A DNA stretch of 64,000 nt from Tetradesmus obliquus. Taxonomy: Eukaryota > Chlorophyta > Chlorophyceae > Sphaeropleales > Scenedesmaceae. The stretch covers positions 3,322,501-3,386,500 of the forward strand of contig CP126201.1 of NCBI GenBank assembly GCA_030272155.1, read 5' to 3'. Below the pieces are notes generated by a model. That model saw only the letters and a program-made list of their open reading frames with translations, was not told the DNA's origin and made no database searches. The translations under genes were made by a program, and so were the position numbers. This document shows positions 1-64,000 of the stretch, in pieces; position 1 is the first letter of the stretch, and every line of letters starts with the position of its first letter.

Positions 1-1978
1 GTATGGCGAGGAGGCAATCAAAGAAGGCATGGGTGGTGGTGGCGGCGGCGGTGGCGGCATGGCAGACCTGTTTGACATTTTGTCGGGCGGTGGCGGCGGC
101 AGGCGGGGGCAGCCTCGCGAGCGCAAGAGCGAGGATGTGGTGCACAGGCTGTCTGTGTCGCTGGAGGAGCTGTACAACGGCGTGACAAAGTGAGTTTTGC
201 GCAGCTGGTTGCTTGCATTGTCTGTGCACAAGCAGTGTGGTTGGCATTGTCTGCATTAATGCGACGCAGCAGGCTGCGTGTGAAGCATAGCTGCTGCAGG
301 CACAGCTTCACAGCGCCAGAGCAGCATAACAGAGCGCGCCTTGACCATTGCCATGAGTTTGCGGCGTTGCTAACCCGTAACCCTGTTTGTTGAACGGCCT
401 ACTCACACCTACCGTTGCTGCCTCTTGCTGCTTTGTTATCGCTTGCAGGAAGCTGTCTCTGTCGCGCAAGCTGCCCTGCAGCAAGTGCAACGGCACAGGC
501 AGCAAGTCCGGCAAGCGCCACACCTGCTCCACGTGCCACGGCTCCGGCGTGCAGGTGCACATACGGCCGCTGGGGCCAGGCATGGTGCAGCAGATCCAGT
601 CGCGCTGCAGCGACTGCAGCGGCAGCGGCTATTCAAGCGTACCCAGTGAGTGGCGGCGCGCTGGCTTTGTTTGCATGCCTTGCAGCTGAAGCTTGGCTGG
701 TGTAGAGCAGCAGTGCTGGGATTTTGTTGACTGATGAAGCTGTTGACAGACGCAGGCGCTGGCTTTGCACTTCTCAAGTGACAGCTGAAGTGCAGCAGGT
801 GCTGTGATCTTGAGCAATGGTAACGGCTCTTGCGCCCGCACTGGCTATGCAGTTGCTGTACACACGAGGATGGGACAACAACAGCCTGGCAAGCTTATCT
901 AGTACTTCTCTGCTCTACCTTGTTTGCGCATGCTCCACCCGCCTTGAGTCTCACTCTTCTCAACTGTTTGCCGTGTGTTCAATCTCCCGCCGCAGGCGAC
1001 CGCTGCACCAGCTGCAGCGGCAGCTGCCTCGTCAGCGAGAAGAAGACCTTTGAGGTGGGCATCGAGGCCGGTATGAAGCAGAACAGCAAGATCGTGCTGC
1101 GCGGGGAGGCTGGCTGCACCGAGCCCGGCCTGCAGCCCGGCGACGTGGTGCTGGTGCTGCAGCAGAAGGAGCACGAGACCTTCACGCGGCTGCCAAACCC
1201 CGCAGACCTCATCTTTGAGAAGCACATCAGCCTCAAGGAGGCGCTGTGCGGCTGCGCGTTCAATGTAAAGCACTTGGACGGCCGCGTGATCCGCATCAGC
1301 AGCGGCGCTGGGGAGGTCATCAAGCCAGGCAGCTTCAAGGTGGTGCCGGAGGAGGGCATGCCTGTGCACACGCGGCCCTTCATCAAGGGCAACCTGTACA
1401 TCAAGTTTGAGGTGAAAAAGAGAAGAGATATGAGATGAGAGAAAGGGAACAGAAGAATAGTGCTGATAGCGGATGCGACGAACAGCAAGCCTGCAAAGCA
1501 GCTGCTCAGGTTCTTATCCTGCAATGTTGGTGTACACGTCGCGCGCTGTATGCGCAAGGCAGCAAGGAAGCTGTGTGCCGCCACGTCAAGCAGCGGTGTG
1601 TCGCTATGCTGCTGCTACTCCCTTCATCCCTGACTGCTCACACCTGTCTCTTGCGCTGACTTCTTCGCTGCACTGCTGCACCGACTTCTTTTCTGCTGTT
1701 TCTAGGTCGACTTCCCAAGCAGCCTAGACGCAGACCTGGTGACCTCTCTGGCGCCCCTACTGCCCAGCAGCAGCAGCGAGTCAGCAGCCAACGGCAGCGC
1801 AGCGGCAATGGACAGCGATGATGCGGAGCAGTGCCACATGAAGCATGTGGAGGACTTTGAGGAGGAGCTCAAGTCAAGGCACCGCATGGCTCGCCAGGCC
1901 AGCAGCAATGCATATGACAGTGATGACGAGGATGAGATGCCTCGTGGCGGGCAGCGCGTGCAGTGCGCGCAGCAGTAG
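1..1978 (+). CDS. Type-A DnaJ (Hsp40) co-chaperone, 3' part
   Basis: Cut by the window start; exons about 1-189, 449-645, 996-1411 and 1706-1978, all phases closing. The visible protein starts just after the J domain in the Gly-rich linker ([10 protein letters not shown], then a Gly run and DLFDIL), continues with the zinc-finger cysteine cluster ([31 protein letters not shown]), then the two C-terminal substrate-binding beta domains and a Ser/Asp-rich tail. It ends in CAQQ, a CaaX box like that of plant AtJ2/AtJ3-type DnaJ proteins, so farnesylation and membrane attachment are expected. The family stimulates Hsp70 ATPase and delivers unfolded clients in the cytosol. The fourth zinc motif lacks its last Gly, which is also common in animal and plant relatives. 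The J domain with HPD must lie upstream of the window. Confidence 0.93.
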
Positions 1979-3349
1979 TGCGTGTGCGAGGCTGTAGCGT
2001 GCGGCGCTGATGCTGTTCTCAGGTGGCGCTGCGGAAAGGTTCTGTTGGTGTGATAGGTAGGCGCTCGCGTCGGCGGTTACAGCTGCAGCGCAGAGCTCTG
2101 CTGGTGCGTGTGCTTTGAGGAGAGCTGTGGACTTTTGTGTGAGTTAGAGCGAGCAGTTGACATGGCTGCAGTGCTGGCAGCAGGTGCATTCTCCTAGCGC
2201 TGCCTGCACAGCAGCTGGAGGCGTGCAGCTACAAGCCACATGGCGGATTGTTCACAGGCAGGCTGCATGGTTCCTCTTTCAGTGTTGCAATGTGAGCTAA
2301 TATGCAGTTCACTGTACTGGCTTGAGCAGTAAATTGTTCTGGGGCGACAACGCGCCCGGTGTCGCTTGCAAAGGCGGCCCGCCACTTTATAGGCGTGAGA
2401 TGTTACTAGTGGGTGCTTGTTGTTCACGGCAATAAGGCTGCACGCTTGCTGCCGTGTACAGTTTGTCTGTTGTTGCGTAGATGTTCTCCTGGCGCATGGT
2501 AGCGTTGCAAGCAGCCAGACAGCTGTCGTACTTGGCAGCAGCAGGAGGGATTGAGAACTGGTGTGCCCAATGCTGGTAACATGCTCCTTTTGTTCTTGCG
2601 TGGGATCCATCATAAAGAGTTCTGTACTGCATGGAAATGATTGACCTGCTTGCACGTTGTACCAATTTTATACTGTACTGCATGGCTGCTTGGTATGCGT
2701 ACTGCTGGCACTGGAAACAGGTGTGGTACTTGTGGTACACCTCCTTGAGTCAGCATTAGTAGCCTGTTGAGAGCGGCTAGTCAGTGTTGGTCCTCGGAGC
2801 TATCTGAGATATTCACTGTCAACTATCGGTCGTCATTGTGTTAAGCTCTACAACTAGCTCATAACTCACTCAAACCGGCCCGGTCACGAACCCTGGACAA
2901 CATCGATCAAACGAAGCAGGCACCTGCAAGTGGGAAGACTCCAAATCATAAGGTTCAATCAGACGGAAGCCGTGCACCACCAAAATGCGATGCGGGTGAC
3001 AAACCGTGTGTTATGTTGCTTGCCGCCCATTTGAACTTCTCGGCGTTTGCTTTAGTTGGCGGCGTTGCGTGCTGGTGGTTGGTTTACGCTGGAGTTTGCC
3101 TGACGATTTTGTCGCACCGCAGCTGTCTATATTGGGTGAGCGTGCTTTGCCTCCTGTTGCTGCTGCCTGCAGCAGCAGACGTTTCACCCCATGATGATCG
3201 AAGCAGGAAACGACATAACCGCGTTGCTCTAGTTTTCTAAGTGTTCTCTCTGCCTCGTGCTGTGCGACAGGCCTTACATCATCACAGCCTCCAATCATTA
3301 AGTGCACAGCAGCGGCACCACCCACCAGACTACGCCCAGCTTCCTCTTA
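1979..3349. other. Intergenic region
   Basis: 3' flank of the DnaJ gene and 5' flank of the ankyrin gene. I see no coding exon. The second half holds an 11-bp palindrome-like motif at 2874-2884 that recurs upstream of the ankyrin duplicate. Near 3133 a GGTGAGCGTGCT string resembles one at about 7258, so part of this promoter or 5' leader was probably duplicated with the gene. Confidence 0.5.
2874..2884. promoter_or_regulatory. ACCGGCCCGGT motif upstream of ankyrin gene
   Basis: An 11-bp near-palindrome 476 bp before the ATG at 3350. The identical 11-mer is at 6964-6974, 536 bp before the ATG of the duplicate. A shared control element is inferred; it could be only a remnant of the duplicated flank. 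Confidence 0.3.
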
Positions 3350-5610
3350 ATGGCAGCACAAAAAGCCTTCACGGGCCTCACCTCAGATGATGATGAGATG
3401 CACGACAGCCTGTCTGGATCAGCAGATGAAGCAGAGCAGAGCGGCAGTGAACAGCCGAGCAACAGCAGTGAGCAGCAGGAGGAAGAAGACGATGCAGAGC
3501 AGCAGCAGGAGCAGGGCAGCGAACAGGAAGAAGATGAAGAGGCTTCTGAGGCAGAAGATCTTGATGAGAGCTCAGATTCTGATCTTCCAGACGATGGGAT
3601 GGAGGTTGGCAGCAGCAGCGGGGAAGAGTCCGAGGAAGAAGAAGGCATGCCAGAGCTGCACGGGTGAGGCACGTGCTGCTGCTGGCTGCATGCATGGGTA
3701 TGGCAGCTGTGCTACGAAGAGAAGGAGCAGAAAGATGCCTGATGCTGCTGGCTACTGTGCACTTTCTAGCTTGCAGGAATGCGTGGGGCTGGGGGCGCTT
3801 GTGCCTCCTGCAGCATCCCGCGCTGCTGCTGTAGCCCAGCCTGCTGCCAACATGCAAGGGGATCAAGAACAGTCACCGAGCGGTCGATTGTCTGCACCTG
3901 TCTTCACATGCATAACATGTGCGGCGTGCAAATCCTAAGCTGCTGCTCCCGCTGCTACCCTGCCTGCAGTGCTTGCAAGCAGGGCCTCTCTGAGCTCGTG
4001 CAGCAGCTGCTGGAAGCAGGGCACGATGTGAACAGCACCACAGCGGACAGCCAGCTCACGCCACTGCACATTGCAAGCAAGCACGGCCACGAGCATGTGC
4101 TGCGCCTGCTGCTGCAGCAGCCTGGCGTGGATGTGGATGCAGAGACAGCTGCTGATGTGCAGGTAGGTGGCGGCCTGGAGCTCAGTCGCCAGGGTTGGCT
4201 GGCAGGACAGTAGTGCGCAGTTGCATGCTGTTGCTGCTGCAGTGGTCGAAGCACGGGTGCAGCCAGCTGTGCATTGTACCCAGGCGTTCTATACATTTGC
4301 TCTCTATGTTCTCGTATTTCAAGTGTAATGCTGAGGGCAAGTGATTGTGCCTGCTGCTGCCAGGCGCGCCCGCTGCACATGGCAGTCACATGGGGCCACA
4401 CTGAGGTGGTGCGGCTGCTGCTGGAGGCGGGCGCAGATGCTGCTGCACCTGCAGGGCCTGATGCTGATCTGAACACCCCGCTGCACCTGGCAGCCATCAA
4501 CGGGTTTGCAGAGATCGCGCAGCTGCTGCTGCAGCAGCCGGCTGTGGTGGAGGCGGCGTGGCAGCCGAATGGCGATGGCAAGCAGGCACTGGCATTGGCT
4601 GTGAAGGAAGGTAGTGAGCAGGTGGGTGGGCCCTTTGAAGCAGCGTAGAGTGTGTTATGTTCTGATGCGTGCAAGTGCACTTGACACTCGCAGATGTGTG
4701 CAGGAGAACCTAGTGTGTCTGGTGCTTTCTTGTCCATTCATGCCTGTCGCATGGCTGTCTCTGGTGATGTGTTAATACCGGCGGGTGTCCTGCTGTGGAA
4801 TGCGGCTCAGCTTGCTGTGCTAGCCAGTGCCGCTCCCCACATGCTACTGTTTCACCCAGCCTCCATCTGATTGCAGCAGCATGCACATACCACCACCCGT
4901 CACTCTGTATGCTGAAAGCACACCCAACGATCGTCTCGACCTCATTTGCATTGCTGCTGCAGGTGGTGCATGAGCTGCTGGCGCTGCTTGACCCAGCCTC
5001 CCTAGCTGATGAAAACATTGAGGCAGCAGTCAGCGAAGCAGCCTACTATGCCGTGAAGTACAGGAGGCAGGCCCTACTGCCGCCGCTGCTGCAGCTGCTA
5101 GGCCCGGACCACACCGACGCTGCATGGTTCCAGGTGGGCAGCGGCCCGTGTTGTTATGCTTCCCACAGTCAATCAATTACACGCTTTTCCAGCAAGAGCA
5201 ACCAAGAGCAACCAAGGGAGGCTGCTTGGCAGTCCTACAGTGGCTGTGTTTATTTCGGCAGTTCCTCAACAATGTGACTGCAGCCCCAAGCTCTGCTGTT
5301 GCGCGCTGCCTGCATTCTGCTTCGCCATGGCGGACGTACAACACGTCTGTACCCATGCTGACTGCTTTCTATTTTCTGCTCCCACCTGCTGCCTGCTGCT
5401 TGCAGGAAACGCGGGAGCGTGACTTTGAAGACCAAGCTTTCCTAGCAGTGGTGCAGGCTTGGCGGCAGTCCCTGGCTGCACAGCCACTGCAGCAGGAGTG
5501 GCAGCGGCTGAGAGAGGCGCGGGCCAAGGCCCTGCAGGAAGCTGCTGCATTGCGCAGCGGCGTGCAGGAGATGCTGGTGCAGGCAGCTGGCGTGATGCGG
5601 CAAGCAATGC

Positions 5611-5645
<35 letters not shown>

Positions 5646-5815
5646 GAGCACGAGGAGCTGCAGGGCAGAGTGCAGTTGCAAGGCCAACAGCAGCAGCTGC
5701 AGCAGCAGCAGGAGCAAGCGCGCGAACCAGCAGCAACTCACAAAGCAGCCAGGAAGAAGAAGAAGAAGAAGAATCAGCTGGGCCAGGCAGAGGAGCAGTG
5801 CCATCAGCAAGGTGC

Positions 5816-5848
<33 letters not shown>

Positions 5849-6125
5849 ACACACGAGCTCGGCAACTCCTGTAGCAGATAGGAAGAAGGGCAAGAAGAAA
5901 GACAAGCAAGAGAAGAAAGACAACAACGAGAAGAGCGGAAAGCAGAGGAAGAAGGAGAAGGGGCAGCAGCGGGAGGAGCAGCAGCAGCAGGAGCAGCACA
6001 AGGAGCAGCAGGAGCAGCACGAGGAGCAGCAGCAGCAGGAGCAGACAAACAAGGAGGAGAAGCAAAAGAAGGAGAAAAAGAGGAGGCGGCACAGCGGCCA
6101 GGACGACGGCACTGCTGCTGCAGCT

Positions 6126-6157
<32 letters not shown>

Positions 6158-6236
6158 GCAAATGGCAGGAAGCCCACCAAGCAGCAGCCCTGCAAGCTGC
6201 AGGAAGCGGCGCAAGCACAAGCGCCATAATGCTTAG
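3350..6236 (+). CDS. Ankyrin-repeat protein with acidic head and Lys/Gln-rich tail
   Basis: Five exons: 3350-3663, 3970-4162, 4364-4621, 4963-5133 and 5406-6236, all in phase, giving 588 residues. Residues 1-104 are Asp/Glu/Ser-rich. About residues 105-255 hold four to five ankyrin repeats, with clear cores such as TPLHIASKHGH, RPLHMAVTWGH and TPLHLAAINGF. Residues 256-312 are a helical extension without clear repeats. The tail (313-588) is coiled-coil-like, rich in poly-Gln and poly-Ala, with basic clusters (KKKKKK, KKRRRH, and CRKRRKHKRH at the C-terminus) that look like nuclear localisation signals. Ankyrin repeats bind proteins; a nuclear scaffold role is inferred and the partner is unknown. 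A broken duplicate follows directly. The exon map is firm; the function is not. Confidence 0.85.
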
Positions 6237-6771
6237 CAGCAGCTTTTACAAAAGGCGCCAGTGCTGCACTGCGCGCCTGCGGGCCTTAGTCACACGCCTA
6301 CACAGGATGTTCCACAGGTGCTGCAGGGCCTGCGCACCCATCATGTGCTGGCAGTTTGCATGCAAGGAAAGTTAGCAGCGGGTTTTCCTGTGTTACTCAA
6401 GGATATGGAGCCCTGCATATTGTGCAAACACTGCAGTGCAGCTGCATGCGTACGAGGTTATGCTGTGCCCCTGCAGTTGCAGCCCAACGTTTGCAGTTGG
6501 TAGCTGGGTTTGAACGACGCATCAACCCAATGATTAGGTAACTGCTGGCAGGAGTGGCGGCAACACCTGTTGTCAAGAGCAATATGTACGCTACAAATAT
6601 TCACTAGTTGTGCAGGTGGACCTAGCCTTGCTGCAGCTGATGCGGCGGCAAGCACTGGCAGTGTGATCTGACGGCAAAGAATGTACGCAGAGCAGCGCCT
6701 AATGCACCGCAGAGCAGCTGCCGAATGCATGGGCATTTTGCTATGTGTGCCTCCACGCACTGCTTGTGACA

Positions 6772-6776
6772 TGTAA
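6772..6776 (+). terminator. Possible TGTAA polyadenylation signal
   Basis: TGTAA is the usual poly(A) signal in chlorophycean algae. This copy lies 536 bp after the ankyrin stop codon; a second is at 6897. A pentamer occurs often by chance, so this is only suggestive. Confidence 0.25.
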
Positions 6777-6963
6777 CGCTGCGCTTTTGCATACGCAGTT
6801 GTCTGCTACCACGACACAGACACCGTGCCTTTCCATATGTTTCAAATGACGCTGCTCAAGCGACTTTAGTCCGGTGGTTTAAATATTATTCTATCATGTA
6901 ACCCCGGTGATGACCTCTGTGATGCGTGAAGTACAGTCGCCAGCCTTGATAATGGCACGGGTG

Positions 6964-6974
6964 ACCGGCCCGGT
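6964..6974. promoter_or_regulatory. ACCGGCCCGGT motif, second copy
   Basis: Identical to the motif at 2874-2884 and at a similar distance upstream of the duplicated ankyrin gene. Either a conserved site or flank homology. Confidence 0.3.
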
Positions 6975-7499
6975 TCCTGCCAGGCTGGCACTCACACCGC
7001 TACCCCGGCCCGAATCGGTGTCAACATGTCATCGCTTGCTCGTAGCAGAACCAATCACAGAACATTTGATAATAGCAGATGGAAGACGAAGACGAACGGA
7101 CAGCTCGGCCGCAGGATTTGCTAATGAGCAATTTTTGACGACAATGTAAGAACTGGCAGCGCACCAAGCCGATAGTCTTCAATGAACACTTTTCAAACAA
7201 TATAAGTTTATCCAGCCACAACCTGAAAGTGGTGTGGTGTTGGTGCGGCAGTAACACGAGGTGAGCGTGCTGTGCTGTCGTGCTGTGCCTGCATCTGCTG
7301 CTAAGCCTCACAGCTTGATCTTGCAACGCTGCCCACACCACCAACAGAACACATGAACAGTTACAACAAATAATGATTTGCAACTACCCTGCGCAGCAAC
7401 CACGCCTGGAGCAACAGCCACCCACCAGCAGCAGTCAGCTTCACCCCTGTGCCTCCCAGAAACGCAGCTGCCGTGCCTGCTATAACGCCAGTTGCCACC

Positions 7500-10400
7500 A
7501 TGGATCACCACAGCCTGCAGGCAGAGCAGGAGGAAAGCATTCACCAGTCAGTGCAGGGCCAAGCACTTGAGCAGCCAAGCAACAGCAATGCATCAGTGGG
7601 GAACGGCAGCCTGGATGAACAGGCAGACGAGTACGGGAGCAGCTGCTGCAGCAGCAGCAGTGGCAGCAGCAGCAAGTCAGATTCAGGAGACAACGAAGCA
7701 GAAGAACACGAAGAAATGCCAAAGCTGCACAGGTGCGCATGCAATGGGCAGCACTGGATGGCATCTGCAGTGCTTACACAAACTACACACTGGATTTCAT
7801 GCAGGATCACTCACAGCCACGGTGCAAGGTCTAGGATCATTGCTGACTTTCTTGAAAAGGCTTGGGGTGTGCGTAATGCTTGCAAGCATGATGGTGTAGT
7901 GTCCCTTTCTGTTGCCGCTCCATTGCGGCGCGGGGCCGATGGCGTTGATGCTATGGCTGGATGGGTAACATGCTGATGACAGCCACAGTGCAAGCTGATC
8001 ACCACAGACTGCGGCAGCGGCTGCTGCAGACGTGTAACTATTTGTCAGGGGCTGACATGTGACTGCTCACCTTCCCTGCAGGGCTTGCAAGCTTGGGCAG
8101 CTGCGGATGGTGCAGTGGCTGCTGGATGAAGGGCATGACATCAACCAAACCACACCATGGGCACGCCTGACCCCGCTGCACATCGCCAGCCAGCACGGCA
8201 GGGTGGGAGTTGTGCGGCTGCTGCTGCAGCAGCCTGGCATACACCACAGCTTGGAGGCAAAAACCGCCGATGCAAGGGTGAGTCCAGCTGTGCTGACTGT
8301 GACTGACAAAGCAGCAACTTGCTGCTTGGTTGTTCAGAAGATACACTTGTGCCTGGGCACGTAGAGGCAGCAATTTTGGCTGTGCAGGTGAGCCATGCAT
8401 GCTGCTCGAGCTGACTAATGCAAGTTGCTCTTGCAGCATATGTATGACTGTTTTAGCTACAATGGCGGCTCAGCCAAGCAGCATGGCAGTGCATTTTCCG
8501 TTTAAGAGGCTCTCAAAAGCAGCCGCAGTCAGCAGCAGTTGACAAACTCCCCGGCAGCAAGCAGGCTCACCTTCAGTATGCCCAAATTGTCAGCCTGCAT
8601 GCAGCAGTGTCAATCATACGAACTGCACAGAACCAGGCAACACCACGTCACATTACATCATATTGCCTGCTGCTGCCAGGCACGCCCGCTGCACATGGCC
8701 GTCACATGGGGCCACACTGAGGTGGTGCGGCTGCTGCTGGAGGCAGGCGCAGATGCAACAAGGCGCGCAGGGTCCGACTTAAACACCCCGCTGCACTTGG
8801 CAGCCCTCAATGGCTTTGCAGAGATCGTGCAGCTGCTGCTGCAGCAGCCGGGCGTGGTGGAGGCGGCTTGGAAGATGAATTGGCCTGGCTTTTCAGCTGG
8901 CGGTGCTGGAGGGACACGAGCAGGTGGGTGTCTGGCGCCTTATCAGAACATGGCGGTTGACCGTCATGTGTGTTGTGCGTGCATTTGCATGCTTAGCTCT
9001 GGCTTTGTAAGGAGTGCTGGACACACGATTTGTAGGGCTAGAACTTGCAGCTTGCAGCTGTCTCAATGTGTGTGGCACGGCCACTTGCGGCCTGCTTGAC
9101 ATGTGTGTGTAAGCTGAACCTGGCTGACGCTAAGCAGCTGCGTACTACGGCTAGTAGCCTGCACCTGCTGGTGACACACATACATCGCAGCGATCAACTC
9201 TGTATCATGCCTGTTTGCCTGCTGGTTGTTGCTGGCAGTGTTGGTGGCGGCTGGCGCTTCCATACTGCGTTTGACCTGCTGCGTTTGACCTACTTGCAAG
9301 CTGTGCAATATTGCAGTTATCAGTGCTGTTTCCTTACACTGCCTCCCGTGCTGATTGCCGCAGCAAGTATGCGCAAGCCACGACCGCTTTAAGTACACAG
9401 CATGCTTCATGCCTCTGCAATGATGCAGCAGGTGGTGCACGAGCTGCTGTCACTGCTCACTCCAGCATCGCTTGCTGATGATGACAGCATACTTGCAGCA
9501 GTCAATGATGCGGCTTCCTAAGCAGTCGAGCACAAGAGGCAAGCGCTGCTGCCGCCGCTGCTGCAGCTGCTGGGACCAGACTACGCTGAAGCTGCGTGGT
9601 TCCAGGTGAGCTGCCACTGTCTTAATTTTCAGATTTGTTGTTGTTCCAAATGCAGCACATGCACACTTATCTTCACGAGAACAGGCATGCGGAAGCTCCT
9701 GCGGCATACGGGGCAGCCAGATCACATCCAAGCAGAGGGTATGTCTTCAAGTGCGTTGCTCAACAAGCAGCAGGGACGTGTAACAAGACCGCACTTATAG
9801 ACTCCTTTATTGGGGCGGCTAACACTGAGTGTTGGTCGGGTGTGTGCGGCATGCGATTGAGCTGTAGCACACCAAGGGGGTGGGGGGGGGGGTTCAACTC
9901 CCCCGCTTATTTTTTGGCTTGGGCGCTGGGCACCTCCTCTATAGGGTGTTGTGACGTGTTCTGCTGGTGAGGCACTGCCTCCCGCTCCCGACAATTGGGC
10001 TTGCTCAATTGTGCTGTGGTAGCGAGCCAGTAGGATTCTGTCCCCCCTGGTAACAACAACAAAAACAAAACAAGACCGCCGCGGCCTGCACCAGCACAGC
10101 CTTGAAGTTGTGCAAAATGACAGTTTTAGGCATGGTGATTGCACAACTGCGCACCTGCAAGCGACGTTGTGCCCTGTTGACATATGTTGCAGCAGGGCCA
10201 ATGCTCTAGTACACTCTCCAATGCTCCTGGCACCCGTGGCTGTTGGGCTGACGTAACTTCTGCCAGTGCTTGGTTTGTACTGTGATGATGATGACCTCCA
10301 CACCCCACTATTGCGCATGCTTTTGTAGTTTGGGGCCCCCGGTGTTCCAAAGTGCCAAGCTCTGCTGTTGCGGACGATGTCCAACATGCCTCCTCTATGT

Positions 10401-10731
10401 TGGCATGTTTTACACTGTGCCGTCTGCACACCCGCTCTTGCTCCCACCTGCTGCCGCTTGCTGCTTGCAGTTCACGCGCAGGTTTAACTTCGAAAAGCAA
10501 GCCGTTGAAGCAGTGGTGCAAGCTTGGCGGCTGTCGCTGGCTGTGCAGCCTGTCCAGCAGGAGCAGCAGCAGGAGCTCCTGCTGCTCGAGCAGCAGCCGG
10601 AGCAGCAGCAGCAGCAGCAGGAGCACGATGGGGCACTGGACCAGGAGGAAGCAGCAGGGCGTGCTGGTGGCACAAACAGTCAAGTGCCACCTGTCGAGCG
10701 CAGCTGTAAGAAGCGGCGCCACAGTTTGTGA
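7500..10731 (+). pseudogene. Degenerate tandem copy of the ankyrin-repeat gene
   Basis: It keeps the five-exon plan of the gene at 3350: 7500-7732, 8082-8277, 8680-8923, 9432-9605 and 10471-10731. The start sits in a strong context (gccaccATGG). Exons 1-2 are open, with an acidic head and two ankyrin repeats. Exon 3 is 14 nt shorter than its partner; 6 nt is an in-frame loss and a net 8-nt loss after about 8870 shifts the frame, although the shifted frame still reads like the partner (LAVLEGHEQ). Exon 4 has an in-frame TAA at 9519-9521 where the intact copy reads Tyr-Tyr. Reading exon 4 in the shifted frame also meets a stop. Exon 5 keeps the ending (VVQAWRLSLA, then SCKKRRHSL) but has a much shorter Gln/Lys tail. 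A truncated ankyrin product could still be made. Confidence 0.82.
9782..10079 (+). mobile_element. SINE-like retroposon with 11-bp target-site duplication
   Basis: About 276 bp (9793-10068) inserted in the last intron of the ankyrin pseudogene. It is flanked by perfect 11-bp direct repeats, AACAAGACCGC, at 9782-9792 and 10069-10079. The right end is an A-rich tail (about 10051-10070), as expected for target-primed retroposition. GGTTCAACTCC at 9891-9901 fits a tRNA-type B box, and a GAGTG-containing stretch near 9825-9840 could be a weak A box. A hairpin at 9991-10012 (7-bp arms, ACAATTG/CAATTGT) lies near the 3' end. No coding capacity. A short tRNA-derived SINE is the best reading. Confidence 0.7.
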
Positions 10732-11994
10732 GGGACCCTGTATGCAACGTCAAGCTGCAGCGCTTGGCGCCTGCATTGGTAGCGTAGGGCGGTTACATTA
10801 TCATGTACACGCCTGATGCAGCTGAAGTGAGCAGCAAGATGGCAGCAGGTCAAGAATCAAGGAATGGTCCAGGTGCAGCTGCAGGGTCTTGGAGTACATT
10901 AATGCTGTGCCTGTTGCAAGACAAAATGTATCTGTGATCTACACCTTTTAATGCTGATATTTACACATTGCTGTGATTGACACTTTTTCCACCTGGATAG
11001 TTTGGCGCTTGAATGGTTTGAACTTGTTTTTGCTTGTGCTGTTGATTATTGCAGCTGCCTGATGTCAAGCTTTGAGCTTGCCATGCCGCCAGCAACCCTT
11101 GCACCTGGTTACCATGTGGAACCGGTGCTCAACATGTTGTTAACTCTACTTCGGGGTCCTAAACCTGCATCTGATGGCTGTTGCTCACTTGAAAGTAGAT
11201 GGATTGGTTTGCCAGTTTGATGCAGTGGGCCAGCATTAGCTTTGTCATGCCATGGCGACGATGTTTTGCTGCTCTGTGACGCAGTTGATGACATATCTGC
11301 TGCCAGGGGATCTGGGTTGCCAAGCTGGGCATGTTCAACCTGCACAAGTTGCGGAGATTTCAGGGTCTGTCAATAGTAAATGCTGTTAGATTTCAGATAA
11401 GAAAGTACATGGCAGGGTGGTTTGTGTAGCATAGGGTGCGGTGTGCAGTGTGCATGTGTAGTTGTGTGTCTGCAAGCCATGTTTCAACTCAGCAGTTGAT
11501 TGATGGCTGAAGATATGGCTCCATTTGCAACCTTGTCGTAACAATTTGGGTGCTGCTGCAACGCCCACACGACTGCAACCTTCAGCAGTACACAAGTGCT
11601 TTAGGTTCCACTGTTTGAATGCTTCTGTGTTTCAGGGTTGAGCTGCGACTGACACAAGCATGGGCAACCTTGCTCGTGCGTCTGTATATCATCGTTTACC
11701 GCTTATCAATTAAGTTTTGTGCGTGGTCCGTTTCAAAGGGTTTTGGCTGTTCACTGTCTGAAAGGAGAAGTTGAGCTGTCACTCAAGCCTTGCCTGTCAG
11801 CTGCTTGCCCAAGTTCAAGGAGATCACTGTTTCAAATATGTTTGATTCCGCGTGGCGAAGCCAAAATACGCCTTACCCTCGGCTGCTATGAGCAGGGATG
11901 CATTGCACGCCCTCGCTCTTCAGGAGTGTGGCCGAGTGCACGCAGCCCTACGGCCCTCCAGCGTCAGGATCTTCGGTCAGATCGCTGCAGGTGC
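10732..11994. other. Intergenic region / 5' part of the ARM-like gene
   Basis: No exon can be assigned with confidence. A short open stretch from ATG 11888 to about 11990 (beginning MSRDALHALALQECG) looks protein-like and ends at a CAG|GTGCAT donor. It could be a first coding exon, but its phase does not join cleanly to the first secure exon at 12085. Confidence 0.35.
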
Positions 11995-13036
11995 ATGCCG
12001 CTTAGTATGCAGGAGCCCAGCCACGTGACAGCTCGACTTGAAAAGCTGACAGTACTGCTGCTGTATGTGTACCCGCCTGCACAGAGCTACCTGACGAATG
12101 ACCGGTGTGTGGACTCGGTTTACAAAGCCATACTAGCCAGGGCATGTGCAGAGCCACAGAGGTACGGCTCAGCAGCTGCTGTAGGGCCTGCTGTGCTGCA
12201 GGATGCGCAGCAGCGAGGACCGTGCTCTGCCTGCCTGCTTTTCCTAACCCTTTGTGTTGTGTGCTGCAGCGAGGCTGTCATCGCCAAATGCATTGCACTG
12301 ATCAAGCAGTATGTCACAAGGTATGCGGCTTCTTGAGTACACCAGCAGCTGAAGCAGCCTGCTGCAACAGTGCAGCAGAGACAGTACAGCAGCTGCATCA
12401 CCAAACTGATGCAGTGGGGTCAGCACACCAACAGACGCAACATTCAGCACACCCGCAGCATCATGCAAGCGCTTATGTTGAAGCGTTTATGCTTGCAGGC
12501 ACACGCCATCAGCGCCTGTGCTGGAGGCCATTGCTGCTGCCTGCCAGCGGCTGGCTGGATTGCTGCCGCCAGAATCAGGTAACACACCCGCTGGCACACA
12601 CGAGCATGGACCAGGCAGCACAAAAGCAAGTTAGCATTGCGGCAACTGCTGGTGCAGTTATAATTGCTGCTGTTGTAATGTGACAGTTGTCAGTGTGCAT
12701 GGTTGCAGCAGCAGCAAGAGCAGCACGCGCGGCAGGACAGCAGTAACAGCAGCAGCAGCAGGGCTATGGCATACGGTGGTCACTGCCTCAAACTGTTCTT
12801 TTGTTGCTGCTGTGCCTGTTACTGCGCACTGCCTGCTGCTTGCAGGGCTGCAGAAGAGCCTGGTGTACCTGGAGAGCAGCGTGGCGCGGCTTGCAGGAAG
12901 CACGCTGGCTTGCAGGAGGGCGGCACAGCAGCAGGCACAGGCCAGGTACAGCTGCTGCAGCAGCAGGGCCACGGCAACAGCAGAGCATGCAGCAGCAAAG
13001 CATGCAGTGGCAACTTTCCTAGAAATTTAAGAAAAG

Positions 13037-13068
<32 letters not shown>

Positions 13069-13434
13069 TGGACTCCAAGTCAGCAGGCGTGGTGCATGCA
13101 GGCAGGCTCCGCAGCAGCATGGTGGCATGCGGGCGCGGCTGCTGCAGGATGTGTAACTGCATGGCCCGTGTTGGTAGCTGACTACACTTCTTGTATGTAT
13201 GCTGTGCTGTGTCTGGTCTCTGGTGTTGCTGCTGCTGCTGCTGTGTGTGTCCTGCAGGCCTGGCAGCAGCAGCTTGCTGCGGCCCTGGCTGCATGCAGCA
13301 GTCAATGGCGAGCTGGGCCGCAAGCCAGGCGGCAGCGTGCACAGCAGCAACGCCTCCGAGGAGCAGCTGGGAGCAGCAGCAGCAGCAGCAGCTAGGGCAG
13401 CAGCAGGCAGCCCAGCCAAGGGCTCACTGGAGGC

Positions 13435-13468
<34 letters not shown>

Positions 13469-15170
13469 TTGGATGTGCATGATGAGGATGAGGAGGAGGC
13501 GCTAGTGCTGCACCCTGGTGTCAGACTGGTGGATGCTGAGGTGAGAGCTGCTTCGTCTATGAGAGAGAGTGGCAGAGAGAGTCTTGTATTTTTGCGTATC
13601 TGCAAATGTATTTCATCATGTCGTCCGTCTTTGCTGGCTTTCACTGCCCCAGTCACTTGTTCTGGGAAAGCTCTGCACCGGCACTGCCAGCTGCTGCTGG
13701 AAGCTTCTGGTGGGCGCATCTTGCATTCGTGCACGCAGGAGTTCGTGCATTACTGACCCGTCAATTTACTTTTATAGCATATATATGTATATATGCTTGC
13801 CGCTGATAATCAGATCGAGGAGGCAGACCGGAGACAGTCGCAGTGCGCAGTTTCTGAGGTCGAGTTACTCGGGCCTGCAACATTCCATCATGTATCATTC
13901 AACAAGGCACTGGGCTCAAGCGGCAACTCTGTTGCTGCGGCGCAACGACAGAGTGGGACCGGCATGCATTTCAGCGTCTCATGCTGGAGCTCCGCCCTTG
14001 CCTCACCCAGGTGGCCACCTTGCTGACACCACAGACGTCTGCTGATAATGGTAGAATGGCAGCACCTTGCGGTGTGCATCTGGCCAAATATGCTTAGCAG
14101 CAGCAATGGCTGCAAAACCCTGTGACTGTAAAACCAGCAGATCTCTGCTGCATTCAAACACTGACAGCAGCTGCTGCCAGGCAACAAGTGTGCTGCAGCC
14201 AGCATTTGACATGCAGAGAGCCAACTGTAAAACCAGTCACATATGCTGAAGGTAAAACCATAATCAATCTTGTAAATATTCATAAACAGTATGTGGCATG
14301 TTGATTCCCATCAGGTGCAGCAGCAGCAGTCTGCTACCGCTGCTGCTGCCCTTTCCTGTAAGCATTTAATGTAATTAGATTTGATCTCCCTCTGCCCCTG
14401 GCCAGTGCATCTGGCCTGGAGAGAGAGAGAGGGAGAGAGAGAGAGAGAGAGAGAGCAAAGTTGTACTACTGTGCCTATGTTTCTGCAGCTGCTGCCCGTG
14501 CAGCAGCAACTGATACGCATGCAGCAGCAACGGCAGCAGTCGTTACATTGTCTTTAGGGCAGCTGCCACTGGCAGACACATGTACTGGTGCTGGCCATGC
14601 AGAAACGAACCATCATCATCTTGCTCCTGCATCCTTCATTCACCACCTGCTGCTGCTGCACTGCTGTTGCTGCTGCTGTGCAGCCGTGCCTGCCCGAGTG
14701 GACCTTCCAGCCCAGTGCGCTGCAGGCGCTGTGGCTGCAGCCGCCGCCAGGCCTTGGGGGTGATGACCAGGCTGAGCTGGACTGGTCGCTGCTGCTGCCA
14801 CAGTACAGCCCTAGCTTGGTGCCGCTAGTAGAAGGTAAACAAGCAGTGAATATGGCGTATGTTGTGTGTTTGTATGGGTGTGGGACTGGTCGCTGCTGCT
14901 GCCACAGTACAGCCCCAGCCTGGTGCCACTAGTGGAAGGTGAGGCAGCAGCTGCTGCTGCTGCTGCAGCAGCGTTGCTGGTATGGCATATGTGGTGTGTG
15001 TATGTGGGTATGGCACTGGCCGCTGGTGCTTGTATAGCCCTGTCCTGGTGCTATCAGTTAGTGGTGAGCCGGCAGCTGCTCTGAAAACGTGGTGTACAGC
15101 TCAACATGGACAATGTAGTGCGAAGTCAGGTGCCAGTTCATATGCCAGGCGAACAACTACCCGTCTTCCG

Positions 15171-15227
<57 letters not shown>

Positions 15228-15690
15228 AGGCCTGCCAGGCATGGAGGTGCTGCACATGCTCAGCAGCCAGGACATCATCGGCGCAGTCACAGGTAAGCCG
15301 CAGGCACGCGGCCACAAGGCTGCAGCTCAAACCGAATGCATTTGCTGCTTGCCTAGTCAACTGCATATGCTCAGCAGCCAGGACATCATTAGTGCAGTCA
15401 CAGGTGAGCGGCAGGCATTTGGGCAGAACGCACTAGCCGGGCACAGGTTACGACAACACAGCAGCAAGCGGCAGCAGCAGCGATGCCAGCAGCAGCATTG
15501 TGAAAGCGCTGGCGCCTGGGGTAGCGGCAGCAGCAGCAGTGCAGCTGTATGTGTGTGTCTAGGGCAAAAATAAGTAGCTTGCAACCGGTTGTGCTGTAGT
15601 TGTGATGCTGCAGTGCCCTGTTCAAGCCGAATGCATCTCCTGCCTGCCTACCCAACTGCCTGTCTGTTTACCTGCCTGCCGCTCTTTGTG

Positions 15691-15721
<31 letters not shown>

Positions 15722-17223
15722 TGACTTGTGCTGCAGATGCTGACCAGGAGACTCAGCTGCGCCACATGCGGGAGATAGCAGAAGTGCGGCGCATGCAGGG
15801 TGGCGTCACGCCGCAGCTGCTGCAGCAGGCGCTGCAGCAGAGCAGGCTGGGCCGCGCACGGCGGCTCTTCCAGCCTCTGCCATACCTGCAGCAGGAGCAG
15901 GCAGACGTCAGCAGCACAGATGTAGCAGCAATCGTGGAGATTCTCTGCGGCAAGCCGAGCCCTGCCACCCCTTCAGCTATTACAGGCACTGTGGGATTGG
16001 AAGATCCTGCAGTGTACTGGCAGCAGCGGCCAGTGCAGCTGCTGCAGGGCGGCGGCAATCCTCAGCAGCAGCAGCAGCAGCAGGTGCTGCACAGTGACAG
16101 CATCGGCCAGATCGCCAGCTGCATTCTGGTCAAACTCATAGTTGACTTGTGGCTGTCGGCTGGCGGTGCAGTTGCATTCCCGCTGGTGCTGCGGATGCTG
16201 CAGCAGGCGCTGTATCAGCAGCAGCCAGAGCACCGCGCAAACGCCTTCAACATTGTATATAACCTGGCGCTGCATGGATGCATGCTGATGCCAGCTCAGC
16301 AGTCACATCCGTCGTCTCCAATGGCACAGCCAGTCCGGCGGGACGCAGCAGCAGCAGCAGCTGCTGCAGCAGCAGCAGCAGCGCAAGCCGGCACCTCCAG
16401 TCTGCTGCAGCAGCAGCTGCAGCAGCTGAGCCTGCTGCAGCAGCAGCATGGCGCCGCAGGTGCAGCAGCTGGGCTAGGTGACGAACAGTTGAGCTCTGCT
16501 GCTGCTGATGCAGACATGAACCCTAGCCACCAGGGGCAGGGCTCACCTCGCAGCCAAGGAGGCTCCAGTGCACACAGCTACTCTCCATTATCATCCCCCC
16601 GCATACATCTGCCTCAGCAGCTACTGAGCCCGGGTTCGCAGCAACAGCAGCAGTCGGGGTCCAGCACACATCAGCAACAGCAGCAGCAGCAGCACTTTGG
16701 TGGTAGCACATCGCCGCTGCCGTCTCCTACTGGCAGGAGCAGGCTGTCACGCAACGAGCTGCGGATACATGCTGAGCAGCTGCGGCGCAGCAGTGAGCAG
16801 CAGGATCATCCGCCGGGCGCAGCAGCAGCAGCAGCAGCAGCAGCAGCGCATGATGATGCTGAGGCTGCAGGCAGTGATGATGAGCGGGGCTCGCATGGTC
16901 TGTTTGGTGGCAGCAGCAGCAGCAGCAGCAGCGATGGGCTGCTGCCGGTGGAGCTGGCGTGGGAGGCGTGGCTGCAGCAGCTGCTGTACGAGCTGCTGCT
17001 GATGCTGTCAATGGTGAGCGTGTTTTGCGCGTACTTGCTTGATTGTGCACGCATCTGTTGTATGCGAAGGATGTCGTGGTGCATAAGCAGCTGGTGGTGC
17101 AGGTGGTGATGTTCTCACTTCTTGCTTGACAGTCCTTGACCGTGTTTGTCAGCATTTATCAGCACTTTGCTCAACAGCCGCACAAGTGGCAGCACCAGCA
17201 CCAACATGCTGGATCAGCTGTGA

Positions 17224-17278
<55 letters not shown>

Positions 17279-17615
17279 AGGTTGAGGAGCCCTGCGAAGA
17301 GGTGTGGCAGGCAGCTGTGGGCTGTCTGCTGCAGCTCACCACACATGCAGGCCTCTGGGTGGCACCCAGCCTAGCTGTGCTTGCTGCTGCTGCTGCTGCT
17401 GCTGCTCTTGCAGGTTGAGCAGAGCTGCGAGGATGCATGGCTGGTCTTGTTATACAGCTGCAGCTACATCAGTAACATATTCCAAGTTCTGTGCTTTCTG
17501 CTGCCCTTTTTGCAGGTTGAGGAGCCCTGTGAAGAAGTGTGGCAGGCAGCAGTAGGCTGTCTGCTGCAGCTCACCACACATGCCGGCCTCTGGGTGGCAC
17601 CCAGCCTAGCTGTGC

Positions 17616-17672
<57 letters not shown>

Positions 17673-20600
17673 CAGGTTGAGCAGAGCTGCGAGGATGCAC
17701 AACTTGTTTTGTTAGGCAACTTTCAACTACACCAGTACCATAATCCAAGTTCTGTGCCTGCTGCTGCTGCTCTTGCAGGTTGAGGAGCCCTGTGAAGAAG
17801 TGTGGCAGGCAGCAGTAGGCTGTCTGCTGCAGCTCTCCACACACGCAGGCCTCTGGGTGGCACCCAGCCTCGCCGGCCTGCCTCCAGCAGCAGCAGCAGC
17901 ACTGCTGGACGCATGCGTGCGCTTCAATTGGTCAGCAGAGCTGCATTCACACCTCGTGCAGATGGCCGTGAACCTGCTGTATGTTACGGAAGGGCCTGCA
18001 GAGGATGCGCGCAGCAGCAGCAGCCGCGATGAGGATGCAGCAGCAGCAGCAGCAGCAGCGGCGGCTGCTGGTGGTGCTAGCAGGCACAGGCAGCAGGGCA
18101 GTAGTAGTGGTCGCTCGCCAGTGCGAGGGTGGGCAGCAGCAGTATCACCTGTGCGGTCCCCTGGCAGGCGGCAGCAGCAGCAGCGCGGCCACGCGAGAAG
18201 CAGCTTGCAGGAAGATGAGTGTAAAGAAGGTGCATACAGCGATGCGGGCAGCCATAGCAGCAGCAGCAGCGGCAGCGGCGGCCGCATCCGGCGCCGGCGC
18301 GCCAGCGCAGCAGCAGATGCGTCTCCCCGCAGCAACAGCAGCAGCAGATCTGGCTCATTAGTAGAGCAGCAAGCAGCATGTGAAGATGACATCGAGCTGT
18401 ACCTTCCTTGCCAGCTGCATGCTGGGCCTGTAGATGAGCAGCAGCTGTCTGCCTTTGGAGGTCCAGTCAAGCTGCTGCAGCACTTCTGTGCTGCTGCGTC
18501 TGTGGAGGCGCAGCGGACGCTGCTGGTGCCGTTGCTGCAGGTGCTGATGCCTGGTGATGCCTCGGATGCCAGCCAGCTGGCAGTGCTGCAGGCGCTGTGC
18601 AGCGGCGCTAACTGCTTGGCGGCGCTGCAGGTGGGCGGCTGTGCTGTTTGCGGCTGGGCCACAGTGCTCTTCTTATGTTGATGAGCTGCTGAACATATGT
18701 TGTGGCCTCTGCCGCTTGCACATTTTTATCGATATGAGCAGCGCCAGCTGTCAACTGCGCTGCAGGTGGGCTGCTGTGCGGTTTGCCACTGCGCTGCAGT
18801 GCTGTTGTTTTGTTGATGAGCTGCTGAGCACATGGCGTGGCCCCCCTCTGCCAGTTACACGTTGTTATCAGTTGCAGTGCCCCAGCTGTCAGCTGCACGG
18901 CCCAGCTCAGCACAGCACCACGCAGCCCCACCTTCCGTGTCAATGGCAGCTGCTCCTGCCGCTTTTTTGCCTTACCTACCTGCTGCCTGCTTGAATATCT
19001 GTTATGTTATTTGCGCCTGCAGGCCACGCTGTCAGCAGCACAGCCCGGCTGGGCAGACCCAATCCTAGCAGCAGTAACACAGCTGCTAGACAGCCATGAG
19101 CTCGACCTGCAGCTGCTTGCAGCTGTGCTGCTGCGGCTAGAAGACCTAGCAGTTGGGCAGCAGGTGCATGCGGCACGCGAGGTGCTGCCGCTGCAGCAGC
19201 AGCAGGGCTTTGGCAGCAGGCAAGCCAGCAGCAACGGGAATACCCCAGGAGATGCAGCAGGCGATGCAGCAGCGGCAGCAGTGCAGCAGGCATCTATGCC
19301 TCCAGAAGTTGAGGCTGCAATTCAAGTGACGCTGCAGCAGCTTGGAGGACACCTGTCAGCGCAGCAGCAGCAGCGGCCCGGGCCGCAGGGGTCGGCCGGC
19401 AGCGTGGTTTATGTCATGGCGGCCGAGGTTCAGGGGTCTTGGAAGGCGCTTAAAACGCTGTGCTGGTGCGATGATGAGCTTGCGAGGCGCGTGGCGAGGC
19501 ACTGGCTGCAGCACCTGCTGGCACTGACGCTGCAGCAGTCACTCAAGGTGCGGGGCCAAGGCGGATGAAACTGGAGTAGTTTAGAAGCAGCAGGTGTCAT
19601 TGCAGTGCAGAAGTGCGTGTGAGCATGTGCTGCTGCTCCGTGCATGCTCTCGTGCTGGCAGTTCCTGGGGTGATGGTTCCTGCAAAGTGCCAACTGGCCC
19701 TGCATGTCTGCTGCGGTATGCTCAGTCAAGCATGCCTTGCCTCTGCCAGCAGGTAGCATGTCTTTGCTTGATCCTTTGCCAAAGAGCGGTATCCTAAGCA
19801 AGCGTTGGGAAAGCTTAAGATAACAGCCATCTGCTGCCTCTGTTTGCATCGCTTCTAATTGCGTCTGCCAGGGAACCATCCTGCTTCCGCTGCCAGGGGT
19901 AACTCAGCGGACAGTCACAGCACCAGCAACAGCAGCAGCAGCAGGCCCCAGCAGAGGCAGCACTGGCGGCAGCACATCAGCAGCAGCAGCAGCAGCAACA
20001 ACTGCGGCCATCAATGCAGCATGCGACGCATGGGTAGATGTATTGGTGCAGCTCGTCAGTCATTGCCCCAAGGGCCCTGACATGCTTGTGGATGCATTAC
20101 AGCTGCATGTTACATGCTGCAAACTGCAGCTTACAGGTGATAGATCTGACCCAGAGTCCACGCTACAGCCTCTCACCCCATCATCCTCAGCAGCAGCACC
20201 TGCTGCTGCTGCTGCTGCTGCTGCTGAGGCGGCATCGCAAAGCCGCAGCCGGCAGCAGCAGCAGCAGCAGCAGCGTGCAGCTGTTGCGCGCGTATGTGTG
20301 CAGGCGTGGGCGTTTGTGTGCCAGTGGGTCATGCAGGCGAAGACAAGCAGCAGCCAAGTGGCTCTGACACGGCTAGCTGCTATGGCTCAAAGTTTAGTAT
20401 GTGTGCCAGAGGTGCCTGATTGGGTAGATGCATTGGGACCGCTGCCAGCAATTGATGGCGCTGCAGACACAGCAGCAGCAGCAGCAGCAGGAGGTGCTGC
20501 TGCTGCTGCCGGCACCCGCAGCAGCAGGGAAGCAGCACCTCGTGCAGAGCATGCTGGCTTACGTCGCAGCATCAGCAGTGATACAGCAGCAGCTGACCTT

Positions 20601-22989
20601 GCAGCAGCAGCAGGCAATGAAGCAGCAGCATACAAGGGGGTGCCACCTCCGGAGCCTAGCTCAGAGCCATCTTCCCTTGCTGCTTTGTGGGCAGCAGAGG
20701 AAGGCAGGGGCTCTGCTGCTACTGCTGCTGCTGCTGCTGGTCAGGAAGGGGCCTGGGGCCCCGGCGCTGCAGCAGCTGCTGCGTGTGCTGCTGCTGATGC
20801 AGTGTGCTGGCCGCAGGCGTTCCTGCTGGGGCGTGCACTGCTTCCTCAGGTGAGAGCAGCGTGGCTCTTTTGCAGGAAGAATAACACATGTTTGTCCTGC
20901 AGAGTACAATGGGATGTATGCCTGTGAGAACAGTGTGTCGCATGCACATGACGCGTTTTCTGATATGCTGTCACAGCACACTGTCACAGCATATCAGACA
21001 ATGCGTCATGTGCATGCCACACACTGTTCTCACAAGCCCTGCCAGACAACTTGTCTGGTGTGCTGAGGGTGCTGGTGCCTCACTACAGTTGCTGCAAAGC
21101 ATGCTTTTATCTCACTGGCAGTGTCGAACGTTTCCTTCATGCCCACACTGCCTTACCTTAATACCACCAATGTATGCATCGTCAACAACTGCCTGATCGC
21201 TGCCCGCGTCCATCTGGTGCTCTGGTGGCCTGCGCCTTCCTTGCAGCAAATGGCACAAAGTGCTGTCAGGAGCGTCCCGGCATGCATGCAAACCCCTGGC
21301 TGCCGGCACCCCATCCTTACATTCAACCCTGTTGCGTGCTCACGTGTTTACAGTCACTCCTTGAGTGTCCTTGAAAACTGCCTGCTGTATTCTGACGCCG
21401 GCAATTTTGCACCGTCCTTGCAGCAAATGGCGCAAGTGCTGTCAGGAGCCTCTTTGGCGCTGCTGCTGGTGCGGCTGCTGCAATGCAAGCAGCCCAGCAG
21501 AGCAGCAGACAGAGGGTTCCATGGAAGGCCCAGCTACTGCCCCCAGCCACCAGCAGCAGCAGCAGCCGCCCAGCCCAACAGCAGCAGCAGCAACCTCAGC
21601 TGGAATGCCACCAGCAGAACACAGCAGCAGCAGCAGCAGCAGTTGGGCAACACAGCAGCAGCAGGCAGTGCTGGCAGCAGCAGCAGCAGCAGCAGCGTGC
21701 TGCCGTGCCCCGTGCTGTACCCTTGGTGTGATGGGCGGCAGGACCTGCAGCTGTCGCTGCTGCTGATGCTGATGAGCAGCTGCAGCAGCGAGGCTGGCAG
21801 CTTTGCCGAGTATGGCTTGGAGGCAGTGACGCAGCAGGTGAGTTGAGCTTTTCAGGTCTAGTCGGGTTGAGTTCAGTTGCGTTTAGTTTAGTTCAGTTTC
21901 CAGCAGCAGCGGGGCGGGCAGCTTTGCTGAGTATGGCTTGGAAGAAGTGACACAGCAGGTGAGTTGAGGTATATTTGAGCTGTTTGTAGTTGAGATGAGT
22001 TGCCAGCAGCAGCGAGGCTGGCAGCTGTGCCGAGTATGGCTTGGAGGCGGTGACGCAGCAGGTGAGTCGAGTGTATCTGAGTTGGTTGAAGGTGGGTTGA
22101 GTTGCCAGCAGCAGCAAGGTGGCAGCTGTGCCGAGTATGGCCTGGAGGCGCAGCAGGTGAGGGGCTGGGCCTAGAAGCCACTGCACAATGTCTTTAAAGC
22201 TCCTGGTGTCCCTCGTCGCTTGGTACGCATCCTGCTCTCTTGTTGAACATCAAGATTTCCAATGAGTCTTTGGCCCCTCTCATGAGGCGAGCATGGCGGT
22301 GTATCTATCTGTTTGCAGGTGCTGTCGCGCTGCCCCGACCCGCGCGCCTGCCAGCTGGCCAGCCAGTTCAGCCTGGAGCACATGATGCGCCTTTCTGCCC
22401 GCTCCCTTTGTCTTCCAACACTTGACATTCAACCTGCTCTGCTTGTTCTTCTGAATCCTTTGACCCCAGGCAATGCGCTTGCCTATTCTCTCCTCCAATG
22501 CTGAAACACGTAAACATGGCACTCCTTCTGAGTTGGCTATGGCTGTGTGCATCTGTTTCATTGCAGGTGCTGTCGCGCTGCCCCGACCCGCGCGCGTGCC
22601 TGCTAGCCAGCCAAATGAAGTATAACTCAACCCGCTTTTGTTTTTAAATATGTGTTTTGCAGGTGCTGTCGCGCTGCCCCGACCCACGCGCCTGCCTGCT
22701 GGCCAGCCAGTTCAGCCTGGAGCACATGATGCGCCACGCGCAGCAGCACTACTGGGCAGCAGTGCGGCAGCTGCTGGCAGCGGCACAGGCAGCAGACGAT
22801 GAGCGGCTGCTGGGCAATCCCTTTCTGCAGCTGGTGACGCTGCTCTCGCAGCAGCAGCAGCAGCAGCAGCAGGGTGGGAATGGGGCGGCCAGTGCGGGTA
22901 CAGCGGGAGGTGTGGCAGGTGGCGGCGGCAGCAGCAGCCGCAGTCCGCTAGGGCTCGGCATGGGGTGGTCGAGTGGGGCTCGTATGTGA
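11995..22989 (+). CDS. Large ARM/HEAT-like protein of land-plant type
   Basis: Secure exons: 12085-12161, 12270-12320, 12499-12578, 12846-12945, 13258-13540, 14684-14834, 15230-15292, 15737-17013, 17779-18630, 19023-19547, 19872-20849, 21424-21837 and 22663-22989. Every junction closes in phase, giving 1725 residues plus an unresolved N-terminus; in-frame ATGs at 11995 or 12007 are possible starts. Helical, conserved-looking blocks (SYLTNDRCVDSVYKAI near the start, LEDPAVYWQQRPVQLL, ILVKLIVDLWL, VWQAAVGCLLQL, and NPFLQLVTLL near the end) are separated by Gln/Ala/Ser repeats. They recall from memory a family of uncharacterised plant proteins of about 1100 residues with ARM-like folds. No catalytic motif or membrane segment is seen. 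Molecular role unknown; a scaffold is inferred. Five or more introns carry partial copies of the adjoining exon. Confidence 0.75.
14422..14456. repeat. (GA)n microsatellite
   Basis: Almost pure GA dinucleotide run in an intron of the ARM-like gene. Confidence 0.85.
14884..15063 (+). repeat. Two donor-type exon echoes (ARM-like gene)
   Basis: The last about 58 nt of exon 14684-14834 (coding DWSLLLPQYSPSLVPLVE) reappear at 14884-14938 and, more worn, at 15012-15063. Each copy is followed by its own GT donor (GTGAG). No acceptor precedes them, so they should be intronic unless used as alternative exons. Confidence 0.8.
15170..15228 (+). repeat. (GCT)n tract ending in a splice acceptor
   Basis: An uninterrupted run of about 18 GCT triplets whose last units form CTGCAG, the acceptor of the exon starting at 15230. 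The microsatellite takes the place of the polypyrimidine tract. Confidence 0.85.
15361..15403 (+). repeat. Donor-type exon echo (ARM-like gene)
   Basis: Copy of the 3' end of exon 15230-15292 (LHMLSSQDII with Ser replacing Gly next) including a GTGAG donor, 110 bp downstream of the original. The downstream intron flank is also similar, which indicates tandem duplication. Confidence 0.8.
15690..15722. repeat. (GCCT)n microsatellite
   Basis: Tetranucleotide run just before the acceptor of exon 15737-17013; it may serve as the pyrimidine-rich tract. Confidence 0.8.
17224..17778 (+). repeat. Acceptor-type exon echoes with (CTG)n acceptors
   Basis: The 5' end of exon 17779-18630 occurs four more times upstream, starting at 17281, 17414, 17516 and 17676. 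The copies at 17281 and 17516 are about 97 nt long, 90% or more like the real exon, and code EEPCEEVWQAAVGCLLQL. Those at 17414 and 17676 are shorter and more diverged. Each sits behind its own pyrimidine tract or CTG run and CAG. All begin GTTGAG, so each junction reads CAG|GT. Confidence 0.85.
20924..21033 (+). ncRNA. Near-perfect 110-nt hairpin, candidate small-RNA precursor
   Basis: Left arm 20924-20976 and right arm 20981-21033 (53 nt each) are reverse complements at 49 of 53 positions, with one of the four differences a G-U pair in RNA, and the loop is only 4 nt. It lies inside an intron of the ARM-like gene, on the sense strand. Such an arm length and pairing suit a microRNA or hairpin-RNA precursor; a fold-back (MITE-like) insertion or a recent inverted duplication are alternatives. 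No flanking target duplication is obvious. Confidence 0.5.
21247..21280 (+). repeat. Acceptor-type exon echo (ARM-like gene)
   Basis: Copy of the start of exon 21424-21837 (CTTGCAG followed by CAAATGGCACAA), 177 bp upstream of the real acceptor. A one-base insertion shifts its frame, so using it would disrupt the protein. Confidence 0.7.
21900..22156 (+). repeat. Three donor-type exon echoes (ARM-like gene)
   Basis: The last about 58 nt of exon 21424-21837 (ending EYGLEAVTQQ) are repeated with donors after 21958, 22061 and 22156, at about 100-120-bp spacing, each followed by GTGAG. Between copies the intron sequence is also related. Confidence 0.85.
22319..22615 (+). repeat. Two acceptor-type exon echoes (ARM-like gene)
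   Basis: The start of the last exon (22663) is copied at 22319 (about 72 nt) and 22567 (about 40 nt), each preceded by TTGCAG. The reading LSRCPDPRAC is intact in all three. Only the third copy continues into the C-terminus. Confidence 0.85.
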
Positions 22990-24627
22990 AGCTGCTGTGT
23001 ATGTGTGCGGGTGTGAAACGGAAATGCTTGCAGTCGCTGATGGGAGTTGCTGTCCGCTCGCGGCGCGCCTCACTCTGTGCTGGTGCTGCGGCATGATAGC
23101 GCAATGATTGGTGTGAGAGGTGCATTGCTGGCCCAGCACTTCTGAATGGTACTCGGCCTTGCGTGCCTGCTTTGGGGTGCAACGTTGCGTGTCAGGGTTT
23201 TGCTGTCAATTTCCGAGGTGGTGTAGCAGACTGTTTGTTTCAGGCCGAGTCATTCGGACCGTTCTGCTGTGACGCTATAATCATGCCGCGCACTGCTGGG
23301 TCCAAGACAGAAGCTTTGTGAATTACAAGGAGCAGAAGACAAACAACACACTGAAAAACACCAGGCGGTTTAAAAAGAATGGCGAAGGCCGCTTGGCATC
23401 CTTCATTGCTGTGAGACGCACAACACTTGGGTTTGAACAAGTTGTTGCTACAGCTCACAGCGTTGTATGCTAAACTGCTGCCGTCAAGACCGCTGCCAAC
23501 AGCAGCACCAGGCAAACCATCGTATCAGCACAACAGGCACACACACAACTATGATGCATGTGGCTGCGGCTGCAGTAGCCAAGTCGGACCAAACGACAGC
23601 AACATGTGCTGTACAGCAGCAAGCCGCACTAGCTTCAGGTTGCAGCCCCTAGAAAGACAGAACCCAGCTGACATAAATGAGTTTTGCCAGAACTCAGTGA
23701 GATGCATACCGCATTGCAAGCATTTGCTGTCTCCTCGCACAGAGCCTATGGACAAAGCACTGCATTGATGCAGATATCAAGCACAATAGCTGCGCAGCAC
23801 ACACGGGTGTGCTGTGGCAGCATGCATCAGGGTTTTGAAGCCCACAAAACTGTGCTGTAATGCAAGCACTAGGGTTATGTACCGAGCACTGCAGAGTAAG
23901 CAGCCTGCTGCTGTGGTGCTACTAAAGCAGCTGCTGAATGCCAGCAAACCAGAGTATACTCACTGCTGACACCCCAAATGAAATGTACGAAATAGTACTC
24001 AATGCTGTGTTCGGAAAATTTGCATGCAGAACTACGCCACAAGGCATGATGGTATTGGTTTAAATGGCTTAGCTGCATTTGTGATGCCACCAACTTGTGT
24101 TTCTGATGCATACGGGATTGTGTTGTTGTGATGCTTGATGCATCCCCTGGTACAAACAGATACCCATGCTGCTGTAACCTTGTAAGCTGCCTTCCACCCA
24201 GCTGCTGGCTGTGCCATATATACTCTCTGCTGAATCAAATGCCAGCATCCGGCAGCTACAGCAGCTGCTACATCAACAACACATACTACCCAGCACACCT
24301 GGACTCGTTCATACCATTCGTTCAAAATGTGAGAGTGCTACACCATTATGCACCGACTTCAGTTGCCATGCGGCAAGTGTGCCGCCTTACGCTGCATCTC
24401 CCGCCACATGCTGCTACAGATGCAGGACCACTCTCCCAGCTGCCTCTGCAGCACAACAACACCCCCTTGCACCTTGCACCTTGCACCTTGCACCTTGCAT
24501 CTCGTATGCCGCCAGCACACCTCCCTGCACCCTGCACAGCTGCAACCCTTATCTCTTTCCCTGGTGGTATTAACAAATAACCATGCTGGTGGTTGCTGCA
24601 GACTTCAAACAGACTTGCAAACCCATC
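22990..24627. other. Intergenic region
   Basis: Convergent 3' flanks of the ARM-like gene (+) and the small secreted gene (-). A short CACCTTG repeat array is at about 24470-24500. No exon that I can support. Confidence 0.45.
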
Positions 24628-25500
24628 TTAACGCCGCCAGCTGGTGGACACACCGGCATCACCAGCAGCAGCTGAGTCATCAGCAGCGCCATTGTGGGGC
24701 CAGCCCTGGGGCCTCCACACATCTCCCTTGAACCAGGGCTGGCGCCACAGGTCTGTTGAGGGGTGGACGCCTGCCTCTATTGGGTGCAGGTGCGGCTGGG
24801 CGGGTGGGAGCGGCATGGTGGTGCGGGTTGCTGATTCGAGGGGCTTGGCAGGGGCTGCAGGAGAGGAGGGGAGAGGTGGAGGAGGTGGAGGCAGGGAGAG
24901 ATGGCAGGATCAGGCAGGGTTTGTGAGTAGGCGCAGGTATGTAGGGTGCGATGAAAGACGGGGTTGGATCGATGAGGCTCAAGCATGAAGTGGCTGTGCT
25001 GCTGGAGCTGTGTCTGCTGGGAAGGGACACGCGCAGGCATTGGAATGGGCTCAGTCCGTGTTTAAACAATGGTCAGAGCGTAGGCATCGACTAATGCTGC
25101 TGTTGCTGATGCTGTGTCTGCTGCTGTCGCTGCTGCGGGTGCATCAGCAGCTGTGGCTGCATATGCTGTGCCATGCTGCTGCATTGCTGCACACCTGTCT
25201 GGACGTTGTCAGCAGAGGCCATGGGACCCACGCGAGCAGCTTCAGCAATGCAAGCGCCTGTAAAGAGACATGCAATGTCCGTTCAGTGACATTTCAGCTG
25301 GAGCAGTAGCATGTCGATTGGTCAAGGGCTCTTGTCTGGCGCGAAGCTGTGTGAAAAACGTTTCTGCACATACTAGCAACACCGACAGCAAACTACTAAA
25401 CAATTAAATGTATGTTAAATTTAAATTGTAAATCCTGCTGCAATTTGTTCCTACCTGCAACAAGGGCTACCAGGCAGACGCAGACTGCTTTCGAAGCCAT
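24628..25500 (-). CDS. Small secreted Trp-rich protein
   Basis: Three exons read on the minus strand: 25500-25455, 25257-25195 and 24854-24628, with phases 1, 1 and 0 closing at a TAA; 111 residues. The first exon codes a classic signal peptide (MASKAVCVCLVALVAG), with cleavage likely around the Ala/Gly/Cys that follow. The last exon codes a Pro/His-rich stretch and a Trp-rich segment (DLWRQPWFKGDVWRPQGW) before an acidic Ala tail. No known domain recognised. A secreted wall or extracellular peptide is inferred. Evidence is the start, signal peptide, consensus donors and acceptors and phase; transcript support is not available here. Confidence 0.6.
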
Positions 25501-26417
25501 GGCGCGAGAAAGCTGCTGCAAGCAAGCTGAGAGCTTTCGGTCCTGATAGAAAAGTATGACGCAACTACGTAGTAGCAAAAAGCGACTTCAGAATGTCGAG
25601 GCTGGTGTATATGTCGAAGGATGGCAGCCGTTTCGTCACGGGACGCGCCGCGCCCGTCGTAGGATGCCACTACGCTTGCTACCGGTGACACAGGTATGAT
25701 AACTTAGTGATAACTTAGTTATACATCACACCTAGCACTTTATTGACGAAAATCAAAAAATTTTGTAGGTAATTGTATGAAAGTGTGCGCATGTACATGC
25801 TGGCACGTTGAGAGCACGCAACACTATCTCGAGAGATGTGATGGTGAGAACGCTGTGCATACGACACCTGTGCACTCTGTTTGGACCAGGAGCACCTGGC
25901 TGCAAAGTAGTTATCGTTCATATGTGGCTTTTTGGTCTAGCGTTGGCCATTTCGACCCAAGTGCAGCTCCCTTTCCATGTTAGTGCTGAACCAGCAGTGT
26001 TCAGCTACCTGCTGCTGCATGCCACTTTCCATTGAATGTTCACAGGATTGAACCCTTTTCACCCGACACATGGGCATCAAAATTTATCCTTGAAAACATG
26101 CTGGATATTGTCATGTCTTTGTGGCAAAGCCGCACTGACTGCAGCAGTGTGATGTAAGCAGTGTACATGTACTGCAGCACCTGTATAAAAGGGTTATAAC
26201 TGTTCAGCATCAACAAGCAGCCACGTGTTGGTGCGCGTGATATCAGACTTCGTATTCTCTGAAAAGACCAAGCTCCCAGGGAAGGCTGCCAAACTTGCCA
26301 GTAACAGCTGTTCTTACATGTGGGCAAACAATGCACACATCATTACCATGAATAAAAAGTCACATTGAAGCAGGTGCTCCTGCATTCTTAATGATGCACT
26401 GTGCACGCAGATCTATG
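25501..26417. other. Intergenic region
   Basis: Lies between the start of the secreted-protein gene and the 3' end of the protease gene, both on the minus strand. AT-richer than the surroundings. The only signal noted is a possible minus-strand TGTAA near the protease stop. Confidence 0.4.
26314..26318 (-). terminator. Possible TGTAA polyadenylation signal of protease gene
   Basis: TGTAA on the minus strand, 100 bp after the protease stop codon, a typical distance for chlorophycean poly(A) signals. Confidence 0.4.
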
Positions 26418-26927
26418 TCACAAGATGCACACAAAAGGCAGCTTCTCCCCACACCCCTGGTCATTCATCCACACATTGTTGTGCACTGAGCTCAACACAT
26501 CTGTGACCTGCAGGCACATGCGCTCCTGTGCCTGCCCGTTAGGTTCCCCAGGGTTCCACAGCAGCAGGGAATGAAGCTCCTGCACGCCAGCTGGCGTGTC
26601 CCACAGCCACTTGCTGCTGCCTGCTGCTCGCTGCGCACCCACCCACACTGCATTCAAAGGCTCTTGCAACTCTGCAACAGTTAAGGCAATCGCCTGCCTC
26701 AGCTCATGCAGCTCCGCAACCTTGTCAGCAAAGAACAGGCGGGCCCCAGCTCGCTTGCATTTCTGCGCAGCTCTGTCCCAAGTATCAGCTGAAAGCGGCT
26801 GTTTGAAAATAATGACAAGCCTGAGGCTGATCAGTGACTGGTAAAACGTGACGCCTTTAATGTGTGTCAAGCTTACAGGCCTGAACCTAGGAGGCACAGG
26901 TGGCTCCTCGAACATGCCTGCGTCAGC

Positions 26928-26962
<35 letters not shown>

Positions 26963-29900
26963 GTGCAAGGTTGACTGGAATGCTTGGTGCATGACCGTTT
27001 TCTGCGAACTTCAAGCTGGCCAAAGATGCCTGAGTTGAGCAACAAACCTGTACAACTAGCCGGCAGGTGCCACGTGGTTCAGCCACCACACAACACAGCA
27101 CAACACAACACAGCACAGCACACCACAAAGCAAGCTCCAATGTTGTCACTCCTTCTTGCAATGTTGGTGGGCGCCATAATCTGCAGCATGCATGCACACA
27201 CCCTTGCCACATCACCCCCCCCCTACCCCCCCCCCCCCCCCCCTTCCTGTCTTCCTCCCTTCCCCCTCACCTGGTGGCAAGCTGAGCTGCGCAGATGGTG
27301 GGAGCTTGCACAGTGCAGGAATGCCATAGTTAGCGTAGCCACATTTGTATGAAAACCAAGCAGTCACACCAAGCTGGCCAACTTCAGGCCACTTCCAACC
27401 CAGCACACCGCAGTCTTGGCCTTTTTTCATAATTGGCTCATTGGTGGCCCAGTTGCTGTAGGATGCAGCACCAATACTGCCTCCTGCAACATGCGGCAGC
27501 AGCAGGTCAGTCCAAGGGTAAGTGGTGGGCAAACTGCCGTTGCACGGTTGGTACAGCTTCCTGACAAGTACAGCACGCATGCTGGGGCGAGGAGCAGCAT
27601 GCGGAGGTGTGCAGTGCTGCGTGATCAAAGAGCGTGAGTGTGGGCATGGCAGGGAGAATGAACAGCCCTGCTACAGAGCACACATGCACCTGCCAGCCGC
27701 TGGCAGCAGATGTACACGTACAACATGCATGGCAAATTATGCTGCTATGCTGCAACATGTCGGCCCCGCTCTGTCTGTGCAAGCGCACTACATAGTAACA
27801 GACACGCCAAACTTTCATGTGACATGCCAGCTGCTGCACTGCTGCATGCCACACACCTCGGACAAGCGACTGCCATGACCAGCGTGCCTCATTGCCTTCG
27901 CCGGCCGCGCGCTTTAGATCAATCCAAATCACAACGTTGGCGGACCTGGCGTCATGATTTGACTCAGCACGCGGCGCAAGCGTGGCGTTCAGCAGCTGCT
28001 CGACCTGAGCGGTCTCTGCTGCAGAGCTGAACGATGCCAGCTTTCCGCCAGCTATGGCACAAAACCGCACTGCGTGCTCCTGGGATAGGAGCTTTTCCAC
28101 ATACATCCACGTGGCGGTGGGTGTGGCAAGCAGCCGATAGAAGGCCCTGTCATACATATCGCTGATGGCTCGCATGTCTGCCACACCATCCAGGAAGACA
28201 GGCGCCGGTGATGGCTTTGGTGATGCGGCAGCTTGCTGATTTGGCTGAGCGATTGTGCCGGCAGTTGGACGACCACCTGCCGGCGGCATGTCAACAGCAA
28301 CATGTCCATTGCAGCATGTCCGCAGCAGCATGGTGCCAGCAACTTGTGCAAAGTAGCAACGCTGACCAGTGCATCATCAGCAACGTGCTGAACATAGCAT
28401 TAAAACAACGTCACAAAATCTGCACTACAAAGTACAGACAATGCAGCCCACACGCTTGATTGACAAGCACACACGCATCGTTGCTCACAGGCGCAGCCCT
28501 AGTCTTGCTGTCACCTTCATACTCAAAGCAGCAGCAATGCCAAGGCACTTACAACTCCTGCTCACCTGCGGCTGCAGGAGTTGTTGCATTGCAGATCAGC
28601 AGCTGCTTCCCTGTGGGCAGAGCATCCAGGCGATCTAGGCGGTCGGCGTTGTCCAGCAGCAGCTGCTGAATCTTGATGCCAGCTCGTGCAGCAATCCTGG
28701 ACAAAGAATCCCCCTGCCTGGTCTGCAAGCAGTTAACATGCCGCGCGTGCAAACCTTTTCAAGGAGCACAACGTTGTTGTGTACAGCATCTCTACTCGCA
28801 TGCTTACATATACAAAAGCTGCACAGTCACTGTCAGCCACAACTGGTTCACCTGGCAGAAGGAGAAGTTAACCACAAGGCTAAGCAGCCATTCCAGCACA
28901 AGCTGCTGCTTTTGAGATCTGCCGTCACATCCAAGTGCTAGTAACCACTTGAACATGCGCCGTAGCTACACATGCATGCAGAAAACCTTGTGATTTATAC
29001 TGGCAGCTAACACTGGCAGCCTGAATGCTCACGCCTGCCTCGTACTTCACTCTTCAAACACGCGTCCCTCGTACCTGATACCAGTGGCATCCTTTCTTAT
29101 TTTGAACAGGCTTCAGTTGTAGCATTGGGGTGCTGCTGCTGTTGCTTTTAGGGGTCCATTTTACTACATAAGCCTCAGCAAGGATCCCACAGCAGCCAAA
29201 CTTCACCTGCAGAGCAGCAGAGTGGGTAACAGCAGCACACGGCGTGATGCGCTGGTGCTGCAGTGGGTTGTGACACGCTGCATCATGAGGCACATGTGCC
29301 TGCGTGTACACGCAGTAGCTTGCTGCGGGGCTGCCATGCACATCACAGTTTGGCTGTTGCAAGTGACAGCCACACGACTGTCTCATCGAATGTAATTACC
29401 ATGTGTATAACGTGTCCGTATATCTGCGCCAGAGGATGCCGGTGTCACCTGTACCAATGCAATGCAATGCCCATAACACACCTCACAGCGAAAACAAAAC
29501 CTGGACAACTATCTTTTGGGCCCTGCATGCTGCCCCTTGCATCCCTAGCTCACCCTAAACAGCCCTCCATCTGCAAAGGTCTTGCCCCAGCTGTTCAGGC
29601 ACAGCCAGTAGCCATCGTCAGTGCCCGCTCCATGGTAGCCAACGATAGTCACTGCATGCCATTCAGAGAACTTTGCGCCTGGTCCAGGAGCGTAGACAGC
29701 CTTTGCGTTGCCAGGCTTTTTGAAGAAGGTTTGAAAGTCACTCATGACGATAAAGCTGGTGACAACTGCACCTGCATAAAGTGCAGCCACCATGAGCCCA
29801 AGCATGGCCAGCAGCAGGTGTCAAACAGCAGCAAGCATTACACACATGGTGTGTATGGACACATCGGACAAGCGGCAGCATCAGCAGGGCAGTGCAGCTG

Positions 29901-31164
29901 CAGCAGCTGATGATACAGGTGCAGGCAATTGTGCACAACATGTGTGGCTGTGTCTTTAGGAGCTGTTTACGACAACGGTGCTGCTGCTCAGCAGCGTGCT
30001 GCGCGTGTTTCAAGCATGGTGCGCCTCGCAGCTGAAAGCTCTAGAGACACTCAGGCACAAGAAACGGCCAGCCGCGGGGCTCTCGTCACAGCGCTGCTGC
30101 TGCTGCTGCTGCTGCATGCACAGCAGGTGCTGGGGCAGCGCTGCCCCTGTGACGCGAGCAGCAGATCGCATCTCTCACCTGACTCCCAAATATGGCGCTG
30201 CGCATTCCACTCATCCCTCACCACCTCATAATTGAAGTTCCCCTGTGTCACATGCGGGTTGGCGGCCTGGCACTTTGGTGTGCAGACGTAAGCAGCAGTG
30301 TCGGACGCGTAGCTGGGGACATAGGGGAGGCAGCTGCTGCTGAGCAGCCGCCTGCCCCGAAGCTCCTTCAAAGCTGCTGCCAGGTTCCAAGTGCTGTCGC
30401 ACGTGCGCGCATCTGGGCCGCAGAAAAAGAGGTCCTGCACAGACAGCAGCAGCTGCTGCACGTCCATCTGCAGTGACGACGCTACTGCGGCTTGTGCTGC
30501 TGCTACGACTGCAAATGCAGTGCAGCTGGTGCAGTATTGCCCTTGGTTGCCTGGCTCTGCTTGGATGATGCGCACTCCGCCAGTGTGTGTTACATTGGTG
30601 GATGAATAGCTGAGTGGTGATGTTGCAACCACCAGCTGGCGGTACGCATCAAACCCATTAGGGCCACCGCTTGCTGCTGCAGCGCACAAGGCGATAGGTG
30701 CACCAGGCGTTTGCTTCTGTTTTTTGCACTCATTTTTGCCATTCTTTGGTCAGTTTTGGCCGAAAGTTTTACCAAGAGAGTACAATTGAGTTATCTTCTG
30801 GTCCCTTTGCCAGATGCTGTCAGCGCCAAACTTGAGCGACACGGGTGGCTCGTACCCCTGCCCTGCAGGATCAACATTCAACAGCAGTGTTAAGAGACAC
30901 GCGCGCTATGGAGCACGCTGATGCGTTGAGTACCTGCATTGAGTAAGCTTACATGCTGATGTGCATCAAACGTGGCTAATCAGCCACTGGTGTCACTGGC
31001 ACAGCAGTTGCCCAGCAGTGGTTCCTCCACCATTGAGCCACGCCGTGCACGGTCGGCTCACCATTGACGTTGCTGGACAATGTGAAAACAGCGATGACCC
31101 CGCAGACAATCCAAAAGCAGCTGGCTCTGAGCGAAGAGCGAGGAGGGCAGTAACCCTGCCTCAT
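26418..31164 (-). CDS. Papain-like (C1A) protease with LysM and two C-type lectin domains
   Basis: Nine minus-strand exons: 31164-31062, 30862-30773, 30676-30179, 29771-29554, 29206-29075, 28722-28566, 28276-about 27857, 27560-27271 and 27055-26418; about 849 residues. All junctions close in phase except exon 7 to 8, where a donor 2 nt away from the best consensus is needed. Residues about 15-32 are a hydrophobic segment after basic residues (signal peptide or type II anchor). The C1A domain has the Cys loop GNQGQYCTSCTAF (Cys about 116), the His in SEWHAVTIVGY (about 269) and the Asn in CLNSWGKTF (about 290). The usual Trp after the catalytic Cys is Thr, and the loop has one extra residue, so activity is uncertain. 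No I29 propeptide is seen. A LysM follows (about 348-395, QGDSLSRIA to GKQLLIC), then a C-type lectin domain across exons 7-8 and a second in exon 9 with the EPN sugar-binding motif and the ending PFVCIL. LysM binds chitin or peptidoglycan sugars. A secreted, glycan-targeted protease is inferred. Confidence 0.85.
26929..26961 (-). repeat. Poly-Ala-coding GCT run in the protease gene
   Basis: Triplet run coding about 12 Ala between the two lectin domains; a linker by position. Confidence 0.7.
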
Positions 31165-32235
31165 TGGGTGACTTGGTGCTGCTCGTTCGACCTGTGACAG
31201 ACCAGGTAAAGCTGTTCGCGAACGGTTACACGATAACGTTGCGCAGGTCATTTGCATCCCGTGAATATGATCTTGCCTGGTGCCCGGGTGCCCCGTGCTG
31301 TAGTATGAGTAGGCTGGCCCGTCAGGTCGGTTGGAAGGTTGCCTCCTGTTATGTAATGGGTTACGTCGTGATAGTTTCGTTGGGTACTAGGAATACATGA
31401 CGTATTTGCAGATTTTCTCTCCTCTTGTTCCAGCTGCAGCGGTTTCCCTGCCTGCATCTGCGCCACAGCTGGGACTGTACAGCAGCAGCAGCTGCAGTCC
31501 CAACTGAAGCATCTTCAATCAGATGCACAACACACACTGTTTCCGCCGCCATTGTAAACCTTCGATCGTGTTTATCTGGAAAGCAAGCAACTTATACACA
31601 CCAGCAAGCCACAACAAACCAGAAAAAAATCCCCATTCACACTGACTTACCTTCCGGAGGCCGGATCCGGCTGCTTCAACGCACATCCAAAACCATGCCA
31701 AGGCATGTACAGGCATGACACATAGAAATCGTGCACAACAACCCTGGATGCCAACAAGGACGCTCTCCAACAGCACATCCCATCGCTGACTGTTTGATAC
31801 AACCCTGTACTGCTCACGTGTGCACCAATGCTACAACACGCAAAAGCAAAAACGTTGACCACAACCACAATAGCACCCTCCACAGCACAAGCTTGGCAAA
31901 ATTGCGACAGCCAGGAAATGCGAAGGCACAACCGGCAAAGCAAACAACATCCTGCCATTTCAACTCAACTACAGCGGATGCACTGCATCCACTCTGTGCG
32001 TGCCGCGTCCTGCAACAACAAACCGCATGGAAGCCATCGCACAATAGATGCTGTGTGCTGTGCACCCTGCCAGCATATCGCTGTAGCAGTCTTAGGCAAC
32101 AGCCCCATCAAGCAGCACACACTCTATGCACATAATCATACAACCACCACAGACATACCAACACCGACAGGATCTCATTGAGCATCCACTGCATGCATAC
32201 ACCGCACGCCTCCTAAACAGCACATGGGTGTGCTT
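31165..32235. other. Intergenic region, 5' flank of protease and 3' flank of LEA-1
   Basis: Part of 31830-32230 resembles 35230-35700, the flank of a relic LEA end, so the LEA duplication included the 3' flank. A 64-codon open frame at 31552-31361 (-) starting MAAETVCVVHLIED is protein-like but has no clear continuation. Confidence 0.45.
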
Positions 32236-32822
32236 TTACGCGCCCTCAAAGGCCTTGCGGGCACCCTCATCTCCCGCGTCCTCCTGCCCTGCCTCCTTCT
32301 TATACACCTCTGCCTCCTCAACACCAGCACCCGCCTCGGCCCCCACACCATACACCTGCGCCACACGCTCAGCAGTGCTGTCAGAAGTGGCAGCACCTGC
32401 CGACTCAGCACGCCCCACATTCATTGCATCGTCACCAGCAGCCAGCCGTCCTTCAGGCATACCATCCACTGATCCCGCCCTGCCTGCAGTGTCGCTGCTG
32501 CTGCTGCTGCTTGCAGACTTCATACCAGGCTCAGCACCACCGCTTGAGCCCTGCGCCCTCATCTGGTCCATTCCCTCCCCAAACTCGCTTGCCCCGCCGC
32601 CATAGCCGCCAGCACCACCCACTGCCCCTGCCATGCCCTTGTTAGAAGCGTCAACATCACCCTGGGTCTCGCGCTCGGAGGAAGGTACCTGGGTCGAACC
32701 CTGAGTCTCACGCTCAGTGTACTTTTTGCTCTCTGCGGGGTCCATGGCGGGGTTGGTGTCAGAGGAGGGCACCTCCCAGCCTGTCGACACCTCCTGGGGG
32801 CCACCTGGGGCCTGCCCGGTCT

Positions 32823-32860
<38 letters not shown>

Positions 32861-33122
32861 GGTCAGCAGCAGCAGCAGGGTGAGTGACTAGCGTGCAAGA
32901 CTAGCCATACAACTGCTGACATGTGCTAGGTCAGCTGTGCGACGCTGTGTAAGCAGCAGCACTGCAATCACGCATGCACTGATGATAGGCCTCGCAGGGC
33001 AGCTGTCATGGCACAGGAAGGCTCTAACTGTTCAAACAAAGTATGCAGAGGTGCTGCTCACCTGCCCCTCAGCGCCTGCGCTCTTCTCATCACCAGCCTC
33101 AGTGGCAGCCATGCCACTGACA

Positions 33123-33175
<53 letters not shown>

Positions 33176-33518
33176 CAGCAGCAGCAAATGCAGATGAGAT
33201 CAATGGCAGAGTGCATGGGGCTGCAACTGGCACCAGTGCTGCGAAGCTGCGTTGCAGGGACCAACACGCTGAGTCAGCACACTGATTGGGCTCCTCCCCA
33301 ACAGGGCGATGGCGAGACTGTCAACATGTGCATTGCATGTACGCACCTAGGTCCTTCGAATTTGCGCTGGTTTCAAAATGCAACGAGAAGAAAAACATGA
33401 CGCTGCGCATTCTTTGTATGCCCATCACATCCCCTCACTCCTGCTGCTGCTCCCCGGTGGGCTGGGCGGCTTGGCCAGCAGTGGCACGGTCGCCCTCAGG
33501 CGCACCCCTGGAATAGCA

Positions 33519-33551
<33 letters not shown>

Positions 33552-34346
33552 TGATGATGAGAACTGTTCCATGCAACGCAGAGGAGTAGCAGGCCAGCAA
33601 TATGTACAGTTTGCTACAAGCTTTCAGCGCTGAAAGCACAAGCGCCTATTTCAGGCGTGTCATGTCCATGCATGCCGGCATGGTGCAATGCACGTGTGTA
33701 CAGCACGTGTGCGTGCCGCTGCCGTGCATTCAGCCTACACTGCTTTAATAGATGGCAATGCAATACTGACTAAACATCAAATTGCAATCGCCCATCACGA
33801 GTCACGGTGCTTCTTGCAGGGACAATCAATTGTATTTTTAAATATGCTGCGCCTCACCCTTGCTTGGTGCTCTGGGCCTGCTTGTCGTCACTCATGGGGC
33901 TTGTCTTCATCTTCTGCCTGCAGGACAGGGCACCACCAAATAACACAGGGCACTAAAAACAGCGCGATATATGATGGAAGCATGGCGTAAAGCAGCGTCC
34001 AGTCAACAATGCAGCTGCAGGCAGTTGCGTAGCCTTGCAGTGAGTTTGTCCAGATGTTCAGGCGCTCACAAAGACAGCACCAGCCCAGCACTTACTTGCC
34101 CTGCAGAATCTCTCCGCTCTCACTGACCAGCTGATCGTCATTCTTCTCTCCACTGTCTGAAGAACGCATCAGCACAGCAGTACGCCTGGGCGCTGAGAAG
34201 AATGCAGGCTTAGACAGCAGCAGGGGCGCTGCTGCTGGCAGCAGGGCCCGGTTTGAGGCAGCTGCTGCGCCAGGGCGACGCCTTGCGACAGCGTGAATGC
34301 TAGCAGGAGCTGCTGCGGCCCTGAAGGAAAGGCAAGCTGGAGACAT
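32236..34346 (-). CDS. LEA-like acidic protein with organelle transit peptide (LEA-1)
   Basis: Five exons: 34346-34096, 33917-33858, 33507-33439, 33116-33062 and 32820-32236, every phase closing; 339 residues. Residues 1-55 are rich in Ala, Ser and Arg and poor in acids (starts MSPACLSFRAAAAPASIHAV), typical of a chloroplast transit peptide. The rest is hydrophilic and disordered: short Asp/Glu/Lys/Gln segments, then GWEVPSSDTNP and SKKYTERETQGS, a Gly-rich patch (GGAGGYGGGASEFGEGM), and a charged end, EVYKKEAGQ to KAFEGA. The last exon has the same two blocks as LEA-2, so the genes are tandem paralogues. Family assignment rests on composition only; a desiccation or stress protectant in the plastid is inferred. 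Long CAG runs flank two acceptors. Confidence 0.7.
32822..32862 (-). repeat. (CTG)n acceptor tract (LEA-1)
   Basis: On the coding strand a CTG run ends directly in the CTGCAG acceptor of the last exon. Confidence 0.8.
33122..33186 (-). repeat. (CTG)n tract in LEA-1 intron
   Basis: On the coding strand about 20 CTG/CTA triplets run up to CCTGTCAG, the acceptor of the exon starting at 33116. Confidence 0.8.
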
Positions 34347-35229
34347 GGCTGGTGCGATTGACTCGACTTGATTCTGCTACTGCGGAGGGAAGCAAAATGA
34401 ATCAGGGATCACGTTCCTGAGTCGAACAGCAGCTTAAGAAATAGACGTTACGGATTATTGACCAATGTGCGTGCTTTTGCAGGACTCTATGCACTTGGCG
34501 AGCTGTGAGGGTCTGCCAGCTGGATCAACCCGTCACGTCCAAGGTGCGTGCGTAACGTTCTGACGAGCCTCGTGCGGACCAGCAGGGGTTCTACAGGTAC
34601 TCACGACATATTACATTGGTTCATCGTGTTGGTAAGCATTGGCAGCTGTGTTACCATCAGCAGCCGATGCAGCTGCACGACGTGCTTGGCAGCTTTCACA
34701 GGTGAACTTGTATTCCACAAGTCGCATGCTTGCCATCCGCTAATAACATCATCCAAAATACAATTTTCTTGCATTTTCGGATATGTTGGGGCCTGCGAGG
34801 AGCCACACCTGACATGGTAAGAACGCTGCTGCATACGACAGCTGCTGCATTTTGAATGGCCACGCGCCTCCTGACTGCAAACTTTACTCGCTCGCAATTC
34901 ATACACTCATTCAGGCTTACTTCAATGCGCTCCAGCATCAGCTTCCAGGCAATGCTGGAGATTCACACTAGCAGTGTTCAGCTAGCGGCTGCGACATACC
35001 ACCTACTGGGATTGTTACTCATCTAGACCAGTCAACATCACCACACGGGCAGCTGCGTGAAATAGTATGTAACATCATTTCATGTTTTGCAGGTGGGGGA
35101 CAAGCATTGAAGGACCTGTGCGACCGACCTGGCACTCCACAAACTGCATGACTCAACACAGCAGCTCTTCTGGCTGACCGAGGTTACAAAAGACCCCGTA
35201 CTGCTGACTCAATTTGTAATGCAACAACA
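34347..35229. other. Intergenic region upstream of LEA-1
   Basis: Presumed promoter of LEA-1. No exon or clear core promoter motif recognised. Confidence 0.4.
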
Positions 35230-35860
35230 ACAGAAGTGCACAGGTTGCCCCCGAAAACAACACACCTTGCACGGCACCAACTCAGCACAAAAGTGGCAGG
35301 CAGGACATGAAAGGCAAAACTGGCAAAACAAACAACGCACCGCCATTGCAAAGTTGGCTGCGGCAGATGCACGTGCACTGCACTGCAGCAACTTGCTGCG
35401 TGGCGTGCCTCAAAACAACTCAGCTGCATGGCATACTTGCATCAACTTGCTTGCTTGGCCCATGGCATTCACCACGCATACATGCGGACTGTGGCAGCCT
35501 CAACAAACTTTGAAACAGCTGCGACAGCTTCATCAAGAAGCGCCAGCATACCCCGCATATGGACAATCTTGAAGCACTGCTGTACAGGTGCAACTGCCAC
35601 ACTGACAACCTCTCACTGTGCACAAACTACACGAACACACTGCACATCAGGCAAGCACCTCAACCAGCGCATGTAACATACAGCGAGTGACACATCACTT
35701 TTGGAAATGAATTCAGGCGCCCTCAAAGGCCTTGCTTGCACCCTCGCCACCCTGCTCCTCCTGCCCTGCCTCTTTCTTTAAAAGATACTGCAACTTTTCC
35801 ATCAATGAACCTCCGGTGATACACCTCCGCCTCCACAACAACAGCACCAGACATGTCAAA
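35230..35860 (-). pseudogene. Relic of a LEA C-terminus and its 3' flank
   Basis: At 35860-35713 the minus strand repeats the last codons of LEA-1/LEA-2 in worn form: VVVEAEVY is followed by a damaged stretch and a GAGGAGCAGGGTGGCGAGG string ending in a GGCGCCTGA stop, matching EAEVYKKEAGQ to AFEGA plus stop. The next about 480 bp resemble the 3' flank of LEA-1. It lies directly after the LEA-2 stop, so it could be a donor-type echo of the final exon or the remnant of a third gene. Confidence 0.6.
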
Positions 35861-35970
35861 CACTGCCACACCAACACTAGCAGGCCCTTCTCGCTGCATA
35901 CATGTACAATACAGCACGTACTGGCTCAAACCACACGCGCAACAGGCAGCACAACCTGCTAGCAAACCCT

Positions 35971-37372
35971 TCAGGCGCCCTCAAAGGCCTTGCGGGCACC
36001 CTCATCCCCCACCTCCTCCTGCCCTGCCTCCTTCTTATACACCTCCGCCTCCTCAACACCAGCACCCGCCTCAGCCCCCACACCATACACCTGCGCCACA
36101 CGCTCAGCAGTGCTGTCAGACGTAGCCGCACCTGCTGACTCGTCACGCCTCACACTCGTTGCTGCCTGAGCATCATCACCACCAGCAGCAAGCTGACCCT
36201 CAGGCAGACCCTCATTCCCCGCCCTGCCAGATGCTGCGCCGCTGCTGCTGCTTGCAGACTTCATACGGGATTCTCCTGCAGCAGCATCGCCTGAGCCCTG
36301 CGCCCTCATCTGGTCCATTCCCTCCCCAAACTCGCTTGCACCGCCGCCATAGCCGCCGGCACCGCCCACTGCCCCTGCCATACCCAGTCCATCTGCCCTG
36401 CCCAGGCTAGGAGCACCAGAGTCTGCAGTCCTCTCCTCGCCACCTGCAGCAGCAGCATCCAGTGCCCCCACTCGCTCAGAGTCCCTGCGTGCTAGGCCCT
36501 CCCCTGTTCCCAGTGCTCCTGCAAGGTCCATTCCATCCTGCTGCATCAAACTGGGTGCCCCCACATCTGCCTTTACTGCTGCCTCGGCATCTGGCAAGCC
36601 TCCCCAGTCCCACTTCTGATCTGCTGTGTCCCATCCAGCATCAGAAGCAGGCGCAGCAGATGCAGCTGCAGCTGCGGATGCAGGCATTGCTGCCTCCCGG
36701 CCACGCTGCCCCTGCTGCTGCTGCTGCTGCTGCCCAGAACCGCTGCCGCCAGAACCGCCCTCACCTGCAATTGCAGACAGATTGCCGCCAGGGGCAGCAG
36801 CAGCAGCAGCAGCAGCGTGCGGCGCGTCAGCAGCAGCAGAGGCCAGATCGCCAGATCCTGCTGCTGCTGCTGCTGCGGGCATTGGCAGGCCTTCAATGCT
36901 GCTGTGCGGAGTGTAAGCAGTAGGGTCTGTAGCACCCCTGCTGCCACGAGCACTGCGGCGGTGGAAGCTGCGGCTACTCAAGGGGTCAACGTTGCTGCTG
37001 CTGCTGCCGCTGCTGCCGCCAAACTCTCCTGCAAAGTCATCTGTTGACCTGTATGCATAGTACCCGCCCTCTACTGCCTCACCCATCCCCAGTGCATCAC
37101 TCAGCCCTGACACATCACCCCAAGTAAACCCTTCCTGCAAGCCACCACTGCTGCCGCTGCTGCCGCCACCGCTGTCGCTGCTGGCACCCCTGCTAGTTTC
37201 CTGCAAGTCCCCCTGCTGCTGCTGCTGCTGCTGCTGCTGCAGACTCTGTGATGACATCTCCGTGAGCCTCTCAGAGGTCTCAGGGGAGCCGTAGTCTGCT
37301 GCTGTGCGCGCTGTGCTGGCCAGGACATCTCCAAGGCCACTGCCAGTCTCGCCCTGCCCTGCTGGCGCACGA

Positions 37373-37416
<44 letters not shown>

Positions 37417-40400
37417 AGTATCTGCAGTGTCTGCAAGGCTCTCCCTGAGTTGGTCAACACTCTGCCGGCCCCAGTCGCCTACAGTCTTGTCATCACTGTA
37501 TCCGCCAGTGCCGCTAGCAGTGCGTTCTGCAGAGCTGTCAGCAGCAGAGCCTTGCTCACCCTGGCTGCTGCTGGCACTGCCAATGTTGTCGTAGTTGGAG
37601 GCCTTGCCCTCAGCAGGAGGGTACTCAGGGAACTGGGCGTGGCCTGTCACGGCATCAGCAGCAGCACCGACCTTCTCCGCTGCTGTCTTGGCGGCATCCT
37701 GCAAGCAGCAGCACGGCAAGCAACGACATATGTGTCATTAAGCTTCGGCGTGTGCGGGGCAGAAAGTAGAGGGCGTACAACGAAGCAAGCACGCAAGTTT
37801 CTGTCGCTATATCTGCTGCATCCTGCAAGCAACATGACCGAACGCATGAGCAACAGGGAGAAACAAAAGGGGAAAAAGCATGAGCAACTTGTGCATGCAA
37901 TACATCACAGAAGTGCAATTTGGTATACCATTACGCTCTAAAGCAGCTTGTGGTGTTGCTGGCTGTTGCAGAATCGCTCCTGTCGGTGGACAGAATCAAG
38001 AGTCTGCAACAGCGGGCAACACCACAACATCGCTTCTGCTTATGCTGCTGCTGCATGCAGACGCAGCAGAGCAGCGCAGCAGATAACTATGTACAAGCAG
38101 CACATGCATCCCTGCCACACCCACAACTCCAGGCATACAACGAGCAGCTTTCAACAGCTCAACAGCAACGTTTCGCAACACCGAACGCAGCATGCACTCA
38201 CCGCAATGGCGCCTCCCGAGCCCTTGCCATGCTCCCCGCTCCCCTCGCCTGATGTACAACACTTTACAAAAGAAGCAGCATCAGCCGTATCCCAAACCTT
38301 CTGACGATGATGTAGCCACTTCATCTGATGTACATGACAAAATAACAACTTTCAAACAGGCTGTATGCTCACCGCGATGGCGCCTCCCAGCCCCTTGCCA
38401 TGCTCTCCGCTGCCCTCGCTCGAGGACTGCACACGCCCACCAGAGCTGCCCTGCTGCTCTGTGAGGCGCTGCTCACCCTGCCCGCTGCCGCTGCTGCTGC
38501 TGGCACTGCCGATGTTGTCGTAGTTGGAGGCCTTGCCCTCAGCAGGAGGGTACTCAGGGAACTGGGCGTGGCCTGTCACGGCATCAGCAGCAGCACCGAC
38601 CTTGCCTGCTGCTGTCTTGGCGGCATCCTGCAAGCAGAAGCAGGCAGCATGGCAGAACATGTGTGGCAGCGGCTTGTAAGTGTACACGTGTGACACTACA
38701 GTAACGCAGCAGGTGTGCAGATAGGGGCATTCAGTGGAGGGATGCTAAAGTTCTGATATCAATCTGTCCGTGGAGCATCCTGCAGGCTACAGGAAGTGCT
38801 TGCAGGTTGAAGAGCTGGCACTTCCGCTGTTGCCACACTCCCATGCTGAGCACCTAGAAACCGCTCCAGCAAACAGTTCAACCTAACTCATCCTACAGAA
38901 TGAAACAAATCCAGGCATGCACTCACCGAAATCTTGCCTCCCAGGCCCTTGCCGTGCTCATGGCTGCCGCTGCTGCTGCCCCCAGTGTCAGCCCTGCCGC
39001 TGCGCTCGTCGGCTGCAAACTGCACACGAGCGCCAATGCTGCCCTGCAGGTCATCCATATCATCCCTTGCGCGGCCCTGCTGCTGCTGCTGGCCCTTCAT
39101 CTGCTGCTTGGCATCACGGGAGGCGTGCTCGCTGCGCTCGGATGCGCGGTGCAGCTGCTCTTGCGCGGAATCCTGCAAGCGCAGAGCATAAACATAGAAT
39201 AGTTATATGAATTCAGAGAGTTTGGTTGGAAGCAGTGCAGGGCAACACAGCAGCGGGAGACATCCTCCCTGCGCTCAGATGCGCGGTGCAGCTGCTCCTG
39301 CGCGGAATCCTGCAAGAGGCACAGCACAACACATTTATATTTGTCTGTTTGCAGAGGATCTGGTAGAAAGCAGTGGGTCGTGCGGGGCAGCACCGCAGCG
39401 GGAGGCATCCTCCCCGCGAACAGATGCGCGGTGCAGCTGCTCCTGGGCAGAGTCCTGCAGGTGCAAAGCACAAACATAACAGTCGTTGTATAAATGCGAG
39501 CGTTTGACTGGAAGCAGTGGGCCCTGCAGTGCAACACAGCAGCGGGAGGTGTCCTCGCTGCGCTCAGATGCAAGGTGCAGCTGCCCCTGCGCAGAGTCCT
39601 GCAAGCGCAGAGCACAAACATCAGCATAGTTATATGACTGCAGAGAGTTCGGTTGAAAGCAGTGCGGGGTAAGACAGCAGCGGCAGGCGTCCTCGCTGCG
39701 CTCAGATGCGCGGTCCAGATGCTCCTGAGCAGAGTCCTGCAAGCACAGAGCACAAACATAAGAATAGTTACATGATTGCAGAGAGTTTGGTTGAAAGCAG
39801 TGCAGCGCAAGACAGCATCGGGAGGCGTCACTGCGCCCAGATGCGCGGTGCAGCTGCTCCTGGGCGGTCCTGCCGGCGCAGAGCGAGACAATGTTGTGTG
39901 TTGAGCACATGTATGATAGTTGAACAGCAGCAGTGCTTCAAGAAACGCCAGGCCTGTCCTATTCCCTGGCAGACATGTTGCCCCTCACACCCCATACAGC
40001 AGTGTGTGCAACCACACATCATCTGCTCGATTGTGTGTTGCACAGACACACATGGCAAGGGAGCAGCATCTTGTTTTGCTGTGTTTCCTCTGGCTATCAA
40101 CAAGCAAACCAGGTGCTGCACCCTTGCCTTGTGCACAACCCAACAGCTGGCCCCTGCTACACTTTGTGCACCACAGACACTTTCCCTACCCCTAGCAAGA
40201 CGCCACCAGCGCACCCCACGCCCCACACAGCCGTAGGCGCACGCACAGATCAACTGCCCAGTTGTGTGCTGAACAGTTGTGTGCTGAACAAGGCATTGGG
40301 ACAGCATCTGGCTCTGCTGCGATTGCTCTCACATCTGCATTCAATACCAGGTGCTGCACCCTCGCCTTGTCCTCGATCTCAAAAGCTGGCCCCTGCTACA

Positions 40401-43270
40401 CGCCATTCACCACAGCCACCCCTGCCACCCCTGCAGGTACAACTCCTCCGGTGTTTAGTGGTGGGCGCGTCCGCTAGCATCGAAGCAGCACTGCCCCCAC
40501 TGAACACCGCAGGACTTGTTCTCAAAGCAAGCAGCAATCCACAGACTAACAACAATATACATTGCAGCCTCACCTGTGCCGCCTTGGCGCAGTGCTTGAT
40601 GGCGCCAGCTAAGTCAGCGGCAGCAGCAGCGCCCTCCAGCCGTTCACAACAACTAGCGAGGCCAAACAACAAACACAGCAGCATTCGCACACGTCTGCCG
40701 CGCTGCGTCATGCCTTCATCCCTTGTGTTCCCTGCTGTGGCATCCTGGCACGCTGCTTAAAGGTATAATCAGACCGGTCAGCAGCAGCAGCTTCGCGATG
40801 CACTTCCTTTCAGATCACCAGCCAAGCCAGCTGCTGCGCCCTTCCCTTGTGCACAACCCCTTTGGCCAACCCCTGCGACACACTGATTACCACACCTACC
40901 CCTACAGGTACAACTCCTCTAATGTTTAGTGGTGGGAGCCTCAGCCAAACGTGCTGACATTCCTTCCACGAAACACAGCAGGAGCCGACCTAAAAGCCAA
41001 CAGCAACCCACAGATAAACAGCAACATACATTGCAGCCTTACCTCTGCCTGCTTGGTGCGGGCCCTGATGTCGCCAGCCAAATCAGCAGCGCACCTTGCT
41101 AGAAACACAAGCCCCTCCCACCCCCGCACCTATGTTGCAAACCCCTGCTCCAAACAGCAGTACCAGCACGCACACAATGGTGTAACTCCACACTTCAAAG
41201 ATACACGCTGCATCAGTGCATCATCTGGTGGAGAGCCGCGATTGGCAACCGCCGTGCACGTGCCAGGCACTGCGCACTGCACCACTGCCTTATGCATGTA
41301 CTCCACATGCTTTCTCCCCACGTATCACTGCAAGCGCTTACCTTTGCCTCCTTGGCACGGTGCTTGATGTCGCCCGCCAGGTCAGCAGCAGCATCACGGG
41401 CCCCTTCCAGCCGCTCCCCCACAGCGTCACGCGCACCCACCAGCTCCTCAGCCACCTGCTCCGGCTCGGCGCCCTGTAAAGGAGGCGCAAAGAGCAGAGC
41501 AGCAGGCAGAGTAGGTTGTTTAATCATCACTGTGCTTTGGCGCAGGGAGCAACAGCATGCAAGCCGCAGCGTGGATGGTGGGTTGCACTATCGGTCCGTC
41601 ACAGCATCACGCGCGCCCACCAGCTCCTCAACCACCTGCTCCGCCTCGGCGCCCTGCAGAACAGAGCATGCATTGCATTGCAGTTGAAAGTGACGTTGGT
41701 GGCGCGTGTGGTTGTGCAGCCATGAATGTGGCCACAGCACCACGTGCACGACCAGCCCCTCAGCCACCTGCTCCGGCTCAGAATCCTGCAGCATGAAAGC
41801 ACAAGCACAAACGACAACATCATACATGAGTTGCATGACTTGGGGACGGCTTGCCTTCTGGTGGAACATCCTGCATTAGCAGCATCCCACAGCAGCACCT
41901 CCTCAGCCACCTGCTCCGGCTCAGCACCCTGTGCCCTAGATTGTATGGGGTAAAACATCACCACAAGAGACAGCATATCCTCTGCCGTATGCTGGCAGGT
42001 TGTGTAAGAGCAGCGCCTTTATGCGTAAGGCGTCAGGAGCGGTGGTGCTGCTGTTGTTGCAGCTGCCACAGTGGCTGTGGCTCGGTGGATGCAAGCAGTT
42101 GAGGCAGAGGTATCTGCAGTTGGCGCTTGCTGCTGCTGCTGCTGCCAGAAGCAACACATGATAGCACTACTACAGGTGGAACAGCGGCGCTAGCCTGATC
42201 GCACTCTGTTGCGCCAACAAGGCCGGCCATCTGTCCAGAACAGTCAAAAGTAACACAATATTCAGGTCAAAGTAACACACCTGGTCGTAGACCTCTGCCT
42301 GGCCCTCGTCTCCTGCAAGGGCATCAGCGATCCTCCTGCCGGCACCGCCGCCCAGGGCAGCGCCTGCAGCAGCACCGACGGGGCCACCCACGGCGCCCAG
42401 AATGGTGCCTGCAGGCCACAGGGGCAGCAACAGCAGCAGCAGAGATCAGCATTGGTGTTGTGTTGAACTGAAGCAATCCAGTGGCAACTCTGGTCAAACA
42501 AGCAGCACCCACAGGGCCACCCACGGCGCCCAGAATGGTGCCTGCAGGACACAGGGGCAGCAACAGCAGCAGCAGAAATTAGCAGTGGTGTTGTGTTGAA
42601 TTGCTGAAGCAATCCAATGGCAGTTCAGATGAAACAAGCAGCACCCACAGGGCCACCCACGGCTCCCAGGATGGTGCCTGCAGCACACAGAGGAGCAGCA
42701 GAAGCAGCAGCAACAGCAGCAGCAATATGTATTGCTCAACGAGCGTGCTCAGTCTTATGGTGAGTAAGCAGCAGTCCTCCGGCAGGTCAGCAGTGCGATG
42801 TCAACATGCAGCACCCACAGGGCCACCCACAGCACCCAGGATGGTGCCTGCAGGACACAGCAGCAGCAGCAGCAGCAGCAGCAGTGTTATACCAAACTGC
42901 TTCATGAGATAACGTAGCAAGTCCTGTGGCAGGTGAACAGCAAAGGTAAACAGGCAGCACTCATAGGAACACCAACAAAACACAGAATAGTGCTTGCAGC
43001 ACAGCAGCAGCAGCAGCAGCAGCAGGGGGAGTAGCGGCGGCAGTAGCAGCAGCAGAAGCAGTGTTGCACTGAACTGATCTAGAAGCCCTGCACAAACTGG
43101 TGTGCAACACAAACCAGTCCTGTCCCAGGTGAGGAGTTGACAGTTGCAACCGACTCTCCTGCGATGGGACTGCTTTTTGTTGCAAGAAACAACCAGGGCA
43201 TTGCAGGTGAACTGAATGCATGTAGCTGATGTCGATCAAAGTTGCATAGACCGGGGAAAGCGCTGTGCAC

Positions 43271-43304
<34 letters not shown>

Positions 43305-46300
43305 GGCTGCTGCCAGCACAACAGACTGAGCCTGCAATGGCCAGCAGCTTGTCTCTGCCATAAGTATCATGTTATATGAGATTTTCAACACTGCTTGTTT
43401 GCTCACTTGTCAGGACACTGTTGGCTAGTGGTTGGATAGGTGGCTGACGTAAAAGGCTGGCATAACAAGCCACCGATTACTCCTATCACCCATGCAACCG
43501 CTGTTCTGCAACAGGCAGGGGCGTCACCAAATTTCTGCATGTGTGGGTTGTGCCATGCGTACTGCCATGCGCGTGGCACGCCTACGACAGCAGAAGTATT
43601 TGCCAAGCCTGCACCTCTGCCCAATCTACTCCCTGCCGGCACCAGCACGCCCCCCCCCCCCCCCCCCCCGCACACACCAACCACCAGGCACAATACACCG
43701 CAACTTTGGAACATAAAACTTCATGTCAGCCATTCCTGCGGCAGCACATATCTCACCTGCAGCACTGCCGATGGCTGTTGCTGCTGTGCGTGCAACCGGG
43801 TGTGAACGCGTGCTGCTGCCGCCACTCTCCTCCCCTCCCATCTGCATGTCTGACTCATCACGGCCCTTTCCAGACCCTGAACCCTGCTGCCCCATAGAGC
43901 GGGGTTCACCAGAGGACTGGGACCCAGATTTGGAGCCGGAGCCGGAGGAAGGTACCTGGGTCGAACCCTGGGTCTCGCGCTCGGTATACTTTTTGCTCTC
44001 TGCGGGGTCCAGTGCGGGGTTGGTGTCAGAGGAGGGCACCTCCCAGCCTGCCGACACCTCCTGGGAGCCGCCTGGGACCTGCCCGGTCTGCAGCAGCAGA
44101 AGCAGCAGCAGCAGCAGCAGCAGCGACAGCGGCAGCAGCAGCAGCAGCAGCAGCACGGGTCGGCGCGAGTCAGCAGCAGCACTGAAGAGTTGTAGTGGCA
44201 GCGTTTTGTTACTCATAATGGCAGAAGAGCGGAAGGCGCCACTTGGCGAGTCACTGGTTGAAGCATTACCCTGCTGGCCATGGAGCTGGCTGCACAGATG
44301 TCCAGGATATCATGCGCAACAAGGGTTCTCTGCCGAAAAAGGGACACACCAGGTGATGCACTGGACAATCCCCGCCAAAGGGCAAACTCAACGCCACGCT
44401 ACTGGCCTACCGCATACCTGGACAGAAGAGCAGGAGCCGCCACTTGAGCATGAGCCACCCTGCTGATCAAAGCTAGCACGGACGCACGCAAGGAAGTTCG
44501 CGAACTTCGACACATTGCGGCACGTCACTCACCAGGGCAGAGGAGTGGGCGCCGCCGCTTTGGGAACCACTTGAGGATGAGCCACCCTGCTGGCCGGCCT
44601 GCTGAGCAGCCCAGGCATCCTCAGAGGCCCTGCCGCCGCTGCTGCTGCTGCTGCTGCCGGAGGTGCTGCTTGGGGTGCCTTTGGAAGCACGGGTGCCAGA
44701 CTCAGGGGCAGAGGCAAAGCCTGCAGAAGAAGCAAGGGGATGTGTGGTGCAGTGCAAAGCAGAGCAGTCAGCATGAAGAGTGTGAGTACTGCTGATAGAG
44801 GTGCTGTTGAACAGTGCTCAGCCGCAATGCACGAAAGCTAGTCATTGCAGCGGATAGCGCCTATGGCGCGAAGTGTGTGAGGCAAGAAATGAGTGGTGCG
44901 TATTCATGCAACAGCCAGCGCCCAATGTCAAAGTTGATGAGAGGGTTGCAGCTCTTCATGCAGCGGTTGATGTAGCATCAACGCGACAGAAGAGTCGCAA
45001 CACAATGCGTACACCACATACGAAGGCAGAGAAGCGGCCAGGAGCTCAACACAAGAAAGCAGCAGGTAGATATTGAACCGCTTGTAACATACAAGTAAAG
45101 ATCACAGCTTTAACAATGCCCTAAGCAGCATCTGGTGCTGCAGAAGCAGCACAGCTGCCGCCGGAGCTGATACACGACTTGCGCCCATGCGAGAGCAGCT
45201 GGTATGCGCCCCCGGCAGCAGCAGCAGCAGCACCAAGCACGGACACAACCAAGACACCTCCTCTGTCACATCAAGCTACGGCTAGCAGGCAAGCCTCAAC
45301 ACCACCACCAACAACAACAGCAACAAATTCCCCACATCTGGCTATCCTTGATTATGTGGCCGGGCTCTGCAGCGCATACGTTGTGCAACCCTGCTACGTC
45401 ATCATTGACAGCCACACACATACTGCAGCACATAGCACATATATCAGTGATACAAACTGCAGCCGCAAGCTGTTGCAACAAGACAGGCAGCAAACAGTTA
45501 CTCCCACCTGTAATCAGCAGGTGTGCATGTCATATCAAAGCTGCTTGCATCGGGTAGACCTCTCACCACACCCCAATGTTGCACTGGTGCAACCCTTGAC
45601 ATGTACTGTGTCTGGTGCACACGGTGTGCATTATGGTTGACACCACAGCACAGCCACTGCATTACACAGGCACTGGCCGCACTCCATCATATAACCAACA
45701 GCCGGTTTTGCTGGAGCAACATCCACCAACCAAGCAAGCAGCAAATGCACACACATGAACAGCAGGCAGGACACACCAACACTCTAGACATCCAAGTGGC
45801 CCTGGCTGGTGGCGTCAGTGCTGGCAGGAAGACCACCAGGAGCCGCTGCCAGCAGCCAGGACCACTTAGTTGCTCACAAAGCACCAGAATTCAAGCCGCA
45901 AGACACACATCACACAGTCCAAACCAGCACACCCACCCACACAGCCCGTCACCTGCATTGTTGCTTCATTGGTGGGCAGACCTTTGCCTTGGAAAGTGCA
46001 CCACGCAGCCTAGCACACAAAGCAACATGCAACAACCAGATGCACAGCACCAGGCCTGCAGCAGCACACCCAACGCACTGGACAGTCAAGTGGCCCTGGC
46101 CGCTGGCATTGGCGCTGGCCGGCAAAGGACGACTACAATGCCAGCACCCAGGGACACTCGGTTGCTCACAAGGCAGCAGCAAACGCGCCGCAACCCACAC
46201 ATCACACAGCCACAACCAGCACCCCCCCCCCCTCCCACACACACACAGCCCCTCACCTGCATTGCTGCTTCACTGATGTGCCGAGCTGTGCTTGAAGCGG

Positions 46301-47739
46301 ACGAGGCAGCTAGCAGACAAACACCACATCCAACAACCAGATGCACCAGGCCTGCAGGAGCACACCCCCAGCACACTCGACAGTCAAGTGGCCCTGGCCG
46401 TTGGCGTCACTGCTGACGGGAATTATATCAGCGGATTCCACCAGCGGCCAGGACCACGTAGTTGCCCACACAGCAGCAGCATGCAAGCCGCAACCTACAC
46501 ATCACACAGCCACAACGAACACACCCACCCACACAGCCCCTCACCTGCATTGCTGCTTCACTGATGTGCCGAGCAGTGCCTGGGAAGCAGACGAGGCAGC
46601 TAGCACAAAAGCGACATCAAACAGCAGATGCACAGCACCAGGCCTGCAGCAGCACATCCAGTGCCCGCAACATCCGAGTGGCCCTGGCCGCTGGTGTCAG
46701 TGCTGGTGGGGACGGACACGCGCACTTCCACCAGCGGCCAGGACCAGTTGATTGCTCACATTGCAGCAGCAGCACCGAATGCACAGCACCCAAAGCACAC
46801 AGCCACAGCTACATACCCACACACACAGCCCCTCACCTGCATTGTGGCTTCACTGGTGGCTCAAGCAGTGCCTTGGAGACGGACCAGGCAGCTAGCACAC
46901 ACAGCAACAAGCAACCAGATAGCCAGCAAGAGGCACAGCCCAAAGCGTGCAGCAGCACACTCAATACCTTAACAGCCAGGGGAGCCTTGCAATACACACT
47001 GCTGTCGGTGCGACACCAGCTCACAGAAAAGCCAGCAGACAGGACTACTAGGTGGCTCGCACAGCAGCAGCAATCCACCGCGACGCACAACGTACACAGC
47101 ATGTGACGTCAAAACACGTGCAGGCACACGTTCAGATAGCTTCCTGATTGCTGATTTGAAACTTTAGTCAGACCAGTCAGCCAGGAAGCTCTGTGAACTG
47201 TGCATCTACACAGCTGGGGCCAGGCAGCGGCCAGTGTCAGTGTGTCATACACAGAGCAGCAGCAATGCGCAGCTTCCCACCAGTCCCGCAGCATTTACCA
47301 ACACAAACACAGCCCCCCACCTGCATCGTCACTTGCACTCAAGGGCCGTGCAGTGCCAGGGGAGCGGCCCAACGCCGCAAGACACATAAGGCGCACATGC
47401 ATCTTCAAACTTGCACAACCACAGCTCTCACCTGCATCGCCGCTTGCGCTGAGGGGCCAGCCAGTGCGAGGGGAGCGGCCCAACGCCATTGCGACACATA
47501 CAGAGCAGCAGCAGATGCGCGATAACACTCCACACCCGCAGCAACAACGAAATAATCCCCGAATAAAACAAAATCACAATCCTGCTCGCACCTGCATCGT
47601 CGCTTGCGCTGAGGGGCCGTGCAGTGCCCTGGGAACGTCCCAGGCCGCTGCCGCCAGTGCCTGACTCAGGGACCAGTCCAAGGTCCTTATCGGGCTCCCC
47701 AGGGACAGCAGACACAGGCCGCAGGCGGCGGCGGTTGCC
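35971..47739 (-). CDS. Large LEA-like protein with glycine-zipper segment (LEA-2)
   Basis: Exons on the minus strand: 47739-47592, 44720-44533, 44087-43757, 42408-42281, 41473-41342, 39172-38927, 38627-38373 and 37698-35971. All phases close, giving 1051 residues; the first exon and start are not resolved (an in-frame ATG at 47769 is possible). The protein is hydrophilic, Ala/Gly/Ser/Gln-rich and largely disordered. Notable parts: the GWEVPSSDTNP and SKKYTERETQGS block shared with LEA-1; a glycine-zipper-like stretch (GTILGAVGGPVGAAAGAALG); amphipathic charged helices (VAEELVGARDAVGERLEGAR, SAQEQLHRASERSEHASRDA, and DAAKTAAEKVGAAADAV twice) typical of LEA group 3/4-type helices; and the shared ending KAFEGA. 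LEA-like by composition, not by a proven domain match. Introns total about 8.6 kb and most carry exon echoes. Confidence 0.68.
37800..37828 (-). repeat. Acceptor-type exon echo (LEA-2 last exon)
   Basis: Short copy of the start of exon 37698 (TTGCAG then GATGCAGCAGATA), about 125 bp upstream on the coding strand, quickly diverging. Confidence 0.5.
38200..38252 (-). repeat. Donor-type exon echo (LEA-2)
   Basis: Copy of the end of exon 38627-38373 (GSGEHGKG then GGAIA) with a GTGAGT donor. Confidence 0.75.
39309..39869 (-). repeat. Five acceptor-type exon echoes at about 140 bp (LEA-2)
   Basis: The real exon starts at 39172 with GATTCCGCGCAAGAGCAGC. Copies of its first about 60 nt start at 39309, 39454, 39598, 39736 and 39869 (spacing 137, 145, 144, 138 and 133 bp). 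Each has GCAG in front and codes a variant of DSAQEQLHRASERSEDASR, then diverges. Only the 39172 copy runs on into KQQMKG and its donor. The outermost copy has lost bases and shifts frame. Confidence 0.9.
40430..41097 (-). repeat. Two donor-type exon echoes with intron flank (LEA-2)
   Basis: The end of exon 41473-41342 (AADLAGDIKHRAKEAK) is copied with donors after 41043 (DIRARTKQAE) and 40574 (AIKHCAKAAQ). The adjoining about 150 bp of intron also match each other at about 470-bp spacing, so the duplicated unit spans exon end, donor and intron. Confidence 0.8.
41653..41928 (-). repeat. Three acceptor-type exon echoes (LEA-2)
   Basis: Copies of the start of exon 41473 (GAEPEQVAEELVGARD) begin at 41653, 41785 and 41928 behind CTGCAG or CACAG. 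The 41653 copy soon meets an in-frame stop; the others diverge. Confidence 0.85.
42541..42998 (-). repeat. Four acceptor-type exon echoes (LEA-2 glycine zipper)
   Basis: The 5' end of exon 42408 (GTILGAVGGPVGAA) recurs from 42541, 42677 and 42847, and in a worn form from about 42995, each behind a (CTG)n or CAG acceptor. In the three clear copies the match stops at the same codon region, just before the full exon would continue. Confidence 0.85.
44235..44466 (-). repeat. Two donor-type exon echoes (LEA-2)
   Basis: Shortened copies of the QQGGSSSSGSQSGG end of exon 44720-44533, one at about 44466-44419 with a GTATGC donor and a worn one near 44275-44235. Confidence 0.55.
45790..46880 (-). repeat. 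Minisatellite of about 290 bp built on old exon echoes (LEA-2 intron 1)
   Basis: Units recur at about 45793, 46085, 46382 and 46672 on the plus strand (period 290-297 bp). On the coding strand each unit ends in a GCACTGC to ATGCAG string followed by a GTGA donor, at about 45951, 46256, 46546 and 46838. These are worn copies of the end of exon 47739-47592. Confidence 0.75.
47319..47491 (-). repeat. Two fresh donor-type exon echoes (LEA-2 exon 47739-47592)
   Basis: Copies of LGRSQGTARPLSASDDAG with donors near 47429 and 47320; few differences from the original. Confidence 0.85.
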
Positions 47740-48429
47740 CTGCAGGAGGGAAGGGGCAGTGGTGTACATGCAGAAGCGTGCGGGAGTCGCTGTGTTGTCT
47801 GCTCACAGGATTATTCAAGAAGGTGACATCCCAGCTGGGGAAGTGCATGCATGCAGGGTGCAGTGCGGATGCGTATGCTGATCAGATACTATGCGCATTG
47901 TTGCAAAAACAAGCAAATTGTTTCCAGTGCGCCTTGCCTGCTGCTGAGGGCGAATGCATTCGCGCTCATTGCTGGTGCATCTGCAGTACGCGCATGCATG
48001 CAGCTCGCACCTGCAGCAAGGAAGAGCTGCTGACTGCCGGCCTTGCAGCCCTGCCCTGCCTGCTGGCAAGGCAACGAGAGGTAGGAGTCTTTGATAGGGA
48101 CAGCATGATCCTTGTTGCACTTGCAAGTGCTGTGCTGCTGTTGCTGATCTGGCAAGTAGATGCAGCAGTATAAGGTCCTGGTGATCTGGTAGCTCTCTAT
48201 ACAGCAAAGCGATTGAAGATGCCAGTGAACGATATCAAAAGCGAGAATTCTGCTGCTCTCGGCGAAGATGAGATGGTTATCCGGTTGGATGCTTGCATGA
48301 GCCATGACCAGTCAAACCTTGGCAAGCATCGTTGGGGTTCTGCGTGACCTTGTGACCCGCCTGGCGCGCAGAAGCAATTGATACCCTACCTGTGTCCATG
48401 ATCAGCCACTGTAGCAATAACCTGGCATC
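47740..48429. promoter_or_regulatory. Divergent intergenic region, LEA-2 / Prx-Trx
   Basis: The LEA-2 gene reads left and the peroxiredoxin gene reads right from this segment, which should hold the promoters of both, plus an unseen 5' exon of LEA-2. No core element is recognised with confidence. Confidence 0.4.
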
Positions 48430-51400
48430 ATGGCGCGGCGTCTTGCTCTGCTCAGTGCTCGACTGGGTGCGAGGCAGCTGTTTGGCAGCCCCGCACTGGG
48501 CGCTGCGGAACGGGCGTTTGCTGTTGCTGGGTCACAAACAGCCAGAAGCCTGCTGAGCAGCAGCCCGAGCCAGCTATGGCAGCAGGGCACTCCCTCTCGT
48601 GGCTTCGCATCGGAGGGAGAGTCCGCAGCTGGCTATGAGGAGTGGGATCAAATAAGCTATCCACCGCCGAGGGCTTTTGTGGGCCAGATGGCTCCAGACT
48701 TCGAGGCACCGGGTACGCTCGCGTCCTTGTCAGCAGCAAAACGTGCTTGGCAGTCTGAATCGTCGCGCCCAGCAATCGAAATCACGTTCATTGCAAAGTG
48801 TTAAGCTGTGGTAAACAAATGCGCGTGATCTGTGGCTCTATGCGGCCTATCTCTGCAGCAACAGCAGTAGTTACCCAACAGCAGCGAGCCTCACAGTTTT
48901 GGTGAACCCTGCCCTACTGTCTGCTACTGCAGCTGTGATCGATGGCGAGATCCGAAACATCTCTCTGTCAGACTACAGAGGGAAATACGTGGTGCTGTTC
49001 TGGTGCGTGCCTGCAAGCTGACGCAAGGCCTGCTGTAGTAGCACTTGCAGCAGTAAAAGGTCTTGCACTGCTGCAGGGTGCACAGCAAGCATTTGTACAG
49101 CAGCAGTCCTGGAAGCTGGGTGACGCAACCAGCAGCAGTGCTTAGTCAATTCAGCACAGCTCTTGCTTCTGTACGTTACAGCGAGTTTGACTGCAGCTGC
49201 AAGTTCACTGCACCCTCGCAAACCAGCAAGACACCAACCCATCATCATCATGTTACCCATCAAGCCATAGCTCAACAAGACACCGCCCCCTGTGCAGCGC
49301 AGCCTGGCGACATTTGCTGCAACTCAACCTCTCAGCAAACCCAGTGCAAACACGTGTAACAATCACACCGCTTGCTGTGATGTTATGCTTGCAGGTACCC
49401 CAAGGTGCGTGTTGATTGCAGAGCAGCAGCAAACTTACATGCAGCGCCATCCTCTGGTGCAGCTGCAGCAGACACACATACACACGCACTCGCCAGACCA
49501 CACATAGCTGTTGATGGGCCACTGCAGTGCAAGGCGTACTTGGTTGTATGGTTCATAGCAGCTTGCACCAAACATTGATACAAGGTTTTGCTCGCTCCCA
49601 CTGTGTAGATGCATGTGTTCTTCCGCTGCGTAAGCATTCACAGCACCAGAGGATGGCCACACTTGATCGTCATCTTTAACAGTGGCAAGTAGCCTTGCAC
49701 CTGCTGACAGCGTTGTCTGGTGCTCTGCTGTGTGCTCTGCTCCGCAGGACTTCACATTCGTCTGCCCAACAGGCAAGCGCAGCAGATGTTCAGCAAGTAG
49801 CTAAAGCATTGCAACAGACCTGCAGCAACAGCAGCGGGGTGCACATGCTGTGCAGGAAGCAGCTGGCTTTGAATTTGTAGGACAGTCATGTTGCTGTTGT
49901 GCTGTATCGCCACGGTACGGCGCCAACTGCTTTGCTCCATCACTGTTTCTGATATGAGACAAGCGCACAGAGTGCTGCTGGTGCAGCCAGATTGGCCGTC
50001 ACTACTCAGCAACGCTGTTACATGTTTGCTCATGGTCTGACCATTGCTGCTGCTGCTGCTCCTGCTGTTGCTGCCGCAGAGATCATCGCGTTCTCTGACC
50101 GCTTCAAGGAGTTTGACGCCATCGACTGCCAGGTCATCGCTGCCAGCACAGACACAGAGGAGTGCCACCTGGCGTGGATCAAGTGAGCTGAAATAAAAGT
50201 AACAACTTATGTAACAGCGCCCGACAACATGACTGCAGGAGCTAGGCTAGGCTGCAATGACTGCAGATGCAGAAGCGCATGACATCAGCAGTCCAGACAC
50301 ATATGATATCGTGCTTCTGCATTACCTTCTCTCTCTGTGGGCTTACCTTCTCTCTCTGTGGGCAACTGGGCTTCAACACCAGCAGCTGGCTGCTGCCGCT
50401 GCTGCTGGTATTGTTGTCTGCTCTGAAGAGCAGACAGGAGGGCCAGTTGCTGTAGTGGCAGCAGTAGTGCTGCGTACTATGTTTAAAAATTATGGGCTCA
50501 CACTCCACTGCTGGCCCTCGCTGTTTGTTGCTTGATGACAGCAGCTTTGTTGCGGTCATTCTGATGTCATTTCAGCTATACATAGCAACTGCGGCTCTGG
50601 CTTGATCAACAGCAGTAGTAATGTCACTGCAGGTACGCTGGATGACAGGCGAAGCGGCACCTTTGCATGGCATCGTGGCCCAGCAAACAGGCACACAAAG
50701 CAGACCACTCGTATGTACGCACGGCTTCCATCCTTGCAGTTACGCTCGAGACGTTTGTGTAGAGGTTTGTGCCTCTTGCTGCCGTGCGCTGCTTCTGCTG
50801 GAAGCAGCCAGGGCTATTCCTCCACAGGCACGGCCTCGAGGCTTGCCTGTGAGGGGCTAGTCCTGGCTGACACAGTGGTTCGGCAACGCAGCGACAGCAC
50901 CCTTTGTAGAAATGCTTAGCACCTGATTTGTGCACAGGGCCTGCTCCCAACAATCCCAATGCTGCTGCTACTTTTGCTTTGCTGCTGCTGCTGCTGCTGC
51001 TCATGCGATTCTTTGAACCCCGCAGGACTCCCCGCAACCGTGGCGGGCTGGGCTACACTCAGATTCCCATCGTGGCAGACACAACAAAGGTGCGGCACGG
51101 CGTATATGTCGGCACATATTCATATCAAAAAACATAGTCAGTTGTCTGTACTGTGGCCCATCTTTGCAGACCAAGTTCATGACTGCAGGCCATTGCTGCG
51201 CGCTACGGCCTGCTGCTGGAGAAGACAGGTATCTCCACCACTGCACTTGCATGCACAACAGCAGAGCCGCTTTGCCTACGCACCCTGTCATAAACCCTCT
51301 GTCACATAATGCCGCAGGCCATTGCTGCGCGGTACGGCGTGCTGCTGGAGAAGGCGGGCATTGCGCTGCGTGGGCTGTTCATCATCAACCCCGAGGGCGT

Positions 51401-54020
51401 CATCCAGCAGATCACCATCAACGACCTGGTGCGTGGTGACTGCTTTGAGTAATCTGCCTTGAGGATCATGTTGAAAGTTATGTGCAGTGGGCTGGTAGTT
51501 ATCATCAACCCTGAGGGCGTCATCCAGCAGATCACCATCAACGACCTGGTGCGTGTTGACTGCTTTGAGTAACCTGCCTTGAGGATCTGTTGAAAGTTAT
51601 GTGCAGTGGGCTGGTAGTTATCATCAACCCTGAGGGCGTCATCCAGCAGATCACCATCAACGACCTGGTGCGTGATGACTGCTTTGAGTAATTTTGTTTG
51701 AGGATCATGTTGAAAGTTATGTGCAGTGGGCTGGTAGTTATCATGAACCCTGAGGGCGTCATCCAGCAGATCACCATCAACGACCTGGTGCGTGATGACC
51801 GCTTTAGATCATCAAGTTTGAGGATTATGTGTGCATTATAGCACTGCTGATAATGGTGTAGTAGCCTGATGGTCGTCATCAACCCCGAGGGCGTCATCCA
51901 GCAGATCACCATCAGCGACCTGGTGCGTGATGATTTCTTGGAGAAATCATGTTTGACGATTATGTGGGGTAGGCTGGTGGTCGTCATCAACCCTGAGGGC
52001 GTCATCCAGCAGATCAACATTAACGACCTGGTGCGTGATGATTTTTAGAGTAATCCTGTTTGACGATTATGTGGGGTAGGCTGGTGGTCGTCATCAACCC
52101 CGAGGGCGTCATCCAGCAGATCACCATCAACGACCTGGTGCGTGATGACTGCTTTGGAGTAATCATGTTTGAGGATTATGTTTGAGGATTATGTGTGCAT
52201 TACAGCACTGCTGATATTCGTGTAGTACTGATGGTCATCGTCAACCCCGAGGGCGTTATCCAGAAGATCACCATCAACGACCTGGTGCGTGCTGAATGGG
52301 TTTAGTAACCTGGCTTGAGGGTTGTGTTGAAGGTTATGTGTAGTAGCCTGGTGGTCGTCATCAACCCCGAGGGCGTCATCCAGCAGATCACCATCAATGA
52401 CCTGGTGTGTTATAACAAAGATCATTTGCGGTTGATCGATCAATTGCTTTGGTTTTGATGGAAGGATGAGTGCTTGCTGTTGCAATTTCAAAAGCATGGG
52501 TTGATCATCAACCCCGAGGGCGTCATCCAGCAAATGACCATCAACGACCTGGTGCATGATGTTTTTTGGAGTTATCCTGTTTGACATTCATGTTTGGTAG
52601 GCTGGTGGTTGTCATCAACCCCGAGGGTGTCATCCAGCAGATCACCATCAACGACCTGGTGACTGCTTTGCGACATAAGGTCTGAGGATAACTCTGGAAC
52701 TCGTGTCTGATATGCTGGACGCCGTCATCAACTCCTCCTGCGGCTGTGATTGTTGCTGCTGAGGTGTTGCTACGCGGTGTTTAATCGCGCAGTGCACATC
52801 AGCAACACCAATGTCAACTGCAGGGGTTTTGCCTTCGTCTGTCACACAGCAGCATCAAATGGAAGGCAATATATGGTGCTCGCATATTCTGTTGTAACAT
52901 CACTACTGCTGCGGGCGGTGGAGGGCGCATCAGCCTAGGTGCACATATGTATGGCTGCAAGCAGTATGCATTCATCAATGCTGGCATCGTCTTGCTTGTA
53001 CGCCTTTTTTCCTTGAGCCTTTCTGTTGAGCTTGTTGGTGCCGCAGTTGCTCACCTAGAGTAGCTTGAGGGACTTTGCCACCTGCACGCTCAGCAGAAGG
53101 GTAGACATATGCATAGTGTTTATGTGTGTTGTTATGATGCTGCCCTCTTCATGGCCGCGAAAGGTTCAACCCCTGAGATGAACACCATCAGCAGCACCCT
53201 AGGTGACAAGAGCATTTGCACATCTGGGCAGCACAGCAAAAACACCTACAGCTCAAACGTGTGCCCCTGGCTGTCATTCACGGTGCGTGCTTGCCTGCCT
53301 GCCTGCTGCTGTGCCTCCTGTGTGCCCTGCTGTGCGTGCTGTACAGCCCATCGGCCGCCCAACCCAGGCCACCACGCTGCAGCTACTTGCTGGCGCAATC
53401 ACTGCCTGGCTGCCCTGCCACTGACGCTGCTGTGTGTGATTTCCTGCGGCTGTGCATGCTGCAAGGCCGTTGGGTGTAGCCAAGGCGCTGACGTTGGTGC
53501 GGCCTCTGGCTGTTGCTAACACTTCTGCCTGCCTGTGCACCTGTCTGCTGCTGCTGCTGCTGCTGCTGCTTGCCGTGTTGTGCGTGTGCATGCAGCCCAT
53601 CGGCCGCAGCGTTGACGAGACGCTGAGGCTGGTGCAGGCCATCCAGTTCCACGCCAAGTACGGAGAGGTGAGATTCCATGTTGTAAATGCTGCGCAGTGC
53701 ATAGTATCATGATAGATCTGCAGTAAGTAGCGTGGTGCAGCAATGCATTCAGGCTGGTGCAGGCCATCCAGTTCTGAGCCAAGTACGGCGAGGTGAGAGA
53801 GCTTGCTCGACATGCTGTCCAGTACATATTACTGCAGTAAACGGCATGTGTACTGCAGTACGATACCTCATGGGCTGGAGCAGGCCATACGGTTCCATGC
53901 CAAGTGCGGATGGGTGAGAGTATCTTTGCAACTGCCGCGCAGCTCTGCGAGCATGGTGATGCGTACACAAGAGAATTATCACCAGACACCGCTACGGCTT
54001 CATCATTTCTTGCACCGCTG

Positions 54021-54058
<38 letters not shown>

Positions 54059-54565
54059 TGTGCCCAGCCAACTGGAAGCCCGGGGACAAGACCATCATTG
54101 CTGACCCGGAGCGCTCTCTGGACTACTTTGAGAAGGCACACAAGGTGTGTGCAGTCAGGCATCAATGTGTCTTCAAAACAGTTCATCATAACCACACTTG
54201 CTGTCAGTGACCCTGCCAGAGAACCGTATGCGGAGCGTGTGCGGTGGCCGTGCCTCATAGCGCACCTCTGCAGGCGTCTGCTACTGCTGCTGGCAGGTAC
54301 CTGTTCTGCCCGCCAACTGCTGTTTTGTGCAGTTGTTCTCGCAGGAGGCTGCAGTGGAGGAGGAGTTTGGCGCCAACCTGACGCCCATCAACAACAAGCG
54401 GGACTTTGTGCGCTCATCAACGGCTGTTGCTGCTGCTCCTGCTGCTGCTGCTGCTCATATGTCTCTTGCAGGAGGCTGCAGCGGAGGAGGAGTTTGGTGC
54501 CAACCTCACGCCCATCAACAACAAGCGCGACTCTGAGGCACTCGTCAACGGCCGCAGATCCCTGA

Positions 54566-54605
<40 letters not shown>

Positions 54606-55664
54606 GTATCTTTCTGCTTGCAGGAAGCCGCTGCGGAGGAGGAGTTTGGCGCCAACCTGACCCCCATCAACAACAAGCGCGACTTTGAGGCACTCATCAA
54701 CGGCCCCAAGCCCGTGGTTGTGGACTTCATGGCGCCCTGGTGCGGCAAGTGCCGCATGATCGCGCCTTTTGTGGACGAGCTGGCAGAGAAGCACCCCAAC
54801 ATGGTGAGTTTGGCTTGGTTATGTTTCAATATGAACATCAAATATGACAGTGTTTGAGGGTTGACAGGTGTGTATGACACACAGAATGACAGCTATTTGT
54901 GGACGAGCTGGCGGAGAAGCACCTCAACATGGTGGGTTTGACCATGTTATGATTGGTAATGTTGTTGACTTCATGGCGCCGTGGTGCGGCAAGTGCCTCA
55001 TGATTGCGCCATTGATTGATGAGCTGGCTGAGAAGCACCCAGTGCCTGGTCAAACTGCTGCTGCTGCTGCTGCTGCTGCCGCTGCTGCAGGTGTTTGCCA
55101 AGTTTGACACCAGCATGGAGCAGCTGGAGCCGCTGTCAGCAGAGCTCAATGTGAAGGCGCTGCCAGTCTTCAGGTTCTACAAGGTGCTCTGCCTGTTGTG
55201 TTTACTATGTATGCACAGACAGACACAACACCACCTCACACAGCTTGCCGTTGATCCCTGCAAGCTGGTTGCACATAATAGATCTTCAGGTTCTACGAGG
55301 TGGGCTGCTTGGCATGCTTTCATGATGCGCTTTGTGGTAAGCAACACCACCTGGCTTTGTGAGTATCCCGCTTGTTGTGCAGACGTGAAGCACCCTGCCC
55401 TTTGCCTTGAACCGTGCATGCTGGTTGATTGCAGGGTTTATCTTTTGGGGCTGTTGGCCATCCGCCGATTTATGCTGCAACACAATGCAGGGTGGATACG
55501 TATCACCCAATGCTGGTCATGCCATTGTTGACGGTGGTTCTTCCGTGTGCATGATGTGCTGCTGCTGCTGCTGCCTGCAGGGAGGCAAGGAGGTTGTAGA
55601 GCAGGTTGTGGGCTACAAGAAGAAGCCCCTGGAGCAAGCAGTACAGCACCTAGCGGCAGCATAA
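48430..55664 (+). CDS. Mitochondrial-type 2-Cys peroxiredoxin fused to thioredoxin
   Basis: Twelve exons: 48430-48712, 48933-49002, 49395-49404, 49747-49771, 50080-50182, 51026-51089, 51318-51428, 53596-53667, 54058-54144, 54624-54803, 55091-55183 and 55581-55664; all phases close, 393 residues. Residues 1 to about 65 are basic, Ser/Ala-rich and acid-poor ([18 protein letters not shown], then RGFAS), like a mitochondrial presequence. The Prx domain has DFTFVCPTE (peroxidatic Cys127), a GGLG motif, and the resolving Cys248 in VCPANWKPG followed by DYFEK, the GGLG/YF pair of over-oxidation-sensitive eukaryotic 2-Cys Prx. The thioredoxin domain (about 276-390) has WCGKC (315-318) instead of WCGPC and the cis-Pro in KALPVF (about 360). 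It should reduce peroxide and may recycle its own disulfide through the fused thioredoxin. One intron has a GC donor (after 49771) and exon 3 is only 10 nt. Confidence 0.9.
51189..51226 (+). repeat. Acceptor-type exon echo (Prx)
   Basis: Copy of the start of exon 51318 ([14 protein letters not shown]) with CTGCAG in front and, unusually, a GT right after the match (ACAG|GTATCT). It could act as a 37-38-nt cassette exon; skipping or inclusion would alter frame. Confidence 0.7.
51480..52665 (+). repeat. Ten tandem donor-type exon echoes (Prx)
   Basis: The end of exon 51318-51428 ([16 protein letters not shown] then GTGCGT) is followed by ten further copies, with the GAGGGCGTCATCCAG core near 51513, 51633, 51752, 51888, 51995, 52101, 52248, 52366, 52518 and 52623. 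Spacing is about 105-150 bp. Reading frames are intact in all and nearly all retain a GT donor after CTG. Intron sequence between copies (GATTATG, GGTAGGCTGGTGG) is also shared. Confidence 0.95.
53347..53390 (+). repeat. Acceptor-type exon echo (Prx)
   Basis: Copy of CCCATCGGCCGC at the start of exon 53596, behind GTACAG, about 250 bp upstream; it diverges after about 12-15 nt. Confidence 0.6.
53745..53913 (+). repeat. Two donor-type exon echoes (Prx)
   Basis: The end of exon 53596-53667 ([13 protein letters not shown]) recurs at about 53752-53791 with an in-frame TGA and at about 53875-53913 with three changes, both followed by GTGAGA. Confidence 0.85.
54343..54570 (+). repeat. Two acceptor-type exon echoes (thioredoxin start)
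   Basis: The 5' about 90 nt of exon 54624 ([18 protein letters not shown]) occur also at about 54345 and 54473, each behind a CAG. They diverge or shift frame before the PWCGKC part, so neither could give a working thioredoxin. Confidence 0.88.
54890..55042 (+). repeat. Two donor-type exon echoes (thioredoxin active-site exon)
   Basis: 54895-54932 repeats [12 protein letters not shown] and 54960-55042 repeats [17 protein letters not shown] to ELAEKHP, each followed by a GT donor. The second contains the whole CGKC motif. Confidence 0.85.
55284..55299 (+). repeat. Donor-type exon echo (Prx-Trx)
   Basis: CTTCAGGTTCTACGAG plus a GTGGGC donor, a 16-nt copy of the end of exon 55091-55183. Confidence 0.55.
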
Positions 55665-56662
55665 GCAGTACATTGTGGCAGCACCGCAGCGCGCTAGTTG
55701 CTGCATGCACTGCTGCAGCAGCAGACGCACAGCAGCTGGCAGCAGCAGCCTGGCACGGCAATCTGGCCGGGATGTTCAGCTTGCTGGTGCGCTTCCTGGC
55801 GAGCGCAGATGATGGTGCGAGTTGAGCTGCAGCAGCAGGGACTCTATGGCTTCCATATGCTGGGCAAAGTGCTACGCATGCACCAGCTGGGTGTACTTCG
55901 GAATCAAGGGCCGCCTGACACCATGTGGTTTGGTTGCCGACTTGCTGCAGCGGGCGTGTCAAGCACAGCACTGGCTGTGCAGCTGGTCTGTCAAGCTTGC
56001 AGGCAGCTGGCCTGGCTTCAAATGTTTGCTAGTATGGGCTGGGAGGGCTGTGGCAAACTCTTCAGGAAGCAGCGCTGGGGGCTGTAGCTGCAGCCAAACA
56101 CGCGACAAGTTGACCAACAGTTCGATTGACAGTTGACCATGCGTTGACTAGTTGAGCTGGTGTGGCAGTGGCTGCATGCCTGGGCAGCTGGCATCCCCTA
56201 GGCCTGAGTTGTTGCAGCTGGCCTGTTGTTTACATTTCCAGCCATGTGTGTCCAGCGCTGCCGCGCTGCAAGTGATTGGCTCATGGCCGACTTGCACAAT
56301 ATTGAGCTTTTTATGAAGCTCTCTTTGACGCTTAGTGGATTTTTACTAGCCGAAGCAGCTTGAACCGTGTCACACACAGGCGTTGCAGCAATGCCTCTTA
56401 GGTGCACGTCGCCTTATCAGCTGGGTCTGTATGCACGCATGTGTTGCTACTGGAGCAGGTGTAGCTGTCTTGGAACTTATGTTGCTTGAACTATTGCTAA
56501 CAACTAATACAGGTGTGTACTATGATAAAAATTTGTCCAGTCCTGCAAAAGCAAGCCATCCAGGGCTCGGCAGGCTCTGGGCTAGGGCACAGTGAGCGCA
56601 CCCACTGCACACCTTGAACCCCATCTGCGTCGCTCATGGAGATTGCAGCCGCAGGCATGGGG

Positions 56663-57013
56663 TCAATGCACCGTGGATAATTCAACACTGCACATCGACC
56701 CCGACTGCAAGCAATGTGCTGCGGGATGGCCTGATATAACCTGGCGAGCAGGTCGTCGCCATTCTGACGGACTCGCTGCTGCCACGTCATGGTTACGCGC
56801 CCTTTTCGTGCGCCAGGCAGCGCTGCCAGATTCGATAATATGATTTGCATACCACTTCAATCGCCCTGTAAGAGCTGGTGAATGCACAAGAGACACGGTT
56901 TGCGAATACATTCTCGTGAACACAGCTGCTGCTGTTGCCCAAGTCAAGATGCCTGCAACCAAACTGACATAGGGCACCGCTTCTTCTGGTAAACCTGCCA
57001 CCAGCCAGCCCAT
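56663..57013 (-). CDS. Hypothetical ORF, possible membrane protein
   Basis: ATG at 57013, 116 codons, starting MGWLVAGLPEEAVPYVSLVA with a hydrophobic first 35 residues, then a basic tail. No homologue recognised and no splice support. It could equally be chance in an intergenic region. Confidence 0.2.
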   Translation of the reverse strand: MGWLVAGLPEEAVPYVSLVAGILTWATAAAVFTRMYSQTVSLVHSPALTGRLKWYANHIIESGSAAWRTKRARNHDVAAASPSEWRRPARQVISGHPAAHCLQSGSMCSVELSTVH

Positions 57014-57422
57014 TATTAAGAGTTTCAACGTGCATGCAGGTTAAACATTACAAGCATCAGGCAACATGATGCGTGCTCACACTTCTAAAATGTGTCCCCC
57101 CAGTGCGGGAGCCAGGAGCTGCTGGCCCAGCCAGCAACAGACTAGCAACACAACTGAGTGGTGCAGTGTGCACGTGCCACCAGTCGCTGTGATGTATAAC
57201 AGCCTGCTAGAGGCACAAGCCACACTAATGTGCCAAGTCAGCTGCACCTCCCTTGCAGGCAGGGCCCAGCGCGTCAGCTTGAAAATGGCGGCTCACTGGC
57301 AGACGGCAAAACACAGCAACGTAGTTTGCATTGTTACATGAGCACGCAACTGTGCAACGTTACAATCAACTATACCTGACACGACAATGTTGCACCCACA
57401 GCCTGCTGTTTATCACACGCAG

Positions 57423-57683
57423 TCACTCGCACCACGTACAGCTGCATTTGCACATGGGACCACAGGCGTCCATATGGCGCCTTGGCTGCAAGCTGTGGAT
57501 GTGTTGCTGCAGGTCTAAACCTGCAGCAATGACCTGCGCAAGCATGCTGGCAGCGCTTACTACACTTAGTATGTTCACATAGTGGCTGCAGTATGTGACA
57601 ACGTACATCAAAAGCTGCGAATGGGCAAAGCTCTCAACGTAGAGCATCCCACCAGTCACGAACCACACCACTGCACGTACCAT
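57423..57683 (-). CDS. Hypothetical ORF, hydrophobic
   Basis: ATG at 57683, 86 codons, beginning MVRAVVWFVTGGMLYVESF and hydrophobic for about 55 residues up to a CAG|GTTTAG donor-like site. Together with 56663-57013 it might be two exons of one membrane protein, but I could not join them in phase. Confidence 0.2.
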   Translation of the reverse strand: MVRAVVWFVTGGMLYVESFAHSQLLMYVVTYCSHYVNILSVVSAASMLAQVIAAGLDLQQHIHSLQPRRHMDACGPMCKCSCTWCE

Positions 57684-57810
57684 AACAACGTCAACAATCA
57701 GGGAACTGCATGATGTACAAGAAGCCCGTAGGTCATGTCAAACCTGTCTCACCTACCACTGGAACGACTCCGACCCCTAAATTATTGCTTTGAGAGGGGG
57801 TCTCAGCCGG

Positions 57811-58587
57811 TCAGTCAAACCCTGAGTACACCCCAAACTGCCGCGCTATCCGCTTCTCCTCCTCTACTGTGCTCTTGCCCCTGCTCTGCATGCCAGCATC
57901 GCGTTTGCGCTTCTCCTGCAAGCGCAAGTGATAGCAGCAGAGTGGCACACAGCATAGAACATGAGAAAGCAGCCTGCAATGCATGGACAGCCACTGCGAC
58001 ACATGCTCTGTATGTGCATGCAGCGACGCGCTTGCGCTTCTCATGCAGGCCACGATTGCACAACAGCAGCGTGGCACACAGCATAGGACATGAGAAAGCA
58101 GCCTGTAAAGCGTAGACAGCCACTGCAACACACGTTTTGCATGCCAGCCTCGCTTGCTTCTCATCTTGAGGGCAGAGGACTCTGCTTTGCTCTTGCGGCA
58201 CATCCCTTCCCACTTTTGCCGCGCCTCCGCTGCTAAAACTGCCCTGCCCTGCCCTGATCAAGCCCTTTCACACAATCTTGTTGGTGAGGGATCTGCCCAA
58301 CCCTCGGGGCACAGCACCGCCGCAGCTCTTGAAAGGCTTCTCACTCATGGGAGTGCAACCACACAGGCATGCACGAGCCGATATTTGGCATAAGATGCAG
58401 CTGCACAGACCTAAAACCCCTCCCACCTTGAGGGCAAAGGACTCTGCTTTGCTCTTGCGGTTCATCTCTTCCCGCTCCTGCCGTGCCTCATCCCGCAGGC
58501 GTGCTGCATGCTGCTGCGCCTTCATGGCTAGCCGCGCAGCCTCCTCCGCTGCTGTGGTGGCTGCCTCGTGCGTGCGCTGGCGCTCCT

Positions 58588-58629
<42 letters not shown>

Positions 58630-59977
58630 GCGGCAGCAGGATTTGAATAATCAATTATGTGTTCGGCATTTGAACTTAAGATGTGTTGAGCATTGGGCAT
58701 TGGGCATTGGTGCCGCAGTACTTCTCTTGTTAAAAGTGGTGCCCTTGCAGCTGCAACCGAAGGTTCTGCTGCATTTACCGCAGCCATATTGATGCGCCAC
58801 CTGCTGCCGCGATCACCGAGGCTCTCCTTCTGGTCTCCTGCTCCTGTTGCTGCAGCTGCTGCACATAGAGTAATCTGCTGCCTCCGGCTCAGTGCTGCTG
58901 GCTGCCCTGCACTTCCCAGCAAGCTGTTGCAAGCTGTTGTACGGTGCTGCTGACTGCGCAAAAGTGATGATGGCAGCTCCTGCTGCTGCTGCTGCCGCTG
59001 CTGCCCACCTCATAGCTCTCCTCCGCATCCTCCTTAGGCTTCAATGCTTTGCCGTCAGACCTGCAGCACGCCAGCAGACACAGATTGACGTGCGACACGA
59101 AAATGACGCGGTCAGCACTGCTGACGTACCACAGCTGTATTGCCTGGCGGCTTTCTGCACCATCCTATGCCAGCGGCATTAATCGCCTTGGGCAACTGCA
59201 TAATTGAGATGCTGCTTACAACACAACTGCAGGTGTAGGAAGGCGCAGATGGCGGCATATGCATCTGAATGTCGGCTGCAGGATGTACATCAATTCAAGA
59301 TGGGCTTCACATGCTGCTGTCCTGGCTCTGATACTGCTGCTGCTGCCTGCCGCTGGTATTGCTGCTGCCAGCAGCTGACAAGTACTGCAACAGCACTGCG
59401 TGCAACTGATGATGGTGCTTCCAGCATGTGCGATGACAAAACGCTGCAGGATTCTTGCTGTTGCTGCTGCTGCTGCTGCTGATCTGGTTACGTTTGATGC
59501 CTCACCAAGCCCAGTTTGCTTGCCCTGTCTCTTCAGGTGGCTTCATGTACAGCACTGAGGGGCCACTAGAGTAGCCCTGTTTCTGAAGGTCCTCTGTGCG
59601 ACAACAGGAGCATCAGCGCACACACATCAGCAGCATTACAAAGGCGCCATGGCACACTGGAGAGCTTCGGTTGGATGATGGTGCTATGCTTGCTGGACAT
59701 CGACAACCTGCATGGTGCAGCAGCAGCTGCTTGTGATGGCAGTGTTGCAGCTTCATGTGAGGGCATGTCCGCATGTAAGGCAGGTTCAATTTGCTTCAAG
59801 CAAATCTGATGTGAATTGAAGAGCCTGCGCACCTAAAGTGATGTCTGTCTTCTGCTTCTTGGCAGGTGCCTGCTCTGCTGCTTTCTGCTGCTCCTCTTCT
59901 TCGCTGCTTTCCGATCCTGTATCGTCTGAGTCATCCAAAAGTGCGTCAAGCGCATCCATCACTTTCTTTTTTGACAT
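57811..59977 (-). CDS. Small conserved acidic/coiled-coil protein
   Basis: Five exons: 59977-59833, 59593-59506, 59060-59009, 58585-58427 and 57915-57811; phases close; 182 residues. The N-terminus (MSKKKVMDALDALLDDSDD) and a Ser/Glu patch are followed by basic PAKKQKT, then a motif LQKQGYSSGPSVLYMKPP, a NWAW segment, a charged coiled coil of about 60 residues, and a C-terminus VEEEKRIARQFGVYSGFD that looks strongly conserved. I believe similar endings occur in plant and animal nuclear proteins but cannot name the family. A nuclear, RNA- or chromatin-related role is a guess from composition. Confidence 0.72.
58020..58200 (-). repeat. Exon echoes in the coiled-coil gene's last intron
   Basis: 58199-58167 copies the end of exon 58585-58427 (RKSKAESSALK) but the donor GT is now AT. 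58156-58130 and 58058-58025 copy the start of the last exon (EKRKR) behind AG. Both echo classes occur in one intron, donor type nearer the upstream exon and acceptor type nearer the downstream exon. Confidence 0.65.
58587..58630 (-). repeat. (CTG)n acceptor tract (coiled-coil gene)
   Basis: On the coding strand about 13 CTG triplets end directly in CTGCAG, the acceptor of exon 58585-58427. Confidence 0.85.
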
Positions 59978-60186
59978 CTGCTCGATAGCCTGCGGTCGAT
60001 GTCTGCTAATTCTGTCGAAAGTGACCTGGATTGCGGTGACGAGCACAGAAAGGTGCGGCACACTCAAAGCGCCACGAACACAGCAGCAGATCAATTTCTT
60101 TGCTTCAAGGCTTCCTGCAGGAGATGGACAAGAGGGAGCAGGGTGGAGCAGGTCCGCGCTCAACCCTAACAAAGCCCTTGTGACAG
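59978..60186. promoter_or_regulatory. Short divergent promoter region
   Basis: The coiled-coil gene starts at 59977 (-) and the last gene begins within about 150-210 bp on the plus strand, so both probably share this segment. An ATG at 60124 (+) could start the right-hand gene but its phase does not fit the next exon. Confidence 0.4.
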
Positions 60187-63100
60187 TGACAGTGGTGAGT
60201 TTGAAGTGCTGCTGAGCAGCAGTTCAACACCAGCGACGCAACAGCTTGATGCGGATGACACAGTGTACGGTCAGCTGTTGCACACGCTGTCTGTTTGTGT
60301 GAGCAGCACACGTAGCAGGAGCAGCGTCAGCAGCAGCACTCATGTCACTAGCACAGAAGACGATCTCGTTCAAGGCGCTGTAAGTCCCCTCTTTTGCCCA
60401 CAGCATAGCATTGTCGCACATTAATGCCTGGTGTATGCTGCTGCTGCAACAGCAGCCAGCTGATCAGCATGTGTACCGTGCATGCTGCTTGGCCAGTACC
60501 CGTGTCACTCTGCGTCATTGCTTACTGTAGGCAGCGCTGCCGCACCACGATAGAGGACTTTGCTTGCACATACTTCCCTTTGCATGGCTTAGACGTAGCA
60601 CAGGTGAGCTTACAAGATATACAGCAGCTGATGATGCAAAAGTGTGCGCATCTGGACATAGACGAAATCAAACTGCACGGCGCATAACTTTACTGCCCAG
60701 CACGCAGCACCATCTGTTTTTCAAACAGCAGGATTCTCTGCACCAATCTTTAACTGTAGGGCGCGCATCAGCATACCCTCGTGCAACGCACTGCAAAGCT
60801 CCAAGCGCCAACAGCCCTCTGCACAATTGCTCCCGTTACATCCACCAAATGCACTGTTTTCACACCTGCTGTCCCACTATGTTCTGCATCTGTTCTAGGG
60901 CCTGTTCCAGTACCTAGACATACTGCTGTTCGTGGAGGCCACCATATACCAAATGGATGAGGAGAATGAGGCTCTCTGCGAGCAGCTGGCACAACAACAT
61001 GACAGTCAAACAGGACAGCAGGCTGCTGCAGAGGATGCACAGCAGCAGCAGCAGGCTGGTGCAGAGGATGCACGGCAGCAGCAGCAGGCTGGTGCAGAGG
61101 ATGCACGGCAGCAGCAGCAGCCCGAGGAGCAGCCCGAGCAGCAGCCGGAGCAGCAGCAGCAGGAGCAGCAGCTCACCTTTGAAGGTGAGCAGGACTGCAG
61201 CTGTCCCAGTGCAGCAGCAGTGTGCGCCACAGATGCCACTTTGTTGTTCAACACTACCTGTCTGCATTGATACCTGCTGGCCAGGATTGCTGCTTCAAAT
61301 GCCAGGACCCCAGCATTAGCTGATGCCTGACAATACCTCACTAGTTGATCTCTGTGTCCCTGTGTCTTGATGTCTTTGTTTACACGCAGCCCAGGAGGTA
61401 CTGCTGCAGGTGCTGCAGCAGCAGCTGCTGCTGAGCGACCGCGTCAGCGAAGAGCTCACCCTGGTGGGTGAGCGTGCTGGCAGATCAACTGCAGCTTCTG
61501 TATGAGCTTGTATGTGCATTTCTTTTGCCTTGCTGGGGTTGATAGCTGCGTAAGCGAGGAGCTCACCCTGGTGGGGGGGGGGGCCTGCTGTGATGCACTG
61601 CAGCTAGCGGGTATGTGCGCTGTTGTCCGGCTACAGTCCTGCTGTTATTCATCAGCCGCAGCGTTGCAAGCTTGAACTTGCAAGCTTGATCTGCACACAA
61701 GCATACTGGTGAGGGGCCTGCTGGCAGATGCTGTGCAGCTTCTGTCTGAGACTGTGTATTGCTGTTGCTGCTGCTGTGGTTCAAAGCTAGTCGTTTGCAA
61801 AACCACCACGCAAGCTCAGGCATGCGGTGCACTGTGTCAAATTTGGGGTCTGTGTCTGCTACGTCCTGCAGGGCCAGCAGTATTGGCGCCAGGAGCGGCA
61901 CATCTGCAGCCAGCTGGCAGCCACGCAGCCAGGCCATGCAGCGGGGCTGTCACTGTCCGAGGTTGTGGCTGCACATGAGGCAAAGAGCTTCGACTATAGG
62001 GTGAGCCTGCTGCTGTAGCTGCAGCTGCAGTGATATGCTGTTCATAATGCTGTTTGTGGCGGTGTTGATATCACTCTGGCACATGAGCATGGCCTCACAT
62101 CAGCTACAGGGCGCCCCACACGGCTTCATGCGACTGTTGGCACTGCCTGACAAGCAGCAGTGCAGGCGCAGAGGGGCTGGGGCCAGCCTGAGACACCCCT
62201 CATTTCGCCTGCAGCAACAACATAATGGGCGTAGTTGACACAGTGTATCTTTGTGCTAGCAATGGCGTGGCTGTGAAGCAATCATGTCTCCTTGTGTGTG
62301 TCTGCAGGTGCTGCACGCAAGCCTCTACTTTGCACAACTGATGTGTCTAGGTGTTCACTCGCCGTGCCGCAGGTGCTGCACCTGCTGCTGCATGGGCTTG
62401 CGCAAGCTTCTGGTTGAGGCGCTCTGGTGAAACCTTGGATGTCTGTGTGTATTGTTCTAATGCCGCAGGTGCTGCACCTGCTGCTGCATGGGCTGCTGCG
62501 CAAGCCGCTTGATGAAGCTCTGCTGGCTTTCATGCGGCTGGACGAGATGCTGATCGACATTGGGGATGACTTAACAGATTACGAGGATGACGTCATGGCC
62601 AACTCCTTCAACATCTACAGGGGTGAGCAAATGTTTAACAGCATGGGCATTGTTGCATCACCAAGTAGGATGGTGTCATGGCCAGCTCAGTCTATGCCTA
62701 CAGGGGTTTTTCTAACCTGTTGTAGCATTTGCATTGCTGCGTCATCAGTTACAAGGATGACGGCATGGGCCCTTCCCCTTTTATCTTGAAAGGGGCAATG
62801 AACATGGGCTGTTGCCTTCCAGATTGCATGTGTCAAAGGAAAGGGGGCTGTGGCATGCTGGCAGCATACGCTGTGGCACGTGAGGCAGATGTGACTGGCT
62901 GCATAATGACAGAGACTGAGGAGCAAACCGAGCCCTGCTGCCAGAGGCCCTGAAAGGACAGTTGCTCTGTGTGATCAAAGCCTAACGCTGCCGTGACTGC
63001 TCTCTGCTCTATGCTGCCTTGTGCTTGCAGGCTTCATCCACTTGTACGGCAAGGAAGCGCCCATGAATTTGGTGAGTGTGAACACGCTGCTGCTTACCTT

Positions 63101-63906
63101 CTGCAGCCCTGCCTGCCTGTAACACTGGAGCAGCATAGCATGGTAATGCAGCAGAGGCGCACAGAGCGCCGGTTGATGCCTGCCGTGCAAATATATGCAG
63201 GATACATACGCACTTTGCAGAAGCAGCATTATGCCTGCTGCCTGCTGACGCATGCAGCTGCCTGCCGCCTGCAGCCGTGTCTCCTGCAGGCTGCACGCAT
63301 CTCCCACCTGTGGGCCCACAGAGCACCTGGTCATGCCTGTAAGCTGCTGATGCACGCCGCTGCCTGCCGCCTGCTGTGTTTTGTCTTGGAGGCGGCGCGC
63401 ATCTCACACCTAGAGGACCACACCGCCCCTGACCATGCCTGCTGCCCGCATGCTGCATGCTGCTGCCAACGATTGACCCATGCTTTCATGCCCACAGGTG
63501 CATGAATGTAAACATTGCTCTAGGTTTTTATGGACGACTGACTTCTGCTTGCTGTCCGGCTGTCCTGCAGGCTGCGCGCATCTCCCACCTGGAGGCGCGC
63601 CGCGGCATGCTGCTGGCGCAGCTGCCGCAGGGGCTGCAGCAGAAGGTGCTGAAGCGACAAAAGGAGGCAGCCACAGAGGAAGGTGCGGCGCTGCTGCTGC
63701 TGCTGCTGCTGCTGCAGCGGCAGATACTCTGTAGTTTGACATTGTATTGATTGCTGTAAGCGGCTGTGGCAAGAAGATTGCAGGCAGCCTTGCGTTCAGA
63801 TTTGGGATGCTGTGAGTGGCTGCCGCAAGAGACACCTGTGCGCTCTGACACTGTGCCCTGTTTGACTCATGCCTGTGTGTGCTGGTGCCCTGCCTGGTGG
63901 GTAAGG

Positions 63907-63941
<35 letters not shown>

Positions 63942-64000
63942 AGGAGCGGACAAGTGGGTGTTCCCTGACCCCATACTGGATGAGCCAGCCTACAGGAGGC
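60187..64000 (+). CDS. Conserved protein of unrecognised family, 5' part
   Basis: Runs off the right edge. Exons: about 60187-60379, 60535-60603, 60899-61184, 61390-61463, 61872-62000, 62469-62622, 63031-63071, 63571-63682 and 63944 onward; phases close from the first listed exon. The start is unresolved (no in-frame ATG before an upstream stop, so an earlier exon is needed). Visible blocks: FACTYFPLHGLDVAQ, LFQYLDILLFVEATIYQMDE, a Gln-rich linker with a short Ala-Glu-Asp repeat, QQYWRQERHICSQL, KSFDYRVLHLLLHGLL, an acidic segment IGDDLTDYEDDVMANSFNIY, FIHLYGKEAP, and VFPDPILDEPAYRR. Mostly helical and acidic with no signal or membrane segment. It reads like a conserved soluble protein; I do not recognise the family. 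Confidence 0.7.
60604..60687 (+). other. Open intron start, possible alternative C-terminus
   Basis: Reading through the donor after 60603 gives 27 more protein-like residues (VSLQDIQQLMMQKCAHLDID, then a short end) and a TAA at 60685-60687. Intron retention would give a short isoform. Confidence 0.35.
61541..61572 (+). repeat. Donor-type exon echo (last gene)
   Basis: Copy of VSEELTL at the end of exon 61390-61463 with GTGGGG; followed by a G run. Confidence 0.7.
62309..62420 (+). repeat. Two acceptor-type exon echoes (last gene)
   Basis: The start of exon 62469 (GTGCTGCACCTGCTGCTG) is copied at about 62309 and 62371 behind GCAG; the second matches about 35 nt. Junctions read CAG|GT. Confidence 0.8.
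63289..63425 (+). repeat. Two acceptor-type exon echoes (last gene)
   Basis: The start of exon 63571 (AARISHLEA) recurs at about 63291 (with CTGCAG) and about 63391 (acceptor lost, GAG instead of CAG). Confidence 0.75.
63909..63943 (+). repeat. (CTG)n acceptor tract (last gene)
   Basis: Eleven CTG triplets run straight into CAG, the acceptor of the final visible exon. Confidence 0.85.

Follow-up and report, generated by a model that had tools for sequence, protein, structure and literature searches.

Partial copies of exon edges lie in the adjacent introns of the alga Tetradesmus obliquus, and this exon-edge copying is real and broader than first noted. The sample from the 104.7-Mb genome comprised a 64-kb stretch of DNA (the window, analysed at its full length) and five other blocks of 40-50 kb, giving six blocks on six contigs and 304 kb altogether. 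Exon and intron labels are predicted models from a gene finder trained on the sampled blocks, with DNA sequence as its only input.

Two directional rules describe the copies. At 27 of the 483 donor-side ends, the exon's 3' end is partially copied into the following intron (null 0.09%), and at 30 of the 483 acceptor-side ends the 5' end is partially copied into the preceding intron (null 0/2234). Wrong-side controls gave 5/441 and 7/441. The 966 exon ends come from all six blocks, and matches occur in every one (6/6). A first-pass annotation of the window had proposed both rules, 5' ends before the exon and 3' ends after it, and the observed rates lie far above the nulls.

Self-comparison of the window for direct repeats less than 3 kb apart yields 65 local pairs, the first at 14779. 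Five stretches hold them: 14.8-22.7 kb (+), 35.7-47.6 kb (-), 51.2-55.0 kb (+), 57.9-58.5 kb (-) and 62.4-63.6 kb (+). These are the stretches that the annotation had named, and its figure of about 50 copies agrees with a rough hand count of about 55 from the self-comparison. Its limit of five genes proved too narrow: copies are present in these genes, but all five other blocks are also positive. In the DnaJ, ankyrin and protease genes, described as lacking copies, strict searches give nothing beyond a single CAG-rich pair (near 5.7 kb). Two weak pairs, 65-67% identical and located near 4.0 and 8.1 kb, come up under looser settings. According to Pfam, conserved genes with copies include AhpC/TSA plus thioredoxin, COX15, an amino-acid kinase with ACT domain, STT3, ABC1 kinase, a ubiquitin-conjugating enzyme and Clp protease.

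Arrays in the window

The clearest array belongs to the peroxiredoxin-thioredoxin gene (51.2-55.0 kb), whose features are as follows.

51185..51232, + strand: acceptor-type copy of the first 44 bases of exon 51318-51428, in the preceding intron, 129 bp upstream
51318..51428, + strand: full 2-Cys peroxiredoxin exon (gene model, peroxiredoxin homology), template for copies on both sides
51487..52661, + strand: donor-type array, ten copies of the peroxiredoxin exon 3' end with GT
53596..53667, + strand: further peroxiredoxin exon (gene model)
53751..53913, + strand: two donor-type copies of the 53596-53667 exon 3' end, junctions 53792 and 53913
54337..54556, + strand: two acceptor-type copies of the thioredoxin exon 5' end, spacing 127 and 152 bp
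54624..54803, + strand: thioredoxin-domain exon with WCGKC (domain homology, gene model)
54893..55040, + strand: two copies of the thioredoxin exon 3' half, in the following intron

In the ten-copy array the copied junctions fall at 51548, 51667, 51787, 51922, 52030, 52137, 52284, 52404, 52551 and 52658, a spacing of 107-147 bp. Every copy has GT (10/10), and seven of the ten read GTGCGTG. The first of the two copies at 53751..53913 contains an in-frame stop, and the second copy within 54893..55040 still encodes WCGKC. The gene finder labels the copies at 54337..54556 as exons.

Arrays elsewhere in the window are more varied.

14779..15080, + strand: exon 3' end (to 14834) with a clear donor-type copy 104 bp downstream, then a fainter one
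15250..15417, + strand: exon 3' end (to 15292) with a donor-type copy 111 bp downstream
17216..17907, + strand: array of units with CTG repeats, TGCAG and an exon-like start; copy type unassigned
21782..22161, + strand: array, unit 103-121 bp, exon end plus intron
22293..22735, + strand: acceptor-type copies of one exon, spacing 96 and 248 bp
39117..39884, - strand: array of about 5.5 units of 135-145 bp in a serine/alanine-rich gene; may be partly coding repeats
42368..43025, - strand: array of 133-bp units; may be partly coding repeats
45731..46964, - strand: array, units about 295 bp, nearly all intron-labelled
57887..58143, - strand: exon end and a copy 128 bp away
58159..58489, - strand: donor-type copy 58159-58227 of exon end 58421-58489, 262 bp apart, GT lost
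62365..62526, + strand: acceptor-type copy 62365-62427 of an exon starting near 62469

In the 35.7-47.6 kb gene, some of the arrays may consist of coding repeats and not of intron copies. Exon-sized copies are also present in the ClpP-like gene and may represent duplication of whole, mutually exclusive alternative exons.

Repeat geometry and a proposed origin

Local repeats are overwhelmingly direct, with 327 direct pairs against 6 inverted across the six blocks. Complete head-to-tail tandems, the arrangement of local tandem duplication, account for 62 of 175 pairs, and 113 are gapped. Nearest-neighbour offsets fall at 105-165 bp in 95/175 pairs and below 90 bp in only 2, so short copies sit near their donors as in proximal duplication; the same size peak recurs within the 62 complete tandems. 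An independent program found several periods of 134-168 bp in L027. When two exons were searched against the whole genome, with the best candidates scored, 12/12 matches of the peroxiredoxin exon and 2/2 of the second exon fell at their own locus, and no homeologous gene copies appeared as a source for these two. Orientation, complete tandems, own-locus matches and the intron flank recognisable in some acceptor-type copies support local duplication across splice junctions, the source that the first-pass annotation had favoured.

The duplicated segments cross the junction, as the exon-end matches indicate, and GT or AG is kept in 48/57 copies. Such copied sites might compete with the originals in splicing, as the annotation proposed. 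Intron flank identity reaches at least 0.75 in 8/27 acceptor-type copies and in 0/25 donor-type copies, so the claim that the flanking intron is copied too is shown only in part. Retroposed exon copies would lack adjoining intron sequence; the kept GT or AG and the eight acceptor-type flanks tell against such an origin, the donor-type flanks do not. Copied donors are often unlike the original yet consensus-like by eye. At the truncated side, 51/57 copies have no partner site with a score of at least 2, a threshold that is strict for donors (own median 2.2), and 19/57 have a partner site scoring above 0 nearby. Decay is visible, as had been described: stops or frameshifts break 22 of 60 copy-exon comparisons, and among exon-part indels 41 shift the frame and 4 keep it (introns, 167 and 24). 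Near-identical copies were likewise reported correctly, with some pairs 97-99% identical across 223-422 bp. At the ends of a single near-identical 215-bp unit the match runs on for about 8 bp, with one mismatch.

Local repeats make up 16% of intron-labelled bases. The suggested route for intron growth finds some backing in median lengths of 349.5 bp for introns with copies and 171 bp for those without, a difference that is partly automatic. Two candidate contributors were rejected. By hand count, only 15/57 offsets are divisible by 3, which gives no sign of in-frame inserts and dismisses in-frame insertion of the unit. Triplet-repeat tracts fail as a trigger, since repeat ends lie near simple repeats in 57/700 cases (8.1%) against 10.9% of random nearby points.

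These arrays probably originate in recurrent local duplication, followed by a sieve in which the surviving copies are those that leave one exon intact. Direct local duplication of segments mostly 105-165 bp long would be frequent, whether ongoing or past, and the copies may come from break repair or replication over roughly a nucleosome's length. Where a duplication covers an exon's last part, the donor and the intron start, the first copy would remain intact and the second would end inside the intron; the acceptor side would be the mirror case. The original site is presumably the one spliced, and provided that it is still in use the spliced protein would be unaltered, so selection would tolerate such duplications. 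Duplications within exons or over whole exons would mostly be lost. Selection would thus account for which copies survive, and this sieve by itself would produce both directional rules. With repeated rounds, arrays would form, introns would grow and many spare splice sites would accumulate.

Preservation of the exon-derived half and rival explanations

A simple neutral model predicts less preservation of the exon half of the copies than is observed, and frameshifts are not purged. Together with the narrow size class, this preservation was not foreseen in the first-pass annotation. Copy-exon differences comprise 249 silent and 177 replacement changes (omega 0.27, 0.21-0.34; about 0.5 expected), with 88/79/259 at the three codon positions, and the silent/replacement ratio is heterogeneous across copies (p = 0.004). 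Silent divergence of about 25% is uniform across pairs (chi2 61.1 on 59 df), a uniformity that may reflect detection limits, and third-position GC is near-stationary (0.754 against 0.721 in intact copies). Copy-specific changes in multi-copy sets give omega 0.38, with 65 silent and 47 replacement changes specific to the true exon; these sets possibly include mislabelled exons, and the conclusions do not draw on them.

Compared pairwise, eight peroxiredoxin copies agree at 0.935 in the exon part and 0.714 in the intron part. The exon part is the more similar in 30/30 exon-seeded arrays of at least three copies, some arrays being counted from both exon ends; in intron-seeded arrays the order is reversed (exon 0.774, intron 0.872). 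Reciprocal seeding gave 52/601 exon-conditioned against 9/557 intron-conditioned matches, and a wider version including exon-labelled copies gave 140/957 ends (229 copies) against 48/886 (70 copies). Ascertainment as the whole cause is rejected, because reciprocal seeding still favours the exon part. A neutral simulation with uniform ages yields an exon/intron match ratio of 1.7; a single narrow age would fit the observed ratio but leaves the silent-site bias unexplained. Gene-conversion load that keeps copies coding-like was set aside by argument alone, since conversion frequent enough for selection to act should have erased the 25% silent divergence.

The silent-site bias, the better-kept exon part in the peroxiredoxin copies and in all 30 exon-seeded arrays, the consensus-like donors and the 19 partner sites would all suit a functional role under selection, as alternative exons, repeated exons or decoy sites, with introns serving as a reserve of usable exon ends. 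That reading is unlikely: exon-part indels are no more frame-preserving than those of introns, most truncated sides lack a partner site scoring at least 2, the similarity order flips under intron seeding, and ten additional peroxiredoxin fragments are implausible in a protein. A related proposal, doubtful as well, is that the partial copies are not inert, the exon half staying coding-like through service as alternative exon ends or splice decoys, or through continual rewriting from the true exon that is limited to the exon part; if true, the genome would hold thousands of maintained spare exon ends, extrapolated from 57 in 304 kb. Part of the signal could instead be true coding repeats or exon duplications that the gene finder mislabels as introns, an idea with a modest chance of holding. 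Block B4 and the 35.7-47.6 kb gene do contain many exon-sized repeats, several of them exon-labelled, and the heterogeneity across copies points the same way, but clear partial copies occur in conserved enzyme genes (peroxiredoxin-thioredoxin, COX15, amino-acid kinase, ABC1) and omega is unchanged without B4 (0.267, n=32).

Exchange between diverged alleles in a hybrid or very diverse diploid, with exon and copy representing two working alleles, would explain the silent-site excess, the near-stationary third-position GC and the uniform silent divergence. Assemblies of S. obliquus also differ in size, about 208 Mb for DOE0152z against 109 Mb for UTEX393, for a cause not stated (PMC5552973). In the accessible text of the S. 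obliquus AS-6-11 genome paper, the strings intron, diploid, ploidy and heterozyg are all absent (PMC7590803). Exchange between alleles is improbable, as their silent divergence would have to be near 0.25, some pairs are nearly identical, and the uniformity may stem from detection limits. An assembly artefact is very improbable, and nothing in its favour emerged: 157/175 pairs are below 95% identity, arrays reach ten copies, and six blocks on six contigs are positive.

Known systems and meaning for intron evolution

Introner elements add intron-related sequence at scale as dispersed, similar copies. The copies described here share that large-scale gain but, unlike introners, which match many unrelated loci, the two exons searched match their own locus only. 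Among the literature matches listed, no title points to partial exon copies arrayed in the introns of algae, most subscription papers lying outside the coverage.

Recurrent local duplication has closer parallels, and the best explanation of the finding is a dense variant of this known kind. In potato RdRp, a tandem duplication across an intron-exon boundary is described as creating a new intron, with the duplicated exon part in the mRNA (PMC4974935). The duplication likewise spans the boundary and brings splice signals along, whereas in the alga the original exon apparently stays, the gene models suggest that existing introns holding the copies have lengthened, and many genes and arrays are involved. 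Vertebrate repair-mediated proximal duplications, as described in Pace et al. 2009, have a median of 147 bp and some include partial exon plus intron; the available text counts 824 probable human cases, 4 with partial exon/intron donors, and leaves out cases within 50 bp of the template as tandem (PMC2671141). They too are short local copies, some carrying exon and intron, but the alga has them at a much greater density and in repeating units. Pol alpha-primase fill-in at breaks with 3' overhangs is described as producing small tandem duplications at induced breaks in human and mouse cells (PMC8355091). It offers a biochemical route to short tandem duplications, for algae a candidate one.

Exon-edge copies are a hazard for gene annotation. 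Inferences on intron lengthening and splice-site gain usually draw on old events whose traces have faded. This single genome provides copies in large number, with their exon and intron halves as an internal control and with a clear size class, which would allow measurement of the mutational step, of the selective sieve and of how duplicated splice sites are used. Introns of Tetradesmus obliquus average 462 bp, longer than those of the three other algae of its order in one published table (PMC5966456), and exon-edge copying might bear on this greater average length.

Exon-edge copies in the window

The first-pass annotation held that introns here carry partial copies of the adjoining exon. These copies are real: self-comparison of the window yields 65 local direct-repeat pairs less than 3 kb apart, and the peroxiredoxin (Prx) array is the clearest case. 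Downstream of one complete exon lie ten GT-bearing copies of its last 47-59 bases (donor-type), and upstream lies one AG-bearing copy of its first 44 bases (acceptor-type). The other stretches named in the annotation contain copies like those of the peroxiredoxin gene.

51318..51428 (+): complete 2-Cys peroxiredoxin exon
51487..52661: ten donor-type copies of that exon
14.8-22.7 kb (+), 35.7-47.6 kb (-), 57.9-58.5 kb (-), 62.4-63.6 kb (+): other stretches with copies

The surrounding region (48430-55664, +) possibly encodes a peroxiredoxin-thioredoxin fusion, whose complete version is a hand-joined model. A predicted gene at 53151-55664 combines the last peroxiredoxin exons (EVCPANW) with a thioredoxin domain bearing WCGKC. 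The gene finder assigns the first peroxiredoxin exons to another gene that terminates in the Prx array, and the peroxidatic motif DFTFVCPT, near 49.76 kb, lies outside the gene model.

More widely spaced similarities also occur in the window. Two ankyrin-gene regions (3952-5505 and 8063-10570) have diverged stretches in common, in conserved order and 73-86% identical where aligned, which resemble the outcome of an old gene duplication. The serine/alanine-rich gene region contains distant duplicated segments at 32240-32638 and 35975-36385 (85% identical) and at 32676-32878 and 43943-44147 (92%).

Directional rules across six genomic blocks

The assembly comprises 104.66 Mb in 17 contigs with 56.4% GC, and the published Tetradesmus obliquus genome is given as 107.7 Mb with 57% GC (PMC5966456). 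Genes in the window and five further blocks were predicted from DNA alone, on both strands, by a purpose-written finder combining a coding Markov model with splice-site matrices; it was seeded with a green-algal codon table and then retrained on these six blocks. It predicted 68 genes and 793 exons in 304 kb, with the splice consensus AG|GTGMG for donors and TGCAG|G for acceptors. Pfam searches matched 9 of 15 predicted proteins: the hand-joined peroxiredoxin with thioredoxin, COX15, Clp protease, amino-acid kinase with ACT domain, protein kinase, STT3, ABC1, ubiquitin-conjugating enzyme and papain-type protease. In one batch, 6 of 8 proteins had no Pfam match.

Blocks sampled: location; strict local pairs per 10 kb, redundant pairs removed; exon-end matches
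Window, C11:3322501-3386500; 5.3; 12/195
B1, C1:1.00-1.05 Mb; 4.6; 7/168
B2, C2:2.00-2.05 Mb; 1.6; 4/156
B3, C3:3.00-3.05 Mb; 2.6; 8/134
B4, C17:0.50-0.55 Mb (500001-550000); 17.0; 21/182
B5, C9:1.63-1.67 Mb; 3.0; 5/131

Local pairs are direct in 327 cases and inverted in 6. Exons 36 bp or longer were tested for a copy of their end, matching at 75% or more, inside the adjoining intron. Both rules of the annotation, 3' ends copied after the exon and 5' ends before it, hold: copies lie on the predicted side at 27 donors and 30 acceptors, out of 483 each, against 0.09% of 2268 and 0 of 2234 for length-matched introns elsewhere and 5/441 and 7/441 on the wrong side. Every block has hits. Intron-only pairs number 14 of 148 (27 pairs outside genes excluded), against 26.6% expected when pair geometry is placed randomly inside genes, a contrast inflated because the finder calls some copies exons.

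B4 (pieces L024-L028) is a hot spot. In its piece L027 there is also a distinct tandem array (1537-2045) in which a 24-bp unit is repeated 21 times almost without change. In B1, a ClpP-like gene (20456-23016; L011:456-3016) has 2-3 exon-sized copies with several replacements between them, which look more like exon duplicates than like partial copies.

Size class and proposed origin

Nearest-pair offsets peak sharply, with 95 of 175 in the 105-165 bp range and 2 below 90 bp; a further rise at about 210-270 bp fits two units. The peak appears in both complete tandems (62) and gapped pairs (113), and for L027 another program reports several repeat periods in the 134-168 bp range. Local repeats occupy 16.0% of intron-labelled bases (27,799/173,704), with B2 lowest at 2.7% and B4 highest at 47.3%; in B4 they also make up 46% of bases outside predicted genes. 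Median intron length is 349.5 bp with a copy (n=50) versus 171 bp without (n=640), a difference that is only suggestive because longer introns also give more search space.

The most likely explanation is local duplication across a junction. Short direct duplications would arise locally; the copy adjoining the remainder of the exon would keep encoding the correct protein, and the spare exon end would be left inside the intron. Stranded spare ends would therefore lie before the exon when they are 5' ends and after it when they are 3' ends, in agreement with the observed pattern. By analogy, the putative source that we favour is break repair or replication acting on roughly nucleosome-sized stretches, because human local repair duplications are of similar size (median 147 bp in the proximal class described in PMC2671141) and fill-in at staggered breaks can produce short tandem duplications (PMC8355091). 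One near-identical 215 bp unit in B2 has about 8 bp of additional match at its ends, which may be compatible with microhomology. Two exons searched against the whole genome at E <= 0.001, with scoring limited to the best candidates, had no match beyond their own locus, which argues against a dispersed element.

Most copies retain the splice dinucleotide, with GT in 22 of 27 donor-type and AG in 26 of 30 acceptor-type copies. Competition among splice sites, as proposed in the annotation, is a candidate consequence. On the cut-off side, a partner site scores at least 2 in 4/27 and 2/30, respectively, and above 0 in 8/27 and 11/30; the medians of the model's own donors and acceptors are 2.2 and 4.1.

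Silent-site bias and uneven preservation

Sixty comparisons of intron-labelled copies with their exons give 249 silent and 177 replacement differences (codon positions 88/79/259). The replacement/silent rate ratio, omega, is 0.266 under the local mutation spectrum (bootstrap 0.205-0.336) and 0.267 without B4; about 0.5 would be expected for free copies and constrained exons. Exon parts contain 41 frame-shifting and 4 in-frame indels, and intron parts 167 and 24. Stops or frameshifts break 22 of the 60; stop codons number 10 (8 under other counting), near the neutral replacement expectation (3.9% of replacement changes). Intact copies show the bias more strongly (149 silent vs 76 replacement) than do broken copies (100 vs 101). 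Third-position GC in exons and copies is 0.754 and 0.721 in the intact set, and 0.732 and 0.725 in the broken set. In the 31 comparisons with at least 40 aligned intron-half bases, divergence per site is 0.244 silent, 0.074 replacement and 0.152 intron; the remaining 29 give 0.27 silent and 0.06 replacement. Replacement sites look like one free branch, with silent sites in excess. The excess may stem from diverged alleles, from a raised mutability of silent sites, from mislabelling of real exons or from real use of the copies.

Exon halves are also better preserved. When the two kinds of seeding were compared over identical junctions and search space, exon seeding found copies at 52 of 601 ends versus 9 of 557 with intron seeding, and 36 versus 2 at 85% identity. 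Neutral simulation gave a 1.7-fold ratio with uniform copy ages, and 5.5-fold and 20-fold when every copy was given a common age near 0.16 substitutions per site on each branch. Identity in all ten Prx copies plus the true exon is 0.936 in the exon part and 0.706 in the intron part; for eight copies, omitting the true exon and the final two copies, it is 0.935 and 0.714. The exon part is more similar in 69 of 71 exon-seeded arrays, some entered from both exon ends, and in all 30 with at least three copies. Intron-seeded arrays reverse the order (exon 0.774, intron 0.872), as expected from the seeding.

Neither this uneven preservation nor the silent-site bias fits the junction-spanning mechanism neatly, the former being the most interesting point left by the analysis. 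The duplication habit itself is confirmed and reaches beyond the window: junction-spanning local duplication is present in all blocks sampled and belongs to an already known type, here at high density.
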